A stretch of DNA of 64,000 bases. Source: Symbiodinium sp. CCMP2592 (Eukaryota; Sar; Dinophyceae; Suessiales; Symbiodiniaceae). The position numbers and the translations under genes were made by a program. The notes beneath the pieces are model-generated. The model made no database searches and was not told where the DNA came from. It saw only the letters and a list, made by a program, of their open reading frames with translations. The stretch spans positions 16,001 through 80,000 of the forward strand of contig CAJNDT010000593.1 in assembly GCA_905221615.1 (NCBI GenBank), written 5' to 3'. The number at the start of each line of letters is the position of its first letter. Position 1 is the first letter of the stretch. Below, piece by piece: positions 1 through 64,000 of this stretch.

Positions 1-121
1 GGAAAACAAACCACGTTTATATACAACATATATATGCTTGAAACTCAGATTGTTATATAGTCTACAAAGTTCAGAAAACCCAGGGTGCACATCACATCCC
101 GCACTGAACACATTTTGGTTT

Positions 122-1608
122 TCAAACCCCCAGCGACTTCATGACGTCCTTTCGCAGCTTGTAGAGCTCCAAGAGCGGGATGCCCTGCTCGACGTAGGGA
201 ATCATCTTCTCGATCACCTCATGATGCTTCGGACAGCAACTGGAAATGATGCTCCTCAGCTTGCCGCCGTTATCGTAGTTGCGGATGTAGGATTTCTCAG
301 AGTAGAACTCTACCTTGCAAGATCCGTACTTTTCGGCGGACAGCCATTTGTTAGACGGCGAAGTCGCCGCCGCCGGCTTCGGCTTCGCCGCCAGCTTCGC
401 CACCTTCGTCTTCGCCGCCGACTTCGCCTTCGCTGTGGCTTTGGGCTTGGGGCTCTTCTCTTTCGGCTTGCCGGTGGCTTTGGGCTTCGAAGCACCCTTC
501 TTTTTGGCCACAGCCACAGACACCGGCGGCATGAAAGCCATGGCATTTTTGAGGATGTCCAAGTCGCACTCATCCGTGGAAGAGATCACTTCCACATCCT
601 TGGCCGGCTCAGCCCCGGCACCAGTCTTGATCTTTGCCTTTCCTGCCTTTTTGTTCTTTGCCTTTGTGGCCTTCTTCTTCAGGGTGCCCTTCTTCATAAC
701 GATCTTCTTCGGCTTGCTGCTCTTATGGATGTGCACAAACTTCTCCGCAAACTTCTTCGGCTCGCTGCTCTTCAAGGTGTCCGGAAACTTGGTCGGGCTG
801 CTGTTCTTAAAGATTTCCGGCAACTCCGGGAACTCAGCATCCTGCAAAGGAGTAGGCTTCTCGTCACACCGAAAGGGAACAGGCTTCTCATCCTCCTTCA
901 CGGGAACAAGGGCCGTGCTGGGGGAATCAAGAGGCTTCGGGGCAAACTCCTGCACCTGCACCCTTTCCAGGCAAAGGTCAAGCTTCCTGATTGTATGTTT
1001 GCACAGACTTAGATAAAAAAGTTTGCAACACTTTTCTTTCTTCCGTCACACGAATTATATATATACAGCGAAAAAACACGAAAGACATATGTGCAGCCAC
1101 GGCACACTTGATCCTCGTGCGACAGGGACCTGTAGACTTTCCGCTTGAAGCTCTCCTTCTGCTTCATCGCACGGAGGTGGCTAAGAAGAAGACGGATGGC
1201 GGTGTCCATCTTGTCCACAAGGTCCTCTGCCTTGTAGTCTTTGTGGCCTTCGAGCTGCAGGTTCTTTTGCTCGTGAAGGATCCAAAAGCTTCGGGTAACC
1301 CGCTGCGACAACAACTTCGTGTTCGGGGCGAGGCGAAGAAGGTCAAACAGCAGCCCAGCTGTCTTTGCCAACCACGGACCGTGGACGGCAGTGTGCCAAG
1401 TGTAGCTTATTGGCCCGCCCGGAGGGGGGCACAGTAAAGGCCACAGGTCCTTCGTCTTCTTGAACTCGAGAAAGCCCAACACCACCTTCGCCAGCTCCGT
1501 TGCTGTAATAAGCGGATCGGCAACCACTCGGTCCTTGGCATTTTTGCCCGTTGCAGCGGAAGCGCCCTCCGCCAGCTTGACCGAAGCTGCAGCTGCTAAG
1601 GAAGCCAT
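122..1608 (-). CDS. Lys/Ala/Pro-rich basic protein, two exons
   Basis: Two minus-strand ORFs (1608 down to about 1009, and about 961 down to 122) join in phase if an intron at 956-1107 is removed. The donor GTGTGC follows codon CAA at 1108-1110, and the acceptor CAG precedes codon GTG at 955. The joined product is about 444 aa. It starts at the ATG of 1608-1606 (Met-Ala-Ser-Leu) and ends at TGA 124-122. The first exon is Ala-rich, then a globular-looking stretch of about 130 aa. The second exon has long K/A/P-rich runs (KPKATAKAKSAAKTKVAK style), like histone H1 tails or other dinoflagellate basic proteins. It ends in a compact C-terminal block of about 75 aa (KWLSAEKYG ... SYIRNYDNGGKLRSIISS) that resembles a repeated domain I associate with Symbiodinium hypothetical proteins. 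DNA-binding or nuclear location is inferred from basicity only. The plus-strand ORFs over this gene are shadows. The intron model is untested. Confidence 0.62.
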
Positions 1609-2097
1609 GCTCGCAAGACTGTATATACTGTGTATGTATAGGATTTATGATTTCTCAAAAAAATGGAATGCATTTGTCTCTGTCTCCATCCAGCCTCGCA
1701 CTTACCTCTGGGTCTCGTCTGGACCAAACACACAGCTGCAACGTCCGAAAATTTTTCTCACTCTCGGATCTCAGAAAAGTATATATATATATATATATAT
1801 ATAGTAGATCTCTCGCATGTAACCTACAAGAGTCTCGCACAGGTAAAGGTGGACTCCTCGCAGGTATAAACTATATTGTGATGACTCTCGCAAATGTACA
1901 TGTACCGATTTCTCGCATGTAAAAAGCACACATCGCAAGCAATCCGCCGGCTCGACCCAGCACAGAATCAAACCGAGCTGCGATTTCAACATGGAAAACC
2001 ATGGCTTAACAAGTATGCTTGCAACACAATTCTCATAATTTTATCTTCACACCTGACCATGCCGCACTGTACAGTCGCAGGAAAATCTCATGCAATC
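1609..2097. other. upstream region of the basic-protein gene, with a TA microsatellite
   Basis: This holds the presumed 5' flank of the minus-strand basic-protein gene. No spliced-leader acceptor can be fixed by eye. A pure TA dinucleotide run lies at about 1779-1803. Around 1810-1925 the motif TCTCGCA(A/T)GTA recurs at loose spacing (for example 'tctcgcatgtaa', 'ctcgcaggtata', 'ctcgcaaatgta'), suggesting a degraded short tandem repeat. No gene is supported. Confidence 0.5.
1779..1803. repeat. (TA)n microsatellite
   Basis: An uninterrupted TA run, directly visible. The ORFs reading 'YIYIYIY' across it are artefacts of the repeat. Confidence 0.9.
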
Positions 2098-2360
2098 AAC
2101 AAGCAGAACCATGATAAAAGAAACAAAACCAACCAAAATTAGCTTGCATTTCACTTCTTCAAATTCGGGAATGTGTAACCTAAAAACATGTATTTTGCAG
2201 TGTAAAAAAATTTACATTGCAGTGTAAATTTTTTACTATACAAAGTAAATTAATTTACACTTTTTTTTTACGTAAATTTTTTCGTAAATTTGAAGTGTAA
2301 ACCAAGCTTTGTTTAGTAAATTGCTCGCCACCTAAAATTAGGTAAACAGCAGGGTCAGGG
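2098..2360. repeat. R1 AT-rich dispersed repeat, uninterrupted copy
   Basis: The left part (about 2098-2186, 'aacaagcagaaccatgataa' ... 'gtgtaacctaa') recurs at 17608-17694. The right part (about 2186-2360, 'aaacatgtattttgcagtgt' ... 'taaacagcagggtcaggg') recurs at about 20279-20456. Here the two parts are contiguous. At the second locus they are separated by about 2.6 kb of composite repeat CE, so this copy is the empty site. The body is strongly AT-rich, with short self-complementary stretches (GTGTAAA/TTTACAC; AGTAAATTAATTTAC). The right end abuts an RT ORF here and a different sequence at 20457, so R1 is an independent dispersed unit. No coding capacity is visible. Its transposition mechanism is unknown. 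Confidence 0.75.
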
Positions 2361-2365
2361 TAGAC

Positions 2366-4018
2366 GTGGCCCATTCGTGGAAGGCCAACTACGAGTCGGC
2401 AGAGAAGAACCTGGACTTCGTCAGGGAGCACTTCGAAGCAGAAGTGCAGGAAGGCTTGATGGTCCGGATGGGGGAGGCCGAGTTTTGGGCCACATATGGA
2501 GAGGAGGCGGCGATCTCTGCCATCGCGGTGCTCACTGAAGAGGGCCCGCCGCTAAAACAGCGTATAGTACATGATGCATCGCATGACGTGTTGCTGAACC
2601 ACAGGATCCGCTGTCTTGACAAAGTGAGATCTCCCGGAGCCCGGGAGAAAAGATGCCTGCTGCGCCGCCTCAAGGAGAAGCGGATGGCTCCGATGGCGGT
2701 CACCGGCGACATTGCGAAGGCACACAGGAGATACCGGCACCGTCGGGACGAGTGGGGGTACTTGGGCTGCAAAGCTTCCTCCAGGGACTCCATCGTCTAC
2801 TTGAACTGCGTGGGCACATTCGGCCTTGCTTGCGCGGGCTATTGGTGGGCGAGACTCTCTGGGGGTTCGATCAGGCTCATCCATCACTTGACTGGAAGGC
2901 GAGCCCTGGAGATCCTTTTGTACGCCGACGACGTGGAGATGATCGGGGGCGACAAGGCGGGAAGAAGGGGCATTGTCCTCTCATACGCCCTCCTGGCTGC
3001 ATTGGGCTTCCCCTTCAAGTGGTCGAAGACAAAAGGAGGACTGACGGTCCAATGGGTGGGCTATGAGACATCCTACAGCTCTTTCCGGCTGGGAATCTCG
3101 TTGCAACGGGCGACCTGGCTCGCTGACTGGACTTTACGCATCTCTCGAGAGGGCAGCGTGACTTGGGATGATTTTGCATGCGGCCTGGGCAGACTGGGAT
3201 TTGGAGCGAACGCCCTCTCCTGGGAGAGACCGTTCCTCGGTCCTCTTTATTCCTGGTCGGCTGCCACGCGGGGGAGCAGAGGGCTTCTCAAGATCCCGGT
3301 CATGCTAAGGACAATCCTCCATTGGATGTCGGGGAGGTTCCGGGGAGAGGACCGGCTCCAGGAACCGCCTCCGGAGCGGCTACAAAAGGGGATGAACAAG
3401 TTCAGCTTCTATTCGGATGCCAAGGCCGAGGAGGACCGCGCATGGATCGGCGGCTACTTGTGGGACGGGGAATCGGCACTGCAGTGGTTCGCTCTGGAGG
3501 TCCTTGAATCCTGGGCACCGTGGGCCTACGTGAAGGGGGACCTGAAACGTACCATTGCGAGTCTGGAACTTTTGGGCACTCTCATCTGCGTCAAACTTTG
3601 GGGCGCCAAGATGAAGGGCAGCGGTGGCGGGTGCGGCCACATCACCGGTGGCACAGACAATCAGGGGAACTCTTATGCGGTATCCAAGCTGATGTCAACG
3701 CGGTATCCTCTGCCCTTGCTGCTGATGGAGCTCTCGGAGACTCTACGGGGGATGAACCTCTCTCTTGACTTGTCATGGGTTCCTAGGGAATCTAACGTGT
3801 GGGCGGACGATCTCACCAATCTTCGTTTCGATCGTTTTGATCCCTCAAAGAGGCTAGAGATTTTGGGCGACCAGATTGATTGGATCGTTCTGGGAGACCT
3901 CTTGAAGTCGGCAAATGGTTTTCATGGTGAGCTTGTTGCAGCGAAGGCTGCGGCGCACAACAAGAGGCAGCCGGTGGCGAAGGCCACCAGTCGGAAGAAG
4001 CCTCGCACGAGGTGGTGA
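2366..4018 (+). CDS. retroelement reverse transcriptase-RNase H, 5'-truncated
   Basis: An open frame of 550 codons, intact to the TGA at 4016-4018. RT signatures in order: a VHDASHDVLLNHRI block (about residues 68-81), VTGDIAKAHRR (motif A, about 113), GTFGLACAGYWW (about 150), and the catalytic YADD box at about residue 186. The RNase H-like part begins with FYSDAKAEED near residue 348 (catalytic Asp). It continues through IASLELLG (Glu) and GTDNQGNSYAVSKL (Asp) to WVPRESNVWADDLTN (distal Asp). This arrangement matches an abundant dinoflagellate pol family known to me from Symbiodinium. The frame has no gag, protease or integrase and opens directly after R1, so the element is 5'-truncated or was cut by R1. 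The GTG taken as start is only the first start-like codon. Probably inactive, but selection-free decay has not yet broken this frame. Confidence 0.85.
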   Translation: MAHSWKANYESAEKNLDFVREHFEAEVQEGLMVRMGEAEFWATYGEEAAISAIAVLTEEGPPLKQRIVHDASHDVLLNHRIRCLDKVRSPGAREKRCLLRRLKEKRMAPMAVTGDIAKAHRRYRHRRDEWGYLGCKASSRDSIVYLNCVGTFGLACAGYWWARLSGGSIRLIHHLTGRRALEILLYADDVEMIGGDKAGRRGIVLSYALLAALGFPFKWSKTKGGLTVQWVGYETSYSSFRLGISLQRATWLADWTLRISREGSVTWDDFACGLGRLGFGANALSWERPFLGPLYSWSAATRGSRGLLKIPVMLRTILHWMSGRFRGEDRLQEPPPERLQKGMNKFSFYSDAKAEEDRAWIGGYLWDGESALQWFALEVLESWAPWAYVKGDLKRTIASLELLGTLICVKLWGAKMKGSGGGCGHITGGTDNQGNSYAVSKLMSTRYPLPLLLMELSETLRGMNLSLDLSWVPRESNVWADDLTNLRFDRFDPSKRLEILGDQIDWIVLGDLLKSANGFHGELVAAKAAAHNKRQPVAKATSRKKPRTRW

Positions 4019-4051
4019 CTCTTCGGTACCATTCGGCTACGGCGATGCTCG

Positions 4052-4376
4052 GGTGCTGGGCACATCTTGATTCTTGGGAAGACCGTCTTTCGCTTAAAGC
4101 GCTACGGTCATGATGTGCTCTCCGCCGAATGGGAACTCCGATCCATCCTTCGGGAAAAATGAGAGATGTCCGCTTCTGCATGTCAACAGTCCTGCATTCC
4201 ACATGTCAAGCGTTTCGAGCTTCCGATGATTCATTTCTATACGAAGATATTGGATTCCGGATTTTACATATCCTGATTTTCCGCTTTTGCTTTTGGAAGC
4301 TTTTGCTCCTGCCACAGTACCAACAGGTGGTGTCCAGGGGGTGGCTGGTGGGCTGTGGGTTTGACTCGCACGCACG
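4052..4376 (+). repeat. 325-bp direct duplication, copy A
   Basis: Runs from 'ggtgctgggcacatcttg' to 'ttgactcgcacgcacg' and is nearly identical to 4619-4944 (offset 567-568, a few indels and substitutions). It starts 34 bp after the RT/RNase H stop codon. The ORFs read through it appear twice for that reason. It could be a duplicated 3' tail or terminal repeat of the retroelement. No coding function is seen. Confidence 0.85.
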
Positions 4377-4618
4377 CGTTCGCGACTTGTTGCGTCAGTG
4401 TGTGTGCCCTTCAAACCCACGTGCTTTCGGTACACTTTGTGTACCGTCGTGTCTGGGAAAAGAAAACAAGGTTTCTTTATCCCAAAAAGTTTTTGAACTG
4501 ATTTATTTTACTTGGAAGTCTTTGACTTTGTGAGCTGTGCAACATGAGAATCATGTCGTGACGTTTGTAGCCACAAGGGTCAAGTGGTGAGTTCTGAAGC
4601 TCCCACCCTCCCAACCCT

Positions 4619-4944
4619 GGTGCTGGGCACATCTTGATTCTTGGGAAGACCGTCTTTCGCTTAAAGCGCTACGGTCATGATGTGCTCTCCGCCGAATGGG
4701 AACTCCGATCCATCCTTCGGGAAAAAAATGAGAGATGTCCGCTTCTGCATGTCAACAGTCCTGCATTGCACATGTCAAGCGTTTCGAGTTCCGATGATTC
4801 ATTTCTATACGAAGATATTGGATTCCGGATTTTACATATCCTGATTTTCCGCTTTTGCTTTTGGAAGCTTTTGCTCCTGCCACAGTACCAACAGGTGGTG
4901 TCCAGGGGGTGGCTGGTGGGCTGTGGGTTTGACTCGCACGCACG
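4619..4944 (+). repeat. 325-bp direct duplication, copy B
   Basis: Second copy of the block at 4052-4376. Its last base lies 5 bp before the ATG (4950) of the next gene, so the duplication supplies that gene's whole immediate upstream sequence. The 242 bp between the copies (4377-4618) are unique and show no gene. Confidence 0.85.
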
Positions 4945-4949
4945 ACAAG

Positions 4950-5789
4950 ATGTCGCAGAATGCTTTGCCAGACGGCTTCAGCCTCCAGTCCTTCACGGAA
5001 GTCGAGGTTGGGAAGCTGCCCAGCATGTCTGGGCCTTGGGTGCTGAGAGGTGCCGCTGCTGTGGCTGTGGACAAGTGGTCTACGAATGCCATCGTTACCA
5101 AGACAACGCAAGCCTACGCAGTGAAGTATAAGGCCTTCCCCGACTACCTCAACCGTGGCAGAGTCTCGGCTGCTTTCGAGGCCAAGCATGGGCACGAGAA
5201 CACGGTCGACATGTTCTCCGGCATGGTCCCCCACGTGAAGAACATGGAAGCCTTCCCTGCGAGCCAAACCTTTCAGAACACAACCTGGCTCGCAGGATAC
5301 TCCCCCGAGATGCGGTTCGTTGGTTTGCAAGCCAATGGCGCTTTGACATTGAAAACCATGGCAATGGGTCAGGTCCTACATGTGTGTCTCTCCTGCACGG
5401 ATGCGGTCAAGGGGCTCATGGAGCTTGGCATCCTGAAACCTGATTCAAAGTTTGCCGATGTCGATGGCTTTTGCAGCCTGCTGGAGGACTTGGACATGGA
5501 TGCCTTCGTGAAGATGCATAAGGCCGGCGTCAAGCTGTACATGCACAAGGCCATCCCCGGAGAGGTCATCGGCATTCCAATGGGATGGTTTTGCTTCGAG
5601 CTTGCTGTTGACGGTGCCGTGCTTGTTGCTGCCCGTCAAGGCTTCTTCATTGTCGACACGTCGGAGGAGGACCTGCAGCAGTACAAGTCCATGCGAGACA
5701 TCTTGATCATGTGTGGCAAGGCCGGCGACAAGTACAACCAGATCATTGACATGCTTTCTCAGAATGGAGGTGACGGCAACGGTCAGTGA
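4950..5789 (+). CDS. conserved-looking hypothetical protein, single exon
   Basis: 279 codons from ATG 4950 (MSQNALPDGFSLQSF) to TGA 5787-5789. I prefer this ATG over the upstream GTG at 4923, because the extra residues would come from the duplicated repeat. No catalytic motif is recognised. The middle reads as a regular alpha/beta protein. The segment IPGEVIGIPMGWFCFEL (about residues 200-216) resembles a P-G-x-x-x-x-I-P-x-G-W block seen in many dinoflagellate hypothetical proteins and in cupin-type folds; this is a weak analogy. There are no membrane segments and no signal peptide. An intact single-exon frame in an intron-rich genome, placed between retroelement remains and right behind a duplicated block, fits a retroposed gene copy or element cargo. 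Function unknown. Confidence 0.65.
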   Translation: MSQNALPDGFSLQSFTEVEVGKLPSMSGPWVLRGAAAVAVDKWSTNAIVTKTTQAYAVKYKAFPDYLNRGRVSAAFEAKHGHENTVDMFSGMVPHVKNMEAFPASQTFQNTTWLAGYSPEMRFVGLQANGALTLKTMAMGQVLHVCLSCTDAVKGLMELGILKPDSKFADVDGFCSLLEDLDMDAFVKMHKAGVKLYMHKAIPGEVIGIPMGWFCFELAVDGAVLVAARQGFFIVDTSEEDLQQYKSMRDILIMCGKAGDKYNQIIDMLSQNGGDGNGQ

Positions 5790-6801
<1,012 letters not shown>

Positions 6802-7764
6802 ATGTGTTGCCTGGGGCAGGACCTGGGCTTTCCGTGCAACAGACCTCGGCTATATGTGCTTGGCATCGCGAAAGACAAAATGGTTTGGATCCCACCGCCA
6901 AACGGAGGTGACGAAGCTCAGCGATTCTTCGGCATGTTTGGAGCCGAGACCACCTCCTACGGCGACTGCTATATGACGGATTCGTGGTCGTCTAGGCGCT
7001 CCCAGCTATCAGACCGCATGAGGTTGCGTCAGCTTCACTTGGGTGCAGGAGCACTGCTGCAGGAACCGGCAGACAGGGCGGAACGATTCCAGTGCTTGTG
7101 CAATGCAGCCAACCCGAGCAACACCGCTGCTGCAAGGGCATATGAGCAGATCCGCCAGGAACGCCCGTGCACGGAGATGGACTTGCCCTTCTTTTGTGAT
7201 TGGGAGCAGAACCCGGCCGCTGGAAAATGCACTCCGTCGCCCTTCGTGCCTTGCTTGTTGACGCATGGCAACCTGGTGGAGCACACATCCGCCCGAGCTT
7301 TGACTGATGCTGAGCTCCTCAATGTACATGGTTGGGGAACTCTCAGGAACGACCGCTACAGCTCCGACATCATGCAGGTCGTCGCCTCACTATCCTCTTC
7401 GTCGGCAACGATTTCGAGAACTATGAAGACATTTGTGGGCAAGTCGATGCACATTCCGAGTGCGCTTGCTGTCCTACTGTATGGCTTCACAAACATGTTG
7501 CGGCTGAGTGACGTGAACTCCAGAGCATGGCTGATCGCCCGCCGATCTGCCTCGTGGAGCAATGAGATCGGGGCCGCTTCTCCAGGCCGGCGTGCTGCTG
7601 CTGCTGCTTTGTGTGATGCTTCGGCTGAGTCTTCGATGGCGGCCAGCCCAAAGAGAAAGAGCAAAGGCAAAGGCCGTGGAAGAAAGCGGCAGGCAGAGGA
7701 CATGGCTGATGATGCGGCCGACGATGTTGCATTTCGAAGAGCTGCGAGTACGATTTTCGACTGA
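6802..7764 (+). CDS. C-terminal part of a C5-cytosine-methyltransferase-like protein
   Basis: A 320-codon frame ending at TGA 7762-7764. At the N-terminus GFPCNRPRLYVLGIAKDKM (residues 9-27) resembles motif VIII of C5 DNA methyltransferases (G-x-P-x-x-R-x-R-x-Y). Near residue 220, VGKSMHIPSALAVLLYGFTN resembles motif X (G-N/K-x-M-x-I-P...). Between them lies the region where target-recognition sequence is expected, including CPSPFVPCLLTHGN and LTDAELLNVHGW. The C-terminus is a basic tail, SPKRKSKGKGRGRKRQAED, likely a nuclear signal. The catalytic PC and ENV motifs are absent, so this is the end of a gene whose earlier exons are not visible, or a truncated element-borne copy. The ATG at 6802 may not be the true start. 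Retroelements carrying cytosine methyltransferases have been reported in dinoflagellates, and the nearby recombinase and RT genes fit that. Family assignment is by pattern recognition only. Confidence 0.5.
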   Translation: MCCLGQDLGFPCNRPRLYVLGIAKDKMVWIPPPNGGDEAQRFFGMFGAETTSYGDCYMTDSWSSRRSQLSDRMRLRQLHLGAGALLQEPADRAERFQCLCNAANPSNTAAARAYEQIRQERPCTEMDLPFFCDWEQNPAAGKCTPSPFVPCLLTHGNLVEHTSARALTDAELLNVHGWGTLRNDRYSSDIMQVVASLSSSSATISRTMKTFVGKSMHIPSALAVLLYGFTNMLRLSDVNSRAWLIARRSASWSNEIGAASPGRRAAAAALCDASAESSMAASPKRKSKGKGRGRKRQAEDMADDAADDVAFRRAASTIFD

Positions 7765-8588
7765 TGGGTAAAGCGGTAAATCTTGCGGCCGTGCTTTTTC
7801 CAGCTCGAGGCATTCCAACAGCGGCAGTGTGGCAGTTTGTACAGCAAATCCCATGGGGAACAGACTCAGTGGCTGTTGATGAGTGTGCGAAACATCCATT
7901 CCGAGCAAGCTTTATGTGAGGTTCGTCAGTTCGTGCAGCCAGGTAGTGTCAGCTCAGCAGAGCATCCAGGTTTCTTTCAAATCATTTCGTTTCCGTCGCG
8001 TTCGGCTTTCTAATTTCTCTCCTGGTATGGGGTATCCAGACCTCAGTTTTCCCAATGTCATCTCCCCCGAAAGCTTCCTTCTTTTTTTCTCCTCGTGCAC
8101 CCCTTTTCACCCTTCGTTGGTCGTGAGCTGCGGCTCGGGAAGGAGGTGGTGGGTTGTTTTGTTTTGGGTGCCCTTCGTGCGAAAACGTGCTCTCGTGCTT
8201 CGTTTCTCTCACTTCTCGCCCCCCAATTTTGAACACACAAACACTCAACACATACGAGTGTTGACTCTGACTAGCGGGCACAGAGGTTGCAGTGCAGCTT
8301 CTGCCGCACGTTCAGGCCCTCATGAGCATTACCCCCCCCAACATTCCCTAAACCCGACCCTAAACCTTAAACCCTACCTTCAGCCCGAGCCCGAAACCCT
8401 AAAATCCCCCCAAGGCTCAAACTGAGGCTCAGATACCGGCCCAAACCTTCAAACTAACCATATATTGGGCTGTCAAGTGGGGTGTCGCCAGCAGACCTGG
8501 GGAGTCACAGCAACAACGCGGAAAGCGTTAACTTACTAGACGGACAGGCGGGAGGCACTTCCGCTCCCAGTCTTTCTCTTGGGTATCT
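7765..8588. other. intergenic stretch with a telomere-like patch
   Basis: No gene is supported. At about 8337-8405 the sequence contains degenerate CCCTAAA units ('ccctaaacccgaccctaaac', 'ttaaaccctacc', 'gaaaccctaaaatcccc'), the complement of the TTTAGGG telomere repeat type. This is too short and irregular to be a chromosome end, so it is called an interstitial telomere-like patch. Confidence 0.5.
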
Positions 8589-9711
8589 TTGAAAGGTATC
8601 CTGTTGGAGCTTGGCTCGGTCTCTGATAGACTTTTCGTTGGTGCCCTGCTGCTATGTTGCTGGGTCAGCCTTCGGCTCAGTGACGCTCAGCATATACGTT
8701 GGGGGGCCATTCAATCGGGTAGCTGGTGCTTGCGAGGTGTTTCCTACCGTACAAAGGTTAGCCACCGTGGGGTTCCTTTCGGTTTAGTGAATCAAGGGAT
8801 CAATGGTTTCAAGAGAGCCTACACATCTACCTGGGTTTGCAAATACCTTCAATTGCTTGGGGAGACTTGGGATGCAGTCTGTGCGGCATTCGAGGATGTT
8901 GAACCTGATTGTTTGTTTTTCGAACATTCAGCTTCGGAATTCCGTCCACTGTCATACGGAGAAGTGCTGACAAAGCTACGGGCAGTCTTGTGCAGCTTTG
9001 GCGTGGAGCCTCATCTTGCGCAGCAATTCACTGTGCACTCCTTGAAAACCTCCCTTTTAGCAATGATAGCCCAACGGGGCTATAGGACGAGTCGCCGAGA
9101 GGCTCAAGGTCACCACCAATCGAATGCTAAGAGTGCGCGGCTTTATTCACGTGATGATATCTGGGCAGCCCTCGAAGCCCAACAAGCTTTGCTTCGCTCC
9201 TTCCGAGAGGGTTGGATTCCAGCAACAGCTCAAGCGCGTGGTGGGCAACATCCAGTTCCACAGCGCCCTTTCGAACATCCTGTTGTGCAGTGCAGTCCGG
9301 GCATGGTTCATCCACATTTTCCGATGCTTGATGTGCAATCGCCAGCTCCGGTAGCTTCATCTTCTCAGGAGGCAATTACTGTCTCCCCTGCTTCAGGTGC
9401 ACCTTTGGAGCCACCTGGAGCCGAGGATTCTTCTACCAGCTGTTGCAGTGCAACGGAGGCCAATCTGCGCGGGCCTTCTGCCGCGAAGTATGATCCAGCT
9501 GATTGTGAGGAGTTCGTCTTCCTCCGGTCGCAATCGGGGGTGGTTCATGTTGCCATGCCTCATGAAGGTGAGGGCGGTTGGCGTGACATCCACGCAGCTT
9601 CGTCCTAAGTGCGGTACCTTGGCCAAGAAGTTTGAGGTGCTATATTCGCTCCCAGACAAGGTGCGATTTTGCATGCATCCTGGGTGTGCAAGACTGCTGG
9701 CGGCAGTTTAG
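8589..9711 (+). CDS. tyrosine recombinase of a DIRS-like retroelement, frameshifted near its 3' end
   Basis: The frame 8589-9608 encodes the catalytic domain of a tyrosine recombinase. It shows the first Arg in SLRLSDAQHIRW (R29), a probable beta-hairpin Lys in TKVSHRG, HSLK (H150, with Lys where most families have Arg at position 153), the second His in GHHQ (H175) and the nucleophile in ARLYSRDD (Y186). The HxxK and LYSRD wording is what I know from dinoflagellate elements. After residue about 330 a one-base shift restores the usual tail, LRPKCGTLAKKFEVLYSLP ending in FCMHPGCARLL (stop at 9711), so the gene carries a frameshift near 9590-9600. The start codon (TTG) is only the ORF edge, and the N-terminal DNA-binding part is missing. 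It may close an upstream element or open the one that follows (see findings). Confidence 0.75.
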
Positions 9712-10281
9712 TGCGTGTGCATTTTGCCGCGCCTTTCGATCATGATTGGGAAATGCAACGTTTGGGTGTGGTGTGCACCTGTCTTGTGCCTTTGGGCACA
9801 CGGAATGCCTTGGATGGCAGCCTCGGGGCTTATGCGCCGGTTTTGGGCAAACGAGTGGTGTGCTCGTCTTTTTTGCGTGCCTGGAAGTGCACGGGTGATT
9901 CTGCTAGCTCGTCGCTAGCTTGGTGTGCAAACGGCGCACGCAATCCGGTAGAAAACAATGCTTCGCATGTATTCGTCAGTTTTCTCTCTCTGAGGTGGCG
10001 GTGGTTGCATGCGGTCATGCTCTCTGACAAGTCGGTAGTGAACTTGCGAGGGGCAACGATTCATGGGCAGTGCAGCTTTTATTTTGTTTCAGGTGACACG
10101 AGTGGCTCGAAATGCTTGTTCATGTTTGCGGTTTTCTCACGCAGGCTGCATTCACCTTCATGTGTATGTTCGTAGTTGTCAAAGACTCTCTCTCTGGAAC
10201 GCTGCAGGGTAGGTACATGCTACTTGTCATGGGCTCTCTTTTCTTGAAATAGGTGCGTTCTAGCATTTCTTTCTCGCGATC
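9712..10281. other. spacer between the recombinase and the gag-like ORF
   Basis: 570 bp with open but featureless frames (for example 9669-10175), T/G-rich on the plus strand. It may be the 5' leader or promoter region of the following retroelement. No motif, repeat or terminal sequence could be identified. Confidence 0.4.
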
Positions 10282-11532
10282 ATGGTTTCCCTTGAGGATG
10301 CAACCGACAGGCAGTCGGGCAATCAGAGCATGGATGCCTTGCTCGAAAAATCAGGCATACCTGAAGTCATTTGGTCGGAAATCCAGATTTTCAAGCCGGA
10401 GGAGTTCGGAGCTTTGTCGCAGGCTGATCTTCAGTCCTTCATTGATGGGCTGGTTTTCCCATCGGAGCCATCTGATATCCTGATTAAGGCAAGGTTGCGC
10501 TTATTGTGGAAGCGCTGCAACTCTAATGAGTCGGAGCATGGGGCTGCAGTATTGCATTCGTCCGCAATGGAGCCGCTTAAGCCACTTTCTTTGAGCGAGC
10601 CGTCCACTTGGACAGATGCGTTCCCTAAAAAGCTCAGTTCGGCTGCTGTCAGGACCATGATGAAACGCTTTAGTGAGAAGTACCCTTCGGAACCATTGGG
10701 CAGTGACGTCACGCCGAGTCCAAGGTTGCTGTCCTTGGTTCATGCCCAAATCCAGGAGCATCGCTGGCGCTGGATCCCGTGGAAGCTCAGGCTATCCGAG
10801 GACCAGCATGAGTCCAAGTCCATGGAACGATCTCTCAAGGCGCCTAGGCTGGAGAGCGTTCTTTGGGAGGAAATACCCAGTCGCGATTTGCCAGCCCAGA
10901 ACATGGGCAAAGCACAGATGATGGAGAGTCTCCATTTGCAGGCGGTTGCAAATGCCCTGGCAGAAGGGGCGCACTTGTATACGCTTCGGGAGCTCAATCG
11001 GCGTTTCATCACTAAGTGCTTTGAGCAGTATCCTAAGGAGACGAACTTGCGTCCGCCCAATAGAATTGAGGCTGAGCTAGCAGAGCAAAAGCTGTGGCAG
11101 CAGATTGCATCTCTGTACAACGACGAGGAGTGGTCTCTGGATGAATCCATCAGGGAGATTGCCATTGCTCGCAATGAGGTTCAAGTGCTCCTTATGCCGC
11201 GTGCTGTGCCAGCCAAGTCACAGTTCCAGGATCGTCAGCGCAAGGGCAACGGCAAAGGCAAGTTGGGCAATGCTGGCAAAGGTGATAAAGGCTCTCTGAA
11301 AGGTTCTGAGGGCAAGGGTGCTCACGGACAGACATTTCAAGTGCAGGGCCATCGTGTCGGAACTTCTTGGCAGTCAGGCAAGACCCGTCGTCTGCTGTGT
11401 CAGGACTTCCAACTGGGCAAGTGTACGCGAAGCAACTGTCGCTTTGAGCATGTGTGTGGTGTGATCATGCCAGGTGGCCGCATGTGTCTCGGTGATCATG
11501 CACCGGCCGATCACAAGCGCACCCCGCATTGA
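10282..11532 (+). CDS. gag-like protein with CCCH zinc finger
   Basis: 416 codons, ATG 10282 (MVSLEDATDRQSG) to TGA 11530-11532. The N-terminal 300 residues are predicted helical, with many Trp/Leu/Glu and no recognised enzyme motif. Residues about 318-360 are a Gly/Lys-rich low-complexity linker (QRKGNGKGKLGNAGKGDKG). Residues 373-390 form a CCCH finger, C-x7-C-x4-C-x3-H (LCQDFQLGKCTRSNCRFEH), followed by CGVIMPGGRMCLGDHAPADH, which could be a second Cys/His cluster. The layout of helical domain, basic linker and C-terminal Zn finger is what dinoflagellate retroelement gag-type proteins show, and an RNA-packaging role is inferred. The same frame continues after the stop as a Ser/Pro/Ala-rich linker (11545-11895), suggesting a polyprotein now cut by stop codons. 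Confidence 0.72.
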   Translation: MVSLEDATDRQSGNQSMDALLEKSGIPEVIWSEIQIFKPEEFGALSQADLQSFIDGLVFPSEPSDILIKARLRLLWKRCNSNESEHGAAVLHSSAMEPLKPLSLSEPSTWTDAFPKKLSSAAVRTMMKRFSEKYPSEPLGSDVTPSPRLLSLVHAQIQEHRWRWIPWKLRLSEDQHESKSMERSLKAPRLESVLWEEIPSRDLPAQNMGKAQMMESLHLQAVANALAEGAHLYTLRELNRRFITKCFEQYPKETNLRPPNRIEAELAEQKLWQQIASLYNDEEWSLDESIREIAIARNEVQVLLMPRAVPAKSQFQDRQRKGNGKGKLGNAGKGDKGSLKGSEGKGAHGQTFQVQGHRVGTSWQSGKTRRLLCQDFQLGKCTRSNCRFEHVCGVIMPGGRMCLGDHAPADHKRTPH

Positions 11533-11544
11533 GGGGACGGGTGC

Positions 11545-12460
11545 ATGCCTTCGCATGAACTCATGGGTGCTGAGCATGCGGCCGACGATCGCCCTCTGGT
11601 TCCAAGTGCGGAGGTGTGTGAACCCCGGGTTGCATGTTTTTCTTCGTTACTGGCTCAGCCTCGGGAGTGCGGTGATGCTACACCGGATTCCATGTTTTCC
11701 TGCCACTCTCCAGTTGACATTAAGTTGCCTCAACAGGATGGTCCCATTTTGCATCCGTCCGCGCCAGCAGCGCGTGGACCTGCCTGCAATGCGAGTGCTA
11801 CTGAGGCAGCGTCGTCCGCTCCTGGTGCTACTTCGCATGATCACGCAGCGCCTAGGGCTGCTACAATTTTTGATCAACTTCTGCAGATACTTTAGCAAGC
11901 AGCCTGGCCAGCGGATAGTGCGTGTCGTCAGGTGGCTCAGCGGAGTGCTGCTGATTTTTCGGGCTACTGGAATTTTGGGGTTCGTGCCTCAGCCCCGCAC
12001 GCTTTTACTAATATCACGCAACAGCTGCCTACGGTTGTGTCCGCTTTGAATCACCTCTGTCGCCAGCTCTGGCCGGCGGGACGTTGGAACTCTATGGCTC
12101 TATGGCTATCAACTGCAACCATGCTCTTGATATGCACATGGATAAAAATGCTGCCGGCAGCCTTAATTACACACTCAGCTTGGGTGAGTTCTCTGGCGGG
12201 GCTTTGTGGATTGAGGACGAACAGGGCGACCTTGCACAGCAAGTGCCGGGTACGCATTCGTGGCTAGCTGGCCGCGCTGTGTCTACTTTTTGTAACCCTT
12301 TGGCTTTTGATGGTTTGCTGAGACATAAGACCGCTGGTCAATCACATGCTACTCCTTGTCGGGGGCTGCTACCTCGGAGCTTACACAGCTTGGTTTTCCA
12401 TGCGAGGTACCACCAGCCGTCTGTCATGCGCCGTCTACTGAGCCTGCTCAAGCTGTCCTC
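11545..12460 (+). pseudogene. 2-oxoglutarate/Fe(II)-dioxygenase-like segment of the retroelement polyprotein, frameshifted
   Basis: After a Ser/Pro/Ala-rich linker (frame of 11545, stop at 11895), the text SGYWNFGVRASAPHAFTNIT (11950-12010) leads, after one frame change near 12090, into HALDMHMDKNAAGSLNYTL and LGEFSGGALWIEDEQG (12115-12240). It continues to HSWLAGRAVSTFCNP ... HATP (12255-12360), then a second frame change gives ATSELTQLGFP. The H-x-D (HMD), the G-G-x-L-W-I-E strand and a distal His followed by T/P match the double-stranded beta-helix core of 2OG-Fe(II) dioxygenases. Dinoflagellate polyproteins with H-K/R-D-x-x-N at the same place are familiar to me. Two frameshifts and one stop mean it is not translated as one product now. 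Whether the ancestral domain was active, and on what substrate, is unknown. Confidence 0.5.
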
Positions 12461-13107
12461 TGTCCACTGCGATGGCAGCCAAAGGGATCGATTGTACTCC
12501 CGTTGACATTCTGCGTCACCAGGCAGATGACTTGCGGTGCGATAGCACTTTTGACCGTATTCTCAGGCTGGCATTTTCAGGATGCGTTGCTCTTGCTCAT
12601 GGTTCGCCACCATGCGGTGAATACAGTGTTATAAAATTTTTTCCGGGTGGCCCTAAGCCCTGTAGATCCTGGGATTTTCTTGATGGGTTGCCGGATAATG
12701 ATGCAGACGCGCAAGCACGGGTCAAGAGTAGTAAGTTGCTCCTTACCCGTACCATTGCAATCTTGCACGCGGTTTTTCAGTCCGGTGGACATGTTAGTTT
12801 GGAGCAGCCCCGCAACGCAATGTCTTGGAAAGAACCGGTTACTCAAGCGTTTCTTCTTGCAATTTCCGCGGACTTGAATCAGGTCGCTGCCGGTTCCTTC
12901 GGCTTGCAAGCTCCCAAGCATTGGGTTTTTGCCTCGAGTTGGAGGCCTCTCCAACAGTTGCAGAGCACATGTCCGCATGGTCCCAATGCCCATTCGGACT
13001 TTCACAGCAAGCGTGCTGCAGATGGGATCTTTCCGTTCTCGGGAGACAGCTGTCTTCCCGGATGCGCTATGTGCTGCATATGCTGTGGCTGTGTGGCCCT
13101 TGTTTGA
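12461..13107 (+). CDS. DNA-methyltransferase-like domain of the retroelement polyprotein
   Basis: The open frame 12472-13107 (211 codons) extends upstream in frame to PLSTAM at about 12457-12474. The text PLSTAMAAKGIDCTPVDIL fits the end of motif I and the acidic motif II of a Rossmann methyltransferase; a TGA at about 12434 lies where motif I should be. HGSPPCGEYSVIKFFPGGP gives a PPC motif with its Cys codon at 12613-12615. GGHVSLEQPRNAMSW (about residue 106) is in the position of the ENV motif, here LEQP. Spacing resembles C5-cytosine methyltransferases, but the sequence is divergent and has no clear target-recognition domain or motif VIII. This domain between gag and RT is common in Symbiodinium polyproteins as far as I remember. 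It lies in the same frame as the gag-like and pre-RT regions. Activity is not established. Confidence 0.55.
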
Positions 13108-13164
13108 GGACTCCCCTAAGGCCCTAAGGAGTCGCCAGGTTCTTTTCTGGACGTCGCAACCGCT

Positions 13165-16100
13165 TTGCAAACGATTCCTGCACGAGCCTTGAACGATTTT
13201 CCTACGGCACAACAAGACGGCGGCGGTATCTACAGCTGCCCAGACTGGACGTCCCCGCCGACTGGAGTGCAGGATATCTTTCGTTCTTTACGTTCTGACC
13301 TCATGCAGTTCTTCTTGCAACACCGCATGTTCGACAGGCTTCGCAAACATGTCGCAGAGCAGTGCCATGACCCCCTGTTCAACCCTCAGGAAGTGCAGTT
13401 GCTTAGGAAGATCTGGGAAAGCTGGTTTAAGGATAGGGGTTTCACAGATGAGGTTTCATGGGATGCGGCCCCCAATCAGCCGTATAGCTTATGTGCTTTG
13501 CAGCTTTTGAGCCGCGTTCTTGAGGATCGTGATACGGCATTGTGGCCGGCGTTGCAGGCTGGCGTGGCTACTGGGGTAGATGGGGATATTTCCTTGAGCA
13601 ATTGCTTGTTGCCGACACCGGCTGACTTTGATCCGAATGCGTTTGATGTCCAGATATGTTCGGGTAATTGGCCAGGGGCTAATGAGGAACCTGAGCTCCT
13701 TGCGGAACTTGTTCAGCAGGAGGTGGATGCTGGGTATTTGCTGGTCTTTGATTGTTTGGAGGAAGCCCGGCAGAAATGGTCGCGCATTGCCATGCTTCCA
13801 TCATGCGTGCGTGAATGAGTTTTATTTCCCGCCGAAAATGTAGACAAAGTTTGTCGAAAAGGAAAACAGTGTTTTCACTGCGTGTTGAGAACACTAGACA
13901 ACACTTTGCCGTGCAGCTTTCGGCTTGAAGTTAGGATCTGTGATCCCAAAAATTTTTCTCCCGCCCACCACACCCTGTATAGTATGCAGGTATATGCGTT
14001 TTGACCATCTCCAGCAGAGCTGTGTGAGATTGGTCAAGTACTACGCTCAGCGAGCCATTCAACTCTATATGTTGGCATTCCTGTATAGTATGCAGGTTTT
14101 AGCCAAACGGACGTCCTGCAACAGTGCTGTGAGAGTTCGTCCTCTGCCACACTCAGCGAGTGAGTCGTCTTTCGCGGTACAGTGTACCTTCTTGTACATA
14201 GTCCGTAGACTGTCAGAGGTAGTTTGTGCTAATTCTGAGGGTCAGTCACTCTCTGAGTTGTTTCACACAGAAGAATCCTGTGGTACAGGCTTCCTCCCTG
14301 GTAGGGAGGGGGGAGGGGTCGACATTCCGTCCCCTGCCACACTCAGTGAGTGAGTCGTCTATCGCGGTACAGTGTACCTTCTTGTACATAGTCCGTAGAC
14401 GGTCAGGAGTACTCCGTGCTAACCTGGTACAGGTTCCTTCCCTGGTAGGAGGGGGGTGGACGAGTCGCTCGCCTTACCTGCGACCAGCGGTCGTCTTTAC
14501 GAGAGATGCCAGTGGCCATCCTCTCTGTACAGTTGCCCGAAGATCGGGTCCGAACTCACCCCCCATATCCGCTAGGAGAAAAAAGGAGTGCTTTGCACAG
14601 GGTTTCACTGCAGCGCAGTTGAGGGTTCCCTGAAACGTGCGCTTACGAAAGTTTCGTTGGGAAATAAAGGCAAGGTCAATGTAATCAAAAGCCCTAACAG
14701 GAAGCCGCGCCTAATTGTAGATCCCTCCGTTTCAGGCGTAAACCCCAGTTGTCACATCCCAGAACGGTTTCTGCTTCCAGGCTTGAGTGACATCAGAGCT
14801 TCTTACCCTATGCGGGGTGTCGTAGGCGAAGTTGAGGCCTGTACATTAGACATTGCTGCGGCGCACAAAACGGTTCGGATCCGGGAATCCGAACAAGGAC
14901 TACTTGGTTTTTCGGTCAATGGCCGATATTACTTCTACCGGGTGGCCCCGTTCGGCGGGTCATTTAGTGCTCTTTGGTGGCAGCGCCTGTCAGGCTTTTA
15001 CGTGCGCACGTGCCACCGCCTGATCTACATCAGCCACATTTTCTTGATGTACGTTGATGATGCACTGCTTCTTCAGCATAGGGAAGCCCTTCCGTTATCG
15101 GCCTTGTTGGTTTTAACCCTCTCGCAATCTTTCGGGTATCCGATTTCATGGCGAAAACTGCAGTTAGGCCCCAAAATTGAATACATCGGTTGGTTGATAA
15201 ACTTCCGATCGGGCTCCTTGTCCTTGACTGATCACAAGGTGGCAAAGTTGCTCAATGCACTCACTCAGCTTGCAGCATCTGATCCTTGCAACAAGCGTGA
15301 TCTTCAGGCAGTCATCGGCATGTTGCATTGGGTTTTGCAAATGGCACCAAGCTTGCTTCCGTGGCTTTGCACGCTGTACCACGATTTGGCACGGCCGCTG
15401 GGTACGAACTTTAGCTTGAATGCTGCAGCTTGGCAGCTTCTGCCTTCATATCTGGATGCGAGGATGATTTTTACTTCCACGCCGCCTGGCACAAGCATCA
15501 AGGTGGGCAGTCGCTTGTTGAGTGTGCGCCATGTGGAGATGTCGGACAAACAGGATTTGGCTAAGGTTAGATGCACTGGTAAGCGCCTCTGGGCTAGGGT
15601 GGCCGATCCTTCATCCACCAAGCGTAAGCTGTCTTTGCAGAGTCGCACTTTTGTCGAGTTTTGGATGCAATGGTGTATCACGCCTCAGATGCCGCGGGCC
15701 TTGTCTTTCCCGCCGTTGGATTTCAGCTACGTGCTTGCAGCCGATGCATGCGCAAAGAAGGATGACATCGGCATTGGCGGTTGGGTCCAATTGCCGAATC
15801 AGCCGGCCGTTTGGTTTGCTCAAAAGTTCAAGGTTGCACAGTTCAGGGCTTTGGGGTTGCCGGTTCAGGATGACGCGAACTTGGATATCACATCCTATGA
15901 GACATTGGCTCAGCTGGCGCTTTTGATTTGCTTTGCATCCTTTACGGCATCTGGCCGCATGCGGGTAAAAATCCCTTCGTGGTCGGATAACTCTGGCACT
16001 GAAAGTGTGGCCAACAAGTTGTTCACGGTCAAGACTCCTTTGTGCTTCTTTGCGCACTTGCCACAGTGGCTTGGCGCACGGGCATCGTTCTGGATTGCTC

Positions 16101-16584
16101 GCATATCGCCGGATGTCATAACGACAAGGCAGACTGGTTAAGTCGTTGGTCAGGTGATGCGGCAGAGTTGCCTGAAACTTGGTCCTTGGATCATCGGGTC
16201 AAGTGTGACTTGCCGACTTTGTGGGAAGGTGAGCGTGATGTTCGAGTATTTTCCACCTGGTGCAACTTTCATGTGGGAGCCGACCAAGGCATCCGTAGGG
16301 CGTTGAGGCCTTTCGGCCGGTGTCTGGCGAGGAGCGCTTGGCAGCACATGGCATCAGTCAGGTTCGACAGCTCGCGGTGCGCGGTCGGCTTGCCTTCCCC
16401 CGTGAGTGTTGGCGTTCCTGGGAAGCTGGTGTCAACTGTGCAGCATCGCCGGGGTTCGGGCTCTCACGGTGCGTGGTTGGCTACGCCTTCGCCCGTGATC
16501 TCCTGCCGTTCCCAAAATGGCGGTGTCCAACAGTGTACTGCTTGCACCATCGCGGTGCTTCTGAGGAGCCGGGCTCTGGGATAG
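13165..16584 (+). pseudogene. reverse transcriptase-RNase H of the DIRS-like element, interrupted by an insert and a frameshift
   Basis: 13165-13818 encodes the pre-RT region ending AGYLLVFDCLEEARQKW. The RT core resumes at about 14600 after a roughly 0.78-kb interruption, with KPRLIVDPSVSGVNPSCHIP, LDIAAAHKTVRI (motif A) and FGGSFSALWW. The YVDD box is at 15051-15062 (residue about 155 of the 14588 frame), then IEYIGWLI. RNase H follows: LAADACAKKDDIGIGGWV (Asp, about 15739), SYETLAQLAL (Glu), WSDNSGTESVANKL (Asp). At about 16075-16100 the frame shifts, and HIAGCHNDKADWLSRW (16090-16145) completes RNase H in the frame of 16042-16584. No recombinase or integrase follows before 16.6 kb. The pieces are individually well conserved, so the damage is recent. 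The interruption could be a nested insertion or, less likely, an intron. Confidence 0.8.
13819..14600. mobile_element. insert of about 0.78 kb inside the RT gene, with a 190-bp tandem duplication
   Basis: Lies between the pre-RT and RT-core coding parts. It contains a near-exact duplication: 14138-14232 matches 14328-14422 ('cactcag(c/t)gagtgagtcgtct' ... 'gtacatagtccgtagac'), followed by matching 'ggtacagg(c)ttcc(t)tccctggtagg' stretches, giving a period of about 190 bp. A shorter motif 'ctgtatagtatgcaggt' occurs at about 13975 and 14080. No ORF of its own is convincing. A target-site duplication could not be picked out by eye. Confidence 0.5.
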
Positions 16585-17006
16585 CTTTGGAAGCTGCTGC
16601 GCATTCTTTCTTTTGACGTACTTTAGCTTTGATATCTGAGCTTGTTGTTCCTCTAGGACTCTAGGTATAATGCAGCTTCTGACGATGTCCTGACAGTAGG
16701 CGGCAAGGCTATATTTCTGACGTTTACTTTCCGTGTTGCACTCTTTATCTTGGTGAATCAACCTAGCTTTCTGCTGCCGTCACGGCTTTATGCTTCGGTC
16801 TTGCCGACTGTGTATTTTCATTCACCTGCGTTTCATTGGGCCGCAACTTGCAGTAGTCTTGCATCGGTGTGGCTTTCAGCGCTGCGCTATCTGAGTGTGT
16901 TTCGCTTTTGAGCCTTGCTTCGAAAACCCTGCAAGTCGGCCTCACGTTCTGGTATTGGCTGGCAGGATAGCGAGTCCAACTTATCCTTTTGGCAGTTTCT
17001 TATATT
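16585..17006. other. 3' flank of the retroelement
   Basis: No gene is supported. T-rich on the plus strand. It leads into the first of two 151-bp direct repeats, so it is probably the element's 3' non-coding region. Confidence 0.4.
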
Positions 17007-17157
17007 GGTGATCGTACACGTCTTCGCATCTGATTGCTTCTGGACCACAGCTGCTCGAAGTGTCTTACCGCCAAAAGGAGAATCGGACTCAGAGGGAGAG
17101 TTACGTGTAGAGTATATGTTGATATGAGAAATATGCTTTGCGGCTAGATAGAAATGT
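17007..17157 (+). repeat. 151-bp direct repeat, copy A
   Basis: Identical or nearly identical to 17456-17606 ('ggtgatcgtacacgtcttcg' ... 'gctagatagaaatgt'), offset 449. The 298 bp between the copies include 'cggtggcactactgtggtgcc', with a short self-complementary GGTGGCAC/GTGGTGCC. Repeats at the right flank of a DIRS/PAT-type element would be expected as split direct repeats. No third copy was seen near the left side. Confidence 0.85.
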
Positions 17158-17455
17158 TGAACGGTTTTTGTGCTTGCTCAAGCCTGTTTTACATTTCTTG
17201 ATAGCGCATGTCTTGCTAACCTTGGTTTGTATATCTAGCCGCAAAGCTGCTCGAAACTGGAAAGGTAATTGGAACCCCCACCCACCCACCCTTTGCGGTG
17301 GCACTACTGTGGTGCCATTACGCTGGTGCCAAGGTGCACTGTACATTCTGTACATTTGGAAGCCTCCGAAGGGGGCGTGTATGGACGCTGGCATTTATGA
17401 TCAACTTAGTGGCTTTAGCTTTGGTTTAATTTCTTGATGTTACACTTGGGCAGCC

Positions 17456-17606
17456 GGTGATCGTACACGTCTTCGCATCTGATTGCTTCTGGACCACAGC
17501 TGCTCGAAGTGTCTTACCGCCAAAAGGAGAATCGGACTCAGAGGGAGAGTTACGTGTAGAGTATATGTTGATATGAGAAATATGCTTTGCGGCTAGATAG
17601 AAATGT
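17456..17606 (+). repeat. 151-bp direct repeat, copy B
   Basis: Second copy of 17007-17157. It ends within two bases of the start of the R1 left half (about 17608), so it marks a sharp sequence boundary, probably the right terminus of the element block that begins upstream. Confidence 0.85.
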
Positions 17607-17607
17607 A

Positions 17608-17694
17608 GAACAAGCAGAACCATGATAAAAGAAACAAAACCAACCAAAATTAGCCTGCGTTTCCCTTCTTCAAATTCGGGAATGTGTAACCTAA
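17608..17694. repeat. left half of R1, interrupted by CE copy 1
   Basis: Matches 2098-2186 with a few substitutions ('aattagc(t/c)tgc(a/g)tttc(a/c)cttct'). It stops exactly where the composite repeat starts ('aacctaa' then 'ctagaagacaattgg'). Its right half continues at about 20279. Confidence 0.8.
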
Positions 17695-20283
17695 CTAGAA
17701 GACAATTGGCCCGAAAGCATCATCAGCGAAGAGTGTTGCTCTACGTCATAGAACCCAGTGTATAGGGTCATAGAGTCACCGAGTCAAAAGCACGGAGTCA
17801 CAGAGTCGGAGTGTCACATACAGTCAAGAGTCGTACAAGTCATAGTTCATAAAGTCATCGAGAAATAGAGTCGAGTACATGTCAAGCACAAGTCATAGTT
17901 CAAAGAGTCATAGAGTCATATAGAGTCATAGAGTCACAGTGAGACAGAATCATAGAGTCATAGTGTTATAGAGTCATAGCGTCAGAGTGAGAAAGAGTCA
18001 TAGAGTCATGGAGTCATCTATGTACCACGCACTTGACTTGATGTAGTTCACTCTATGAACACTAATGTTCAGGTTTAGCGGGTTTAGGGTATAGTCCAAC
18101 ATGACGCAGAAGTCTTCCTTTCCTAGCTTCGGAACCTCACTATATAGACATCCCTGATTACTGTGGTTTCAACGTGACTCTATGACTCTATGCATGGTCA
18201 CTTTATGTCGCAGCAGTAGTAGTAGTAGTAGTACTAGCAGTACCAGTACTAGTAGTAGTGATAGTAGTGGTAGTCGTAGTAGTAGTCGTCGTCGCGTAGT
18301 CGCAGTCGTAGTCGTAGTAGTAGTAGTAGTAGTAGTTGTTGTAGTTGTTGTTGTGGTAGTTGTAGTTGTTGTTGTGGTACTAGTAGTAGTAGTAGTAGTA
18401 GTAGTTGTAGTAGTAGTAGTAGTAGTAGTAGCAAAGTAGCAGTAGCAGTAGTGGTGGTAGTAGTAGTAGTAGTGGTAGTAGTAGTAGTAGTACTAGTAGT
18501 AGTAGCAGTAGTAGTAGTAGTAGTAGTATTCTTTTGTAGTAGTGGTAGTAGTAGCAGTAGTAGTAGTAATAATAGTTGTAGTAGTGGTAGTGGTAGTAGT
18601 AGTACTAGTACTAGTTCGAACACTCGACAACGCCAATCTCTGTGAAGGGTTGCAAGTTTCACCTCAATTTACATCAAAAGTAATAACTTTACCTCGCGTT
18701 CGAACACTCGACAACGCCAATGTGTGTGAAGGGTTGCAAAATTCATCTCAATGCACATCAAAAATTGCAACTTTACCTCGCGTTCGAACACTCGACCACG
18801 CCAATCCCTGTGAAGGGTTGCAAAATTCATTTCAATGCACATCAAAAATTGCAACTTTGCCTCGCGTTCGAACACTCGACCACGCCAATCCCTGTGAAGG
18901 GTTGCAAAATTCATCTCAATGCACATAAAAAATTGCAACTTTACCTCGCGTTCGAACACTCGACCACGCCAATCCCTGTGAAGGGTTGCAAAATTCATTT
19001 CAATGCACATCAAAAAATGCAACTTTACTTAGCGTTCGTGCATTCGACCATGCCAATCCCTGTGAAGGGTTGCAAAATGCAGTTGAACTGCGCCCAAACC
19101 CTGTGAAGGGTTGCGCGGCGCCCGCAAAATGTGTAACTTTACCTCGCGTTTGAACACCCGAGGAGGCGAATCCCTGTGAAGGGTTGCGCGGCGCGCCAAA
19201 ATGTGTAACTTTACCTCGCGTTTGAACGCCCGAGGAAGCGAATCCCTGGGAAGGGTGCGAAGCGCACCGCAAAATGTGTAACTTTACCTAGCGTTTGGGC
19301 GCTCGAGAGTTCCAATCCCTGTGAAGGGTTGCGCGGGAACCGCAAAATGTGTAACTTTACCTCGCGTTTGAACGCCCGAGGAGGCGAATCCCTGTGAAGG
19401 GTTGCGCCGGGCGCCTAAAATGTGTAACTTTACCTCGCGTTTGAACGCCCGAGGAGGCGAATCCCTGGGAAGGGTGCGAAGCGCACCGCAAAATGTGTAA
19501 CTTTACTTCGTTTGAACGCCCGAGGAGGCGAATCCTTGTGAAGGGTTGCGCCGGGCGCCTAAAATGTGTAACTTTACCTCGCGTTTGAACGCCCGAGGAG
19601 GCGAATCCTTGGGAAGGGTTGCATTCCCGATGGACGACGACGGTGCCACCCTTGGCTTTAGAAGAGAGATTAGATACCGAGATGTAGAGAGTATGTAGAG
19701 AGGTAGAGAGTAAGTCAGAGAGTAAGTCAGAGAGTAAGTCAGAGAGTAAGTCACAGAGTAAGTCATAAGTCACAGAGTAAGTCATAAGTCAGAGAGTAAG
19801 TCACAGAGTAAGGCACAGAGTAAGTCAGAGAGTAAGTCAGAGAGTAAGTCAGAGAGTAAGTCACAGAGTAAGTCATAAGTCAGAGAGTAAGTCAGAGAGT
19901 AAGTCGCAGAGTAAGTCACAGAGTAAGTCAAGAGTAAGTCACAGAGTAAGTCACAGAGTAAGTCACAGAGTAAGTCACAGAGTAAGTCACAGAGTCATAG
20001 AGTAGTCAAGTGAGTAAGTCACAGAGTCCTCAAGTTCATAGAGTCATAGAGTCATAGAGTAGTCAAGAGTAGTCAAGTTCGGTCTTAGAGTCATAGAGTC
20101 ATAGGGTCATAGAGTCGTAGACTCAAGTGTCAAGTCATAAGGTCATGTGCTCGATTCTATGTTTGTCATCTATGTATCAAGTGTCAAGTCATAAGGTCAT
20201 GTGTTCGATTCTATGTTTGTCATCTATGTACTTGTCTACCCGGCTCCGCACGGAAGAACCCTTCGCGACGCTTTCGGGAAAAA
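17695..20283 (-). mobile_element. CE composite repeat, copy 1 (inverted relative to copies 2 and 3)
   Basis: Bounded by short inverted repeats: CCCGAAAGCATCATCAGCGAAGAG at 17710-17733 and its imperfect complement CCCTTCGCGACGCTTTCGGG at 20259-20278, with a further 15 bp (ctagaagacaattgg) outside the first. Internal order: TAGAGTCA repeats (about 17740-18060), one short telomere-like patch ('gtttagcgggtttagggta', about 18070), TAG/GTA triplet array (about 18205-18610), 84-bp tandem units (about 18614-19090), 72-bp units (about 19100-19620), a conserved spacer with 'gacgacggtgccacc', then GTAAGTCACAGA repeats (about 19690-20120). It is inserted in R1, and the uninterrupted R1 at 2.1-2.4 kb is the empty site. 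No protein-coding gene: all ORFs inside follow the repeat period. Confidence 0.72.
18614..19620. repeat. tandem satellite units of 84 bp then 72 bp
   Basis: The motif 'gcgttcgaacactcgacca' recurs at about 18698, 18782, 18866 and 18950, a period of exactly 84 bp. Each unit carries CCAATCCCTGTGAAGGGTTGC and a variable 'aattcatttcaatgcacatc' part. From about 19100 the unit shortens to about 72 bp with 'aaaatgtgtaactttacctc' and a GC-rich spacer. Because 84 and 72 are multiples of three, long repetitive ORFs appear on both strands; I treat these as artefacts. Confidence 0.9.
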
Positions 20284-20456
20284 CATGTATTTTGCAGTGT
20301 AAAAAATTTACATTGCAGTATAGGTTTTTTATTATACAAAGTAAATTAATTTACAATTTTTTTTTTACGTAATTTTTTCGTAAATTTGAAGTGTAAATCA
20401 AGCTTTGTTTAGTAAATTGCTCGCCACCTAAAATTAGGTAAACAGCAGAGTCAGGG
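20279..20456. repeat. right half of R1, downstream of CE copy 1
   Basis: Matches 2186-2360 from 'aaacatgtattttgcagtgt' to 'aaacagcagagtcaggg', with small indels. The sequence after it differs from the first locus, so R1 ends here. Confidence 0.8.
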
Positions 20457-20482
20457 CACGGTTATTAGCCGATCTCTATCTG

Positions 20483-23400
20483 TTGATAACAGCCATTCGA
20501 TACCCACAGTCCAATCTCCTGCTCCCCGCAACAGACTCCTCCCCGTGTCCGGTCACCATTGGGGAGTTGGCAGCGGACACGCCCGCAAGGCGCGCACAGC
20601 GGATTGCAGCTGATGGCGCACATCAACCTGGAGTTTACTTTATACGGCTGCCCAAACAGGCATCCACCATTGTACATAAGGGCCTTGTGGTTGAATGGTT
20701 TTGTGTTCTCCTTGTCTTGGCCTACAATGTGTGCGGCCACCGATTTGCTGTGCAGGCGGGGCAGAAAATCACCGTGGTTACGCCAACCACCAAAGTCTTT
20801 GATACCTTGAAGCACGGGTTAGGATTGAGTAACCCGCGGCCGGCTGATGCCGAGACCGGCGCCGCGCACCGGGTGGTCGCCGAGGGCACTTCATTTCGGG
20901 ACGGCTGCAGGGCTTCCCCCCGCCGGGGAGGCTGACTACCAAAGAGCAGGCCGAGACCCTGTTCAATTTTTTCTATAGCCACCACAATGAGCTCGGCGTG
21001 TTCATTGACCTCTTTACCACCACAGTGTGCGCCGGCACCACTGGCGCTGTGGACATCTGTTTGGTGGACAAGGCAGGTCGGTTCACCATGACCGGGGAGG
21101 ACGCACACCAGCGACTAACAGCCGGCAGCACGAGGCCCACAGGCCCGCTGATCATTGCGTCTCCCTCTCATTGGTGGGGGATCATCGCCGCTCTGGAACT
21201 CCACGCCACGCTCCACAAGACCATCATCAGTTGGGAGGCTCTCTATCTACTATCAGTCCTACGGGCTTGCGCAGCTTGGACTACAGTGCCAGCCGCGTGA
21301 TGACTGTGACACGGCTTTGGAGTTCTACGAGAGGTGGTTTGTTAATTGCATACCGCCGCTCTGCTTCCTGTGCTTTGGTCGCTCATATTGTGGAGTGCCC
21401 GACCACCCTGTGCAGCTGCTCCTGCGCGGTATGGATTTCGTGAACAGTGGTCCCACCGGGCGACCAATTACAGTGCGCCCCTACCAAGCATCCCATTATT
21501 GGGTTGCTGGAGTTTACCAATCCGCCTCGCATCGGTCTCCACCGCCTCCGTGCTCACAAGGGGGGTGGCTTGCAGCCGCCCAAGCGGGCCTACAGCGCCC
21601 TCCTTTCCCAGCACCACCGGTCCCTGATTGGGGAGCACATGCCACTCGATGCGCATGCGACTGTGTGCAGATGCCAGGCGGCAGCCGCCGACGTGTTAGT
21701 TGCGGCTGTGCCAGGCGCATTCTGTCTTTATGCTATTGCCTCGGACACCGTCAACCTGACGCTGCTGGGGCGGCTCTAGCACTTTGTCTCTACGCTGCTG
21801 CGCAACTCGAACCGGCCTGAGGCCCGAATTCTCCCGCCGGTTGCTACAACGGGCCTACCGCGTGCCCTCTACGATACCGCCGGATTTGCTAAGCCCGACC
21901 CGGAGGATGGCGTTCCGGCTAAAGAGGACCCTGACTTGACCGTCGAGCTTCGTAGCCAAAGTTGTGCTGCCTCTACTCCCAAAGCCCCCAGTGCTACGTG
22001 GGAGGAAAGGGTGGCTGCACTGCTGGACGCCGTGGAATACCCGCCTAGCCGATTGTTGCCCGGTGTCGCCGCCATTTCCAGCAACTGCGTTCCGCCTGAA
22101 GATGAGGATGACTTCGCGGAGCAGCGCGACATCCTCCGCAGCTACCAGGCCAAGGGCAGGCAGCAGTCGCACGTCGACGGCCCTGCAAGCGCGGCTGCGC
22201 TGCTCCAACTGCTCCCCAACCGGACGGACTGCCCTTCCCTTCTTTCGCTGCCCCTCTCCTTGCCGGCGTGCGAAGTTAAGGTCAGCCCTCAGAATTTCGG
22301 AGCCAGAGTGGTCGATTTTGCAGATCGTGCGCTATTGCTTCGTCACTGCACGGAAAGTGAGGCTTTCCGAGTGTGCCTCACTCCCTTGCTTGCAGTTTCC
22401 ATTGGGCTGGCGCAGTTTTGCGACCCTGTGTTGCGGTTACCTGAAGGGCGTGTCTTCGACCTTTCGTGGTACGAGTTGGCTCGCCCGGAGATCTGGTGGT
22501 GGTTTTTCTTGGACGAGCTCGATGGTCTTAAGTTCTCGCTCCCCAGTGCCAAGGCAGGTCATAAGTCACCAGTCCGAGATGGTAGTCTTATCCAAATGTC
22601 TCTGGCACCCAAGAGACCTCCCTTGCCCACGGGCAGGCGCCGTGGCACTGGATCAAGCGTCCGGCGAGCAACGGGGGAGGGAGGCTCGAGCATGGACCCG
22701 AATCAGGGCACCCCCTTGCTTCATTGTGGTGTGCCCCAGTCTGTCAGAATGACCTGCATTTCCTTGAAGTACGGGTTAAGGTGGAAGTGCCTGCCTCCCT
22801 TGTGGGGCGGCCCCAAATCGCTATTGCCGCACGGCTGATGGAAGGCTTCCATCGTGGGCTTCTCCTAGCTAGGCGTGGTGACTTCGACCCCCAAATGTTC
22901 TCATACCCGGGCGTGTGCAAGGGCACTTTTAGACTCATGCTCCCGCTGGACGATGTCCCCTTGGGTCTGCAAGTGCCGCCCACGCTTCCCATCCAGTCCG
23001 CTGGCCTTCTGTGCGCTGCCCTCTTCGGGCGGCTGCTACCACCTCTGGTTGGGATCTTAGCGCGGTGGTGGTTTATTGGCTGAGAGGTCCACAGAAAAAG
23101 GACTTTTATTTCCCGGTGCGCCTGTGGCGCCACGCCCATTTCGACGCGTGGGACACGAGGGCCAAGGTTCTCATCCACCACTTGGTGGCCCAAGAGACGA
23201 ACGATAAGACCCTGCCCGACGGACGCCGCATGGTTTCGGCTAGGAGACCCGGCCTAGGGGCCAGCAACGCTGGAGAGACGAAGCGGAGGCCTTCATTGAA
23301 CGGGGTGGAATCGGCCCAGGCATTCAAATCCCGTTCATCTCTACTGAGCTGATGCCGCATCTCCATGAGCCGGATCAAGATACACACCGATATGGTTTTT

Positions 23401-23543
23401 ACCGCCTACAGGAGCTGTATGAGCAGCGCAATTACCAAATGTTATACCTGTTGCGCGAATCCCACTTTCCGACCAGCGGCAACGACATGCAGCGCCTGCT
23501 GGATTCTTGGCCGTGGCCTTCGACACTGGATTGTACCCAGTGA
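20483..23543 (+). pseudogene. long degraded reading frame, unrecognised, with several frameshifts
   Basis: Open stretches on the plus strand follow one another with changes of frame: 20483-20935, 20940-21300 (LFNFFYSHHNELGVFIDLF, ICLVDKAGRFTMTGEDAHQ), 21260-21540 (CDTALEFYERWFVNCIPPL), 21447-21779 (LGLLEFTNPPRIGLHRLRAH), 21850-22600 (TWEERVAALLDAVEYPP, FDLSWYELARPEIWWWFFLDE), 22724-23083 (FLEVRVKVEVPASLVGRPQI), 23060-23352 (KDFYFPVRLWRHAHFDAWD) and 23352-23543 (YGFYRLQELYEQRNYQMLYL). Each has natural amino-acid composition and they abut, so I read them as one ancestral coding sequence of roughly 1,000 codons broken by at least five indels. No enzyme, capsid or transposase motif is recognisable to me. 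It starts right after R1 and may be part of an unknown element. Assembly error is an alternative cause of the shifts. Confidence 0.45.
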
Positions 23544-23569
23544 CGGTGTAGGCCGTCGCATTCCAGAAG

Positions 23570-24110
23570 ACTAGAGCCATCTATGACCAGCGACATACGT
23601 CGTAGGGTCCATTTCCTGGCTCTTGCCGCTGGTTGTGGATTCCACCGTGGACTTGTGGACTTTGTGTGCACGATCGCGACACAACAGGACCCCGGGGCTG
23701 ACCGTTGTTCGACGGAACTAGAACGGCGGCCGGAGCTCCGACTTTGGGCTCCACCGGTGGTCTTGGACAGCTCTAGGCGACGGCCTTTTGCTGTTGTGGA
23801 TCGGCTCGTGCTGAACGGCCAACACCGGCAATGCCTGTGCGCCGCAGCTAGCTCTTTGCATCTTTTTATCGAGCCCCCCTGTTTCACCGCTGTTTTTGTT
23901 CGTTTGTTGGTTTGTCTTGTTTGTAGGGACCGGGTGCTACAGCCGTAGTCGACGAGGCCCGCCCACGCCAAAAAAAAAAAGGGGCTTCGCTTGAACGCTT
24001 GAATGCGGCCTGTGTGTCTCTGAATTTTCAGGTTTCTGCTTCTGTTTTATTCGTTTTTTAACACCCTTCAGCGATTTCGTGTCGAATAAGGTCCTCCTTC
24101 AGGTCTATTC
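23570..24110. other. stretch without a supportable gene
   Basis: A plus-strand ORF at 23583-23948 lacks motifs and may be more of the degraded frame upstream or noise. A run of 12 A's lies at about 23970. Nothing else was identified. Confidence 0.35.
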
Positions 24111-24620
24111 CTCAGGCCTCCTTTAAGCCTTTCTTCAAACCAATCCTAGGCCTGCCTTGAAGCCTTCCTGGGTTTAACCTGGGTTTAACGGTGAAACCTG
24201 GGTGCTTATTTAAACTGGGTTCCAAACCTGGGTTAGAACCTGGGTTTCAAACCTGGGTTGAAACCTGGGTTAGAACCTGGGTTTCAAACCTGGGTTTGGA
24301 ACCTGGGTTTAAGCTGGGTTTGAACCTGGATTTTAACTTGGGTTTAACGTGGGTTCATTAAACCCGGGTTCCAAACCTGGGTTAGAACCTGCTTTTCAAA
24401 CCTGGGTTCAAACCTGGGTATAACCTGTTTTAAACCTGGGTTTAACCCGGAGTTGAAACCAGGTTCGAACCCTGGTTAAACCCAGGTTAAAACCCAGGTT
24501 CAAACCCAGGTTAAACCCAGGTTTCAAACCTGGGTTCCCGGGGTTGTTGTTGTCCCCTCCCGGGGGGAGGGAACCCAGGTTCAAACCCAGGTACAAATCT
24601 AGGTTAAACCACCGGGGGAG
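24110..24620. repeat. AACCTGGGTT minisatellite arranged as an inverted pair
   Basis: Up to about 24445 the plus strand carries repeats of AAACCTGGGTTT/GAACCTGGG with spacing of about 15-20 bp. From about 24460 to 24610 the same motif appears in the complementary form (AACCCAGGTT). The two arms meet near 'ggagttgaaaccaggttcgaa' and a second centre 'ttcccggggttgttgttgtc'. The unit itself is near-palindromic, so the region could fold into hairpins. The Asn/Leu/Gly-repeat ORF across it is an artefact. Confidence 0.85.
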
Positions 24621-27600
24621 GGGGGACCAGCCTCTCCACACATTGGGGGATGTAAAGGAACAGCAAAGGAGAGCAATGAAATTCACAGCAGCACTGCAAG
24701 TGCAAAGCCAGGAGGCTCCATCAGAAATCCAGAAAGGCTGAAGTGCAGCCGTCTGGAACAGCGTCATTGATTTTGTTTGGTTTCAGTGGTTTGCTTTGCC
24801 GGATAAAGAGAATTTCGTTTCTGGACAGACAGTTCGGAGGTTTGGCGAGGATGCCACGTCCTGTGCACGTGCTTCCTTGCTGGGCCACTGATTGGACGGG
24901 TCCCATGCTGCTAAGCAGAGCTGGACCTGTGAAGATAATGCATGATTGATGGAAGATGTGCACCCTGGGCATCAGTGGGGCTGCGGCAACAACTCAACAA
25001 AAACTTGTCAACCTTGTGACCTCCGCTGGGCCTTCAAAGGTCACAAAATGCAGGTGACAACAGTGACAAGATTTTAGACTCTCAGAAGCTCCTCCTCGTT
25101 GATTTTCTCATCTCCGTTTGTCTCCGTCTTCTGTCTGCAGCTTGTCTCAGCTTTCGGCATCAACCAGAGAAGAGCACCAGAAGCAGCAAAAATTGGGAGC
25201 ATGCACGACCAAGTGCATGTCACCTTCTGCACAACCGGTTCTTCCTCGGTAGTTTGCCACTGTGAATTGCAAAGGTCAAACTCGGACGTACATGCCTTTA
25301 GAATCAGATCCAAGGTAGGAGCTTCAAGAGAGCGTGTTTTTGCACTTTCGTTCCGCGTCTCTCGCAGAAGTTTAAGTCTGTGTTTGTTGCAGCACTTCGT
25401 GGCACTCTTTTCTCGTCTATTGCAGCAGTTTCGTTCCGTCTGTTGCAGCAGTTTCGTTCTCGCATCTGTTGCAGCTTCCGCGTCTTTCGTTCCGCCTCTG
25501 TTATGGCCCGTTCGCAAACCGAGATGGCTCGTGCAGCTGGAAAAAGAAGTCAAAAAGAACGAAGTTTTGCACAAAGGCAAAACAAGATCTAGTTTTGTGT
25601 GGAGAATGAGCCCTGCAAAACAAATTAATCTTCTTACAACATAAATTGAGGCACGCATGTGAACAAGTGTCCTCGAGTTGGTGAAATTTGATCCGGACAT
25701 TTCTGCTTTAGAGAGAGTGGGTGACCCTTCCCCGCTCGCCCGAGACCCTGTTTTCGGAAGGAAGGTGCCACTAAGTTATCTTCTCACCTGTTTATCATAC
25801 TTTAAACCGTTGCCCTGGCCAACGTGGGCACTCGTCTCCCCAGTGAAAAAAGAGTGGCACGTCTTCACTTGCAGGATATGGAAGTATTGTTGATTGTGAA
25901 TGTTGTTCGAGATATTCGGAAGATATTAGATTATGAATGTCACCTGTCAATGGTTTCAATGGGTCAATGCCTGGTGTTTTGCACAAAGGGAACATGCTGC
26001 TGCTGCTGTAATGCTACTGTTACTGCTGCGAGGATTGCATGGTTTATCTCGGTGGCAGCCGTGATTCGAGTGTGTTATTGTTCTGTTTTGATCGTTTGTT
26101 CTTTTGTGTTGATTTCTTTGTGTTTTTGGGCTGATTCCTTGTTGTATTTTGATCCGGCCGCCTAGCCTCGCTTTCATGCGTGATTGGTCGAGCTTTAGTT
26201 TGTCTCGCGGTCAGGGCTTGCAGCATACTCTGAAATCAGTTGATACAAGAAGCTCATTGCAGTTCACCCATCCGTTGTAGATCAACTTGTCTGATGGGCA
26301 CCCTTAGTTGTGTAGTCCTGTGTGGCTTGTAGGCGTGAACCCTTTCGAGGCAGACATTTAGATATCACCATGGCTTCACACCTGGGCCCACATCTTTGCA
26401 TCGACACTTGGCTTCACCCGACATAGATTTCGGTGCGAACTGGACGCTTCCCACGGCTGCTCATGGAGACGCTTCGCAGCTTCTTCGGCGGGGAGCTTAC
26501 GAAGTGCTGGGGCCATGCAGCTGTCGATAAAACAGGCCTGAGCTTGCGTGAAGCGTTTTCATGAACATCGTGGGGTTGACGTGACGATTGCTTCAATTGG
26601 ATGCCCTGCAGCCACAAAGATCGAGTGCGGTGGATGCATTCTCAAAGGGAACTGCCGTTTGTGCCCGATGGTTTACTTGGCCTGGTCCCCTGTGTTAAAA
26701 AGCGGGCCTGGGTTAGCTCAGAGGGAGGAAAGGATTGCAAGAGGAAAGGATTGCACGCAGCTCTTGAACTTTCCGGTGCCAGCTGATTCGGAAGTTTTGG
26801 GTACTACCCGGCCGAAGTTGCAATGCCAAGCTTGAGTGTTTCATTCGTCTGAAATCGTCCCCCAACCAAAACCTTGTGTCGTAAACGGCCATGGCCAAAC
26901 CCCCCGATTCACGACGTCACAGGGAAGATTCATGATTAGTCACTTGGAACGCTTCAGGGCAGCGGCGAACTTCCCACTCATGCGTGTCATTCATGCACAT
27001 GGTTTCAGTCCACCATCGCCAACAACAAGCCGGCCAATCTGCGGCCAAAGCACCTACAGAGGCAGGATCGAGACTGTGTCGTAGCAGTTGCTGGTATGCA
27101 TAAGTGGTAAGGGCCTGATCCAGGCGTGTTTGAGAAGGTCTTGTCGGTCGGTGACTCTTAGATTCTAAAGTTCAAAGACAGGATAGCGGCAGTTTCCGTT
27201 CCTCGTTTAAGTTTAAATGCTTCGGAAAGGCCAAGCATTCAGCTCGACCTGCCCCTCGTTTGGCCATCGTCTCGTGCTGGCACACCAACGGCGTCGTGGT
27301 CTCAGAGGATGCGAATGTTCTATTCTTCACGCGCGTGGACAGCCAATACATGTCCAAGTGTTTTTGACAAAGATCCAAAGCCTGTGCTGCTGGCCCTTGC
27401 AGATCCACCCGCTCATCGCCCTGCTCGAGTATCAGCCTTTCGCCCAAGGCCTTACTAATGTCGTGGTATCACATCCGGGAGTAAAGCTGGCGTGCACACT
27501 TGCACAAAGCAGGCGACGCCTGAGAATCTCGAGGGGCTGAGGCAGAAGGCGGCGGTTCTGCTTGGGCTCTGATGGCTGGATGGCTATGGTGTGTATCTCC

Positions 27601-30600
27601 TGAGGTCCTGCAGGCAAGCTTCTTCCTGGCGGACAAGGCAGGCGCAGCTTTGAGACAAGATTGCCAAAGCGGGTGCAGGATGTCGATGGGCGTTCGCGGA
27701 AGGTTCTTAGTGGGCCCACTCTGAATTGATGCGTGAGCCACCTCTCAGGGACCGAGGCATAAAAGAGAGAGGTCGAGCTTTCGAGAGACCTGGAGATGCT
27801 CATGAATGCTGACGGGATCATCCATCCAAAGTCTACGTACGTTGCATAATGCCAAAACTGCAGCATCGGAAGTGAAAGTTTTTCGGATGTTGAGCAATGC
27901 AGAAAGCATCCTGCCTGCAGGACCGCGACAATCAGTTGAGCAAAGCAGCAGTTCGGCAGCACTTGGCTGCTGTGAGCGTCCGACCCGGCCTCCGAGCGTC
28001 CGGGTCCAGTTCTTATGTCCGTGATTTGAAGCCCGGTCTCCTGGTGTGTTCAGGAGTTTTCCTTGATGGTCCGCCGGGCATACCCTCACTTCAAGCAAAT
28101 CGCGATCGAGAGGGCCGGGGCCCAAGCATGCTCCACACTTTCGATTCATTTGGAACTGCTCTGGGCACTCCATCAGAGAGCTTGATTCAGAGGCTTTTCT
28201 CCTCGCCAGACTTGGAACTGGCACTTCCGTCAGCTTCAAAGCATTTGCGCGGGCCCTGGAAAGGGTTTGCAAATTGCAGGCAGCTGCTGACAGCAGTGTT
28301 GCATGTTCACCTCAGTTTCCTTGATGTTCTGCAGCCTTCCGCAAACATCCAGTGCAAACCAAGCATGACCCAACAATCGTGGCTTCTGAGTGCACAAGGT
28401 AGAGTGGGCACGAAAGGATCACAAAGAGGAGGCGCGCACGTGCTTCTCAGGTTGACTTCAAATTAGTAGTTCTACAAGTCGATCGGTAGGGCATGCCGTG
28501 AATGTGACTAGTCTTAACTGTAAGCCGTCGTTAGTTACTGTACCAAGTCTCTACACGAGCAGAAATCAGCAACCACTTCAGCTTGGTTTTGTTGATTCGA
28601 CTTGCGTGAGCCCACAACCCCGGGGTCCGGGTTATTCTACGTGATCTCTCCCTTGCATCCAATCCAGGGGGACGATGACACAGAGGACTCCGAACCCCTG
28701 TGACGGCCCCAGCAGTACTTCGGGACGTTAGTAGAGTTGGGGTGGCGATTCGAGACCTGCTTGAAGACTGAGATGCGCAAGTTTCTGTTCGTAACACGGA
28801 CGGTAACCGGTCTGCATGGGCGTGATAGTTGGCGGCGATCGCGCTTCAGGTGGGCAGTGTTCCGCCTGTGGGATCTTGACGAGGACACGGGCTTCAGAGG
28901 CTCTGAGGTTACAGAGGCACAGTTTTGCCGCAAGGATGAGGCAATTAGCCCCGCAGAGTTGGAATACGGTATCAAGAAGGCGCGGCTCAACAACTGCGTT
29001 CTGAGAAAGCAGGTCTTGATGTCTTGTGGCGCATTACAATCAATGATGGAAACCTCTGTTGGCCAACTTGAGGGATCATCTGCTACTGGTGTGCAGTGCC
29101 GTGTAGGCCTTCCCGAAAACCGGAAAGGAGGACTTGGAATGTGCGAGTAGCATGTCTGGTGGCAGTTAAGCTCGGAAGTCGGCGTTGGTCGGTGGATTCG
29201 GAGTGTTCGAGAGCATGCCACAGCAGATCATACCAAGTTTCGCTCACCTTGCATGCTCGTGGCAACACAAAACAGGTGGTCCTACCAGTACGAATTCGGT
29301 ACTTGATCAAAAGTCCCCTGTCTTGCTGCGAGGAGCTATTGCGTCTGTTAAGTGCCATGATGGGTGAAACTCGGCCAGAGATTCGCCTGTGGAATCTTCG
29401 AGTCTGGTTGTCTCGAGATGCAAGCTCTCCCACAACTGTTTCAATGCCTCGACGCAGCGAAGACGGTACATATGTCACACGCATTCTCTTCAAAGCCTTC
29501 AGCATGCGTTCCATCAATGCAGCCAATGCAACCCCCACGAAGACGCTGGGGCTTCTGAATGCTAAGGATAGAGAAAACGTCGGTGGACTCCTGAGTTGTA
29601 GGGTTGGATCAGGAACTATTTCCAAAGAAATGTTGAATCATCCCTGAAGTGACTTCAGCAGCTTAGGTCTGGCAGCACCTTTGCCCACGCTCCGAAACGG
29701 GAACGCCCCATCAAGTGGGCGCGACCGTAGAGAGACGCTGCAAGGCCAAGGCAAGAGCCTGGTCCCGAGAGCCTGCACGTGCTGTTCGCCGTGTAGAGCC
29801 GTGACTTTGGCATTGAGGCGGGGTGACTTACCTCGACTTTGTGAACTTCGTCTTTCCACCGGGGAAGGCATGGCAGCATGGCAGCCTTTCAGACGCTGTA
29901 CGCTTCTGCAGAGGCCGACCTGGCGGCCCAAGTCAGCGCACGCCAGAACCTCTGGTAGTCCATGCGCTGGCGAGCTTTTTCAGTGTGCTGCGCTGGTCAC
30001 TGCGGTGCCAAGGAGTCATGGGTGGCTAATGGGGAGCGTTCCCGACATGGCCTCCATTGCTGATGGGAGGCATATCTCCACTTAGAAGAGGAACTAAGAA
30101 CAGTTTTCGCGCCTCGCTTTGGCTCTTTGGCCAGCGAGAGACTTTAGGACTTTAGGATGCTTCGTGCCTGTCGAAGGCAGGGCATGAAGCTGGTTGCAAG
30201 TTTTAGACAGGGTCCCCATACTGCCATGCTGTGGTGCTCATTCAAGCAAGTGGGTTTTCCGGCAGGTGCGTTGGGAGCACATGTCGTGCTGTGACAGCCG
30301 ATATCCCACGCACCGAGTACCGACAGCTTAAAAGCAGAGCGACCCGTGTTGGAACTCCGCCTCACAAGGCCAAGGCCCCATGAAGGCCGTGCCGTCTGCA
30401 TGGCCTTGCCCCATAAGTTAGGGCAAGACCGGGCGTGGAAGCCCGCCAAGTTTGTCACATGTTTTCCGGAGGTCCGTGGTGTCGGACTTGTCGAGGGCAG
30501 AAGTGAGAACTGTTTCGAAGATCCCATCTAGAGTCGAGAGCGAAGAAACTTCGAGTGCAGCAGTTTGCAGGCACCTCAAGTCAACTTCTGGACCGTGCAC

Positions 30601-32200
30601 GACATGACTTGACTCCTTTAAGTCATTAAGCTTTCGTTGTCGTTCAGCCCGAGCACTTTTCCCGATGTCCGCACCAAACAGGTTCGGGACCGCAAGGGGC
30701 CGAACAAGAGACATGTTTGAAGTCCACTAGAAAGTCCTCGCAACTCTTTGTCGGACTCCTTCCGGAAGGGGTTGGCAATGAAAATTTGGGTTTCGTGTTC
30801 GACAGATCCAACATGGGTTCGGGGCACATGTAGTTAGGTAGTGATGCAAAGAATGAGACTGGAATGGTATGCGATGGGATTATGCAGCTTCCGATGCTCA
30901 GACAAGGGTTGGGCCCAGTTGGGTCGTCACTGGACCTAGGTATGGTCAGGCCCCAAAGAAGCTCCGCAACTAGAGGCAGAATTTCCAAGCATTTCTGCTA
31001 GCATCTTACGGAGTGGCCTGGGCTGGCCATTCTATGTCCAGCTGAGAGGACATATGAGGTTGTCAAGCGTCAAGTTGCCAAGCCTGAACGCCTGCAAGAC
31101 TGGGTTGTCAGATTGTGCAGGCCAGAAGTACAAGGTGTAGAATGAGGAGTGAGGCTACCGAGTGATTTAGGGTTGAATCTGTCTAGCTACGTGAGATGAT
31201 TGTTCCTGCAGTGGATGGGGCCAAGCACGCTGTACCCCAATCATGTGGTGAAGATGGCGGAGAGCTTGATAACGGTAGCTTTCATCGGTCGTCGCTGACA
31301 GCATGTTTTCCCGCTGAACCTGTGGCATCAATACATAGGAGCAAAAAGGAGCATATGCCCAAGCTTCACCCTGGAAGGCTTCGACTCGAGTGAACTGGAC
31401 CTGCATTCGTCTCTTCGACCCAAATCATGTTGCGTCGGCACTGTGCCCAGGCGGCACCGGAGGCTCCGGTGGCCTCGAGGCACCTTGGAGCACTTCGCAT
31501 GTGATTATGCCTGCGGTGTTGCCGTGGCCGCTTGCAGGCCTTTGGCGAGTCGATCCGAGTCCTTCTGGCTTGTTTTGGATCACAGATGATCGAGCATATC
31601 GCTCGTCCAAAAATTTGGCGCCTCCCAAGGACCAGGCGTCGCAGCTCCTTGGCACCTCCAATGACTGCCCCGCTCAGAGGTGCGCACAGGAAGGCTAGCA
31701 GATTGTAGATCCGAGCCCATGACCAGAAAATCTCTCTCTGCCAAGGCGTGGACGAGTCACTGGGGATCACAAGTGGCTCGTCATTGCTTCTTTTTGGCTC
31801 CCTCCTGTCCACGGTTCTCTGAACATTCTCTGCAGTTGCACGAGGTTGGTTGGAATCCTTCTCTTGCTTCTTGTACGCAGCTTCGTTGCCCAAGTATGTC
31901 AGCTCAGGCAACCCCTGCGCATCGAGACAAACCTAAATAGCTGAAGACACAACCTTTCAAGACCCCCGAAGCAAAGCTGGACCACGGACGCGAAACCTGT
32001 GACATAAGCAGCCACACGACCACACAGTGCAGAGCAAAGCTTGAGACTTCACACTGATCCGCTTTCGCCATATCTGCCAATACAGGCAGAACGCCTGCTA
32101 TGGACGAGTGCCGGGACGGAGATTGGACCACCATATCATAAGTACTTAGCAAGATTTCATAGAGCTCACGACTCGTGGCCAGGGTTGGCTGAGCAGGTGA
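24620..32200. other. 7.6 kb with no defensible gene; scattered exon-like ORFs
   Basis: No gene model can be defended. At 25330-25510 a degraded tandem of 'ttgcagca(g/c)ttcgt(t/c)' units (about 27 bp) is visible, giving mirrored ORFs on both strands. Some ORFs have natural composition and may be exons of intron-rich genes: minus strand 30418-30714 (TAALEVSSLSTLDGIFETVL), 27745-28000 (LNIRKTFTSDAAVLALCNV), 29410-29560 (VALAALMERMLKALKRMR) and 31366-31730 (NLLAFLCAPLSGAVIGGAKE); plus strand 28920-29040 (DEAISPAELEYGIKKARLN). None shows a known motif, and opposing strands look equally plausible. A GCT triplet run occurs at 25998-26009. The first exons of thiM may lie at the right end. Confidence 0.3.
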
Positions 32201-32210
32201 AGGGCTGCAG

Positions 32211-35200
32211 TTGCCAAGCAGGGGTGAGAGTCCAACCACACATGACGAGAGTCTCGACTCGACAGCTCCACCCACGAGGAACGGATCTGTCGAAAAACTC
32301 CAGGAGATCGTGCGGGCCGTGAAGGCCTGCACGACCCTTGCGAGAGGGCTTTGGAAAGAGATCAGGCATCAGAGCTTCAAGCAGTCGGAATTATTCTCGA
32401 AATGTGGCCGATCTGGGTCAGGCCGCTAAGCCCTTGCCATGCAAGCCACACTGCCAGGCAAAAGCCCCGCTGGTACAATGCCTCACGAACTTCGCTGCTT
32501 GACCGGGAAACCGTGAAGCTTCGGAGTCATTTCGCCACTTCACTGGGGACCTGGCAGTGCTGTGTTTCATCTCCGTCTGCCAAGTAAAGCATGGTTGCAC
32601 CATTCGTAATGCTACTCAAACGGTCATGACGAGTTTTGTTGTCGCCGTTGCTGCTGCTGCTGTTGCTGCTGAGCGCGTTGTTCCTTACTTACCACGAAGC
32701 TTCTGATACTTTCTTCAGTGCGCCGGCCGCATGTACTGCGCTTATTGCTTGTACTTGGGACTACTTGTCATTTTAGCCCTCCTTTCGAGGCCTTGCCAGA
32801 AAGGGGTTAGCGAAGAGTAACAGTCTCGACCATACGAAGTGTACATATTCACGCGACTTTCAGGACGGTCAATTGCTTCCGCAGGGAGGTATTTGCTCAA
32901 GACATTTCGTTGTTCCAAACCTTCGCTGTGCTTTGTTTCCAGGCATTCTTCCGTACCTCCCTGAGGTGTCCATGGACTTCATGGCCAACGGTCTCCTCGC
33001 ACTCGGGGCCTCACCTGCCATGGTCCATGCAGTGGAGGAGCTCGAGTCAGCGCCCTGCCCTTGCTTGCTCCCCAAACTCCAAACCAGAACATGGACGGCG
33101 TTTTTCCCGAAAGCATCGCGAAGGGTTCTTCCGTGCGGAGCCCTCGAGAGAAGTACATAGATGACAGACATAGAATCGAGTACATAGCTAACATGCATCG
33201 AGTTTAGTACATAGAGTCGAGTACATAGATGACTTACCAGGACTCTAACTCTATGTACTGTATGCTATGACTCTATGTATTTGACTCTATGCATTTGACT
33301 CTATGCACTTGACTCTATGACTCTATGACACTATGACTCTATGACTCTACATCTCGGTATATAATCTCTCTTCTAAAGCCAGGGGCACCGTCGTCATCGA
33401 TCAGGAATGCAACCCTTCACAGGGATTGGCCTGGTCGAGTGCCCAAACGCTAGGTAGAGTTACACATTTTAGGCGCCGCGCGCAGCCCTTCACAGGGATT
33501 GGCCTGGTCGAGCGCCCAAACGCTAGGTAAAGTAACACATTTTTGCACATTTTAGGCGCCGTGCGCAACCCTTCACAGGGATGGGCTTGGTCGAGTGCCC
33601 AAACGCTAGGTAGGGTTACACATTTTAGGCGCCGCGCGCAACCCTTCACAGGGATTGGCTTGGCCGAGCGCCCAAACGCTAGGTAGAGTTACACATTTTA
33701 AGCGCCCCGCGCAACCCTTCACAGGGATTGGCTTGGTCGAGCGCCCAAACGCGAGGTAAAGTTGCACATTTTGCGGTCGACGCGCAACCCTTTGCATGGA
33801 TTGGCTTGGTCGAGCGCCCAAACGCTAGGTAAAGTTACACATTTTGCGGTCGACGCGCAACCATTTGCATGGATTGGCTTGGTCGAGCGCCCAAACGCTA
33901 GGTAAAGTTACGCATTTTGCGGTCGACGTGCAACCTTTTGCGTGGATTGGCGTGGTCGAGTGCACGAACTTGCAACCCTTCACAGGGATTGGCGTGATCG
34001 AGTGCGCGAACGCGAGGTAAAGCTGCTACTTTGAAGCACTTTTGCAACTCTTCACAGGGATTGGCACTTTGCAACCCTTCACAAGGATTGGCATGGTCGA
34101 ATGCACGAACGCCAGTTAAAGTTGTTACTTTTGATGTGCATTGAAATGAATTTTGCAACCCTTCACAAGGATTAAATTGGTGTGGTCGAACGCACGAACG
34201 AGGTAAAGTTACTACTTTTTGATGTGCATTGAAGTGAAATTTGCAACCCTTCACAGAGATTGGCGTGGTCGAGTGTTCGAACGCGAGGTAAAGTTAACAC
34301 TTTTGTTGCGCATGAAGGTGTAGCAGTAATGGTAGTAATAGTAGTCATAGTAGTATAGTAGTAATAGTAGTAATAGTAGTAATAGTAGTAATAGTAGTAA
34401 TAGTAGTAGTAGTAGTAATAGCAATAATAGTAGGAATAGTAATAGTAATAGTAGTAATAGTAGGAATAGTCGTATTAGTACTAATAGTAGTAATAGTAGT
34501 AATAGTAGTAATAGTAGTAATAGTAGTAATAGTAGTAATAGTAGTAATAGTAGTAATAGTCGTAATAGTCGTAATGCTAGTAATAGTAGTAATGGTAGTA
34601 ATAGTAGTAATAGTAGTAATAGTAGTAATAGTAGTAATAATAGTAATAGTAGTAATAGTAGGAATAGTCGTATTAGTAGTAATAGTAGTAATAGTCGTAT
34701 TAGTAGTAATAGTAGTAATAGTAATAATAGTAGTAATAGTAATAATAGTAGTAATAGTAGTAATAGTAGTAATAGTAGTAATAGTAGTAATAGTAGTAAT
34801 AGTAGTAATAGTAGTAATAGTAGTAATAGTAGTAATAGTAGCAATAGTAGTAATAGTAGTAATAGTAGTAATAGTAGTAATAGTAGTAATCGTAGTAATA
34901 GTAGTAATAGTAGTAATAGTAGTAATAGTAGTAGTAATAATAGATTGAAACCCAGAAGCACTAAACCCAGAACCCTTTGAAACCAGAAGCCCTAAACCGC
35001 AGTGCTAAACCCAGAACCCCTGGAACCAAAAACTCCTAAACCCAGAAGATCCCAGAAGCCCTGCACCCAGAAACTTTGAAACCCAGAAGCAAGACGGAAA
35101 AGAGGGTTCAACAAAAAAGGAAGCACTAAACCCAGAACCCTTTGAAACCAGAAGCCCTAAACCGCAGTGCTAAACCCAGAACCCCTGGAACCAAAAACCT

Positions 35201-38030
35201 CTAAACCCAGAAGCCCTGCACCCAGAAACTTTGAAACCCAGAAGCAGTAAACCCAGAACCCTTTGAAACCAGAAGCCGTAAACCGCAGTGCTGCTAAACC
35301 CAGAACCCCTGGAACCAAAAACCCTTAGTCCCGACACAAGCTGACGGGATTTCAAACACATCGATCACTATGTACTTCATAAGTAGATGCACTTCACTCT
35401 ATGACTCTATGGCTCTATGCACTGGATTCTATAACATAGCGCAAAACTCTTCGCTAATGATGCTTTCGGGCCAATTGTCTTCTAGTTTGTCTTCAGTGAG
35501 TCCTCGCAGCTCGGTAAGTTTTTCTTTTTGCTTATCTGCGATGAAATGTGCAGTCACCCTAGACCCTACCCAAATTTTTTCTCGAGCCCCCACACCAATA
35601 CTCTGGTACACAAGCGCTTGCGGGACACTTCAGCCTACTTACTCTATGCGGCAGTGGTGTAGCCTCCTAAAATTTTCCAATCCTTTGTGCAGCTCTCCTC
35701 AGCCTCTGATATCAGATGGCTGCAATCCTTTCCGGAAGTTGAGCAACGCACGGTGCCTTATGGAGCTGCGTATCAGTGAGTGCGTGAGTGCAGTCACTCC
35801 TACTCATTGGTGTTGAAAGCTAGAAAGCATAGCGTCTTCAACTTCAGATGCGTGTGTCCGCACCACTTGAGAACTTGACAACTTCTCTGAGGCAATCGAA
35901 GTCGTTGCGGCGATAAAGGGCGCAGTCTCTATCAACATTGGAACGCTGGATCCAACTTGGAGTCATGGCTTTACAAGGCTTTGGAATATCGCAAGCGATC
36001 TACCCGTGGCCAACACAGCACGGGTACCTCATTCCTGAGCGGACCTGGCTCTTCAATTCAAAGGCTGCTTTAGAATCTGCTTTTCTGCACCGTGAACTTG
36101 ATTTCTCCCAAGGATAGAGTCCTTCAAGTTTGCAGCAAGGCCAGTGCCAGTGCTGCTTGTGTAGCATGGCCCATGTCTGCAGATGGAGCGTACCGTCGAT
36201 ACGGGCTTGCGAGGACCTGCAAGGCCAAGGGAGTGCCGTGGGTCCTGGACCCGGTGGCTGCAGGATTCACACCCCTCAGGCGCGTAGGCGTCCCAAGGGC
36301 CGAAAGGCGATGTACTGCTGCTACTGTGCGCAGCGTGACCTGGTGCAGGACTACCACGGCCACGGAGCTCTTAGACATCGGAGGGTGCAGCCGCGGAAAA
36401 GTTCGCTTGTTTGGTTCAAAGTTCAAGGGTCTTTTGCTAAGGCTTCGACTGCGCGGCCTTGCAGCACAGGGTTTAGCCATTCTTCATGTGGGCTGGCATG
36501 GATGCTGGTGCAAACAGGAAGGTTTTCAACTAGGTTTCAACAGAATGGTCAGCAGAAGACTCCGCGGCTGTTTAATCTGCCAGAGAGTCTGCGAGGTGCT
36601 CGGTGCTCCGTGGCAACGCTTCGGAGATCCTAGCCGTCGCCGGTGCAGCGGGAGACACCAAGGGCGTGGACTCCTCACAAGGCGGGGTCCTTCGCCCAAG
36701 GGGTTGAGGTGAACGTGAGCATCGGCAGGCTCGGGTGCCGCTCTGAAGGCTGCCAAGAGCTTGGCGGCCAAGTACAACTGCGCCGCTTGGATGCCTCTGA
36801 TGGTTGGTGTGAGGAAGCAGCCTGCAGGCTGCCTCTTGCCTCCTCTCACATGCATGAGGTCGTCTGCATCTCTGGTGCCGTTGACTTCGTGGCCGCTCAG
36901 ACCGCTCGAAGTGATCCTCACCCAGCTTCCTTCGCCCGAATTCAACAGAGGTCAATCCCACCGGACAAGTCTCGAGTTGCGAGCATGGGGTAGAGTGGCG
37001 TGTCTGCAATTCGCCAAGCTTTTTCTTTGTTTGGCTTGGTGGCCTTGTTTCGGGCACACTGCTCAATGCAGGGTTCCTGCTTCACTCCCGAGCTACACCC
37101 GAAGTTTCAGAGCTTGGCAGGATGGTTTGCGATCAGTTCTTTCGTGTGCTCAGCAAACCAGGTTTCCAGACTTTGACTGCGAGCGATCTGACTCGAACAG
37201 CCAGCTTCCAGCCCGCCAGGATGCTGACGAAGATCACGGCCGCCGGCTGCCTCGAACCTTGGCATGCACTAAAGAATGCAGCCTGGAAATGGAGTTCCTT
37301 GGCACGTTCATTCTGTCTTCCGGTGAGGTCTCTTCGATCATCGCAGCCTTCCTGGCGGCCAAGCCAAGCGCCCGAATCCGAGAAAACCCTGAGCTCTGCT
37401 CTGATCCCTTCATTGCCAGCATGGCACATCTGACGCCTGAACAAGATGGGACACGTGAAGGACAAAGCTCGGCAGCTAGGAGCGTCACACCGAATCCGCA
37501 CTGACCTCCTTTCCAGAGTTTCCATGGGGCCGAGGGCTTTGCGGACGCGGAGGCAGCTCTGTACGCGTTGCCGGGCGGCAACGTAGCAAGGGAACGAATG
37601 ACCAACCTTGAGGTTTCGGAGAAGTCTTTTGATCTCTGGCTCTGAGCCATTGCCTCTTATTCCCAGTCGAGCGCCCATCTTGTTTGGGGATCCCCGTTCC
37701 ATGCACCTGTTCGGCTTGCAGGTTCATCTACTTCGGCATTTGCTCAGAGGCTGCATGGCATGGAGTGGCTTTGAGTGCCTTTTCAACCCCAGACAAGGAG
37801 GGGGGTCACATTCCCGCGAAAGAGTCTGCCTCGGCCGAGGCAGCGAGTCAGACCAGCAAAGGGCCGGGTTCGCTCAGGCTGAACTTGCTCCTTGGCACGG
37901 AGATGAAAAAGGCAGAGCAGCAGAGAGGGGCCTCTCTTTGGCAGCTAGCGGCACTCTTGCTACTCTTGCTCTTCACAGGCTTGACCAGCTGTACAATTTT
38001 GACCTGGAGCAGTTGGGTGACGATGATTGA
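32211..38030 (+). CDS. thiM: hydroxyethylthiazole kinase, 16 visible exons (N-terminus open)
   Basis: Phosphorylates 4-methyl-5-(2-hydroxyethyl)thiazole with ATP in thiamine salvage (ribokinase fold; EC 2.7.1.50 in the family). Exons read by eye: 32280(or earlier)-32324, 32458-32493, 32966-33049, 35892-35961, 36183-36279, 36349-36380, 36586-36681, 36729-36784, 36859-36894, 37121-37152, 37220-37253, 37328-37369, 37517-37566, 37722-37752, 37840-37886, 37979-38030 (TGA). They join in phase to 279 aa, the normal family length. Landmarks in order: APLVQCLTNF, FMANGLLALGASPAMVHAVEE, VSINIGTLDPTW, GVPWVLDPVAAGFTPLR, VLRGNASEILAVAGAAG, TKGVDSS, VVCISGAVDFVADG, MLTKITAAGC (the conserved Cys), SIIAAFLAAKPS, GPGSLRLNLLDQLYNFD. 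Exons are 31-97 bp. Eleven introns begin GC, two GA, two GT; all end AG, most AG|G. Intron 3 contains CE copy 2. The start codon and any targeting peptide lie upstream of 32280 and were not found. Confidence 0.9.
34320..34945. repeat. (TAGTAA)n array
   Basis: TAG and TAA/TAATAG triplets for over 600 bp, with rare CGT or GGA variants. Read on the minus strand it gives a 236-codon Leu-rich ORF, which is a pure artefact. Confidence 0.95.
34946..35335. repeat. telomere-like AAACCC-derived tandem repeats
   Basis: Recurring blocks such as 'aaacccagaaccctttgaaa', 'ccagaagccctaaaccgcag' and 'cccctggaaccaaaaac' with a period of about 100-130 bp, repeated three times. The AAACCC/CCCTAAA core resembles the TTTAGGG telomere type, but the units are degenerate. 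A similar set occurs at 62337-62670 in CE copy 3. Confidence 0.85.
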
Positions 38031-41000
38031 GCCGCTGCCACTGCAGTCTCCGCAGGGAGAGGGGGCATGCGAAGATCTTTGGTGCTTTCACCGGAGAACC
38101 CGGGTATGTAAAACGACATAGGCCCCCGCCTGCCCCAAGCATCAGAGCTCACAGAAAAGTTCGGGGGCTCTTGCCCCGCTCTGCCTGCTGTAGCACGAGT
38201 GCCTCCTCAGGGATCTCCTCAGGAGGAGAATTCCAGGACTCCTGGTGGGCATGTGCCTGTTGATAGTGGACTCGTTCGTAGAGTCTGCTGGGATATCACG
38301 AAAGTCAGAGACAGTTTGTAGTACTTCAGAAGAAACATTGATTCGTGTCAGTCCTGATTTAAGCCCAGTGGTTGGATGGGCCCTGACGAAATCCACTACT
38401 GGCGGAATCGCTTGGCTGTTGAAGTTGCTGTTTGCTTTTGGTCTCTGATCGTTCACGGCCCATTCGACAGCCCAGCCTCTGGCGGCAGGAGTACAGCTTT
38501 CCAAGCAGCAGCACATAAGTTCCAAGTCACCGCACATCAGCTTGAGGAAACGATTCCCATGGGTATGACGAAGCCAAAAAAACAAGCTGCTGTGTGGCGT
38601 GCACTTCCGTGTGGCGGTGAGAGATCCAAGAATCCATGGCCTCAGCGCATGTGCGGCCAAGGCCGCACCGCCTGCAAACCCGAAGTCACCACGGAGCTCT
38701 CCAGGGCGCAGAGACCCTACGCATGAATCCTTTCAGCTTCGTCCTCAATTGCCGGAAACGTTCAGGTCACTCAAGCGATGCCGGTTTATACAGCAAGAAT
38801 AGCTCAAAACGGGGTGGTAACCGAGTAGTAATTAATGACGGACATTGAACCGCCGGGAGCAGGAGATGCTGGAGCACCAGAGCAGTAGAATAGCTTTGGC
38901 ATTGGAGATGCATGGAGATGCTCTGCAGAAAAAGTTCGGGACAGAAGTTTTGGGAAGGTTTGTGGGCATGCCCCTGCAGCACGGATAAAAGCGGACGGCT
39001 GACGGCATCTTCGTAGCCTGAAGAACCGTGATAGCCTTCGTGTTTTGATGTCGTCGTCTTCCGTCTCTGGCAGCGCGGCCACTTGGTGGAAAAGGCAGCT
39101 CGAAGCCTTGTGGAGTGGGCGGTGGTCTGAAGTTCCCAGCGATAGAGGGGTAGGGGTCAGCCTTAATTGACCTCCGACGGTTCCTCCAAGTTGGACATCT
39201 GACGACTGCTACCAGCGATGCGCACCATTCACCAAAGCAAGTCGTTGCTGGACTCGGAGCGTCGGAGCGTGAAAATGCCTGCAGCTCTACTGAAGCACCA
39301 CGATGGGTGGCTCAGGCTGCCGCAGCCTGTGCACCTCAGGCTGCTGTGCTGAAGTCGTGGCAGGTTCCAGTTCTCACTACACTTTGAGCCACGGAGCGAA
39401 CATGGAGGTCTTTGTCAAACAGGCTACCCGCCAAGAGTGCATGGGGGCAAGCTTGGAGCTTGGTGCGCTGCATTTGGTGCAGGCGTGCTGGTTGCTTCGG
39501 GTCGGAGTACGGACGGCAGGATCCAAGCGGTGAAAGCTCCGAGTATCTTCGTGTTCTGCAGTCTTCCGTGGCACAGGACGTTGCCTCTGACATGCCGATG
39601 GCTTCGACGTATCGGCACGGCTCCTACAAGCGCTCGTGGGTCCTGGGAGGGATGTGTAGGGCCCGTACCATGTAACAGTTGCATGTGCGTGTGAATGCTA
39701 GAAGTATTCCAAACATCCACAGCGTCATTATATGCGCATGTCTCAAGTGTGGCAATGCATACTGGCGGCTTGGCTGCAGCATGGAATCATCTCGGTTTTT
39801 CGCAGCATAGGCTCTCACACCGTTGAAATTCCGGGCATCTCGTCCTCCATGCCGGCAGCTGAGTTTCCCGTCGATTGGCATTCGGCAACAATGAAGGTCA
39901 CGCAGATCTGAACGCTACGAGGTACCACGCATCTGCAGACGACGTGGGAATGGGGCTTAGATTTGAACATGCAGTGTTTTGATACTCTGCAGTTACATTT
40001 TCCAGCAATTGCAGAGTGCCCACTAAGGCATGCAGATTATCTGCCTCGCGGAGGCCGAGCAGAATCGCAGTGCCTTTGGTGTTGCCGGACTCTCACAGCA
40101 CGCGGCACGGGGCAAGAGCCGCACAGCCGGGCCAAGCTCTGAGGCCCAGTCCTGCATCGGGCCCTTCGAGTTGGATCCCATCACTCGCATGAGTCTGGAG
40201 CGACCGGCTCTGACGGGCTTGGACGCGGCCGGACTAGAGTCTAGAGCCCAGAACGCCCTGTGTCGCGAGGAGAACATCGTTTCCTCCGGGGCAAGCCGCT
40301 TTCCGGCTGGGATCTCACTGCACGTGCTGAGATCCGTGTCTCCCTCGCCATGGGCCTCGAATTGCCATCGTTGACAGTCGTCTCGTTCCTCACGGATGGG
40401 ATGGTTGGGCTTGATTGGATTCCTTGTATTCTACTGGTCGAGGTGCGACACTTCAGGGACCAGAACGATCCGCATCCGCCAGGGGCCAAGTTTGGAAACA
40501 CAGGGGGTGTCAGGAGACTGAGTCGGCGAGGGCTGTCAATTCCTTTCTGAACAGGCTGGAAGGTTTTGCCTAATTGCTTTTGTGCATCTTCAGCTGCGTC
40601 CCTAAGGCGCGATCTGCAGATCCATGTAACGCAGGACTGCAGTGAAGCCACAAAGACCAGCCTCTCCGTCTTTGAAGCGGCGGTGTGAGGACCACGTGAA
40701 AGTCGTGCATCCCGGAGCCGAGAGAGGAAGCAATGAGGTGCCGATGAAATACATGAGAAATCTTAGAGCCGAAGAGCCGAAGAGCCGTGCCTTCTAGTTT
40801 AGGGAAGCGTACACTCGCGCATGAGTGTGTACGACTTGTGTACGTCTTCGGCAGCAGGTCATGGCGCCTTATTCTGCCGACTTCCCCAAGGCTGCGGAGG
40901 GCACTGAGATGCACTGAGTGGAGTGCCTGCCCCCACAGCTCTGTGAGGTGATCATCCATCCAACCGACACTTGCAAGTTCCGGCTGGAGCTCAGCGAAGA

Positions 41001-42007
41001 GCAGGCCGAGACGCCGAAGACAACTACGCGTCTGCGTTGCGGCATTGCGGAGCCATGATGCGGAGCCGAGCCAGGACAAAGTCTTCCACTTCGTGGCCTT
41101 GTCCAGGCTGGGTCGGGGCTGAAGATAGGCAGTCACGCAGGTAGCTCCACAACGCAGCGGTTTCTTTCCCAAAAGTGCTAAGACTTAGACTGCTAAGGCT
41201 GTCCAGGGCTGACTCCTGCATAATCCTCGAAAGACCGCAAGGACGTCTCGGGATCTGATCGCGCTGCTCATCAGAACGTTTCATGCCCGACCCATAACTT
41301 GAATGCTGTACCAGGTTTCACAAGACATTCCGGACTCACAAAAGAGTCCAAGGAACTACTTTTGACTTCAAGCCCGCCTGCGACTTTTGGGCCATGCCCG
41401 CTGACGTGTTCCTTGCTATGCTTAGGCTCGACAGTATGTGGCGACGTCCTTCGTGCTGAGTAGGCACAGCAACTGGGGTCTTCATTGCTTCAGTGGCATC
41501 GGGCTTGCCAAAGTGCTTCCGTCATAAGTCTTCATCTCCCCCTAATGCTGGCCCAGGCTTTATCAAGATCCCGCACGGCCAGGAGCCGGATCCCCAAGTT
41601 CCGGGTAGGCCCTCGTCGCGATTGTGTGCTAGGGCCGTAGATGATGTTGCTGAAGTGCCGGGTTGAAAACATGTGGTTCCAAGTGTCCTCGTGGTTTCTG
41701 CCTCTGAGTTCTGAGCAGTGTCGGCCAAGGCTCCGTTGACGACGGCACTCATGCAGGCCCGATCGATGAGCACAGCGCCGTAGCCGCCGTAGCCGCTGCA
41801 GCCGCAGCCGTGCATCCAAAAGGCAGTTGGCTTGCACACAGGACTTCGACCTGCAGCGGCTTGGAGACCGGCTCGGGAAGGATCACGAAAGACTCAGCGC
41901 ACGAGAAGAATCAGGTAGAGCAGGGCGGTTCGTGCCAGAAACCGGCTCAAACACCAGTTGCCTGAACCATTCTGTGAAATCTGGGTGATCCTCGCATTTG
42001 TCCTCAG
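38031..42007. other. about 4 kb between thiM and the coiled-coil gene, unresolved
   Basis: No gene is identified. Exon-like ORFs with natural composition: minus strand 41024-41284 (LSSLSLSTFGKETAALWSYL) and 40850-41172 (GLLFAELQPELASVGWMDDH), which overlap in different frames and could be adjacent exons of one minus-strand gene; plus strand 40310-40430 (LAMGLELPSLTVVSFLTDGM) and 40090-40290. No motif supports any of them. The thiM 3' untranslated region must begin here. No polyadenylation signal is recognisable, as is usual for dinoflagellates. Confidence 0.3.
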
Positions 42008-45000
42008 GAGCTGGACCGAACCGTCGGTCAGCTGGAAGCAGTCGAGCTGCGCAGGGCACGCTTAAGCCGCGTGCGGGTTTCGTGACAGAAGGGAACTCGT
42101 GCCAGGGACAAGAGAAACACGGAAACATGTTGGCATCCGTCTCATCACGACCCGGCCTCGGCCAGGAGGGTGGTCCGCACCTCCAACAACGAGAAGAGGG
42201 AGCTGCAGGCCAGGCGTTTTCATGTCTCAGAGTCGGTTGGGAATGTCTGCAGACTGCAGATCTTTGCAGATGTCTGATGATGTCTGCAGGCTCAGCTGTC
42301 CGAGACGATCGGAAGCTACACGGAGGCAGTGGTCCGAAATCCGGCCGAGCCGTTAGGTGTAATCCGGTGTTGGCCTGGGAAAGGCTATCGAGCAACTCCA
42401 TCAGCAGCTGGCGCCGGCTGCCAAGGTGGGGAATGCAGCATCAGGATCGTAGTGCTCAATACTTGGCAAGACGGTCTGGCACGGTAGATGGCTGGAAGCT
42501 CAGGGTGGAATGGTAGCTGCTCTGCAGCTTCAGATTCACGACGGCCGTGTCTGGAACACAGCTTCGATCCGCCGATCTTGCGACGGCTCGATTGGGGACC
42601 TTCCAAGGCCTTGCACAGCAAGCTACAGCTGGAACTCCAGGAGCTGAGGTGCGACAGAGGGCAGCGGCGAGTGATGCAGTGATCTGAGAGCGCTCTTCGG
42701 CCTCCCGGCCTCCGGGAGGCAGCGGCTGGACGAAGAGCAGCGAGCGACAGGCGCTGACGGCTCCGCTGAGTCGCACGGACTGCGTCGCGCGCTTCGCTTC
42801 TTCGCTTCTTCGCTGCGCTGCGCGGCGGAGGCCCCTACGGCAGCGACGGCCCGGCCGCGCAGATGCGGGCCGCTGTCCCAGCCGAGAAGCGCCGGGCTGT
42901 GCCATAGCCGCCGCATCGCTTGGCCCCAGGCACGGACTGTGGAGACCTATCGGGCTGAGATCGCTAAGCTGCGGGCACAAATCAGCCGCAGCCCCAGGCA
43001 GAGAGGACGCGGCTGGATGCTTTGTGCTGGTGTGAGAGTCCCCAGCATCGCGTAGCGCTGTTCCTTTGTTGCAGGTGCACTTGCAGGGAGCGAGAAGCAG
43101 CACTCCGAACGGGACTGCCTCAGTTGCGTCAATTGAACCTTCGTGTCAGCATGACGGGTCAAGCAGTTTCCTGCACGTGTTATCCGCTCGAAATGGCAGG
43201 ACTCCACGCGGGCGGAGGAGCTCCGAAGGTTACGGGGTGACGCCCTGCCCTCGGCTTTAGGCCCTTTAGGCTTGGTCGGCCTGCAGTTAGAATTTGCTCC
43301 TCGAATTCTCGACAAGCTATTGGCCTGGCATGTAATGGGCTTCGTGAGGTCGATAGCCTTAGCCGCGAAAAGGAGGGCCTGGAACGCATGGTCGCAGAGG
43401 CTTGTCTTCCTTTCGGAAGTGTTCTTGACACATGCTGGGTCACAGTGGGCCAGAGGGGGTGGCTTGAATCAGGGTGGCAAGTCCAAAGACGAGCTGATCG
43501 AGAACTTCTTGTATGCCAAGGCATGAAAGGGCTAAGCCGCTGAGCCATTATGGGGCCTTGGTCACCTTCAGTGGAGAATCTCAGTGGCCTCATTGTCAGG
43601 GCTGCCTCGACAAGCTGCAGATTGCCTCCATCACCTCGCCAGCCTGCTCTCCAGAACACGAGCGCCAGGCCTTGGGCCCAAAATGTGAGCGTAGTGGCTG
43701 CAAACTTCCATTCGCTTATCCTCTCAAGTCCTGAGAAAGGTGGCGCAACTGCGGGAGACATACAACCAGGCAGGTGGATCCGGGTCCACAGACGCTTGCT
43801 GAGCGTCTCTGTTGCCATGGTGTTTCCGTGTGACACTGCGCCACATGTCATCCCAAAGTCTGACGCGCCTAGAGGTGGTCGATGAACGAAACCGGCTGAT
43901 GGTCCGGGTCGAGGTTCCTCCGCTGAGCTCCTTCTCTGTTTTGGCAGTTCGTGAACTCACGAAGTTAAAGGCAATAGCCGCCTCGGAGCCGTTTCCGAGT
44001 TCTGTTCCGTGGCCCGCCGCCAGCAGCAGGGTATGCAGACAAACAAACTATTTAAAGGCCAGGGTTTGGGATTGAGTGTTTAAGGTTCCGGTGCAGTTAT
44101 GCCGCGAACTTTCACGGCGACTTTACCTGATGGAGTGTTCCTCTTGCTCGAGCTCCGGCAAAGAAGCCTAAAACCGACCCCGGGGCGTGGGTAGAAGGAA
44201 TTACTTGGTTCCATGGAAGCAAATCTGACATCTCGACGCCCCGGCCTCCGGCCGCCACGGATAAAAGCCACGCAGCCAGGAAGGTGGAACATGCGCTTCA
44301 CGTTCACCCGCGTTCACCACCATGATGAGGAATAAACAGTTCCCTCCGGTGTCCTTTGAGCACCACAGGTGCTGTCTGCAAACGCAGCGAGTAGCTGAGC
44401 CTGGGAGATCACGAGCTGTGAGGCTCTGGACAAAGACCGGGAGAAGCAGAAGCAGTTTCGGGAGCCGGCTTCTCAGAGATGGCGAAAAGGAGAGACCGGG
44501 GGCGTGTCGACGGCGTGGTTTGGCCCAGGTCCACCCTTGAGAAGGCTACCCAGGCGAATGCCAGGCCGAGCGGACCTGCTGCTTGGCTCTTGGCTGAACG
44601 GCTGAACGTGAGAGTTGCAGGTTGCTGGAAGAGCGGGACAAGCTTGAGAAGGCAGACATGTGCAGACCAGCGCACGGACCATCTGAGACGAAATCGCCAG
44701 GAGAAGGCACGAGTGTCGACTCTCTACCAGCAGACCATGGCCATGCTCGCCCATTCCGCTGCAAATGCGGATTACGAGGCCTGGACCGCCCGCCCTGCGG
44801 CTTCAGTGAATTAAACCGCAGTACAGAAGAGTGAGAATCTACGCTTCCTGCCAGGAGGAGGACGAAGCCGTGCTCCAGGCACATCTAGACTCGCCCCGAA
44901 CGAGAGAGAGAGAGAGAGAGTAGCCATTTTGGCTCAAGTATCGCACCTTTGCTTGGGGGCTTGTGCTGCCTCCTTGCATCGGGGGGGAGCTGGGGGGTTA

Positions 45001-47331
45001 ACCTGGACTGTTGCCCCAGGGGAGCCTTCCCAGTTGCCCCAGCGGTGCTTGAGTCGCATACCCGACGCCACTGTGCTTAAGAGGCCCTTCTTAGGACTCC
45101 ACGAACGGAGCCATACCCGTCAACGGCAAGTTCGAACTTCTACTTCGAGATCCGTGACCTCTAAACTGCAAGGTCTTCACCGTGTGCACTCTCAAGCAGG
45201 GGGAGACAGTCCTCTCCACCACTGTCGTTCTTCAGTTGCCGGCCGAGCTTCGCCTACAGAACCACCTCGCTGGCCGGGGGAGTTTGTCGACCGGACGTTC
45301 GTGACTTTGGGCAAGCACGGGGACCTAGTGAAGAACAAACTACGGAAGGCCAAAAGAGCGCGGGGGAAAGACGCGCCACCAGCTAGCAGCACAACGCCGG
45401 ACCCAGACACAGGACGACACGTAGCCCAGGACGATCAGTTGGACGAGGGGGAGACCAGGGTCAACTACGACAGACCGTCAAGCTCCAAGACAGCGGGGGG
45501 AAAGTACAAGAGAGCCAGCAGGCCAAGGCGACAACAGGAGTGAACCACAGACGTAAAGAGGACCTCGGTGCAAAAGGCCCGGACGGAAAAAAGAGCCGGC
45601 GGCCAGTGAGGGGAAGTACAGTCGGTGACCTTTTCGCAAGCAGGGGGACTGCCACCCTGTACTCGTTTCTGCACCGTGTCTTTTGTTCCTTGGTTGTTGT
45701 TCAAAAAAGGGGAGATCCCACTGCAACCTTTCTTCAAGCTGTTCCGGTGTAGTTGCGGCCGTAAGCCGTAAACCTCATAAGGGGAACCATGTACATTCCG
45801 TCAATAAATCCGTGCATGTTCAAACATTCCTGTGTTTCCGTGAGCATGTTGCGAGGCGTGAACTCTTTAAGCGGGCCTGTGGGCTCTTCTCGGGCAAAAC
45901 ACCTTCACTCAACTGGGCTGGACAGCCCTCAATATCCCAATTTCTTTTCAACGCGCCCGGTACATCTCCTTCTAGATGAATTCGGAGGACAGGAGGCTTT
46001 AATTCAATTCGTTCATTCCAGGGTATTTCAAGGTATTCCTGCTCGAAGAAGTGGGGGCATGCAAGTTTTTCCTCCTCACTCCTAGGGCTGACCGGCGCTG
46101 TTGTGCAAGCACAGTTGCTGTGTGAGTCTTGGTGGATGTAGGCTTGGCTTGCTTGGCTTGTTTTCGAAAGCACGTCAGCGGGGGATTCAGCAAACTTTAC
46201 TCCTCATACAGACAGAGCCCCGAGGAGAAAATCTCTGAGGGGAAGGGACACCCCACCAATGGTCCGCGGGAGTGCGCCCGCGCACGGAGGGGTAGCCGGG
46301 ACGCTGCTGCCCCTTCACGCCCCGTAGAGAGAGAGAGAGAGAGAACCTGGTAGCAGGGTCCGTCCTTGCGCCCCACACGCCCTGCAAGCAAGCAAGCAAG
46401 AACCTCACTTGTTTCGGAGTTGTTTCGTGAGCCGGGGCCTCAGTAAGACAGTCGTGTGGGGCCGGGGTGTAAGCCAGACTCGCTGCGACAGCCCGTAGTG
46501 TGTTGCTTCAAGCAGGGCGGCGGCAGAGTCCAAATACTTTGTAGGACTGAAGCCTGCTGTTGTATTGAATTTGAAGCTACGGGGAGCCAACACTGTACCA
46601 CACCCACACACACACACACTCACTTGTGGAGCAACACCCACTCAGCTCGGCCCGAAGACCCAGACAAACCGGGGCGAGGCAGCACAGGGGCGGCAAACCT
46701 GCCCGGTGGGACCTCAGAGCGGCATGGACACAGCCAGTATAGCATACGTACTCTTCATAGTGCCTGGTCATTATGTGGGCACTACAATTGTCCACCATGC
46801 CGGTAGACTAGTTTGTCGCACTTAATACAGTGCTTCCAGCCAACAACGGGCTGCCCCCAGCGAGGGGTTCGCCCCTCAAGCCTGGCGAAAGAAAGAAAGA
46901 GAGATGGAGAGCGAGGGAGAGAGGGAGAGAGAGGGAGAGACAGGGAGAGAGGGAGAGAGAGGGAGAGAGAGAAACAGACTGAGAATACCAGTGCGCATTC
47001 GTGCGTGCGTGGGGGGGACTGCCCTCTACTTTGGCTGCGTGCAAGCAAGAGAGCAAGCAAGATACAGTTGCTGCATCTGTGAGTCGCGGAGGTCGAGCTT
47101 GAGGGTTGATGAAGTCTATGCCTATGCAGATGAGAGCCCGACACGCGGATAGTATGCAAGGCTTTGCGAGAAGAGGTCGCGAAGAAGCGCGAGCTCCTTC
47201 AGAAGAAGGCAGTGCAAGGGCCGTAGATGGTGTCGGAAGACGCAACGAACGCAAGTCTAGCCTCACGGTCGAAGGAGCAAGAAGGGGAGTCGCTGCGCCA
47301 GCGTCTCAAGAAGCTCGCTATGGTCGGCTGG
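42008..47331 (+). CDS. large intron-rich gene coding for coiled coil (exon fragments)
   Basis: Short plus-strand segments with strong Leu/Glu/Arg heptad character, most flanked by an upstream AG, some by a downstream GT or GC: 42008-42070 (ELDRTVGQLEAVELRRARLS), 42383-42424 (AIEQLHQQLAPAAK), about 42617-42672 (KLQLELQELRCDRGQRRV), about 42945-43000 (ETYRAEIAKLRAQISRS), about 43084-43130 (REREAALRTGLPQLRQL), about 43730-43769 (LRKVAQLRETYNQ), about 43854-43903 (SLTRLEVVDERNRLM), about 44421-44464 (EALDKDREKQKQFRE), about 44619-44660 (LLEERDKLEKADM), about 47173-47220 (EVAKKRELLQKKAVQ), 47236-47325 (EGESLRQRLKKLAMV). Many separate exons giving the same structural type on one strand is unlikely by chance, so I infer one long coiled-coil protein. 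Phases were not all checked and exons are certainly missing. It may continue to 52 kb. Identity unknown; cytoskeletal or ciliary roles are only guesses. Confidence 0.5.
44901..44938 (+). other. spliced-leader relic behind a GA run
   Basis: GTAGCCATTTTGGCTCAAG at 44920-44938 is identical to nucleotides 4-22 of the 22-nt dinoflagellate spliced leader (DCCGTAGCCATTTTGGCTCAAG). Directly upstream is a GA run (44902-44919). Such genomic relics are taken as marks of trans-spliced mRNAs that were reverse-transcribed and reinserted. The next bases are TATCGCACC, so there is no CAAG|GT as expected of a spliced-leader RNA gene. The chance of an exact 19-mer in 64 kb is negligible. Confidence 0.9.
44939..45543 (+). 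pseudogene. possible retroposed mRNA copy downstream of the spliced-leader relic
   Basis: The frame that includes the relic (TTG at 44929) stays open to TGA 45541-45543. Its C-terminal part looks like real protein sequence (WPGEFVDRTFVTLGKHGDLV, KNKLRKAKRARGKDAPP) and is basic and low-complexity towards the end (SSSKTAGGKYKRASRPRR). There is no good ATG near the 5' end and no recognised domain. If the relic marks a reinserted cDNA, this is its 5' portion. I see no poly-A tail that would fix the 3' end. It sits in an intron-sized gap of the coiled-coil gene and in the same orientation. Confidence 0.35.
45544..47165. other. low-complexity intronic or intergenic region
   Basis: No gene is supported. 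It contains a short GA run at about 46327-46342, a CA-rich patch at 46600-46622, GCAA repeats at about 46383-46400, and a long GAGAGGGAGA-type purine array at 46888-46975. The Arg/Glu and Ser/Leu ORFs there are artefacts. Confidence 0.5.
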
Positions 47332-48640
47332 CCAATTTGGGGGATTCTGTTGCAGAGGAAATTGCAGTTCATGTCTCGTTAGAGCTACTTCTCATCGGCG
47401 GAGTTTGGCTGCCATGAGCCACCGGCAGGTGTAGAGTTCAACCCGGAAGGCGCCTTGGACATTCGCTCAGCCGGTAAAGCTTGGCCGATTCGTTTAGCAT
47501 TCGCAAGGCTTTTGTGAGAATCTACAGGCTGCTGCCGTGCTGCCCGCTCCCGTTCAAAGTGACGGGTCCTAGCTTGCAGATTCCAGATGCTGAGCCCGAG
47601 CCCATCTGAAACCCACATGTCGCATACCCTCATATTGCTTTCAATCCCTAGGGCGTAGTGTAGGGCCTAGGGGGTCTCCGTAGGAGCCAGAAACAGGCAT
47701 TCTGCAGAAGCAGGAAAAAGGGGCGGGGCCGGGCCACCTGCTCTTGAAGGGCGATGTGCAACCCGTGTTCGATGTAGTGATGTAGTGTACGTGTTGTCGG
47801 CATCAGAGTAGCCAAGCGACCTCTTGCACAGAAGCTTCCAGATCCGGGAAATAGGTGCTGTTGGCATAGCCCGTCCTCCGCCTGATCGAATCATAATCTT
47901 CATCTTCTTTGTCATCAAAATTTTCTCATCGTCACTGTCATGGTCCTACTCCTGCTCATCCTTATCCTCATCCCCCGTCATCATCACCTTTTGGACCATC
48001 CATCGCCGTTGATGATGTCACAGACAGAAATGGATGGGCTCCGAAAACACTTACTGTACGCTGCTTTTGCTTTATCAGATTGCAAAAATGCGAACCATGC
48101 ACAGTTCTCCCAGCAGATTACATGAACATGAGATGAGGCCTTGAGAGCGGGCCATGCGGCGGTGCGTTTTTTCGACGTTGGAGGGGATTGAGTTTTCATC
48201 CAGTCTCCTAGCCGCGAAACTGCCGCGGGCTCGCAGCCTGAAGAGACGTACAGTGGATCCGATCCGTCTGCGAGATCCGCAGGCACGGTGCAAAGTATGA
48301 GCTTTTGCCCGAACATTCCTTAAAGAAGCCTTTGTATGAGTTGCACTGTTAGCCCGAGCTCATAGGCTTGCCTGCCGAAGACATAAGTCTGAGTTTCTTT
48401 CACATCAGGTCTGGCTGTCGCTATGCCACCACCGCCAGCAGGGTCCTCAAACCAGGAAGTGGGCAGCTGATCACCTGCAAGTCTGGTGGCCTCGTAGGTG
48501 ATGTTTGGAGCCAGTGCTGTTTCGGACGTCATGCAACAGTCGAGGTAGGAGAGGCATAGCATTCGGGATCCCCTGGAATCTTCAGTTCACCGTTCATCGT
48601 ATTTGGCACATCCCGGCACGCCACTGCAACTTCTGCTGTC
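47332..48640. other. unresolved stretch with candidate exons on both strands
   Basis: A plus-strand segment at about 48021-48115 (MDGLRKHLLYAAFALSDCKN) starts after an AG and ends at one and could be an exon. On the minus strand 48320-48560 (YEATRLAGDQLPTSWFEDPA, KETQTYVFGRQAYELGLTVQ) and 48100-48316 (KLILCTVPADLADGSDPLYV) also read like coding sequence. The plus- and minus-strand readings conflict, and I cannot decide between them. No known motif. Confidence 0.3.
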
Positions 48641-48649
48641 AAGACATTT

Positions 48650-49610
48650 GAGAAGTAGAAGTATATGTGTTAGTATTCGTATAAGCACAACTGCAATTAG
48701 AAATATACGCATAATCATGCATATAAATACTACCAAAACATGAACAAACATGTTGCTAGACATACAATTGTAGATATGACTGTAAATATAGATAAACAAA
48801 CATATACATATACTATCTGTAGATGATTATGCCGCCCCCAAATAGCTACAGCGAAGTGCCACTTAGGTTTTGAAGTTCCGACCGAGTATAGAGCATATGT
48901 ATATCAGCAGCCGCCTTCATTTTCCATTCCCTGCGACCCTTGCCGCAGATACTCCGAGAGATGATTTCTCCAATGATGACAGTATCCCTTAGACTAACCC
49001 TGCCATTGCCCAAAAGAGACGGCTTATAGCTCAACGCCTTAGTTCGCAGGGAACAAATGCTGTGCCGACTTGTAACCCGACTTTGCATCCCCATAGTAGC
49101 TCCCATATCAACCTGAAGGGTTAATACAGCAACATACATCAACGTGATTGGCCCCCGCGATAGGAAGGATATTGCAATCCTCATGGCAGCCCTAGTAACC
49201 TAGTATTGGATCTGACTCCAAGATGGACCTTACTCTCATCACCCATAAGCCATTCCCATTGGTAACCTTAGCAGTGTACCGAATACTTCCCTAAACAGCA
49301 ACTCAAGCAATGGCCTTAGGAGAAACCCCGACCATTGGCCTCACCAACAGGTTTAATTAATCCGGATGTAGCTGTGGCATCCCTAGCATGAGCATTCAAG
49401 AGAGCGAAGTCAAAAGTCATGCCATCCCCAAGACTCGTTATTGTTAATATTGATACAGGCAATCTAAATACTGCACCAACATTTACCTCAACGGTAGCCC
49501 TCATATTCATGCTGCTAACCAACTACACAAAACGAATTCCCTCAAGAACCACGATGGTAGCTTTGTCACCCCCGGGTCTTGGAATGACTGGAGTGGAATA
49601 ACATGTTGAT
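48650..49610. other. AT-richer island of unlike base use, unidentified
   Basis: 48650-48830 is strongly AT-rich ('aaatatacgcataatcatgc', 'gaacaaacatgttgctagac'). 48850-49610 has a C/A-rich plus strand, with short frames on both strands: plus 49419-49601 (NTAPTFTSTVALIFMLLTNY), minus 49316-49522 (MNMRATVEVNVGAVFRLPVS) and minus 48846-49184 (VAVLTLQVDMGATMGMQSRV). The composition is unlike the GC-rich surroundings, which suggests transferred DNA (organelle or foreign). I cannot name a gene, and neither strand gives a long uninterrupted frame in the standard code. Confidence 0.35.
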
Positions 49611-50040
49611 GTCTTTGTGAGGAGTCTGTGAGAGGGTCTGTGAGTTTGGAGAGGTCTGCGAGAGGGGACTGTGAGGATCCATTGAGAAATCTGTAAGGTT
49701 GGGTGATCTGGCAGAAACTTGTGAAAGCTTGCTAATGTTTTTGTCGGACTGGGATGTGAAGAGGAAGACTGTCGTTGCCAGTTGTTTTTCGAAGATGCCC
49801 TTGGCACACGCGTTTTTCCCACTCAATCCCCCTTCCGATGCCGAATCAGCATGCCATCGTATCTAAAGACCTCATCTCACAAGGGTGTGGGGGATGACTC
49901 TGTGCTCCAAGTACTGCTTTCCTGTAGGGGGGCCTGCGCTCCTTGAGCGGAACCGAGCTGACTATGCCCTTCAAGGCGAAGGGCACGGGATGCTTCAGGG
50001 CAGCGTTTTCGATGACCTTTAACTGTGCCTGTGTGCGCAG

Positions 50041-51950
50041 ATCGAGAACATTCCCGACTCTCTCAAGGAGGATCTTCGTTGGAGTATCAAGCAGTTAGGT
50101 GCAGAATGGGCAGGGACGGAAAGGCGCTTTGGCTTTTCGGGCTCTCGTCCTGGAGTGCCTTGCAAACAGCATATGCCTTGTCCAAATGTCCATGCCAAGT
50201 CTGCCTCTGACAAGTCTTGAGTGTTGAGGAGCCGAAAAGTCGTGTAAGTCTGTGCTGGCCAATGGCCAAAGCTGTCATCGCCGCGACAGACACCTGACTC
50301 TGTCTTGAATCTGTTCCAGGAGACACAGGAACACCTTTCAAGAAGTATGCATTTCTTCAACAAGGCGCTTTGGCTTTCATAATTTCTGCAAAGCTTTGTC
50401 ACAGCCAGAGTCCGTGCCACCGATGCTTGCAGTCTTTTGAGGGGTTTCGGTCCCGGGTGGCAAGACAGATTGGGGCACCGCTGTCGTACGCTGTCCTCAG
50501 CTCCTGCCTGGGCCAGGTCAACAAAGAGTTCCAGAAGTTGCAGGTGATCCACAGTCGGCAAACACGTAGAGATTTAATGCTTTGCAGAGCGTGGACGACT
50601 TGAACTGGTTTGCATGCTTTAATTGCGATGATCTCATATCAGTTTCAGATGTAGTCGTGGATGGCTTGATGTCCATGTTCATCACGCCTCTGTTCTCGTG
50701 TCACCGTCAGGAGCAGCTGCAACAAGTGACACAAGAGCGCGATGCGCTTCGCCTGCTACCCAAACGAAACAGTGTGCTGTGCCTTCCGCTTCGGAGCCCT
50801 CTGTGCTTTCCTTTGCCGAGGGCAGCAGAACAACAGCCTCCAGCAGCAGCTCAAGCAGCTCGAGCGGAGCCTCGGCTCAGAGAGTCGTCGCAATGCTGCG
50901 AAAACCGTCCCGCTGCTACTGCTGAGGGCCAATAGCGACCAGATGGCAGTGAAACCCGTCGTTCTGAGCCTGGGCCCAGGACCAGTAGCGAACTGCGTGT
51001 CAACCGACGAGAAGTGTGTTTCGAGTGAAGAATCCAGTGCGCGGGCAACAGAACTTGCTTCGTTCCGTCTCTTGCATCCCTGGATCTCCTGAGGCCAGCC
51101 GACCGTTCTTCCAGGCGACTGGCGAGAGTGCAGAGGGGCTTCGGCCCGACCCTGATGGGCCCGAGACTGTTGCCATCCAATGCACATGCCACCCCAAGAC
51201 CTTGAACAGAAGAGGGACTTCGCGCGGGTGGTTTTCGTATTGAGCCCTTACAACCTTGCCCGCATTCGCAGCACCGACTGGGGCGCCGGCGAAGCCATCC
51301 ATGGCCTTGGAGAGGCAGAGCACCTGAAAAAGGAGATCATGGGATGAAGCCTTCGGGGTGACTGAACTTCGGATGTTTGTGTCGCGAAAGCTCCTTCTGT
51401 TCACCCTCGGGTCGGGATTTCTATGCCGGCATCTGCTGACTGGTGTGGAGCAGTGCAGAAATGTGTGCACAGCAAAACATGCAGTAACTTGGACAGTCTT
51501 CGCCGCAAGCACACAGTCAAGACATTTCAGGCATCTTCAGTCGAAGCAATGAGAGATCGAGAAACCTGCCTTTTCAAGCAACACGATCTGCCAGGGGCGA
51601 GCGATTCGTTATGGACAGGCTGTGGGTGCGTTGGCAGGGGGATTCTGTGGTGGAAGCGGAAGCTTCGAAGCATCTATCTTTTGCGGCGCTTCGTGGGCAG
51701 TCGTAGTTAGTTTGGGACATGTTTTTTTTGACCTGTTCAGGCATCACTCCAACCTTCACAAGGCTCCAGTCCATAGTGTGGCAATGAGTCAGACGCTCGG
51801 AGCAGGGGTTGCCCTGGGCCCTAGGCAGCAGAAAGGTCCCGACTCACTCACGGCATGCCCCAGGCGAGGACTCATCGAAGGTTGTGACGGCATCCTGGGA
51901 TGCCACGGTCCATGTCTTCGACCTCAACAAGCAAGCCCTCGACAAGACTG
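50041..51950 (+). CDS. coiled-coil exons followed by a WD40-like exon
   Basis: Plus-strand exon candidates: 50041-50097 after 'gtgcgcag' (IENIPDSLKEDLRWSIKQ), about 50520-50545 between AG and GT (VNKEFQKLQ), about 50711-50752 (EQLQQVTQERDALRLL), about 50822-50892 (NNSLQQQLKQLERSLGSESR), then 51868-51949 after 'caggcgag' (SSKVVTASWDATVHVFDLNK). The last has the S-x-D-x-T-V-x-V-(W/F)-D-L signature of a WD40 blade. A coiled coil followed by WD40 blades occurs in several scaffold families (for example autophagy and striatin-type proteins), but one blade is not enough to choose. These may be the 3' exons of the coiled-coil gene that begins near 42.0 kb. The spacing allows it, but phases were not resolved. 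Further WD40 exons would be expected downstream, where the CE copy 3 begins at 53.26 kb. Confidence 0.45.
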
Positions 51951-53260
51951 TACTGGGTTGCCAAAAGTTCTGGTTAGGCTGTAGTGTGGAGAGGTATTGT
52001 TTTGCAAAAGGAGCTGGCGCTGTGGTTGTTGTTAGCGCATGTTGGCTGGCGTGAGGACTTTGCGTAAACAGAATGAGCTGGCCTCAGTGGGTATTTAGCG
52101 CGAGCTGTTTCTTGCTGAGCCGACTGAATGCGACAGGGACGGGACGAGTTGTTACCTCCACTCTGTGTTAAGCAAGCCTCGAGTTGACACTAAGAGCGAA
52201 CCCATGGGGGGCCTCTACTCCGTGGCTTTTGCGAAGACGGTGCGGAGCTTGAGTAAACTGCCGGTTAGTAGACAGTGTAGAGTGTAGACAGTTGGGCTGA
52301 CGATCGTTCAGGTTCAGGGTCTGCTGGGACTCCGTTTGAAGATATCCTTGGACAGTGATGGAGTGTGGCGGATTGTGTCTAAAGCCAAGCGGCTCCATGA
52401 CAACAGATGATGGGTCGTGCAGCGGCTGCCAGGCGCCAGACATCTTGGGTTGCACGTCCGTGGACAAGCTCTGTCCTCAAGAGTTCAGGAGTTCCTTATG
52501 CATCCGTTTGGTGGAGCAACGAAATGCATCTGCCTCGTACTATTTTCCGAGGCATGTCTATTTGTGGAACTACCAAACAGGCCGGTCATCTCATTGAAGG
52601 CTAAAGCTGGCACCTTCAGGTGGAAGCCTGTTGCTGTATCTACGAAGCATCTGTGAGTTTGTTGAGTCGGAACCATCTGACTTCGCCACGTCTTCCAGCG
52701 TCTATACGCGAGAATCATCGTCACGAAAGGATTCTGCGCGAGGACACTTCTTTTGAGATACGCTGCAACCTTCCATGTGTTTCAGATGCTTTGCACATGC
52801 ACGCTCAACACTTGGCAGGCACCCAGCAGTTCAAACTGGGCGGTGAAAAGGGGCACCAGGCTCGAAGGGACTTCAACAAGAGCTGCAGAAGCAGGATTTA
52901 GTCGACTGGTGCAATCGAACCGCTGCAGCGTGTTGTGATAGCGGTGTCAGAAGCCCAACAGCGGTTGCCTGCGCCCGTTTTCGCCGCAGGACGAGGTGAA
53001 TGGAATCGACTTCCACGAGGGTCAGCAGGCTGGCCTGTGACGGGGCAGATATTCGGGCATGATGGCTTATCTGGGATCCTGGCTCTCGGTTCTCCAAACC
53101 CCCGCCCCGCCAATGGTATCTCCCCCGCCACTCTCTCACTCCCCAAGCCGAATCTGTGTGACTGGACACACTTTCTGCGCGTGAGGGCCCCAAAACCGTC
53201 AGGTTTTTGCTGTAGCCCTGCTGCAGAAGCACTGGTTTAATTTTTTGTTGATCCTCAGCA
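51951..53260. other. unresolved stretch before CE copy 3
   Basis: Short ORFs only. A plus-strand RHVYLWNYQTGR segment at about 52547-52585 might be another WD40-type strand but is weak. Nothing else is supported. Confidence 0.3.
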
Positions 53261-54523
53261 TGGTTCTTCCGTGCGGAGCCCTCGAGAGAAGTATATAGAT
53301 GACAGACATAGAATCGAGTACATAGATGACATGCATCGAGTGAAGTACATAGAGTCGAGTACGTAGATGACTTACCAGGACTCTAACTCTATGCACTGTA
53401 TGCGATGACTCTATGTACTTGACTCTATGTACTTGACTTTATGCATTTGACTCTATGCATTTGGCTCTATGACTCTATGACTCTATGCACTTGACTCTAT
53501 TATGCACTTGACTCTATGACTCTATGCTATGACTCTATGCATTTGACTCTATGTACTTGATTTTATGACTCTATGACTCTATGACTCTATGACTCTATGA
53601 CTCTATGCTATGCTATGACTCTATGCACTTGACTCTATGACTCTATGCTATGACTCTATGCACTTGACTCTATGACTCTATGCTTGACTCTATGCACTTG
53701 ACTCTACGACTCTATGCTTGACTCTATGCACTTGACTCTATGACTCTATGCTATGCCTCTATGCTATGACTCTATGCACTTTGCCTGACTCCCTACATTT
53801 CGGTATACCTTGTTGCCAGGGGCGGCACCGTCGTGATCGATCGGGAATGCAACCCTTCACAGGGATTGGACTGGTCGAGCGCCCAAACGCTAGGTAAAGT
53901 AACACATTTTAGGTGCCACGCGCAACCCTTTGCATGGATTGGCCTGGTCGAGCGCCCAAACGCTAGGTAAAGTAAGACATTTTAGGCGCCACGTGCCACC
54001 CTTTGCATGGATTGGCCTGGTTGAGCGCCCAAACGCTAGGTAAAGTTGAACATTTTGCGGTCGACGTGCAACCCTTTGCATGGATTGGCTTGGTCGAGCG
54101 CCCAAACGCTAGGCAAAGTTACGCATTTTGCGGTCGACGTGCAACCCTTTGCGTGGATTGGCGTGGTCCACGAACTTGCAACCCTTCACAGGGATTGGCG
54201 TGATCGAGTGCGCGAATGCGAGGTAAAGTTGCTATCTTGAAGCTCTTTTGCAACCCTTCACAGGGATTGGCACTTTGCAACCCATCACAGGGATTGGCAT
54301 GGTCGAATGCACGAACGCTAGGTAAAGTTGCTACTTTTGATGTGCATTGACATGAATTTTGCAACCCTTCACAGGGCTTGGTGTGGTCGAACGCACGAAC
54401 GCGAGGTAAAGTTACTAGTTTTGATGTGCATTGAAGTGAAATTTGCAACCCTTCACCGAGATTGGCGTGGTCGAGTGTTCGAACGCGAGGTAAAGTTAAC
54501 ACTTTTGCTGCGCATGAAGGTGT

Positions 54524-54943
54524 TGTAGTAATAGTAGTAATAGTAGTAATAATAGTGTTAGTAGTAGTAATAGTAGCAATAGTAGTAATAGTAGTAATAG
54601 TAGTAATAGTAGTAATAGTAGTAATAGTAGCAATATTAGTAATAGTAGTAATAGTAGTAATAGTAGTAATAGTAGCAGCAATAGTAGTAATAGTAGTAAT
54701 AGTCGTAATACTAGTCATAGTGGTAATAGTAGTAATAGTAGAAATAGTAGTGATAGTTGTACATACTAGTAATAGTAATATGAGTAGTAATAGTAGTAAT
54801 AGTAGTAATAGTAGAAATAGTGGTAATAGTAGTAATAGTAGTAATAGTATTAATAGTAGTAATAGTAGTAATACTAGTAATAGTAGTAATAGTAGTAATA
54901 GTAGTAATAGTAGTAATAGTTGTTATTGTAGTAGTAATAATAG
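54524..54943. repeat. (TAGTAA)n array, left part in CE copy 3
   Basis: TAG/TAA triplets with occasional CGT and GAA variants. It ends at 'aatagtaatccccccaaagc', where the retrocopy-like segment begins. Confidence 0.95.
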
Positions 54944-54946
54944 TAA

Positions 54947-56400
54947 TCCCCCCAAAGCTGCCTCCCCTCCTCCCGCTCAGGCAGCACAGGCCTCTCTTCG
55001 CTCCATTACCCCCCCTCCCTGTTCTCGCCCCCCGTCTGCCTACGAGCCCCCGGTGCGAAACGCTGAACCTGTTGGTTATATCCCACAGCCAGCCCCGCCT
55101 ACAGCCGTCACATACTCGAGGTTGGAATTGGCACAGCTGCTGAGCTCCCAGTCCCACCAGGACTGGATTCGAGCACTGGCTTCCATCAACATCTTGGTGG
55201 CCCCAGTAATTCTTGGTGGACTTACCAACCAGGAACAGCAGAACCTCTGGTCCACCAGAATGGAGGCTCTGCGGCAGGTGCCTCCGCTTTTCTCAGCCAT
55301 CAAGCATGTTAAGACTCAAACAGGCCTCACGTGGGACATCGCCATGTCCGTGCGGCGCGTCCTCACCAGTGATGGACGAGTCACCATTGCCACAGGCTCA
55401 GGCGACGCGTACCGGGAGTTGGATGCTCCAACAAAGGTGCATGGCCTTATCCATGCTTGTTTCAACAAGCTGTGGGACGAGAAGGACTTCCAGCGACACT
55501 TTCCCACGCGGATTGAGTTCAACATGATCGCAAATACTATGGTGGCGGTCTATAACGAAACTGCCAAATCCGCTGGTCTCTCAGCTCGCATGTTTCGGGT
55601 CAAACCCAACAAAGACGCCTACTCCATTATGAAGATGCGGATTCAGCATGACAAGGGGATAGAGGAGGATAAGCGCATGGCTAAACTGGCTGCAGCCGCT
55701 GCGCCCCACAAGCGCCCGCAAGTGCACGAGGCCGACACCGAGGGCAAACGCCAGCGTGATGCCCCTTCATCCTCGTCCTCGAGTCAGTGGGCCAGGCCGG
55801 CACGTTCCTCTCAAGAGGACGACTGGGACTGGTGGCAACAGTGGTCCTGGCACGGTTACCAGCAGCTTTCACAGCAGTGGCAGTACGGTCACCGCCAATG
55901 ATCCTAGGGCTATGTCACAGACTCCCCAAATCCCGTATGGCACAGCCTCTGGGAATTCGAAGCTCTTCCGACGCTTCTGTAAATCCTTTCGGAAGCTGCA
56001 GTGCAGAAAGACCACCGGTGCAAAAAGTGCAGGTTTTTTGCACTATGACTGAGCTGATCTGTACTGTCAGCCTTCATGGCTGGACTCACTCGGCTCTGCA
56101 GGTACACGTTCGTGATCCTTACGGCCTTCTGTCAACAGCATGAGTAATCCGTGTGGGACGCCACGAGACGGATACTCCAGGTGTCGGCTTCGTCTGAGGT
56201 ACGGCCTAATTGCTGAGACAGGTGCACAGATGGACGCGTCTGTTCAAAATAAGGTGTCGGAGGAGGAGCCTAGTAGACTTTGTAACCTAGTTGTATGTGC
56301 AGATTGAGAGGCTTTTGCGATGATTGCTAACAGCAGTTTCACGAGTGCACGAGACCAAAGCGCCCGCAAAGCGCAGAGCACGCTCGCGCAGCGTTCAATT
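54947..56400 (+). mobile_element. retrocopy-like segment with an unrecognised ORF
   Basis: An ORF runs from the array junction to TGA 55899-55901 (about 315 codons outside the repeat), then about 500 bp non-coding, ending 'gcgttcaattgaaaataata' as TAG/TAA repeats resume. The protein has a Pro/Ala-rich start (PPKAASPPPAQAAQASL) and a helical core (SHQDWIRALASINILVAPVI, LSARMFRVKPNKDAYSIMKM). A Lys/Arg-rich stretch follows (KRPQVHEADTEGKRQRD), then a Ser run and a Trp/Gln-rich tail (DDWDWWQQWSWHGYQQLSQQ). There is no ATG before 55261, so it is 5'-truncated. It resembles a retroelement gag/ORF1 in layout only. An intronless ORF with a 3' tail merging into the array, as for the LINE next to it, suggests the same insertion mechanism. 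Confidence 0.5.
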
Positions 56401-56452
56401 GAAAATAATAATAGTAATAGTAGTAATAATAGCAGCAATAGTAGTAATAGTA

Positions 56453-57313
56453 ATGGAAAGGATGCACGAAGATCTGCAGTATGATTTACAGGATTTGGAA
56501 GCATTTACGGCGAGCACACACCAGGCGCTTTTCAGACAACACCAAGGGGATGCACTCCTCCAGACGGTGGTCAAACCTTGGCCAAGTGAGTTCTACGACG
56601 AAGACAGGGAGAGAGTTATCAGATATTACGCAGAAAAGGCAGGGGTCGAAGGACAGTACACACCAACTCATGGCAGGAACGTCTACGGGCGGTACAAGCC
56701 ATCCACCGTCACCATCATGAACTGGAAGACCGAAAAGGCCAAAATTGATTTCGAGAGCTACGTATACCGCAGATACAACAAGAGGTTTCCAGCCACTGTT
56801 TGGGACCACAACAACGCTACTGTGTACCACCACTCTGGCCAACCACACAGGATCACTTTCTCACCGCAGGTAAGTGACATGGAGAGAGACATCAACCAAG
56901 CAATCAATGCAGCGCTCCATATCGTCACCACCAACGACAAGAGTGACCTGGCCAGCACATGGGGAAAAATTGCTGTCAAGTGGCAAGACAAACTGGCGAT
57001 GCGTACAGAAGACAGACTTGTGATCTTCAAGCTCGTCAGAAACGAGGAAGACCCAAAGCTCTTGCATTTCCACGTGCACAAAGATTACTACGATGTGGTA
57101 TATGACAATTGGCGATCTGGTTGGGCAGAAGCAAATGCAAAGACGAAGTGGCCGGATTACAACAAGTACCCCTACATCATCAAGTTCGCGCGTTTGAGAA
57201 GCAATGAGGAGTACAAGACCATGTACAATGCGAAGTGGGGAGGAGAAGACCACTGGGACATGCAGAGACACTCCGACGATGCGGCAGAGGCAAAGCAAGG
57301 CAACGGAGATTGA
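56453..57313 (+). CDS. LINE ORF1 protein
   Basis: ATG 56453 (MERMHEDLQYDLQDLEAF) to TGA 57311-57313, 286 codons. I reject the upstream start at 56324 because it would translate the TAG/TAA repeat (IIIVIVVIIAAIVVIV). The protein is basic/aromatic: YYAEKAGVEGQYTPTHGRNV, FESYVYRRYNKRFPATVWDH, then a C-terminal half rich in Lys/Trp/Tyr (HFHVHKDYYDVVYDNWRSGW). No zinc knuckle or classical coiled coil is visible. Position 49 bp upstream of ORF2 in the same frame, separated by stops, fits the ORF1 of a two-ORF LINE, where such proteins bind element RNA. Intact. Confidence 0.7.
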   Translation: MERMHEDLQYDLQDLEAFTASTHQALFRQHQGDALLQTVVKPWPSEFYDEDRERVIRYYAEKAGVEGQYTPTHGRNVYGRYKPSTVTIMNWKTEKAKIDFESYVYRRYNKRFPATVWDHNNATVYHHSGQPHRITFSPQVSDMERDINQAINAALHIVTTNDKSDLASTWGKIAVKWQDKLAMRTEDRLVIFKLVRNEEDPKLLHFHVHKDYYDVVYDNWRSGWAEANAKTKWPDYNKYPYIIKFARLRSNEEYKTMYNAKWGGEDHWDMQRHSDDAAEAKQGNGD

Positions 57314-57361
57314 CTATATCCTGGGCAGCAAAAGGCAGGAAGCAGAGATGAGAAGGAATTA

Positions 57362-60300
57362 GTGAAGGAACTAGGATGGAAAAGAAGGAAGGAATTAGAA
57401 GCCAGAAGCTCCAAGACGCACAGTCTTTCGGAACAGGAGCAGTCAGTGAACCGTCCAGCGGTGTGCCGGGACCTTCAGCCTAGGTTGAAGAGCGAAACCC
57501 CCAAAAGGCCTGAAAGGGTTGGAGGGCGTTTCAGAGAACGAGAAGCTGCGGTAAATGCTATGAACCGAAATAGAAATCATTTGTCAAATGCTAAGCGCGC
57601 CTTTAAGAGAAGACTTTGGAGATTCTATAAAAGCAAAATTTCTCTGAAACGTTTGAAGGCCCCCAAGGCTCAGGAAGCTTGGCTGGGAAGGAAGAAACCC
57701 TCGCGGCGAGTAGCTAAGCTGGGTTTTAAGACGTTTCTGCAGCAAGTTAATCGTAAAGACCCCCCAAAATCTCACAAAGCCAGAGGTTTCAAAGTACCGT
57801 ACAGGCTTCCAATGAGATTCGCTACACTGAACGTACGAGGTCTGAATGGGGACAACGGGATTACAAAGAGACAGCTCATCGTTGAAACCATGAAAAGGGA
57901 TAAGTATGATGCCATGTTGCTTTCTGAAACGCAGGTCAACTGTAATAGTAGTGAGACACATGGTGATTACCTTTTCTTTTTCAGTACCGACGTCCCTCAT
58001 GACAAGAAGGATCGAGAGCACGCTGGTGTCGGAATAGTAGTGCACAAGAAGTGGCAGCCTTGCATACATGAAATTCGACCTATATGTGGCCGACTAATCC
58101 TTTGTAAATTTAGATCATATGGGATAAACTTTTCACTTCTGGGAACGTATGCGCCGCATAGTGGTCACTCCACGCAAATTAAGGAAGACTTTTATGATAC
58201 TCTTCAAACTTACGTAGAGGGTTCGAATGAGGTTTTGTTAGTTGGTGGAGATTTCAATGCAAGACTGCACCATCGGTACCCAACCGAGACGGACTCTCTG
58301 GGGCCGAACATTTTCGGTAGAGGCAGGGAATACCTTGAGCAAGTAGCTGAGAAGACCCGTGAGAATCGTGATCTGTTCATGGATTTCTGCCGAATGAATT
58401 CGTTTGTAGTGTTAAACACTCTGTTTGATAAACCCTTGTCAAAACAAGCTACGTATCGAGAAGTATCTACCCACATTGGAGAGACGATTTCGGCAGAAAA
58501 ACATGCCCAACTGGACTTCTGGTTAATTAAAGATTGTTACAAGAATTGTTGCGTGAATGTACAAAGTAGAACAGATCTTTACCTCTATTCTGACCATTAC
58601 CCCTTAGAAGCTTGTTTCCAACTGCACCTTAAGGCGCAATGCCCGCGAAGACCCACGCGAACAGTTAGATACCAGAAGCCCTCTTCGACCCAGTTTGCAG
58701 AATACAATGCTTTCATTCGTAAGAACTGGACTCACGGTTGCGACCACCAAAGCTTCAATGACATCATCAAAGAAGCAGCAGAGGCTTGTTTAGTTAAGAG
58801 TGCGCGATTTTCAGTAAAGAAGAATTATTTATCCAGACAGACCTGGGGCCTCATAGAAGAGAGACAAAATAAGTACAAAGATGGCGATTATGAAGCAGTT
58901 TGTGAACTCAATCAGAAGATCAAGACTAGTGCCAGAAATGATTGTAGAAATAACGTAGCAAACAACTTCAAAGAAGACCCTCATGATCGCCATCATAAGA
59001 AGCTTTGGAAAGTTGTCAGCCACCTCAGAAAAGATTTCAAGCCTAATTACATTGCAATGCGAGACACTGAAGGTAGATTGGTGCCTTTGAGAAACAGGGC
59101 GGAGACCATAGCAACCTATCTAGAGTCTAAGCATTGGGTGAATAGTGCCGGGTTAGAGCCTCTACAACATGCAGACCCTATCGGAGAGCCACTTGCTTGT
59201 AACGAAGCACCTTTCTGTATTCAGGAGCTTGCACAGGTACTCAAAGCGGCCAAGATAGACAAGCAACCTGGACCAGACAGTGTGATTATGGAATTATATA
59301 AATGGCTCGACGCTAATAACAAAGAGATTCTGCTGGATATGTTGAATTCCTGGTGGTCCAGAGGAGCTGCGCCTAGCGATATTTTCCACGCCAGCGTTGT
59401 GCCGATTTACAAGAAATGTAAAACAGATGATGCGGCAAACTACAGACCCATATCCTTGTTAAACAGTATATACAAAATTTATTGTACTTTAATCAGAAAC
59501 CGGGTGCAAGAAGCAGCTGATCACAAAGTCTCGGCAACTCAGTATGGATTCAGACCAAACAAGTCTACGGCGCATGCTGCTTACATAATCCGCCAAATCC
59601 AAGATTGGAGCGAACAGAAGTCATCTGAGTTGCACTTAGCATTATTAGACTGGGAGAAGGCATTTGATAAAGTACAGCACCATAAGTTGTTCCAATCGCT
59701 GGAAAGGCTGGGTTTCACCAACAAGTACGTAAACACCATTCGCAATATATATTCTTCCCCTACCTTTTTTGTTGAAGATGATTACGGTACTTCTACTAGT
59801 AAAGTACAAAAGACAGGAATTAGGCAAGGATGTCCATTGTCGCCATACTTATTTCTGTTAGTTATGACGTGCATAGACAAGGATGTAGGCCGACATTGCT
59901 CTGGATTCGTACATAATGCCAGGCTCCCGGGCCTGGATTTCAATAGTGTTTATTATGCGGATGATACTATCCTATTTTCCACAACAGCACGCGCACTTAA
60001 TGAGCTCATCAGTCATGTGGAAAGGTTTTCAGAGCAATACGGCCTACGACTGAACAGGGCCAAATGTTGTGTCCTGCACATGAACAAAGAGGCGGACATT
60101 CATTTTTCAGATCACGCGTTACTGCCTAAAGCACAAGATGCAGTCTACTTAGGCAATAACTTGAATCATACAGTAAATATTCGGCACGAAGTCATCCAAC
60201 GGATTGTTGACGTAAAGAGGACGTGGTTGAAGCTTCATGTATATTGGAGAGATCAGGCAGCTAACTCAAAGTGGCAACTATTAGTGTATGATGCTGTTAT

Positions 60301-60760
60301 AAGAAGTAGACTGCTTTACGGACTCGAAACAGTTCATCTGACCAAGTCTTTAATACAGAGGATTAACGCGTTTCACCACAAGGGCCTTCGAAAAATACTT
60401 AGACTAGCTTCCACATATATTGATCGTAGGAACACCAATGCGAAACTATTCGAGAAGGCCTCTGAAATCGCAGGCAGAGAAATGATCCCGTTCAGCAAGA
60501 TGCTAGAACAAAGGCGAGTGAAACTTGCCGGGCATGTACTACGTTCCAGTTCGACAGACCCAATGAGACAGATAAGCTATCAACCTGATAGTGCAAACCC
60601 TTGCATAATCGGAACCCGTAGGGTAGGCCGCCCCAGACAGCAATGGTTACACAACACTAATGCTCTTATACACACGGCATTAACAGGTAATGACAACTAC
60701 ACGGGGTCTGAAGCTCAAACCGCTAGGATTTTGCAGGCGGCAAGAGACAGAATCGTTTGA
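57362..60760 (+). CDS. LINE ORF2: AP-endonuclease and reverse transcriptase
   Basis: 1,132 codons, uninterrupted. The first start-like codon is GTG 57362; the first ATG is at about 57559. Residues 1-145 are basic. From residue about 151: apurinic-type endonuclease with FATLNVRGLNG, AMLLSETQ (catalytic Glu), GVGIVVHKKW, LLVGGDFNARL (about 292), QLDFWLI and SDHYPLEA (about 409). Reverse transcriptase: KQPGPDSVIMELYKWL, VVPIYKKCKTDDAANYRPIS, QYGFRPNKSTAHAAY, LALLDWEKAFDKVQH (motif A), GIRQGCPLSPYLFLLVM, VYYADDTILFS (catalytic YADD, about 863-866), LRLNRAKCCVL and YLGNNLN. The C-terminus has RRVKLAGHVLRSS and VGRPRQQWLH, the usual tail of such proteins. There is no RNase H domain. All catalytic residues are present, so this copy could be active or very young. 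It lies between two TAG/TAA arrays, the 3' end being 'cagggcttttgaaaaagtag'. Confidence 0.95.
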   Translation: MKELGWKRRKELEARSSKTHSLSEQEQSVNRPAVCRDLQPRLKSETPKRPERVGGRFREREAAVNAMNRNRNHLSNAKRAFKRRLWRFYKSKISLKRLKAPKAQEAWLGRKKPSRRVAKLGFKTFLQQVNRKDPPKSHKARGFKVPYRLPMRFATLNVRGLNGDNGITKRQLIVETMKRDKYDAMLLSETQVNCNSSETHGDYLFFFSTDVPHDKKDREHAGVGIVVHKKWQPCIHEIRPICGRLILCKFRSYGINFSLLGTYAPHSGHSTQIKEDFYDTLQTYVEGSNEVLLVGGDFNARLHHRYPTETDSLGPNIFGRGREYLEQVAEKTRENRDLFMDFCRMNSFVVLNTLFDKPLSKQATYREVSTHIGETISAEKHAQLDFWLIKDCYKNCCVNVQSRTDLYLYSDHYPLEACFQLHLKAQCPRRPTRTVRYQKPSSTQFAEYNAFIRKNWTHGCDHQSFNDIIKEAAEACLVKSARFSVKKNYLSRQTWGLIEERQNKYKDGDYEAVCELNQKIKTSARNDCRNNVANNFKEDPHDRHHKKLWKVVSHLRKDFKPNYIAMRDTEGRLVPLRNRAETIATYLESKHWVNSAGLEPLQHADPIGEPLACNEAPFCIQELAQVLKAAKIDKQPGPDSVIMELYKWLDANNKEILLDMLNSWWSRGAAPSDIFHASVVPIYKKCKTDDAANYRPISLLNSIYKIYCTLIRNRVQEAADHKVSATQYGFRPNKSTAHAAYIIRQIQDWSEQKSSELHLALLDWEKAFDKVQHHKLFQSLERLGFTNKYVNTIRNIYSSPTFFVEDDYGTSTSKVQKTGIRQGCPLSPYLFLLVMTCIDKDVGRHCSGFVHNARLPGLDFNSVYYADDTILFSTTARALNELISHVERFSEQYGLRLNRAKCCVLHMNKEADIHFSDHALLPKAQDAVYLGNNLNHTVNIRHEVIQRIVDVKRTWLKLHVYWRDQAANSKWQLLVYDAVIRSRLLYGLETVHLTKSLIQRINAFHHKGLRKILRLASTYIDRRNTNAKLFEKASEIAGREMIPFSKMLEQRRVKLAGHVLRSSSTDPMRQISYQPDSANPCIIGTRRVGRPRQQWLHNTNALIHTALTGNDNYTGSEAQTARILQAARDRIV

Positions 60761-60855
60761 CCGGACGCGTCGTTGCTCTTTCCTTCCAGCCGAGCGCCGA
60801 AGCGCTCTTTCAAGATGCAGGCAGCTGCATTGAGCGCAGGGCTTTTGAAAAAGTA

Positions 60856-61365
60856 GTAATAGTAGTAATAGTCGTATTAGTAGTGTTAGTAGTAATAATA
60901 GTAATAGTAGTAATAGTCGTAATAGTCGTACATACTAGTAATAGTAGTAATAGTAGTAATAGTAGTAATAGTAGTAATAGTAGTAATAGTAGTAATAGTA
61001 GTAATAGTAGTAATAGTAGTAATAGTAGTAATAGTAGTAATAGTAGTAATAGTAGTAATAGTAGTAATAGTAGTAATAATAGTAATAGTAATAATAGTAA
61101 TAGTAGTAATAGTAGTAATAGTAGTAGTATAGTAGTAATAGTATAGTAGTAATAGTAGTAATAGTAGTAATAGTAGTAATAGTAGTAATAGTAATAGTAG
61201 TAATAGTAGTAATAGTAGTAATAGTAGTAGTAGTAGTAATAGTAGTACGACTAATAATAGTAGCAATAGTATTAATAGTAGTAATACTAGTAATAGTAGT
61301 AGACTAGTAATAGTAGTAATAGTAGTAATGGTAGTATTAGTATACTAATAGTAGTAATAGTACTG

Positions 61366-61423
<58 letters not shown>

Positions 61424-61425
61424 GC
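60856..61425. repeat. (TAGTAA)n then (TAG)n array, right part in CE copy 3
   Basis: Begins directly at the LINE 3' end ('ttttgaaaaagtagtaatag') and continues to 61425, the last 60 bp as pure TAG. The Ser/Asn and Leu/Ile/Thr ORFs are artefacts. Confidence 0.95.
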
Positions 61426-62336
61426 ACCCCCCCACCCCTACCAACTACACTTGCTCTCAACCATGTTAAGACAACATCCATTTTACTCGGTATTTACGGC
61501 ACTTTCGTCATGTGCGATCATCCTAAGAGGCCTAAAAATCGACTTGTCGAGTTTGCACTTGATTTTGGACTTGCTTCTGGGGGTGGGTGGGGGGGTGGGG
61601 GGGGGGATGATGACGACAGTGTTACGCGAACACACCCAGCAGTATCACCACAAGAGCCGTTTAACTCGGTATTTACGGTACTTTCGTGATGTCAGACTTT
61701 GTTACAAATTCTGAGCCCCTACTTCTCGACTATGCGTATTAAACTTTGCTGTTTGGAACTGTTTGCAAAAAACTCGAAATTGGGTGGGGGAAAGCTTCTT
61801 CGGGATGATCACGACACTGTTTTGCGGACACCCTGAACAATATTTCCACACTCAAGCGTGCACACACCACACACACCACTTCAAAAACAGACCCTCCTAC
61901 GCAGAGGTTGGGCGGTAGGGGTGTTGGCGAGCCCCTCCCACGTACAGCTGGCATCTTTGTTTTTGATGTTTAGAAGATGTTGCGCTTCAGGTTCTGAAAA
62001 TGTTAAACCCTTCTTGGACGCACCTGGGTTTTGCACGGTATTTACAGCGTTTTCGTACTATCCGACCACCTGCGGTTCAGCTGTTTCTTCCCCGTCGAGC
62101 TTGCAACTCCGGCTGCTGTCGCAGTTTTGGGGCCTGAGCCCTTGCAACTTCACCGGTTGTGACAGTTAAGGAAACGGAGCCCCTGCAGCTTCTGCAGCTG
62201 TCGCAGATAGGGAGCTTGAGCCCGTGCATCTTCTGCAATTGTCGCAGTTAAGGCCCCTAGCAGCTGCCGCTGCCCAGCCCGGATGGAACAAGTGTAGTTG
62301 GTAGGGGGGGGGTGGCTAGTAGTAGTAGTAATAGTT
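61426..62336. other. non-coding segment of CE copy 3 with a G-run block and degenerate repeats
   Basis: No gene. A block of G runs lies at about 61578-61606 (gggggtgggtgggggggtgg continuing), a strong G-quadruplex candidate. The phrase 'cggtatttacggcactttcg' recurs near 61490, 61669 and 62037 (last copy degenerate). 62095-62270 has loosely repeated 'gagcccttgcaacttc' and 'ttctgca(g/a)(c/t)tgtcgca' units. None of this is in CE copies 1 or 2, so it may be a further insertion. Confidence 0.5.
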
Positions 62337-62670
62337 TGAAACCCAGAAGCAATAAGCCCAGAACCCTTTGAAACCAGAAGCCCTACACCGCTGTGCTAAA
62401 CCCAGAATCCCTGGAACCAAAAACCACTAAACCCAGAAGCCCTGCACCCAGAAAGTTTGAAATCCTGGAGCACTAAACCTAGAACCCTTTGAAACCAGAA
62501 GCCCTCAACCGCAGTGCTAAACCCAGAAGCCCTGGAACCAAGCCCTGCACCCAGAAACTTTGAAACCCAGAAGCACTAAACCCAGAACCCTTTGAAACCA
62601 GAAGCCCTAAACCGCAGTGCCAAACCCAGAACCCCTGGAACCAAAAACCCCTAGTCCCGACACAAGCTGA
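62337..62670. repeat. telomere-like AAACCC-derived tandem repeats, CE copy 3
   Basis: The same blocks as at 34946-35335 ('aaacccagaaccctttgaaa', 'ccagaagccctaaaccgcag', 'agtcccgacacaagctgacg'), with some units shortened. Confidence 0.85.
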
Positions 62671-62815
62671 CGGGGTTTCAAATACATCCATCTCGGCATT
62701 ACTATGTACTTCATAATTAGATGCACTTCACTCTATGACTCTATGGTTCTATGCACTGGATTCTATAACGCAAAAACTCTTCGCTAATGATGCTTTCGGG
62801 CTAATTGTGTTCTAG

Positions 62816-64000
62816 TTGATCTTTGTGGTTTAATTTTTCTTGAGCCTCTTTTAATTTCAACGCTACGCCGCCCGCCTCGGCTCTTTAGCGGCAGGGCGCA
62901 GCGGGTTTGAAGCAAGGGCCGAAGAGCCAGGATGCACAGGGGGGGGCAGGAAGGGGGGAGGGGGGGGAGGGGAGGTGGGGAAGAAGGGGGGCGACGGGGG
63001 CAGGAAAACGAAGAAATCAGGGAAAGCAGCTTACAAATCAGGTAAAAGGAAGGGAGGCCGGGCAAGAGGATGGGCAAACGCACGCAAAAAACGGGTGTCT
63101 CCAGACTTTCGGGCTGCAGGAAGAGGATTTGGTGGAGGGTACCTGAGGTAATCCCCAAGACGCCTGGGCCGACCCCTAACAGGCCGATCCCTCTCACAGT
63201 CGGCCCGCCGTTGCAACCTTATGGAATTGCCCCCAAAGCGACAACTGTCACGAAGATAGTGGCCCTCTGACCAATGAAGCGATAATCCTTACCAGGCACG
63301 TGGGCAGAAGACACCCGACGATGTTTGAGTCAATGATGATGATGGTGATCATCGTCCCCATCATCATCACCTTCATCACCTTCATCATCATCATCGTCAT
63401 CATTATCAGCCTTGGGATGAGTATGAGTATAGACCCAGAAACGCAGGGGGGTGGTGCCAAAAGAACGCGAACCCACACCATGCCATAAGAGAGGAGGGGA
63501 ACCACCCCAAGCAGACTCACCCCTACCACACCACCACAGAAAGGGGGGAAGCAACCTACACCACAGGGAGGGGGTGGGTGGGGGGGAACCATGAGGGGAG
63601 TTCTGTCGTCCGTGGCTCGTTGAACTATAGCTTCACAAAGTGGTCAGCGGAGGTGTCTCGATTGATTAAGCTAGACATCTCGCATTGAGGTTCGGCATCA
63701 GGTGTCAGGTTAAGAGCTCACGTGGCACTTGGAGGCGTTTTTGTTGAGTCGTGTGTCGTCGCGACTCTCCAGTGCATCGAAGCACGGCTTGGCACCTTTG
63801 AGCCAGTACAGCACTGTGCTTGGTTGCAGAGTATTTCGCATCGACCTCTTCGGATCTTCGGGCGTTGCCAAATACCCGATGCCTTACACACGAGCAACCA
63901 TTCAACATGTAGGAGTATGCAGTCAAGCAGCTCCTGATCTTGCGGAGCCCTTGAAATCCAACCCCTCGTTGCCCACCTGGGACGCAGGTCATGGCCACCG
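62816..64000. other. right end of the window, no supported gene
   Basis: 62930-63005 is a purine-rich G-run block (ggggggcaggaaggggggag continuing). 63329-63410 is a GAT/ATC-type triplet repeat whose two halves are complementary (tgatgatgatggtgatcatc ... ccttcatcatcatcatcgtc), so it may fold back. A minus-strand ORF at 63705-63998 has natural composition but no motif and runs near the window edge. Confidence 0.35.

Follow-up and report, generated by a model that had tools for sequence, protein, structure and literature searches.

The window analysed here, a 64,000-nucleotide stretch from Symbiodinium sp. CCMP2592, contains three copies of a repeat-bearing element, CE, at essentially the places given by the original prediction. 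Their parts, and an empty-site paralogue of copy 1, are as follows.

2098–2360, minus strand: empty site, an uninterrupted repeat with homology to the copy 1 flanks on both sides (paralogue in the window)
17695–20278, minus strand: CE copy 1, CCCG...CTAG with TT on each side (from its ends and the empty-site paralogue)
17710–17733, minus strand: copy 1 right inverted repeat, subterminal (right-end match, shuffle test)
17762–18017, minus strand: copy 1 right GACTCTATG array
18215–18615, minus strand: copy 1 trinucleotide array, reading CTA in the orientation of the element, without TAA
18614–19622, minus strand: copy 1 73-bp and 84-bp unit arrays
19679–20230, minus strand: copy 1 left GACTCTATG / GACTTACTCTGTG arrays
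20259–20278, minus strand: copy 1 left inverted repeat, terminal (4 of 2000 shuffles)
33106–35485, plus strand: CE copy 2, both ends intact
33106–33125, plus strand: copy 2 left inverted repeat, CCCGAAAGCATC-GCGAAGGG (0 of 2000 shuffles)
33241–33352, plus strand: copy 2 left GACTCTATG array
33409–34313, plus strand: copy 2 73-bp, then 84-bp units
34321–34945, plus strand: copy 2 TAG/TAA array
34946–35330, plus strand: copy 2 telomere-like AAACCCAGAA repeats
35447–35470, plus strand: copy 2 right inverted repeat, 15 nt before the last G of CTAG
53262–62815, plus strand: CE copy 3, which has lost the left inverted repeat and contains three inserts
53406–53791, plus strand: copy 3 left GACTCTATG array
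53848–54515, plus strand: copy 3 73-bp, then 84-bp units
54525–54947, plus strand: copy 3 TAG/TAA array (further pieces at 56404–56454, 60849–61423 and 62316–62334)
54948–56403, plus strand: copy 3 insert A, an ORF without a Pfam match above the cut-off
56455–60848, plus strand: copy 3 LINE insert, with a 329-aa ORF and a 1132-aa endonuclease-reverse transcriptase ORF (57362–60760)
61424–62315, plus strand: copy 3 insert with 30-bp terminal inverted repeats (0 of 1000 shuffles)
62335–62650, plus strand: copy 3 telomere-like repeats
62777–62800, plus strand: copy 3 right inverted repeat

The three copies had been expected to share their ends. This holds for the right end, a 25-mer of which occurs three times in the window (chance mean 0.00), and for GGTTCTTCCGTGCGGAGCC, which is identical in all three copies and has three matches at up to three mismatches (chance mean 0.04). 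It does not hold for the left inverted repeat; copy 3 has lost it, and therefore does not have both ends in common with the others. The imperfect inverted repeats proposed for the ends were likewise recovered in copies 1 and 2 and not in copy 3 (1188 of 2000 shuffles). These repeats are asymmetric: the left copy is terminal, and the right copy is subterminal, lying 15–17 nt inside the end. A classical TIR transposon has inverted repeats at both extreme ends; because the right repeat of CE is internal, such an element was not our first choice.

The empty site fixes the borders of CE. It reads TTTTT where the filled site of copy 1 reads TTTTT-element-TT, and thus at most TT was duplicated (n = 1). 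The net gain of two T at this one site is compatible with duplication of TT or with none, and the check for target-site duplications that had been suggested yielded nothing longer. Left junctions were scored from 23 rows, three of which were dropped (L018 as a duplicate; L030 and copy 3 because their left ends are altered). TT preceded the element at all 20 scorable junctions and followed it at 12 of the 13 right ends found, L027 being the deviant.

Both ends were then sought in the 1.1-Gb Symbiodinium sp. CCMP2592 assembly at up to three mismatches, with reversed patterns as controls. There were 460 matches to the left end and 473 to the right end; each control gave 0. One right-end 35-mer, which includes the tail CCAATTGTCTTCTAG, has 348 exact genomic copies. 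Of the left ends, 100 were listed; for 46 of these the right-end listing contained a same-strand partner up to 20 kb downstream, at a median distance of 2.8 kb. The two controls, partners upstream and partners on the opposite strand, gave 0 and 1, and 54 left ends lacked a partner in the right-end listing over those 20 kb. The long pairs include those on C358 (9.3 kb), C5160 (9.6 kb), C113 (12.8 kb), C215 (18.0 kb) and C135 (18.3 kb). The concern that copies elsewhere in the genome would not share both ends is answered in part by this excess of properly paired ends. Flanks differ among the fetched copies, except for L017 and L018, whose identical flanks mark them as duplicates of one locus. 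Neither end pattern had a match in viral_contigs, and the two exact matches of the left 19-mer, both in one Pseudonocardia genome, are about what chance predicts in 257 billion bases.

The end counts, the oriented pairing and the clean empty site support the proposal of a non-autonomous unit that moves tandem repeats jointly: CE is a real mobile element with several tandem repeats together, present in hundreds of copies. The same three observations led us to reject a chance mosaic of satellites. That reading, or its variant in which copies of one segment were spread by ordinary duplication, could draw on the duplicated locus L017/L018 and on the occurrence of telomere-like and TTA/CTA-rich repeats beyond CE (window 24215–24610; flanks of L022 and L027). 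The differing flanks of the other fetched copies also speak against it, as do 210 kb of non-CE DNA with no match to GACTCTATG or the unit core, and we regard it as having almost no chance of being right. Within the window, matches to GACTCTATG, to the TAG/TAA 12-mers and to the core of the 73/84-bp unit are confined to the CE copies. An RNA-gene origin of the arrays was rejected; neither tRNAs nor Rfam matches at gathering thresholds were found in the window.

A further alternative is a non-autonomous transposon of the cut-and-paste (DDE) type: CE would duplicate a 2-bp TT target, and its right repeat would lie 17 nt inside the end by chance. Inverted repeats in both end regions, TT on both sides and the two T gained at the filled site would all fit. 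However, the right repeat does not reach the end, and conservation extends to the tail beyond it, in the 348 exact 35-mers and the 473 matches within three mismatches, and no transposase was detected among the 18 window ORFs scanned (26 listed). We consider this explanation unlikely.

The internal arrays were compared across 12 copies in which both end regions are present. All 12 contain GACTCTATG and 73/84-bp arrays, nine contain TAG/TAA arrays (inverted once) and nine contain telomere-like arrays. The fixed block order that had been proposed therefore stands for the core of GACTCTATG and 73/84-bp units, whereas the TAG/TAA and telomere-like arrays are optional and the former is invertible. 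Among the fetched copies, only locus L017/L018 departs from the block order, its units and a TAG array being repeated. In the window, the units of copies 2 and 3 pair by position; copy 1 has its trinucleotide array on the opposite strand and no telomere-like array. Close to the right end, but within the element, each copy has another GACTCTATG stretch, which is long in copy 1 and short in the other two. The 73-bp and 84-bp units are relatives of one another and so do not count as two independent satellites; of the five different repeats thought to travel as one package, joint carriage is upheld, but for up to four kinds, with the 73/84-bp units as one family.

Copy 3 is 9.5 kb long because three inserts, one of them a LINE, interrupt its TAG array. 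Its length thus reflects nested insertions and not longer arrays. Copy 3 is 5'-truncated and flanked by an imperfect direct repeat of 24 bp (0 of 2000 shuffles), the start of which is not exactly at the right end. Specificity of the LINE for TAG arrays was considered and found no support, since five other matches to its 3' region, four of which reach the 3' end, include none in a clean TAG array. The ORF of insert A has four homologues, one of them named in Symbiodinium. Of the five other matches to the 3' region of the copy 3 LINE, one (L057) sits in TAG/TAA-like sequence, and another (L054) begins AGTTAGTAGTG.

The combination of asymmetric inverted repeats, TT junctions and a duplication of at most TT points to a Helitron2/Helentron-like element and not to a transposon with symmetric TIRs. 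A classical TIR DNA transposon is not supported on these grounds, a TT target having been reported for Helitron2/Helentron. CE is probably a high-copy non-autonomous element with the rolling-circle mode of Helitron2/Helentron (HINE-type) elements, and is a candidate member of that group. It shares with HINEs the asymmetric inverted repeats, insertion at TT and internal tandem repeats or microsatellite. It does not show their end hairpin or palindrome: in seven folds of CE ends, 47 to 176 of 200 shuffles folded equally well or better, and no CE fold beat its shuffles. With the canonical Helitron (Helitron1), CE has in common a 3' end, CTAG, that fits CTRR; it is flanked by TT on both sides and not inserted between A and T, and the folds gave no 3' hairpin 10–12 nt from the end that stood out from shuffles.

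Asymmetric ends, a TT target and missing hairpins would equally suit another class moved as a single strand or by a recombinase, such as a replitron-like element or an unknown HUH element. This seems highly improbable to us, as every other feature has a Helitron2/HINE precedent and Helitron genes are abundant in this genome. At least 150 Helitron_like_N matches were found, some within long open ORFs, and both of the ORFs examined (n = 2) contain PIF1 domains. No autonomous partner with CE ends was found in 20 RepHel loci of 3.2–3.7 kb, and an 18-kb RepHel stretch shared with CE, among the matches listed, only telomere-like repeats.

The statement that no element like CE has been described proved too strong. 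According to the accessible part of one account, the Cg_HINE of the Pacific oyster, which are non-autonomous Helentrons, carry satellite-like arrays (PMC7492417). Like CE, they combine a central satellite-like array with a microsatellite and with flanking modules that contain subterminal inverted repeats; they insert at T-rich/TT sites without TSD and occur in many dispersed copies. Unlike CE, with up to four array kinds, an invertible TAG array and no palindrome found, the Cg_HINE described there have one or, exceptionally, two clusters of central repeats, which keep one orientation, and a 3' palindrome (PMC7492417). DINE-1 and the mite HINEs, also non-autonomous Helentrons, resemble CE, in the portion consulted, in their subTIRs, their TT preference with at least two T on each side, an unmodified target and internal microsatellite and tandem repeats; mite subTIRs are 38–60 bp from the 3' end and are followed by a palindrome, in contrast to 15–17 nt and no palindrome in CE (PMC4067079).

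Chlamydomonas Helitron2/CRe has asymmetric inverted repeats of 8–15 bp with the 5' copy 0–2 bp from the end, full-length copies that insert after TTTT without TSD, as CE may, and 5'-truncated copies with flanking repeats that recall CE copy 3 (PMC3627910). It differs in having hairpins at both ends, and the part consulted describes no satellite package; the Helitron2 3' repeat is 20–30 nt from the end, farther than in CE (PMC3627910). The Fusarium FoHeli also have asymmetric inverted repeats, and one of two groups, FoHeli3-5, has no 3' hairpin; they are autonomous, about 5–11 kb, with no satellite package in the part consulted, and FoHeli1/2 insert between TNAT and T, whereas CE inserts at TT (PMC5148889).

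CE, a large family of small elements without genes of their own, seems to travel in the manner of Helitron-type elements, by which satellites have been dispersed in oysters and flies. A Rep-helicase, the inferred helper, would be supplied in trans, move CE by a rolling-circle mechanism and insert it at TT, duplicating at most TT. The mobile signals would be the ends, namely the asymmetric inverted repeat, the conserved 5' block and the 3' tail ending CTAG-TT. Between them lies the core, GACTCTATG followed by the related 73/84-bp family, with TAG/TAA and telomere-like arrays as optional additions. The arrays would be copied with the element and would then, presumably after insertion, grow or shrink copy by copy; the TAG/TAA array also takes in other transposons. 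More tentatively, and with somewhat less than even confidence, CE could be viewed as a multi-satellite cassette: a helper-driven family taking up to four unrelated repeat kinds as a unit to hundreds of sites, with arrays remodelled after landing and TAG/TAA as a landing pad, such that satellites and nested elements accumulate together.

Among the titles and abstract openings listed in our search, outside subscription journals and Repbase, none describes such an element; Helitrons receive a brief mention in one paper on Symbiodiniaceae (PMC9087856). The analysis separates core arrays from optional arrays, and CE offers a specific means by which several different tandem repeats could be dispersed jointly through a large protist genome. 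Satellite-carrying Helentron-like elements would thereby extend to a dinoflagellate.

Self-comparison of the window recovered three copies of CE, a non-autonomous mobile element that carries tandem arrays: copy 1 (17695–20278, minus strand), copy 2 (33106–35485) and copy 3 (53262–62815). Exact CE end blocks are repeated in the window more often than expected by chance, and a left 19-mer, GGTTCTTCCGTGCGGAGCC, is the same in all three copies. Across the left block, copies 2 and 3 share 91% identity and copies 1 and 2 share 72%. A reverse-transcriptase ORF lies at 2366–4018, with Symbiodinium and Polarella proteins among its named matches, which suggests that the genome is that of a dinoflagellate. 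At gathering thresholds nothing in the window matched Rfam, and no tRNA was found.

The borders of CE were defined by an empty site. An unassigned repeat of ~265 bp occurs twice in the window (2098–2360 and 17609–20456), and the second occurrence is split by copy 1. Positions 2098–2183 match one flank of copy 1 (17609–17694) at 96.5% identity, and 2182–2360 match the other (20279–20456) at 94.4%. The empty site reads CATG-TTTTT-AGGTT and the filled site CATG-TTTTT-CCCGAAAGC...CTTCTAG-TT-AGGTT, which places the borders at CCCG and CTAG and limits any target duplication to TT. When the joined flanks of 12 copies were searched against the DNA examined, no second convincing empty site was found. 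Joined-flank matches of L027, a fetched copy lying inside a TTA/CTA-rich microsatellite stretch, are explained by its trinucleotide-repeat flanks.

The element starts with CCCGAAAGCATC-GCGAAGGG. The inverted counterpart of this sequence carries four additional bases and sits 17 nt in from the CTAGTT end. These inverted repeats were matched by 0/2000 shuffles for copy 2 and 4/2000 for copy 1; in copy 3 the left repeat is lost and 1188/2000 shuffles score as well. TT directly precedes the element in all 20 scorable left-junction rows (23, minus the duplicate L018 and the altered left ends of L030 and copy 3). It closes 12 of the 13 right ends found (L018 included), the exception being L027. Copy 3, its left end lost, is surrounded by an imperfect 24-bp direct repeat, TGGTTTAATTTTTTGTTGATCCTC (53232–53255 and 62826–62848), equaled by none of 2000 shuffles. 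TTGATC directly follows its right end, and the repeat does not start exactly there. None of seven single-strand folds of CE ends was better than its own shuffles, so terminal hairpins were not found.

Genome-wide searches covered assembly G000 (1,098,105,373 bases, 5383 contigs; the window is C593:16001–80000). The right-end 35-mer gave 473 matches with up to three mismatches (234 + 239), its copy-1 version 348 exact matches (166 + 182) and the left-end 35-mer 460 (233 + 227); reversed-pattern controls for all three gave zero. Since many right ends are exact, recent spread of CE is suggested. Pairing was assessed for 100 left and 144 right places (two right-end patterns) among the matches listed. 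Within this set, 46/100 left ends were followed downstream by a same-strand right end within 20 kb, 1.3 to 18.3 kb away (median 2.8 kb), and the controls gave 0/100 (right end upstream) and 1/100 (opposite strand). For contigs up to C402 both lists include every place with at most one mismatch, and there 32/52 left ends were paired; the remaining 20 are truncated, diverged or interrupted. Right ends also occur in tandem, on C557 (149248, 150302 and 151349; ~1.05 kb spacing) and on C4656 and C4911 (4,463 bp on each). Twenty places with high-scoring matches to the left end of copy 2 were fetched, and a right end was present in 10. Among the other 10, L020 has a right end 13.3 kb distant and L026 reaches N before any right end. 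L017 and L018 have identical flanks.

Array content was compared among 12 copies that retain both end regions (nine fetched, leaving out L018, and three from the window; 35.2 kb). All 12 contain GACTCTATG and 73/84-bp units, nine have telomere-like repeats, and TAG/TAA arrays are on the plus strand in eight, inverted in one and absent from three. The 73/84-bp units are found in 17/20 fetched places, the stretches examined of L016, L019 and L022 being without them. CTA-strand arrays occur in L022 and L029, as in copy 1. Block order in fetched copies is constant except in L017/L018, where the units and TAG array recur. A small, non-random sample of non-CE DNA (210,038 bases) had zero matches to GACTCTATG, TAGTAATAGTAG, GCAACCCTTCAC, GGTAAAGTTRC and AAACCCAGAA, one to five-fold TAG and two to CCCAGAACCC. 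Telomere-like and TTA/CTA-rich repeats are also present outside CE, and a separate CTGGGTTTAAAC-type array lies outside any CE at 24215–24610.

Thirty-one units were compared, six short pieces being excluded. Units further along the arrays match by position between copies 2 and 3 (c2_07/c3_04, c2_09/c3_06, c2_11/c3_08, c2_12/c3_09 and c2_13/c3_10). The nearest relative of the first 84-bp unit of copy 1 is c3_08; six of its seven 73-bp units are nearest to another copy-1 unit, and the seventh ties with one. Positional pairing together with clustering within copy 1 indicates that the arrays were probably inherited as a set and later altered locally.

Three sequences interrupt the TAG array of copy 3. 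They are insert A, a LINE and a further insert (61424–62315) that has 30-bp inverted ends and TAG on either side. The LINE (56455–60848) has two ORFs, one of 329 aa and one for an endonuclease-RT, and a 95% identical protein is found on a separate 5,002-base contig. TAG arrays are also split in L012 and L020, the latter followed by a weak match to the reverse transcriptase of this LINE (23% identity). A role for the TAG array as a landing pad is at most suggested, because none of the other 3' ends found for this LINE lies in a clean TAG array.

The terminal-left/subterminal-right inverted repeats, TT targets, duplication of TT at most and internal arrays of CE agree with published features of Helitron2, Helentron and HINE (non-autonomous Helentron) elements (PMC5148889, PMC3627910, PMC7492417 and PMC4067079). 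Copy 3, 5'-truncated with its 3' end kept and a flanking direct repeat, recalls 5'-truncated Chlamydomonas copies with flanking duplications, but differs in that the start of its repeat and the right end do not coincide exactly. Genes for Rep-helicase (RepHel), a possible helper, are abundant in G000 (at least 150 matches; 150/754 candidates scored); no CE ends were seen in the RepHel DNA examined. By analogy, CE appears to work like a Helitron2/Helentron element; we withhold "is" because neither hairpins nor a helper with CE ends were found. Tandem RepHel genes (Helitron_like_N + PIF1, one ORF also with Josephin) occur on C2618 (L051, L052), C1838, C2731 and C2473. The C2618 unit is 15,311 bp, has telomere-like repeats inside, and its second copy is 100% identical across the 2,890 bp compared; similar spacing is seen on other contigs among the matches listed.

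The central repeats of oyster HINEs are reported to come from one, exceptionally two, clusters (PMC7492417), whereas CE has up to four array kinds, arranged as a core with optional parts. What is new is this HINE-like carriage of up to four array kinds, in an apparent dinoflagellate host.
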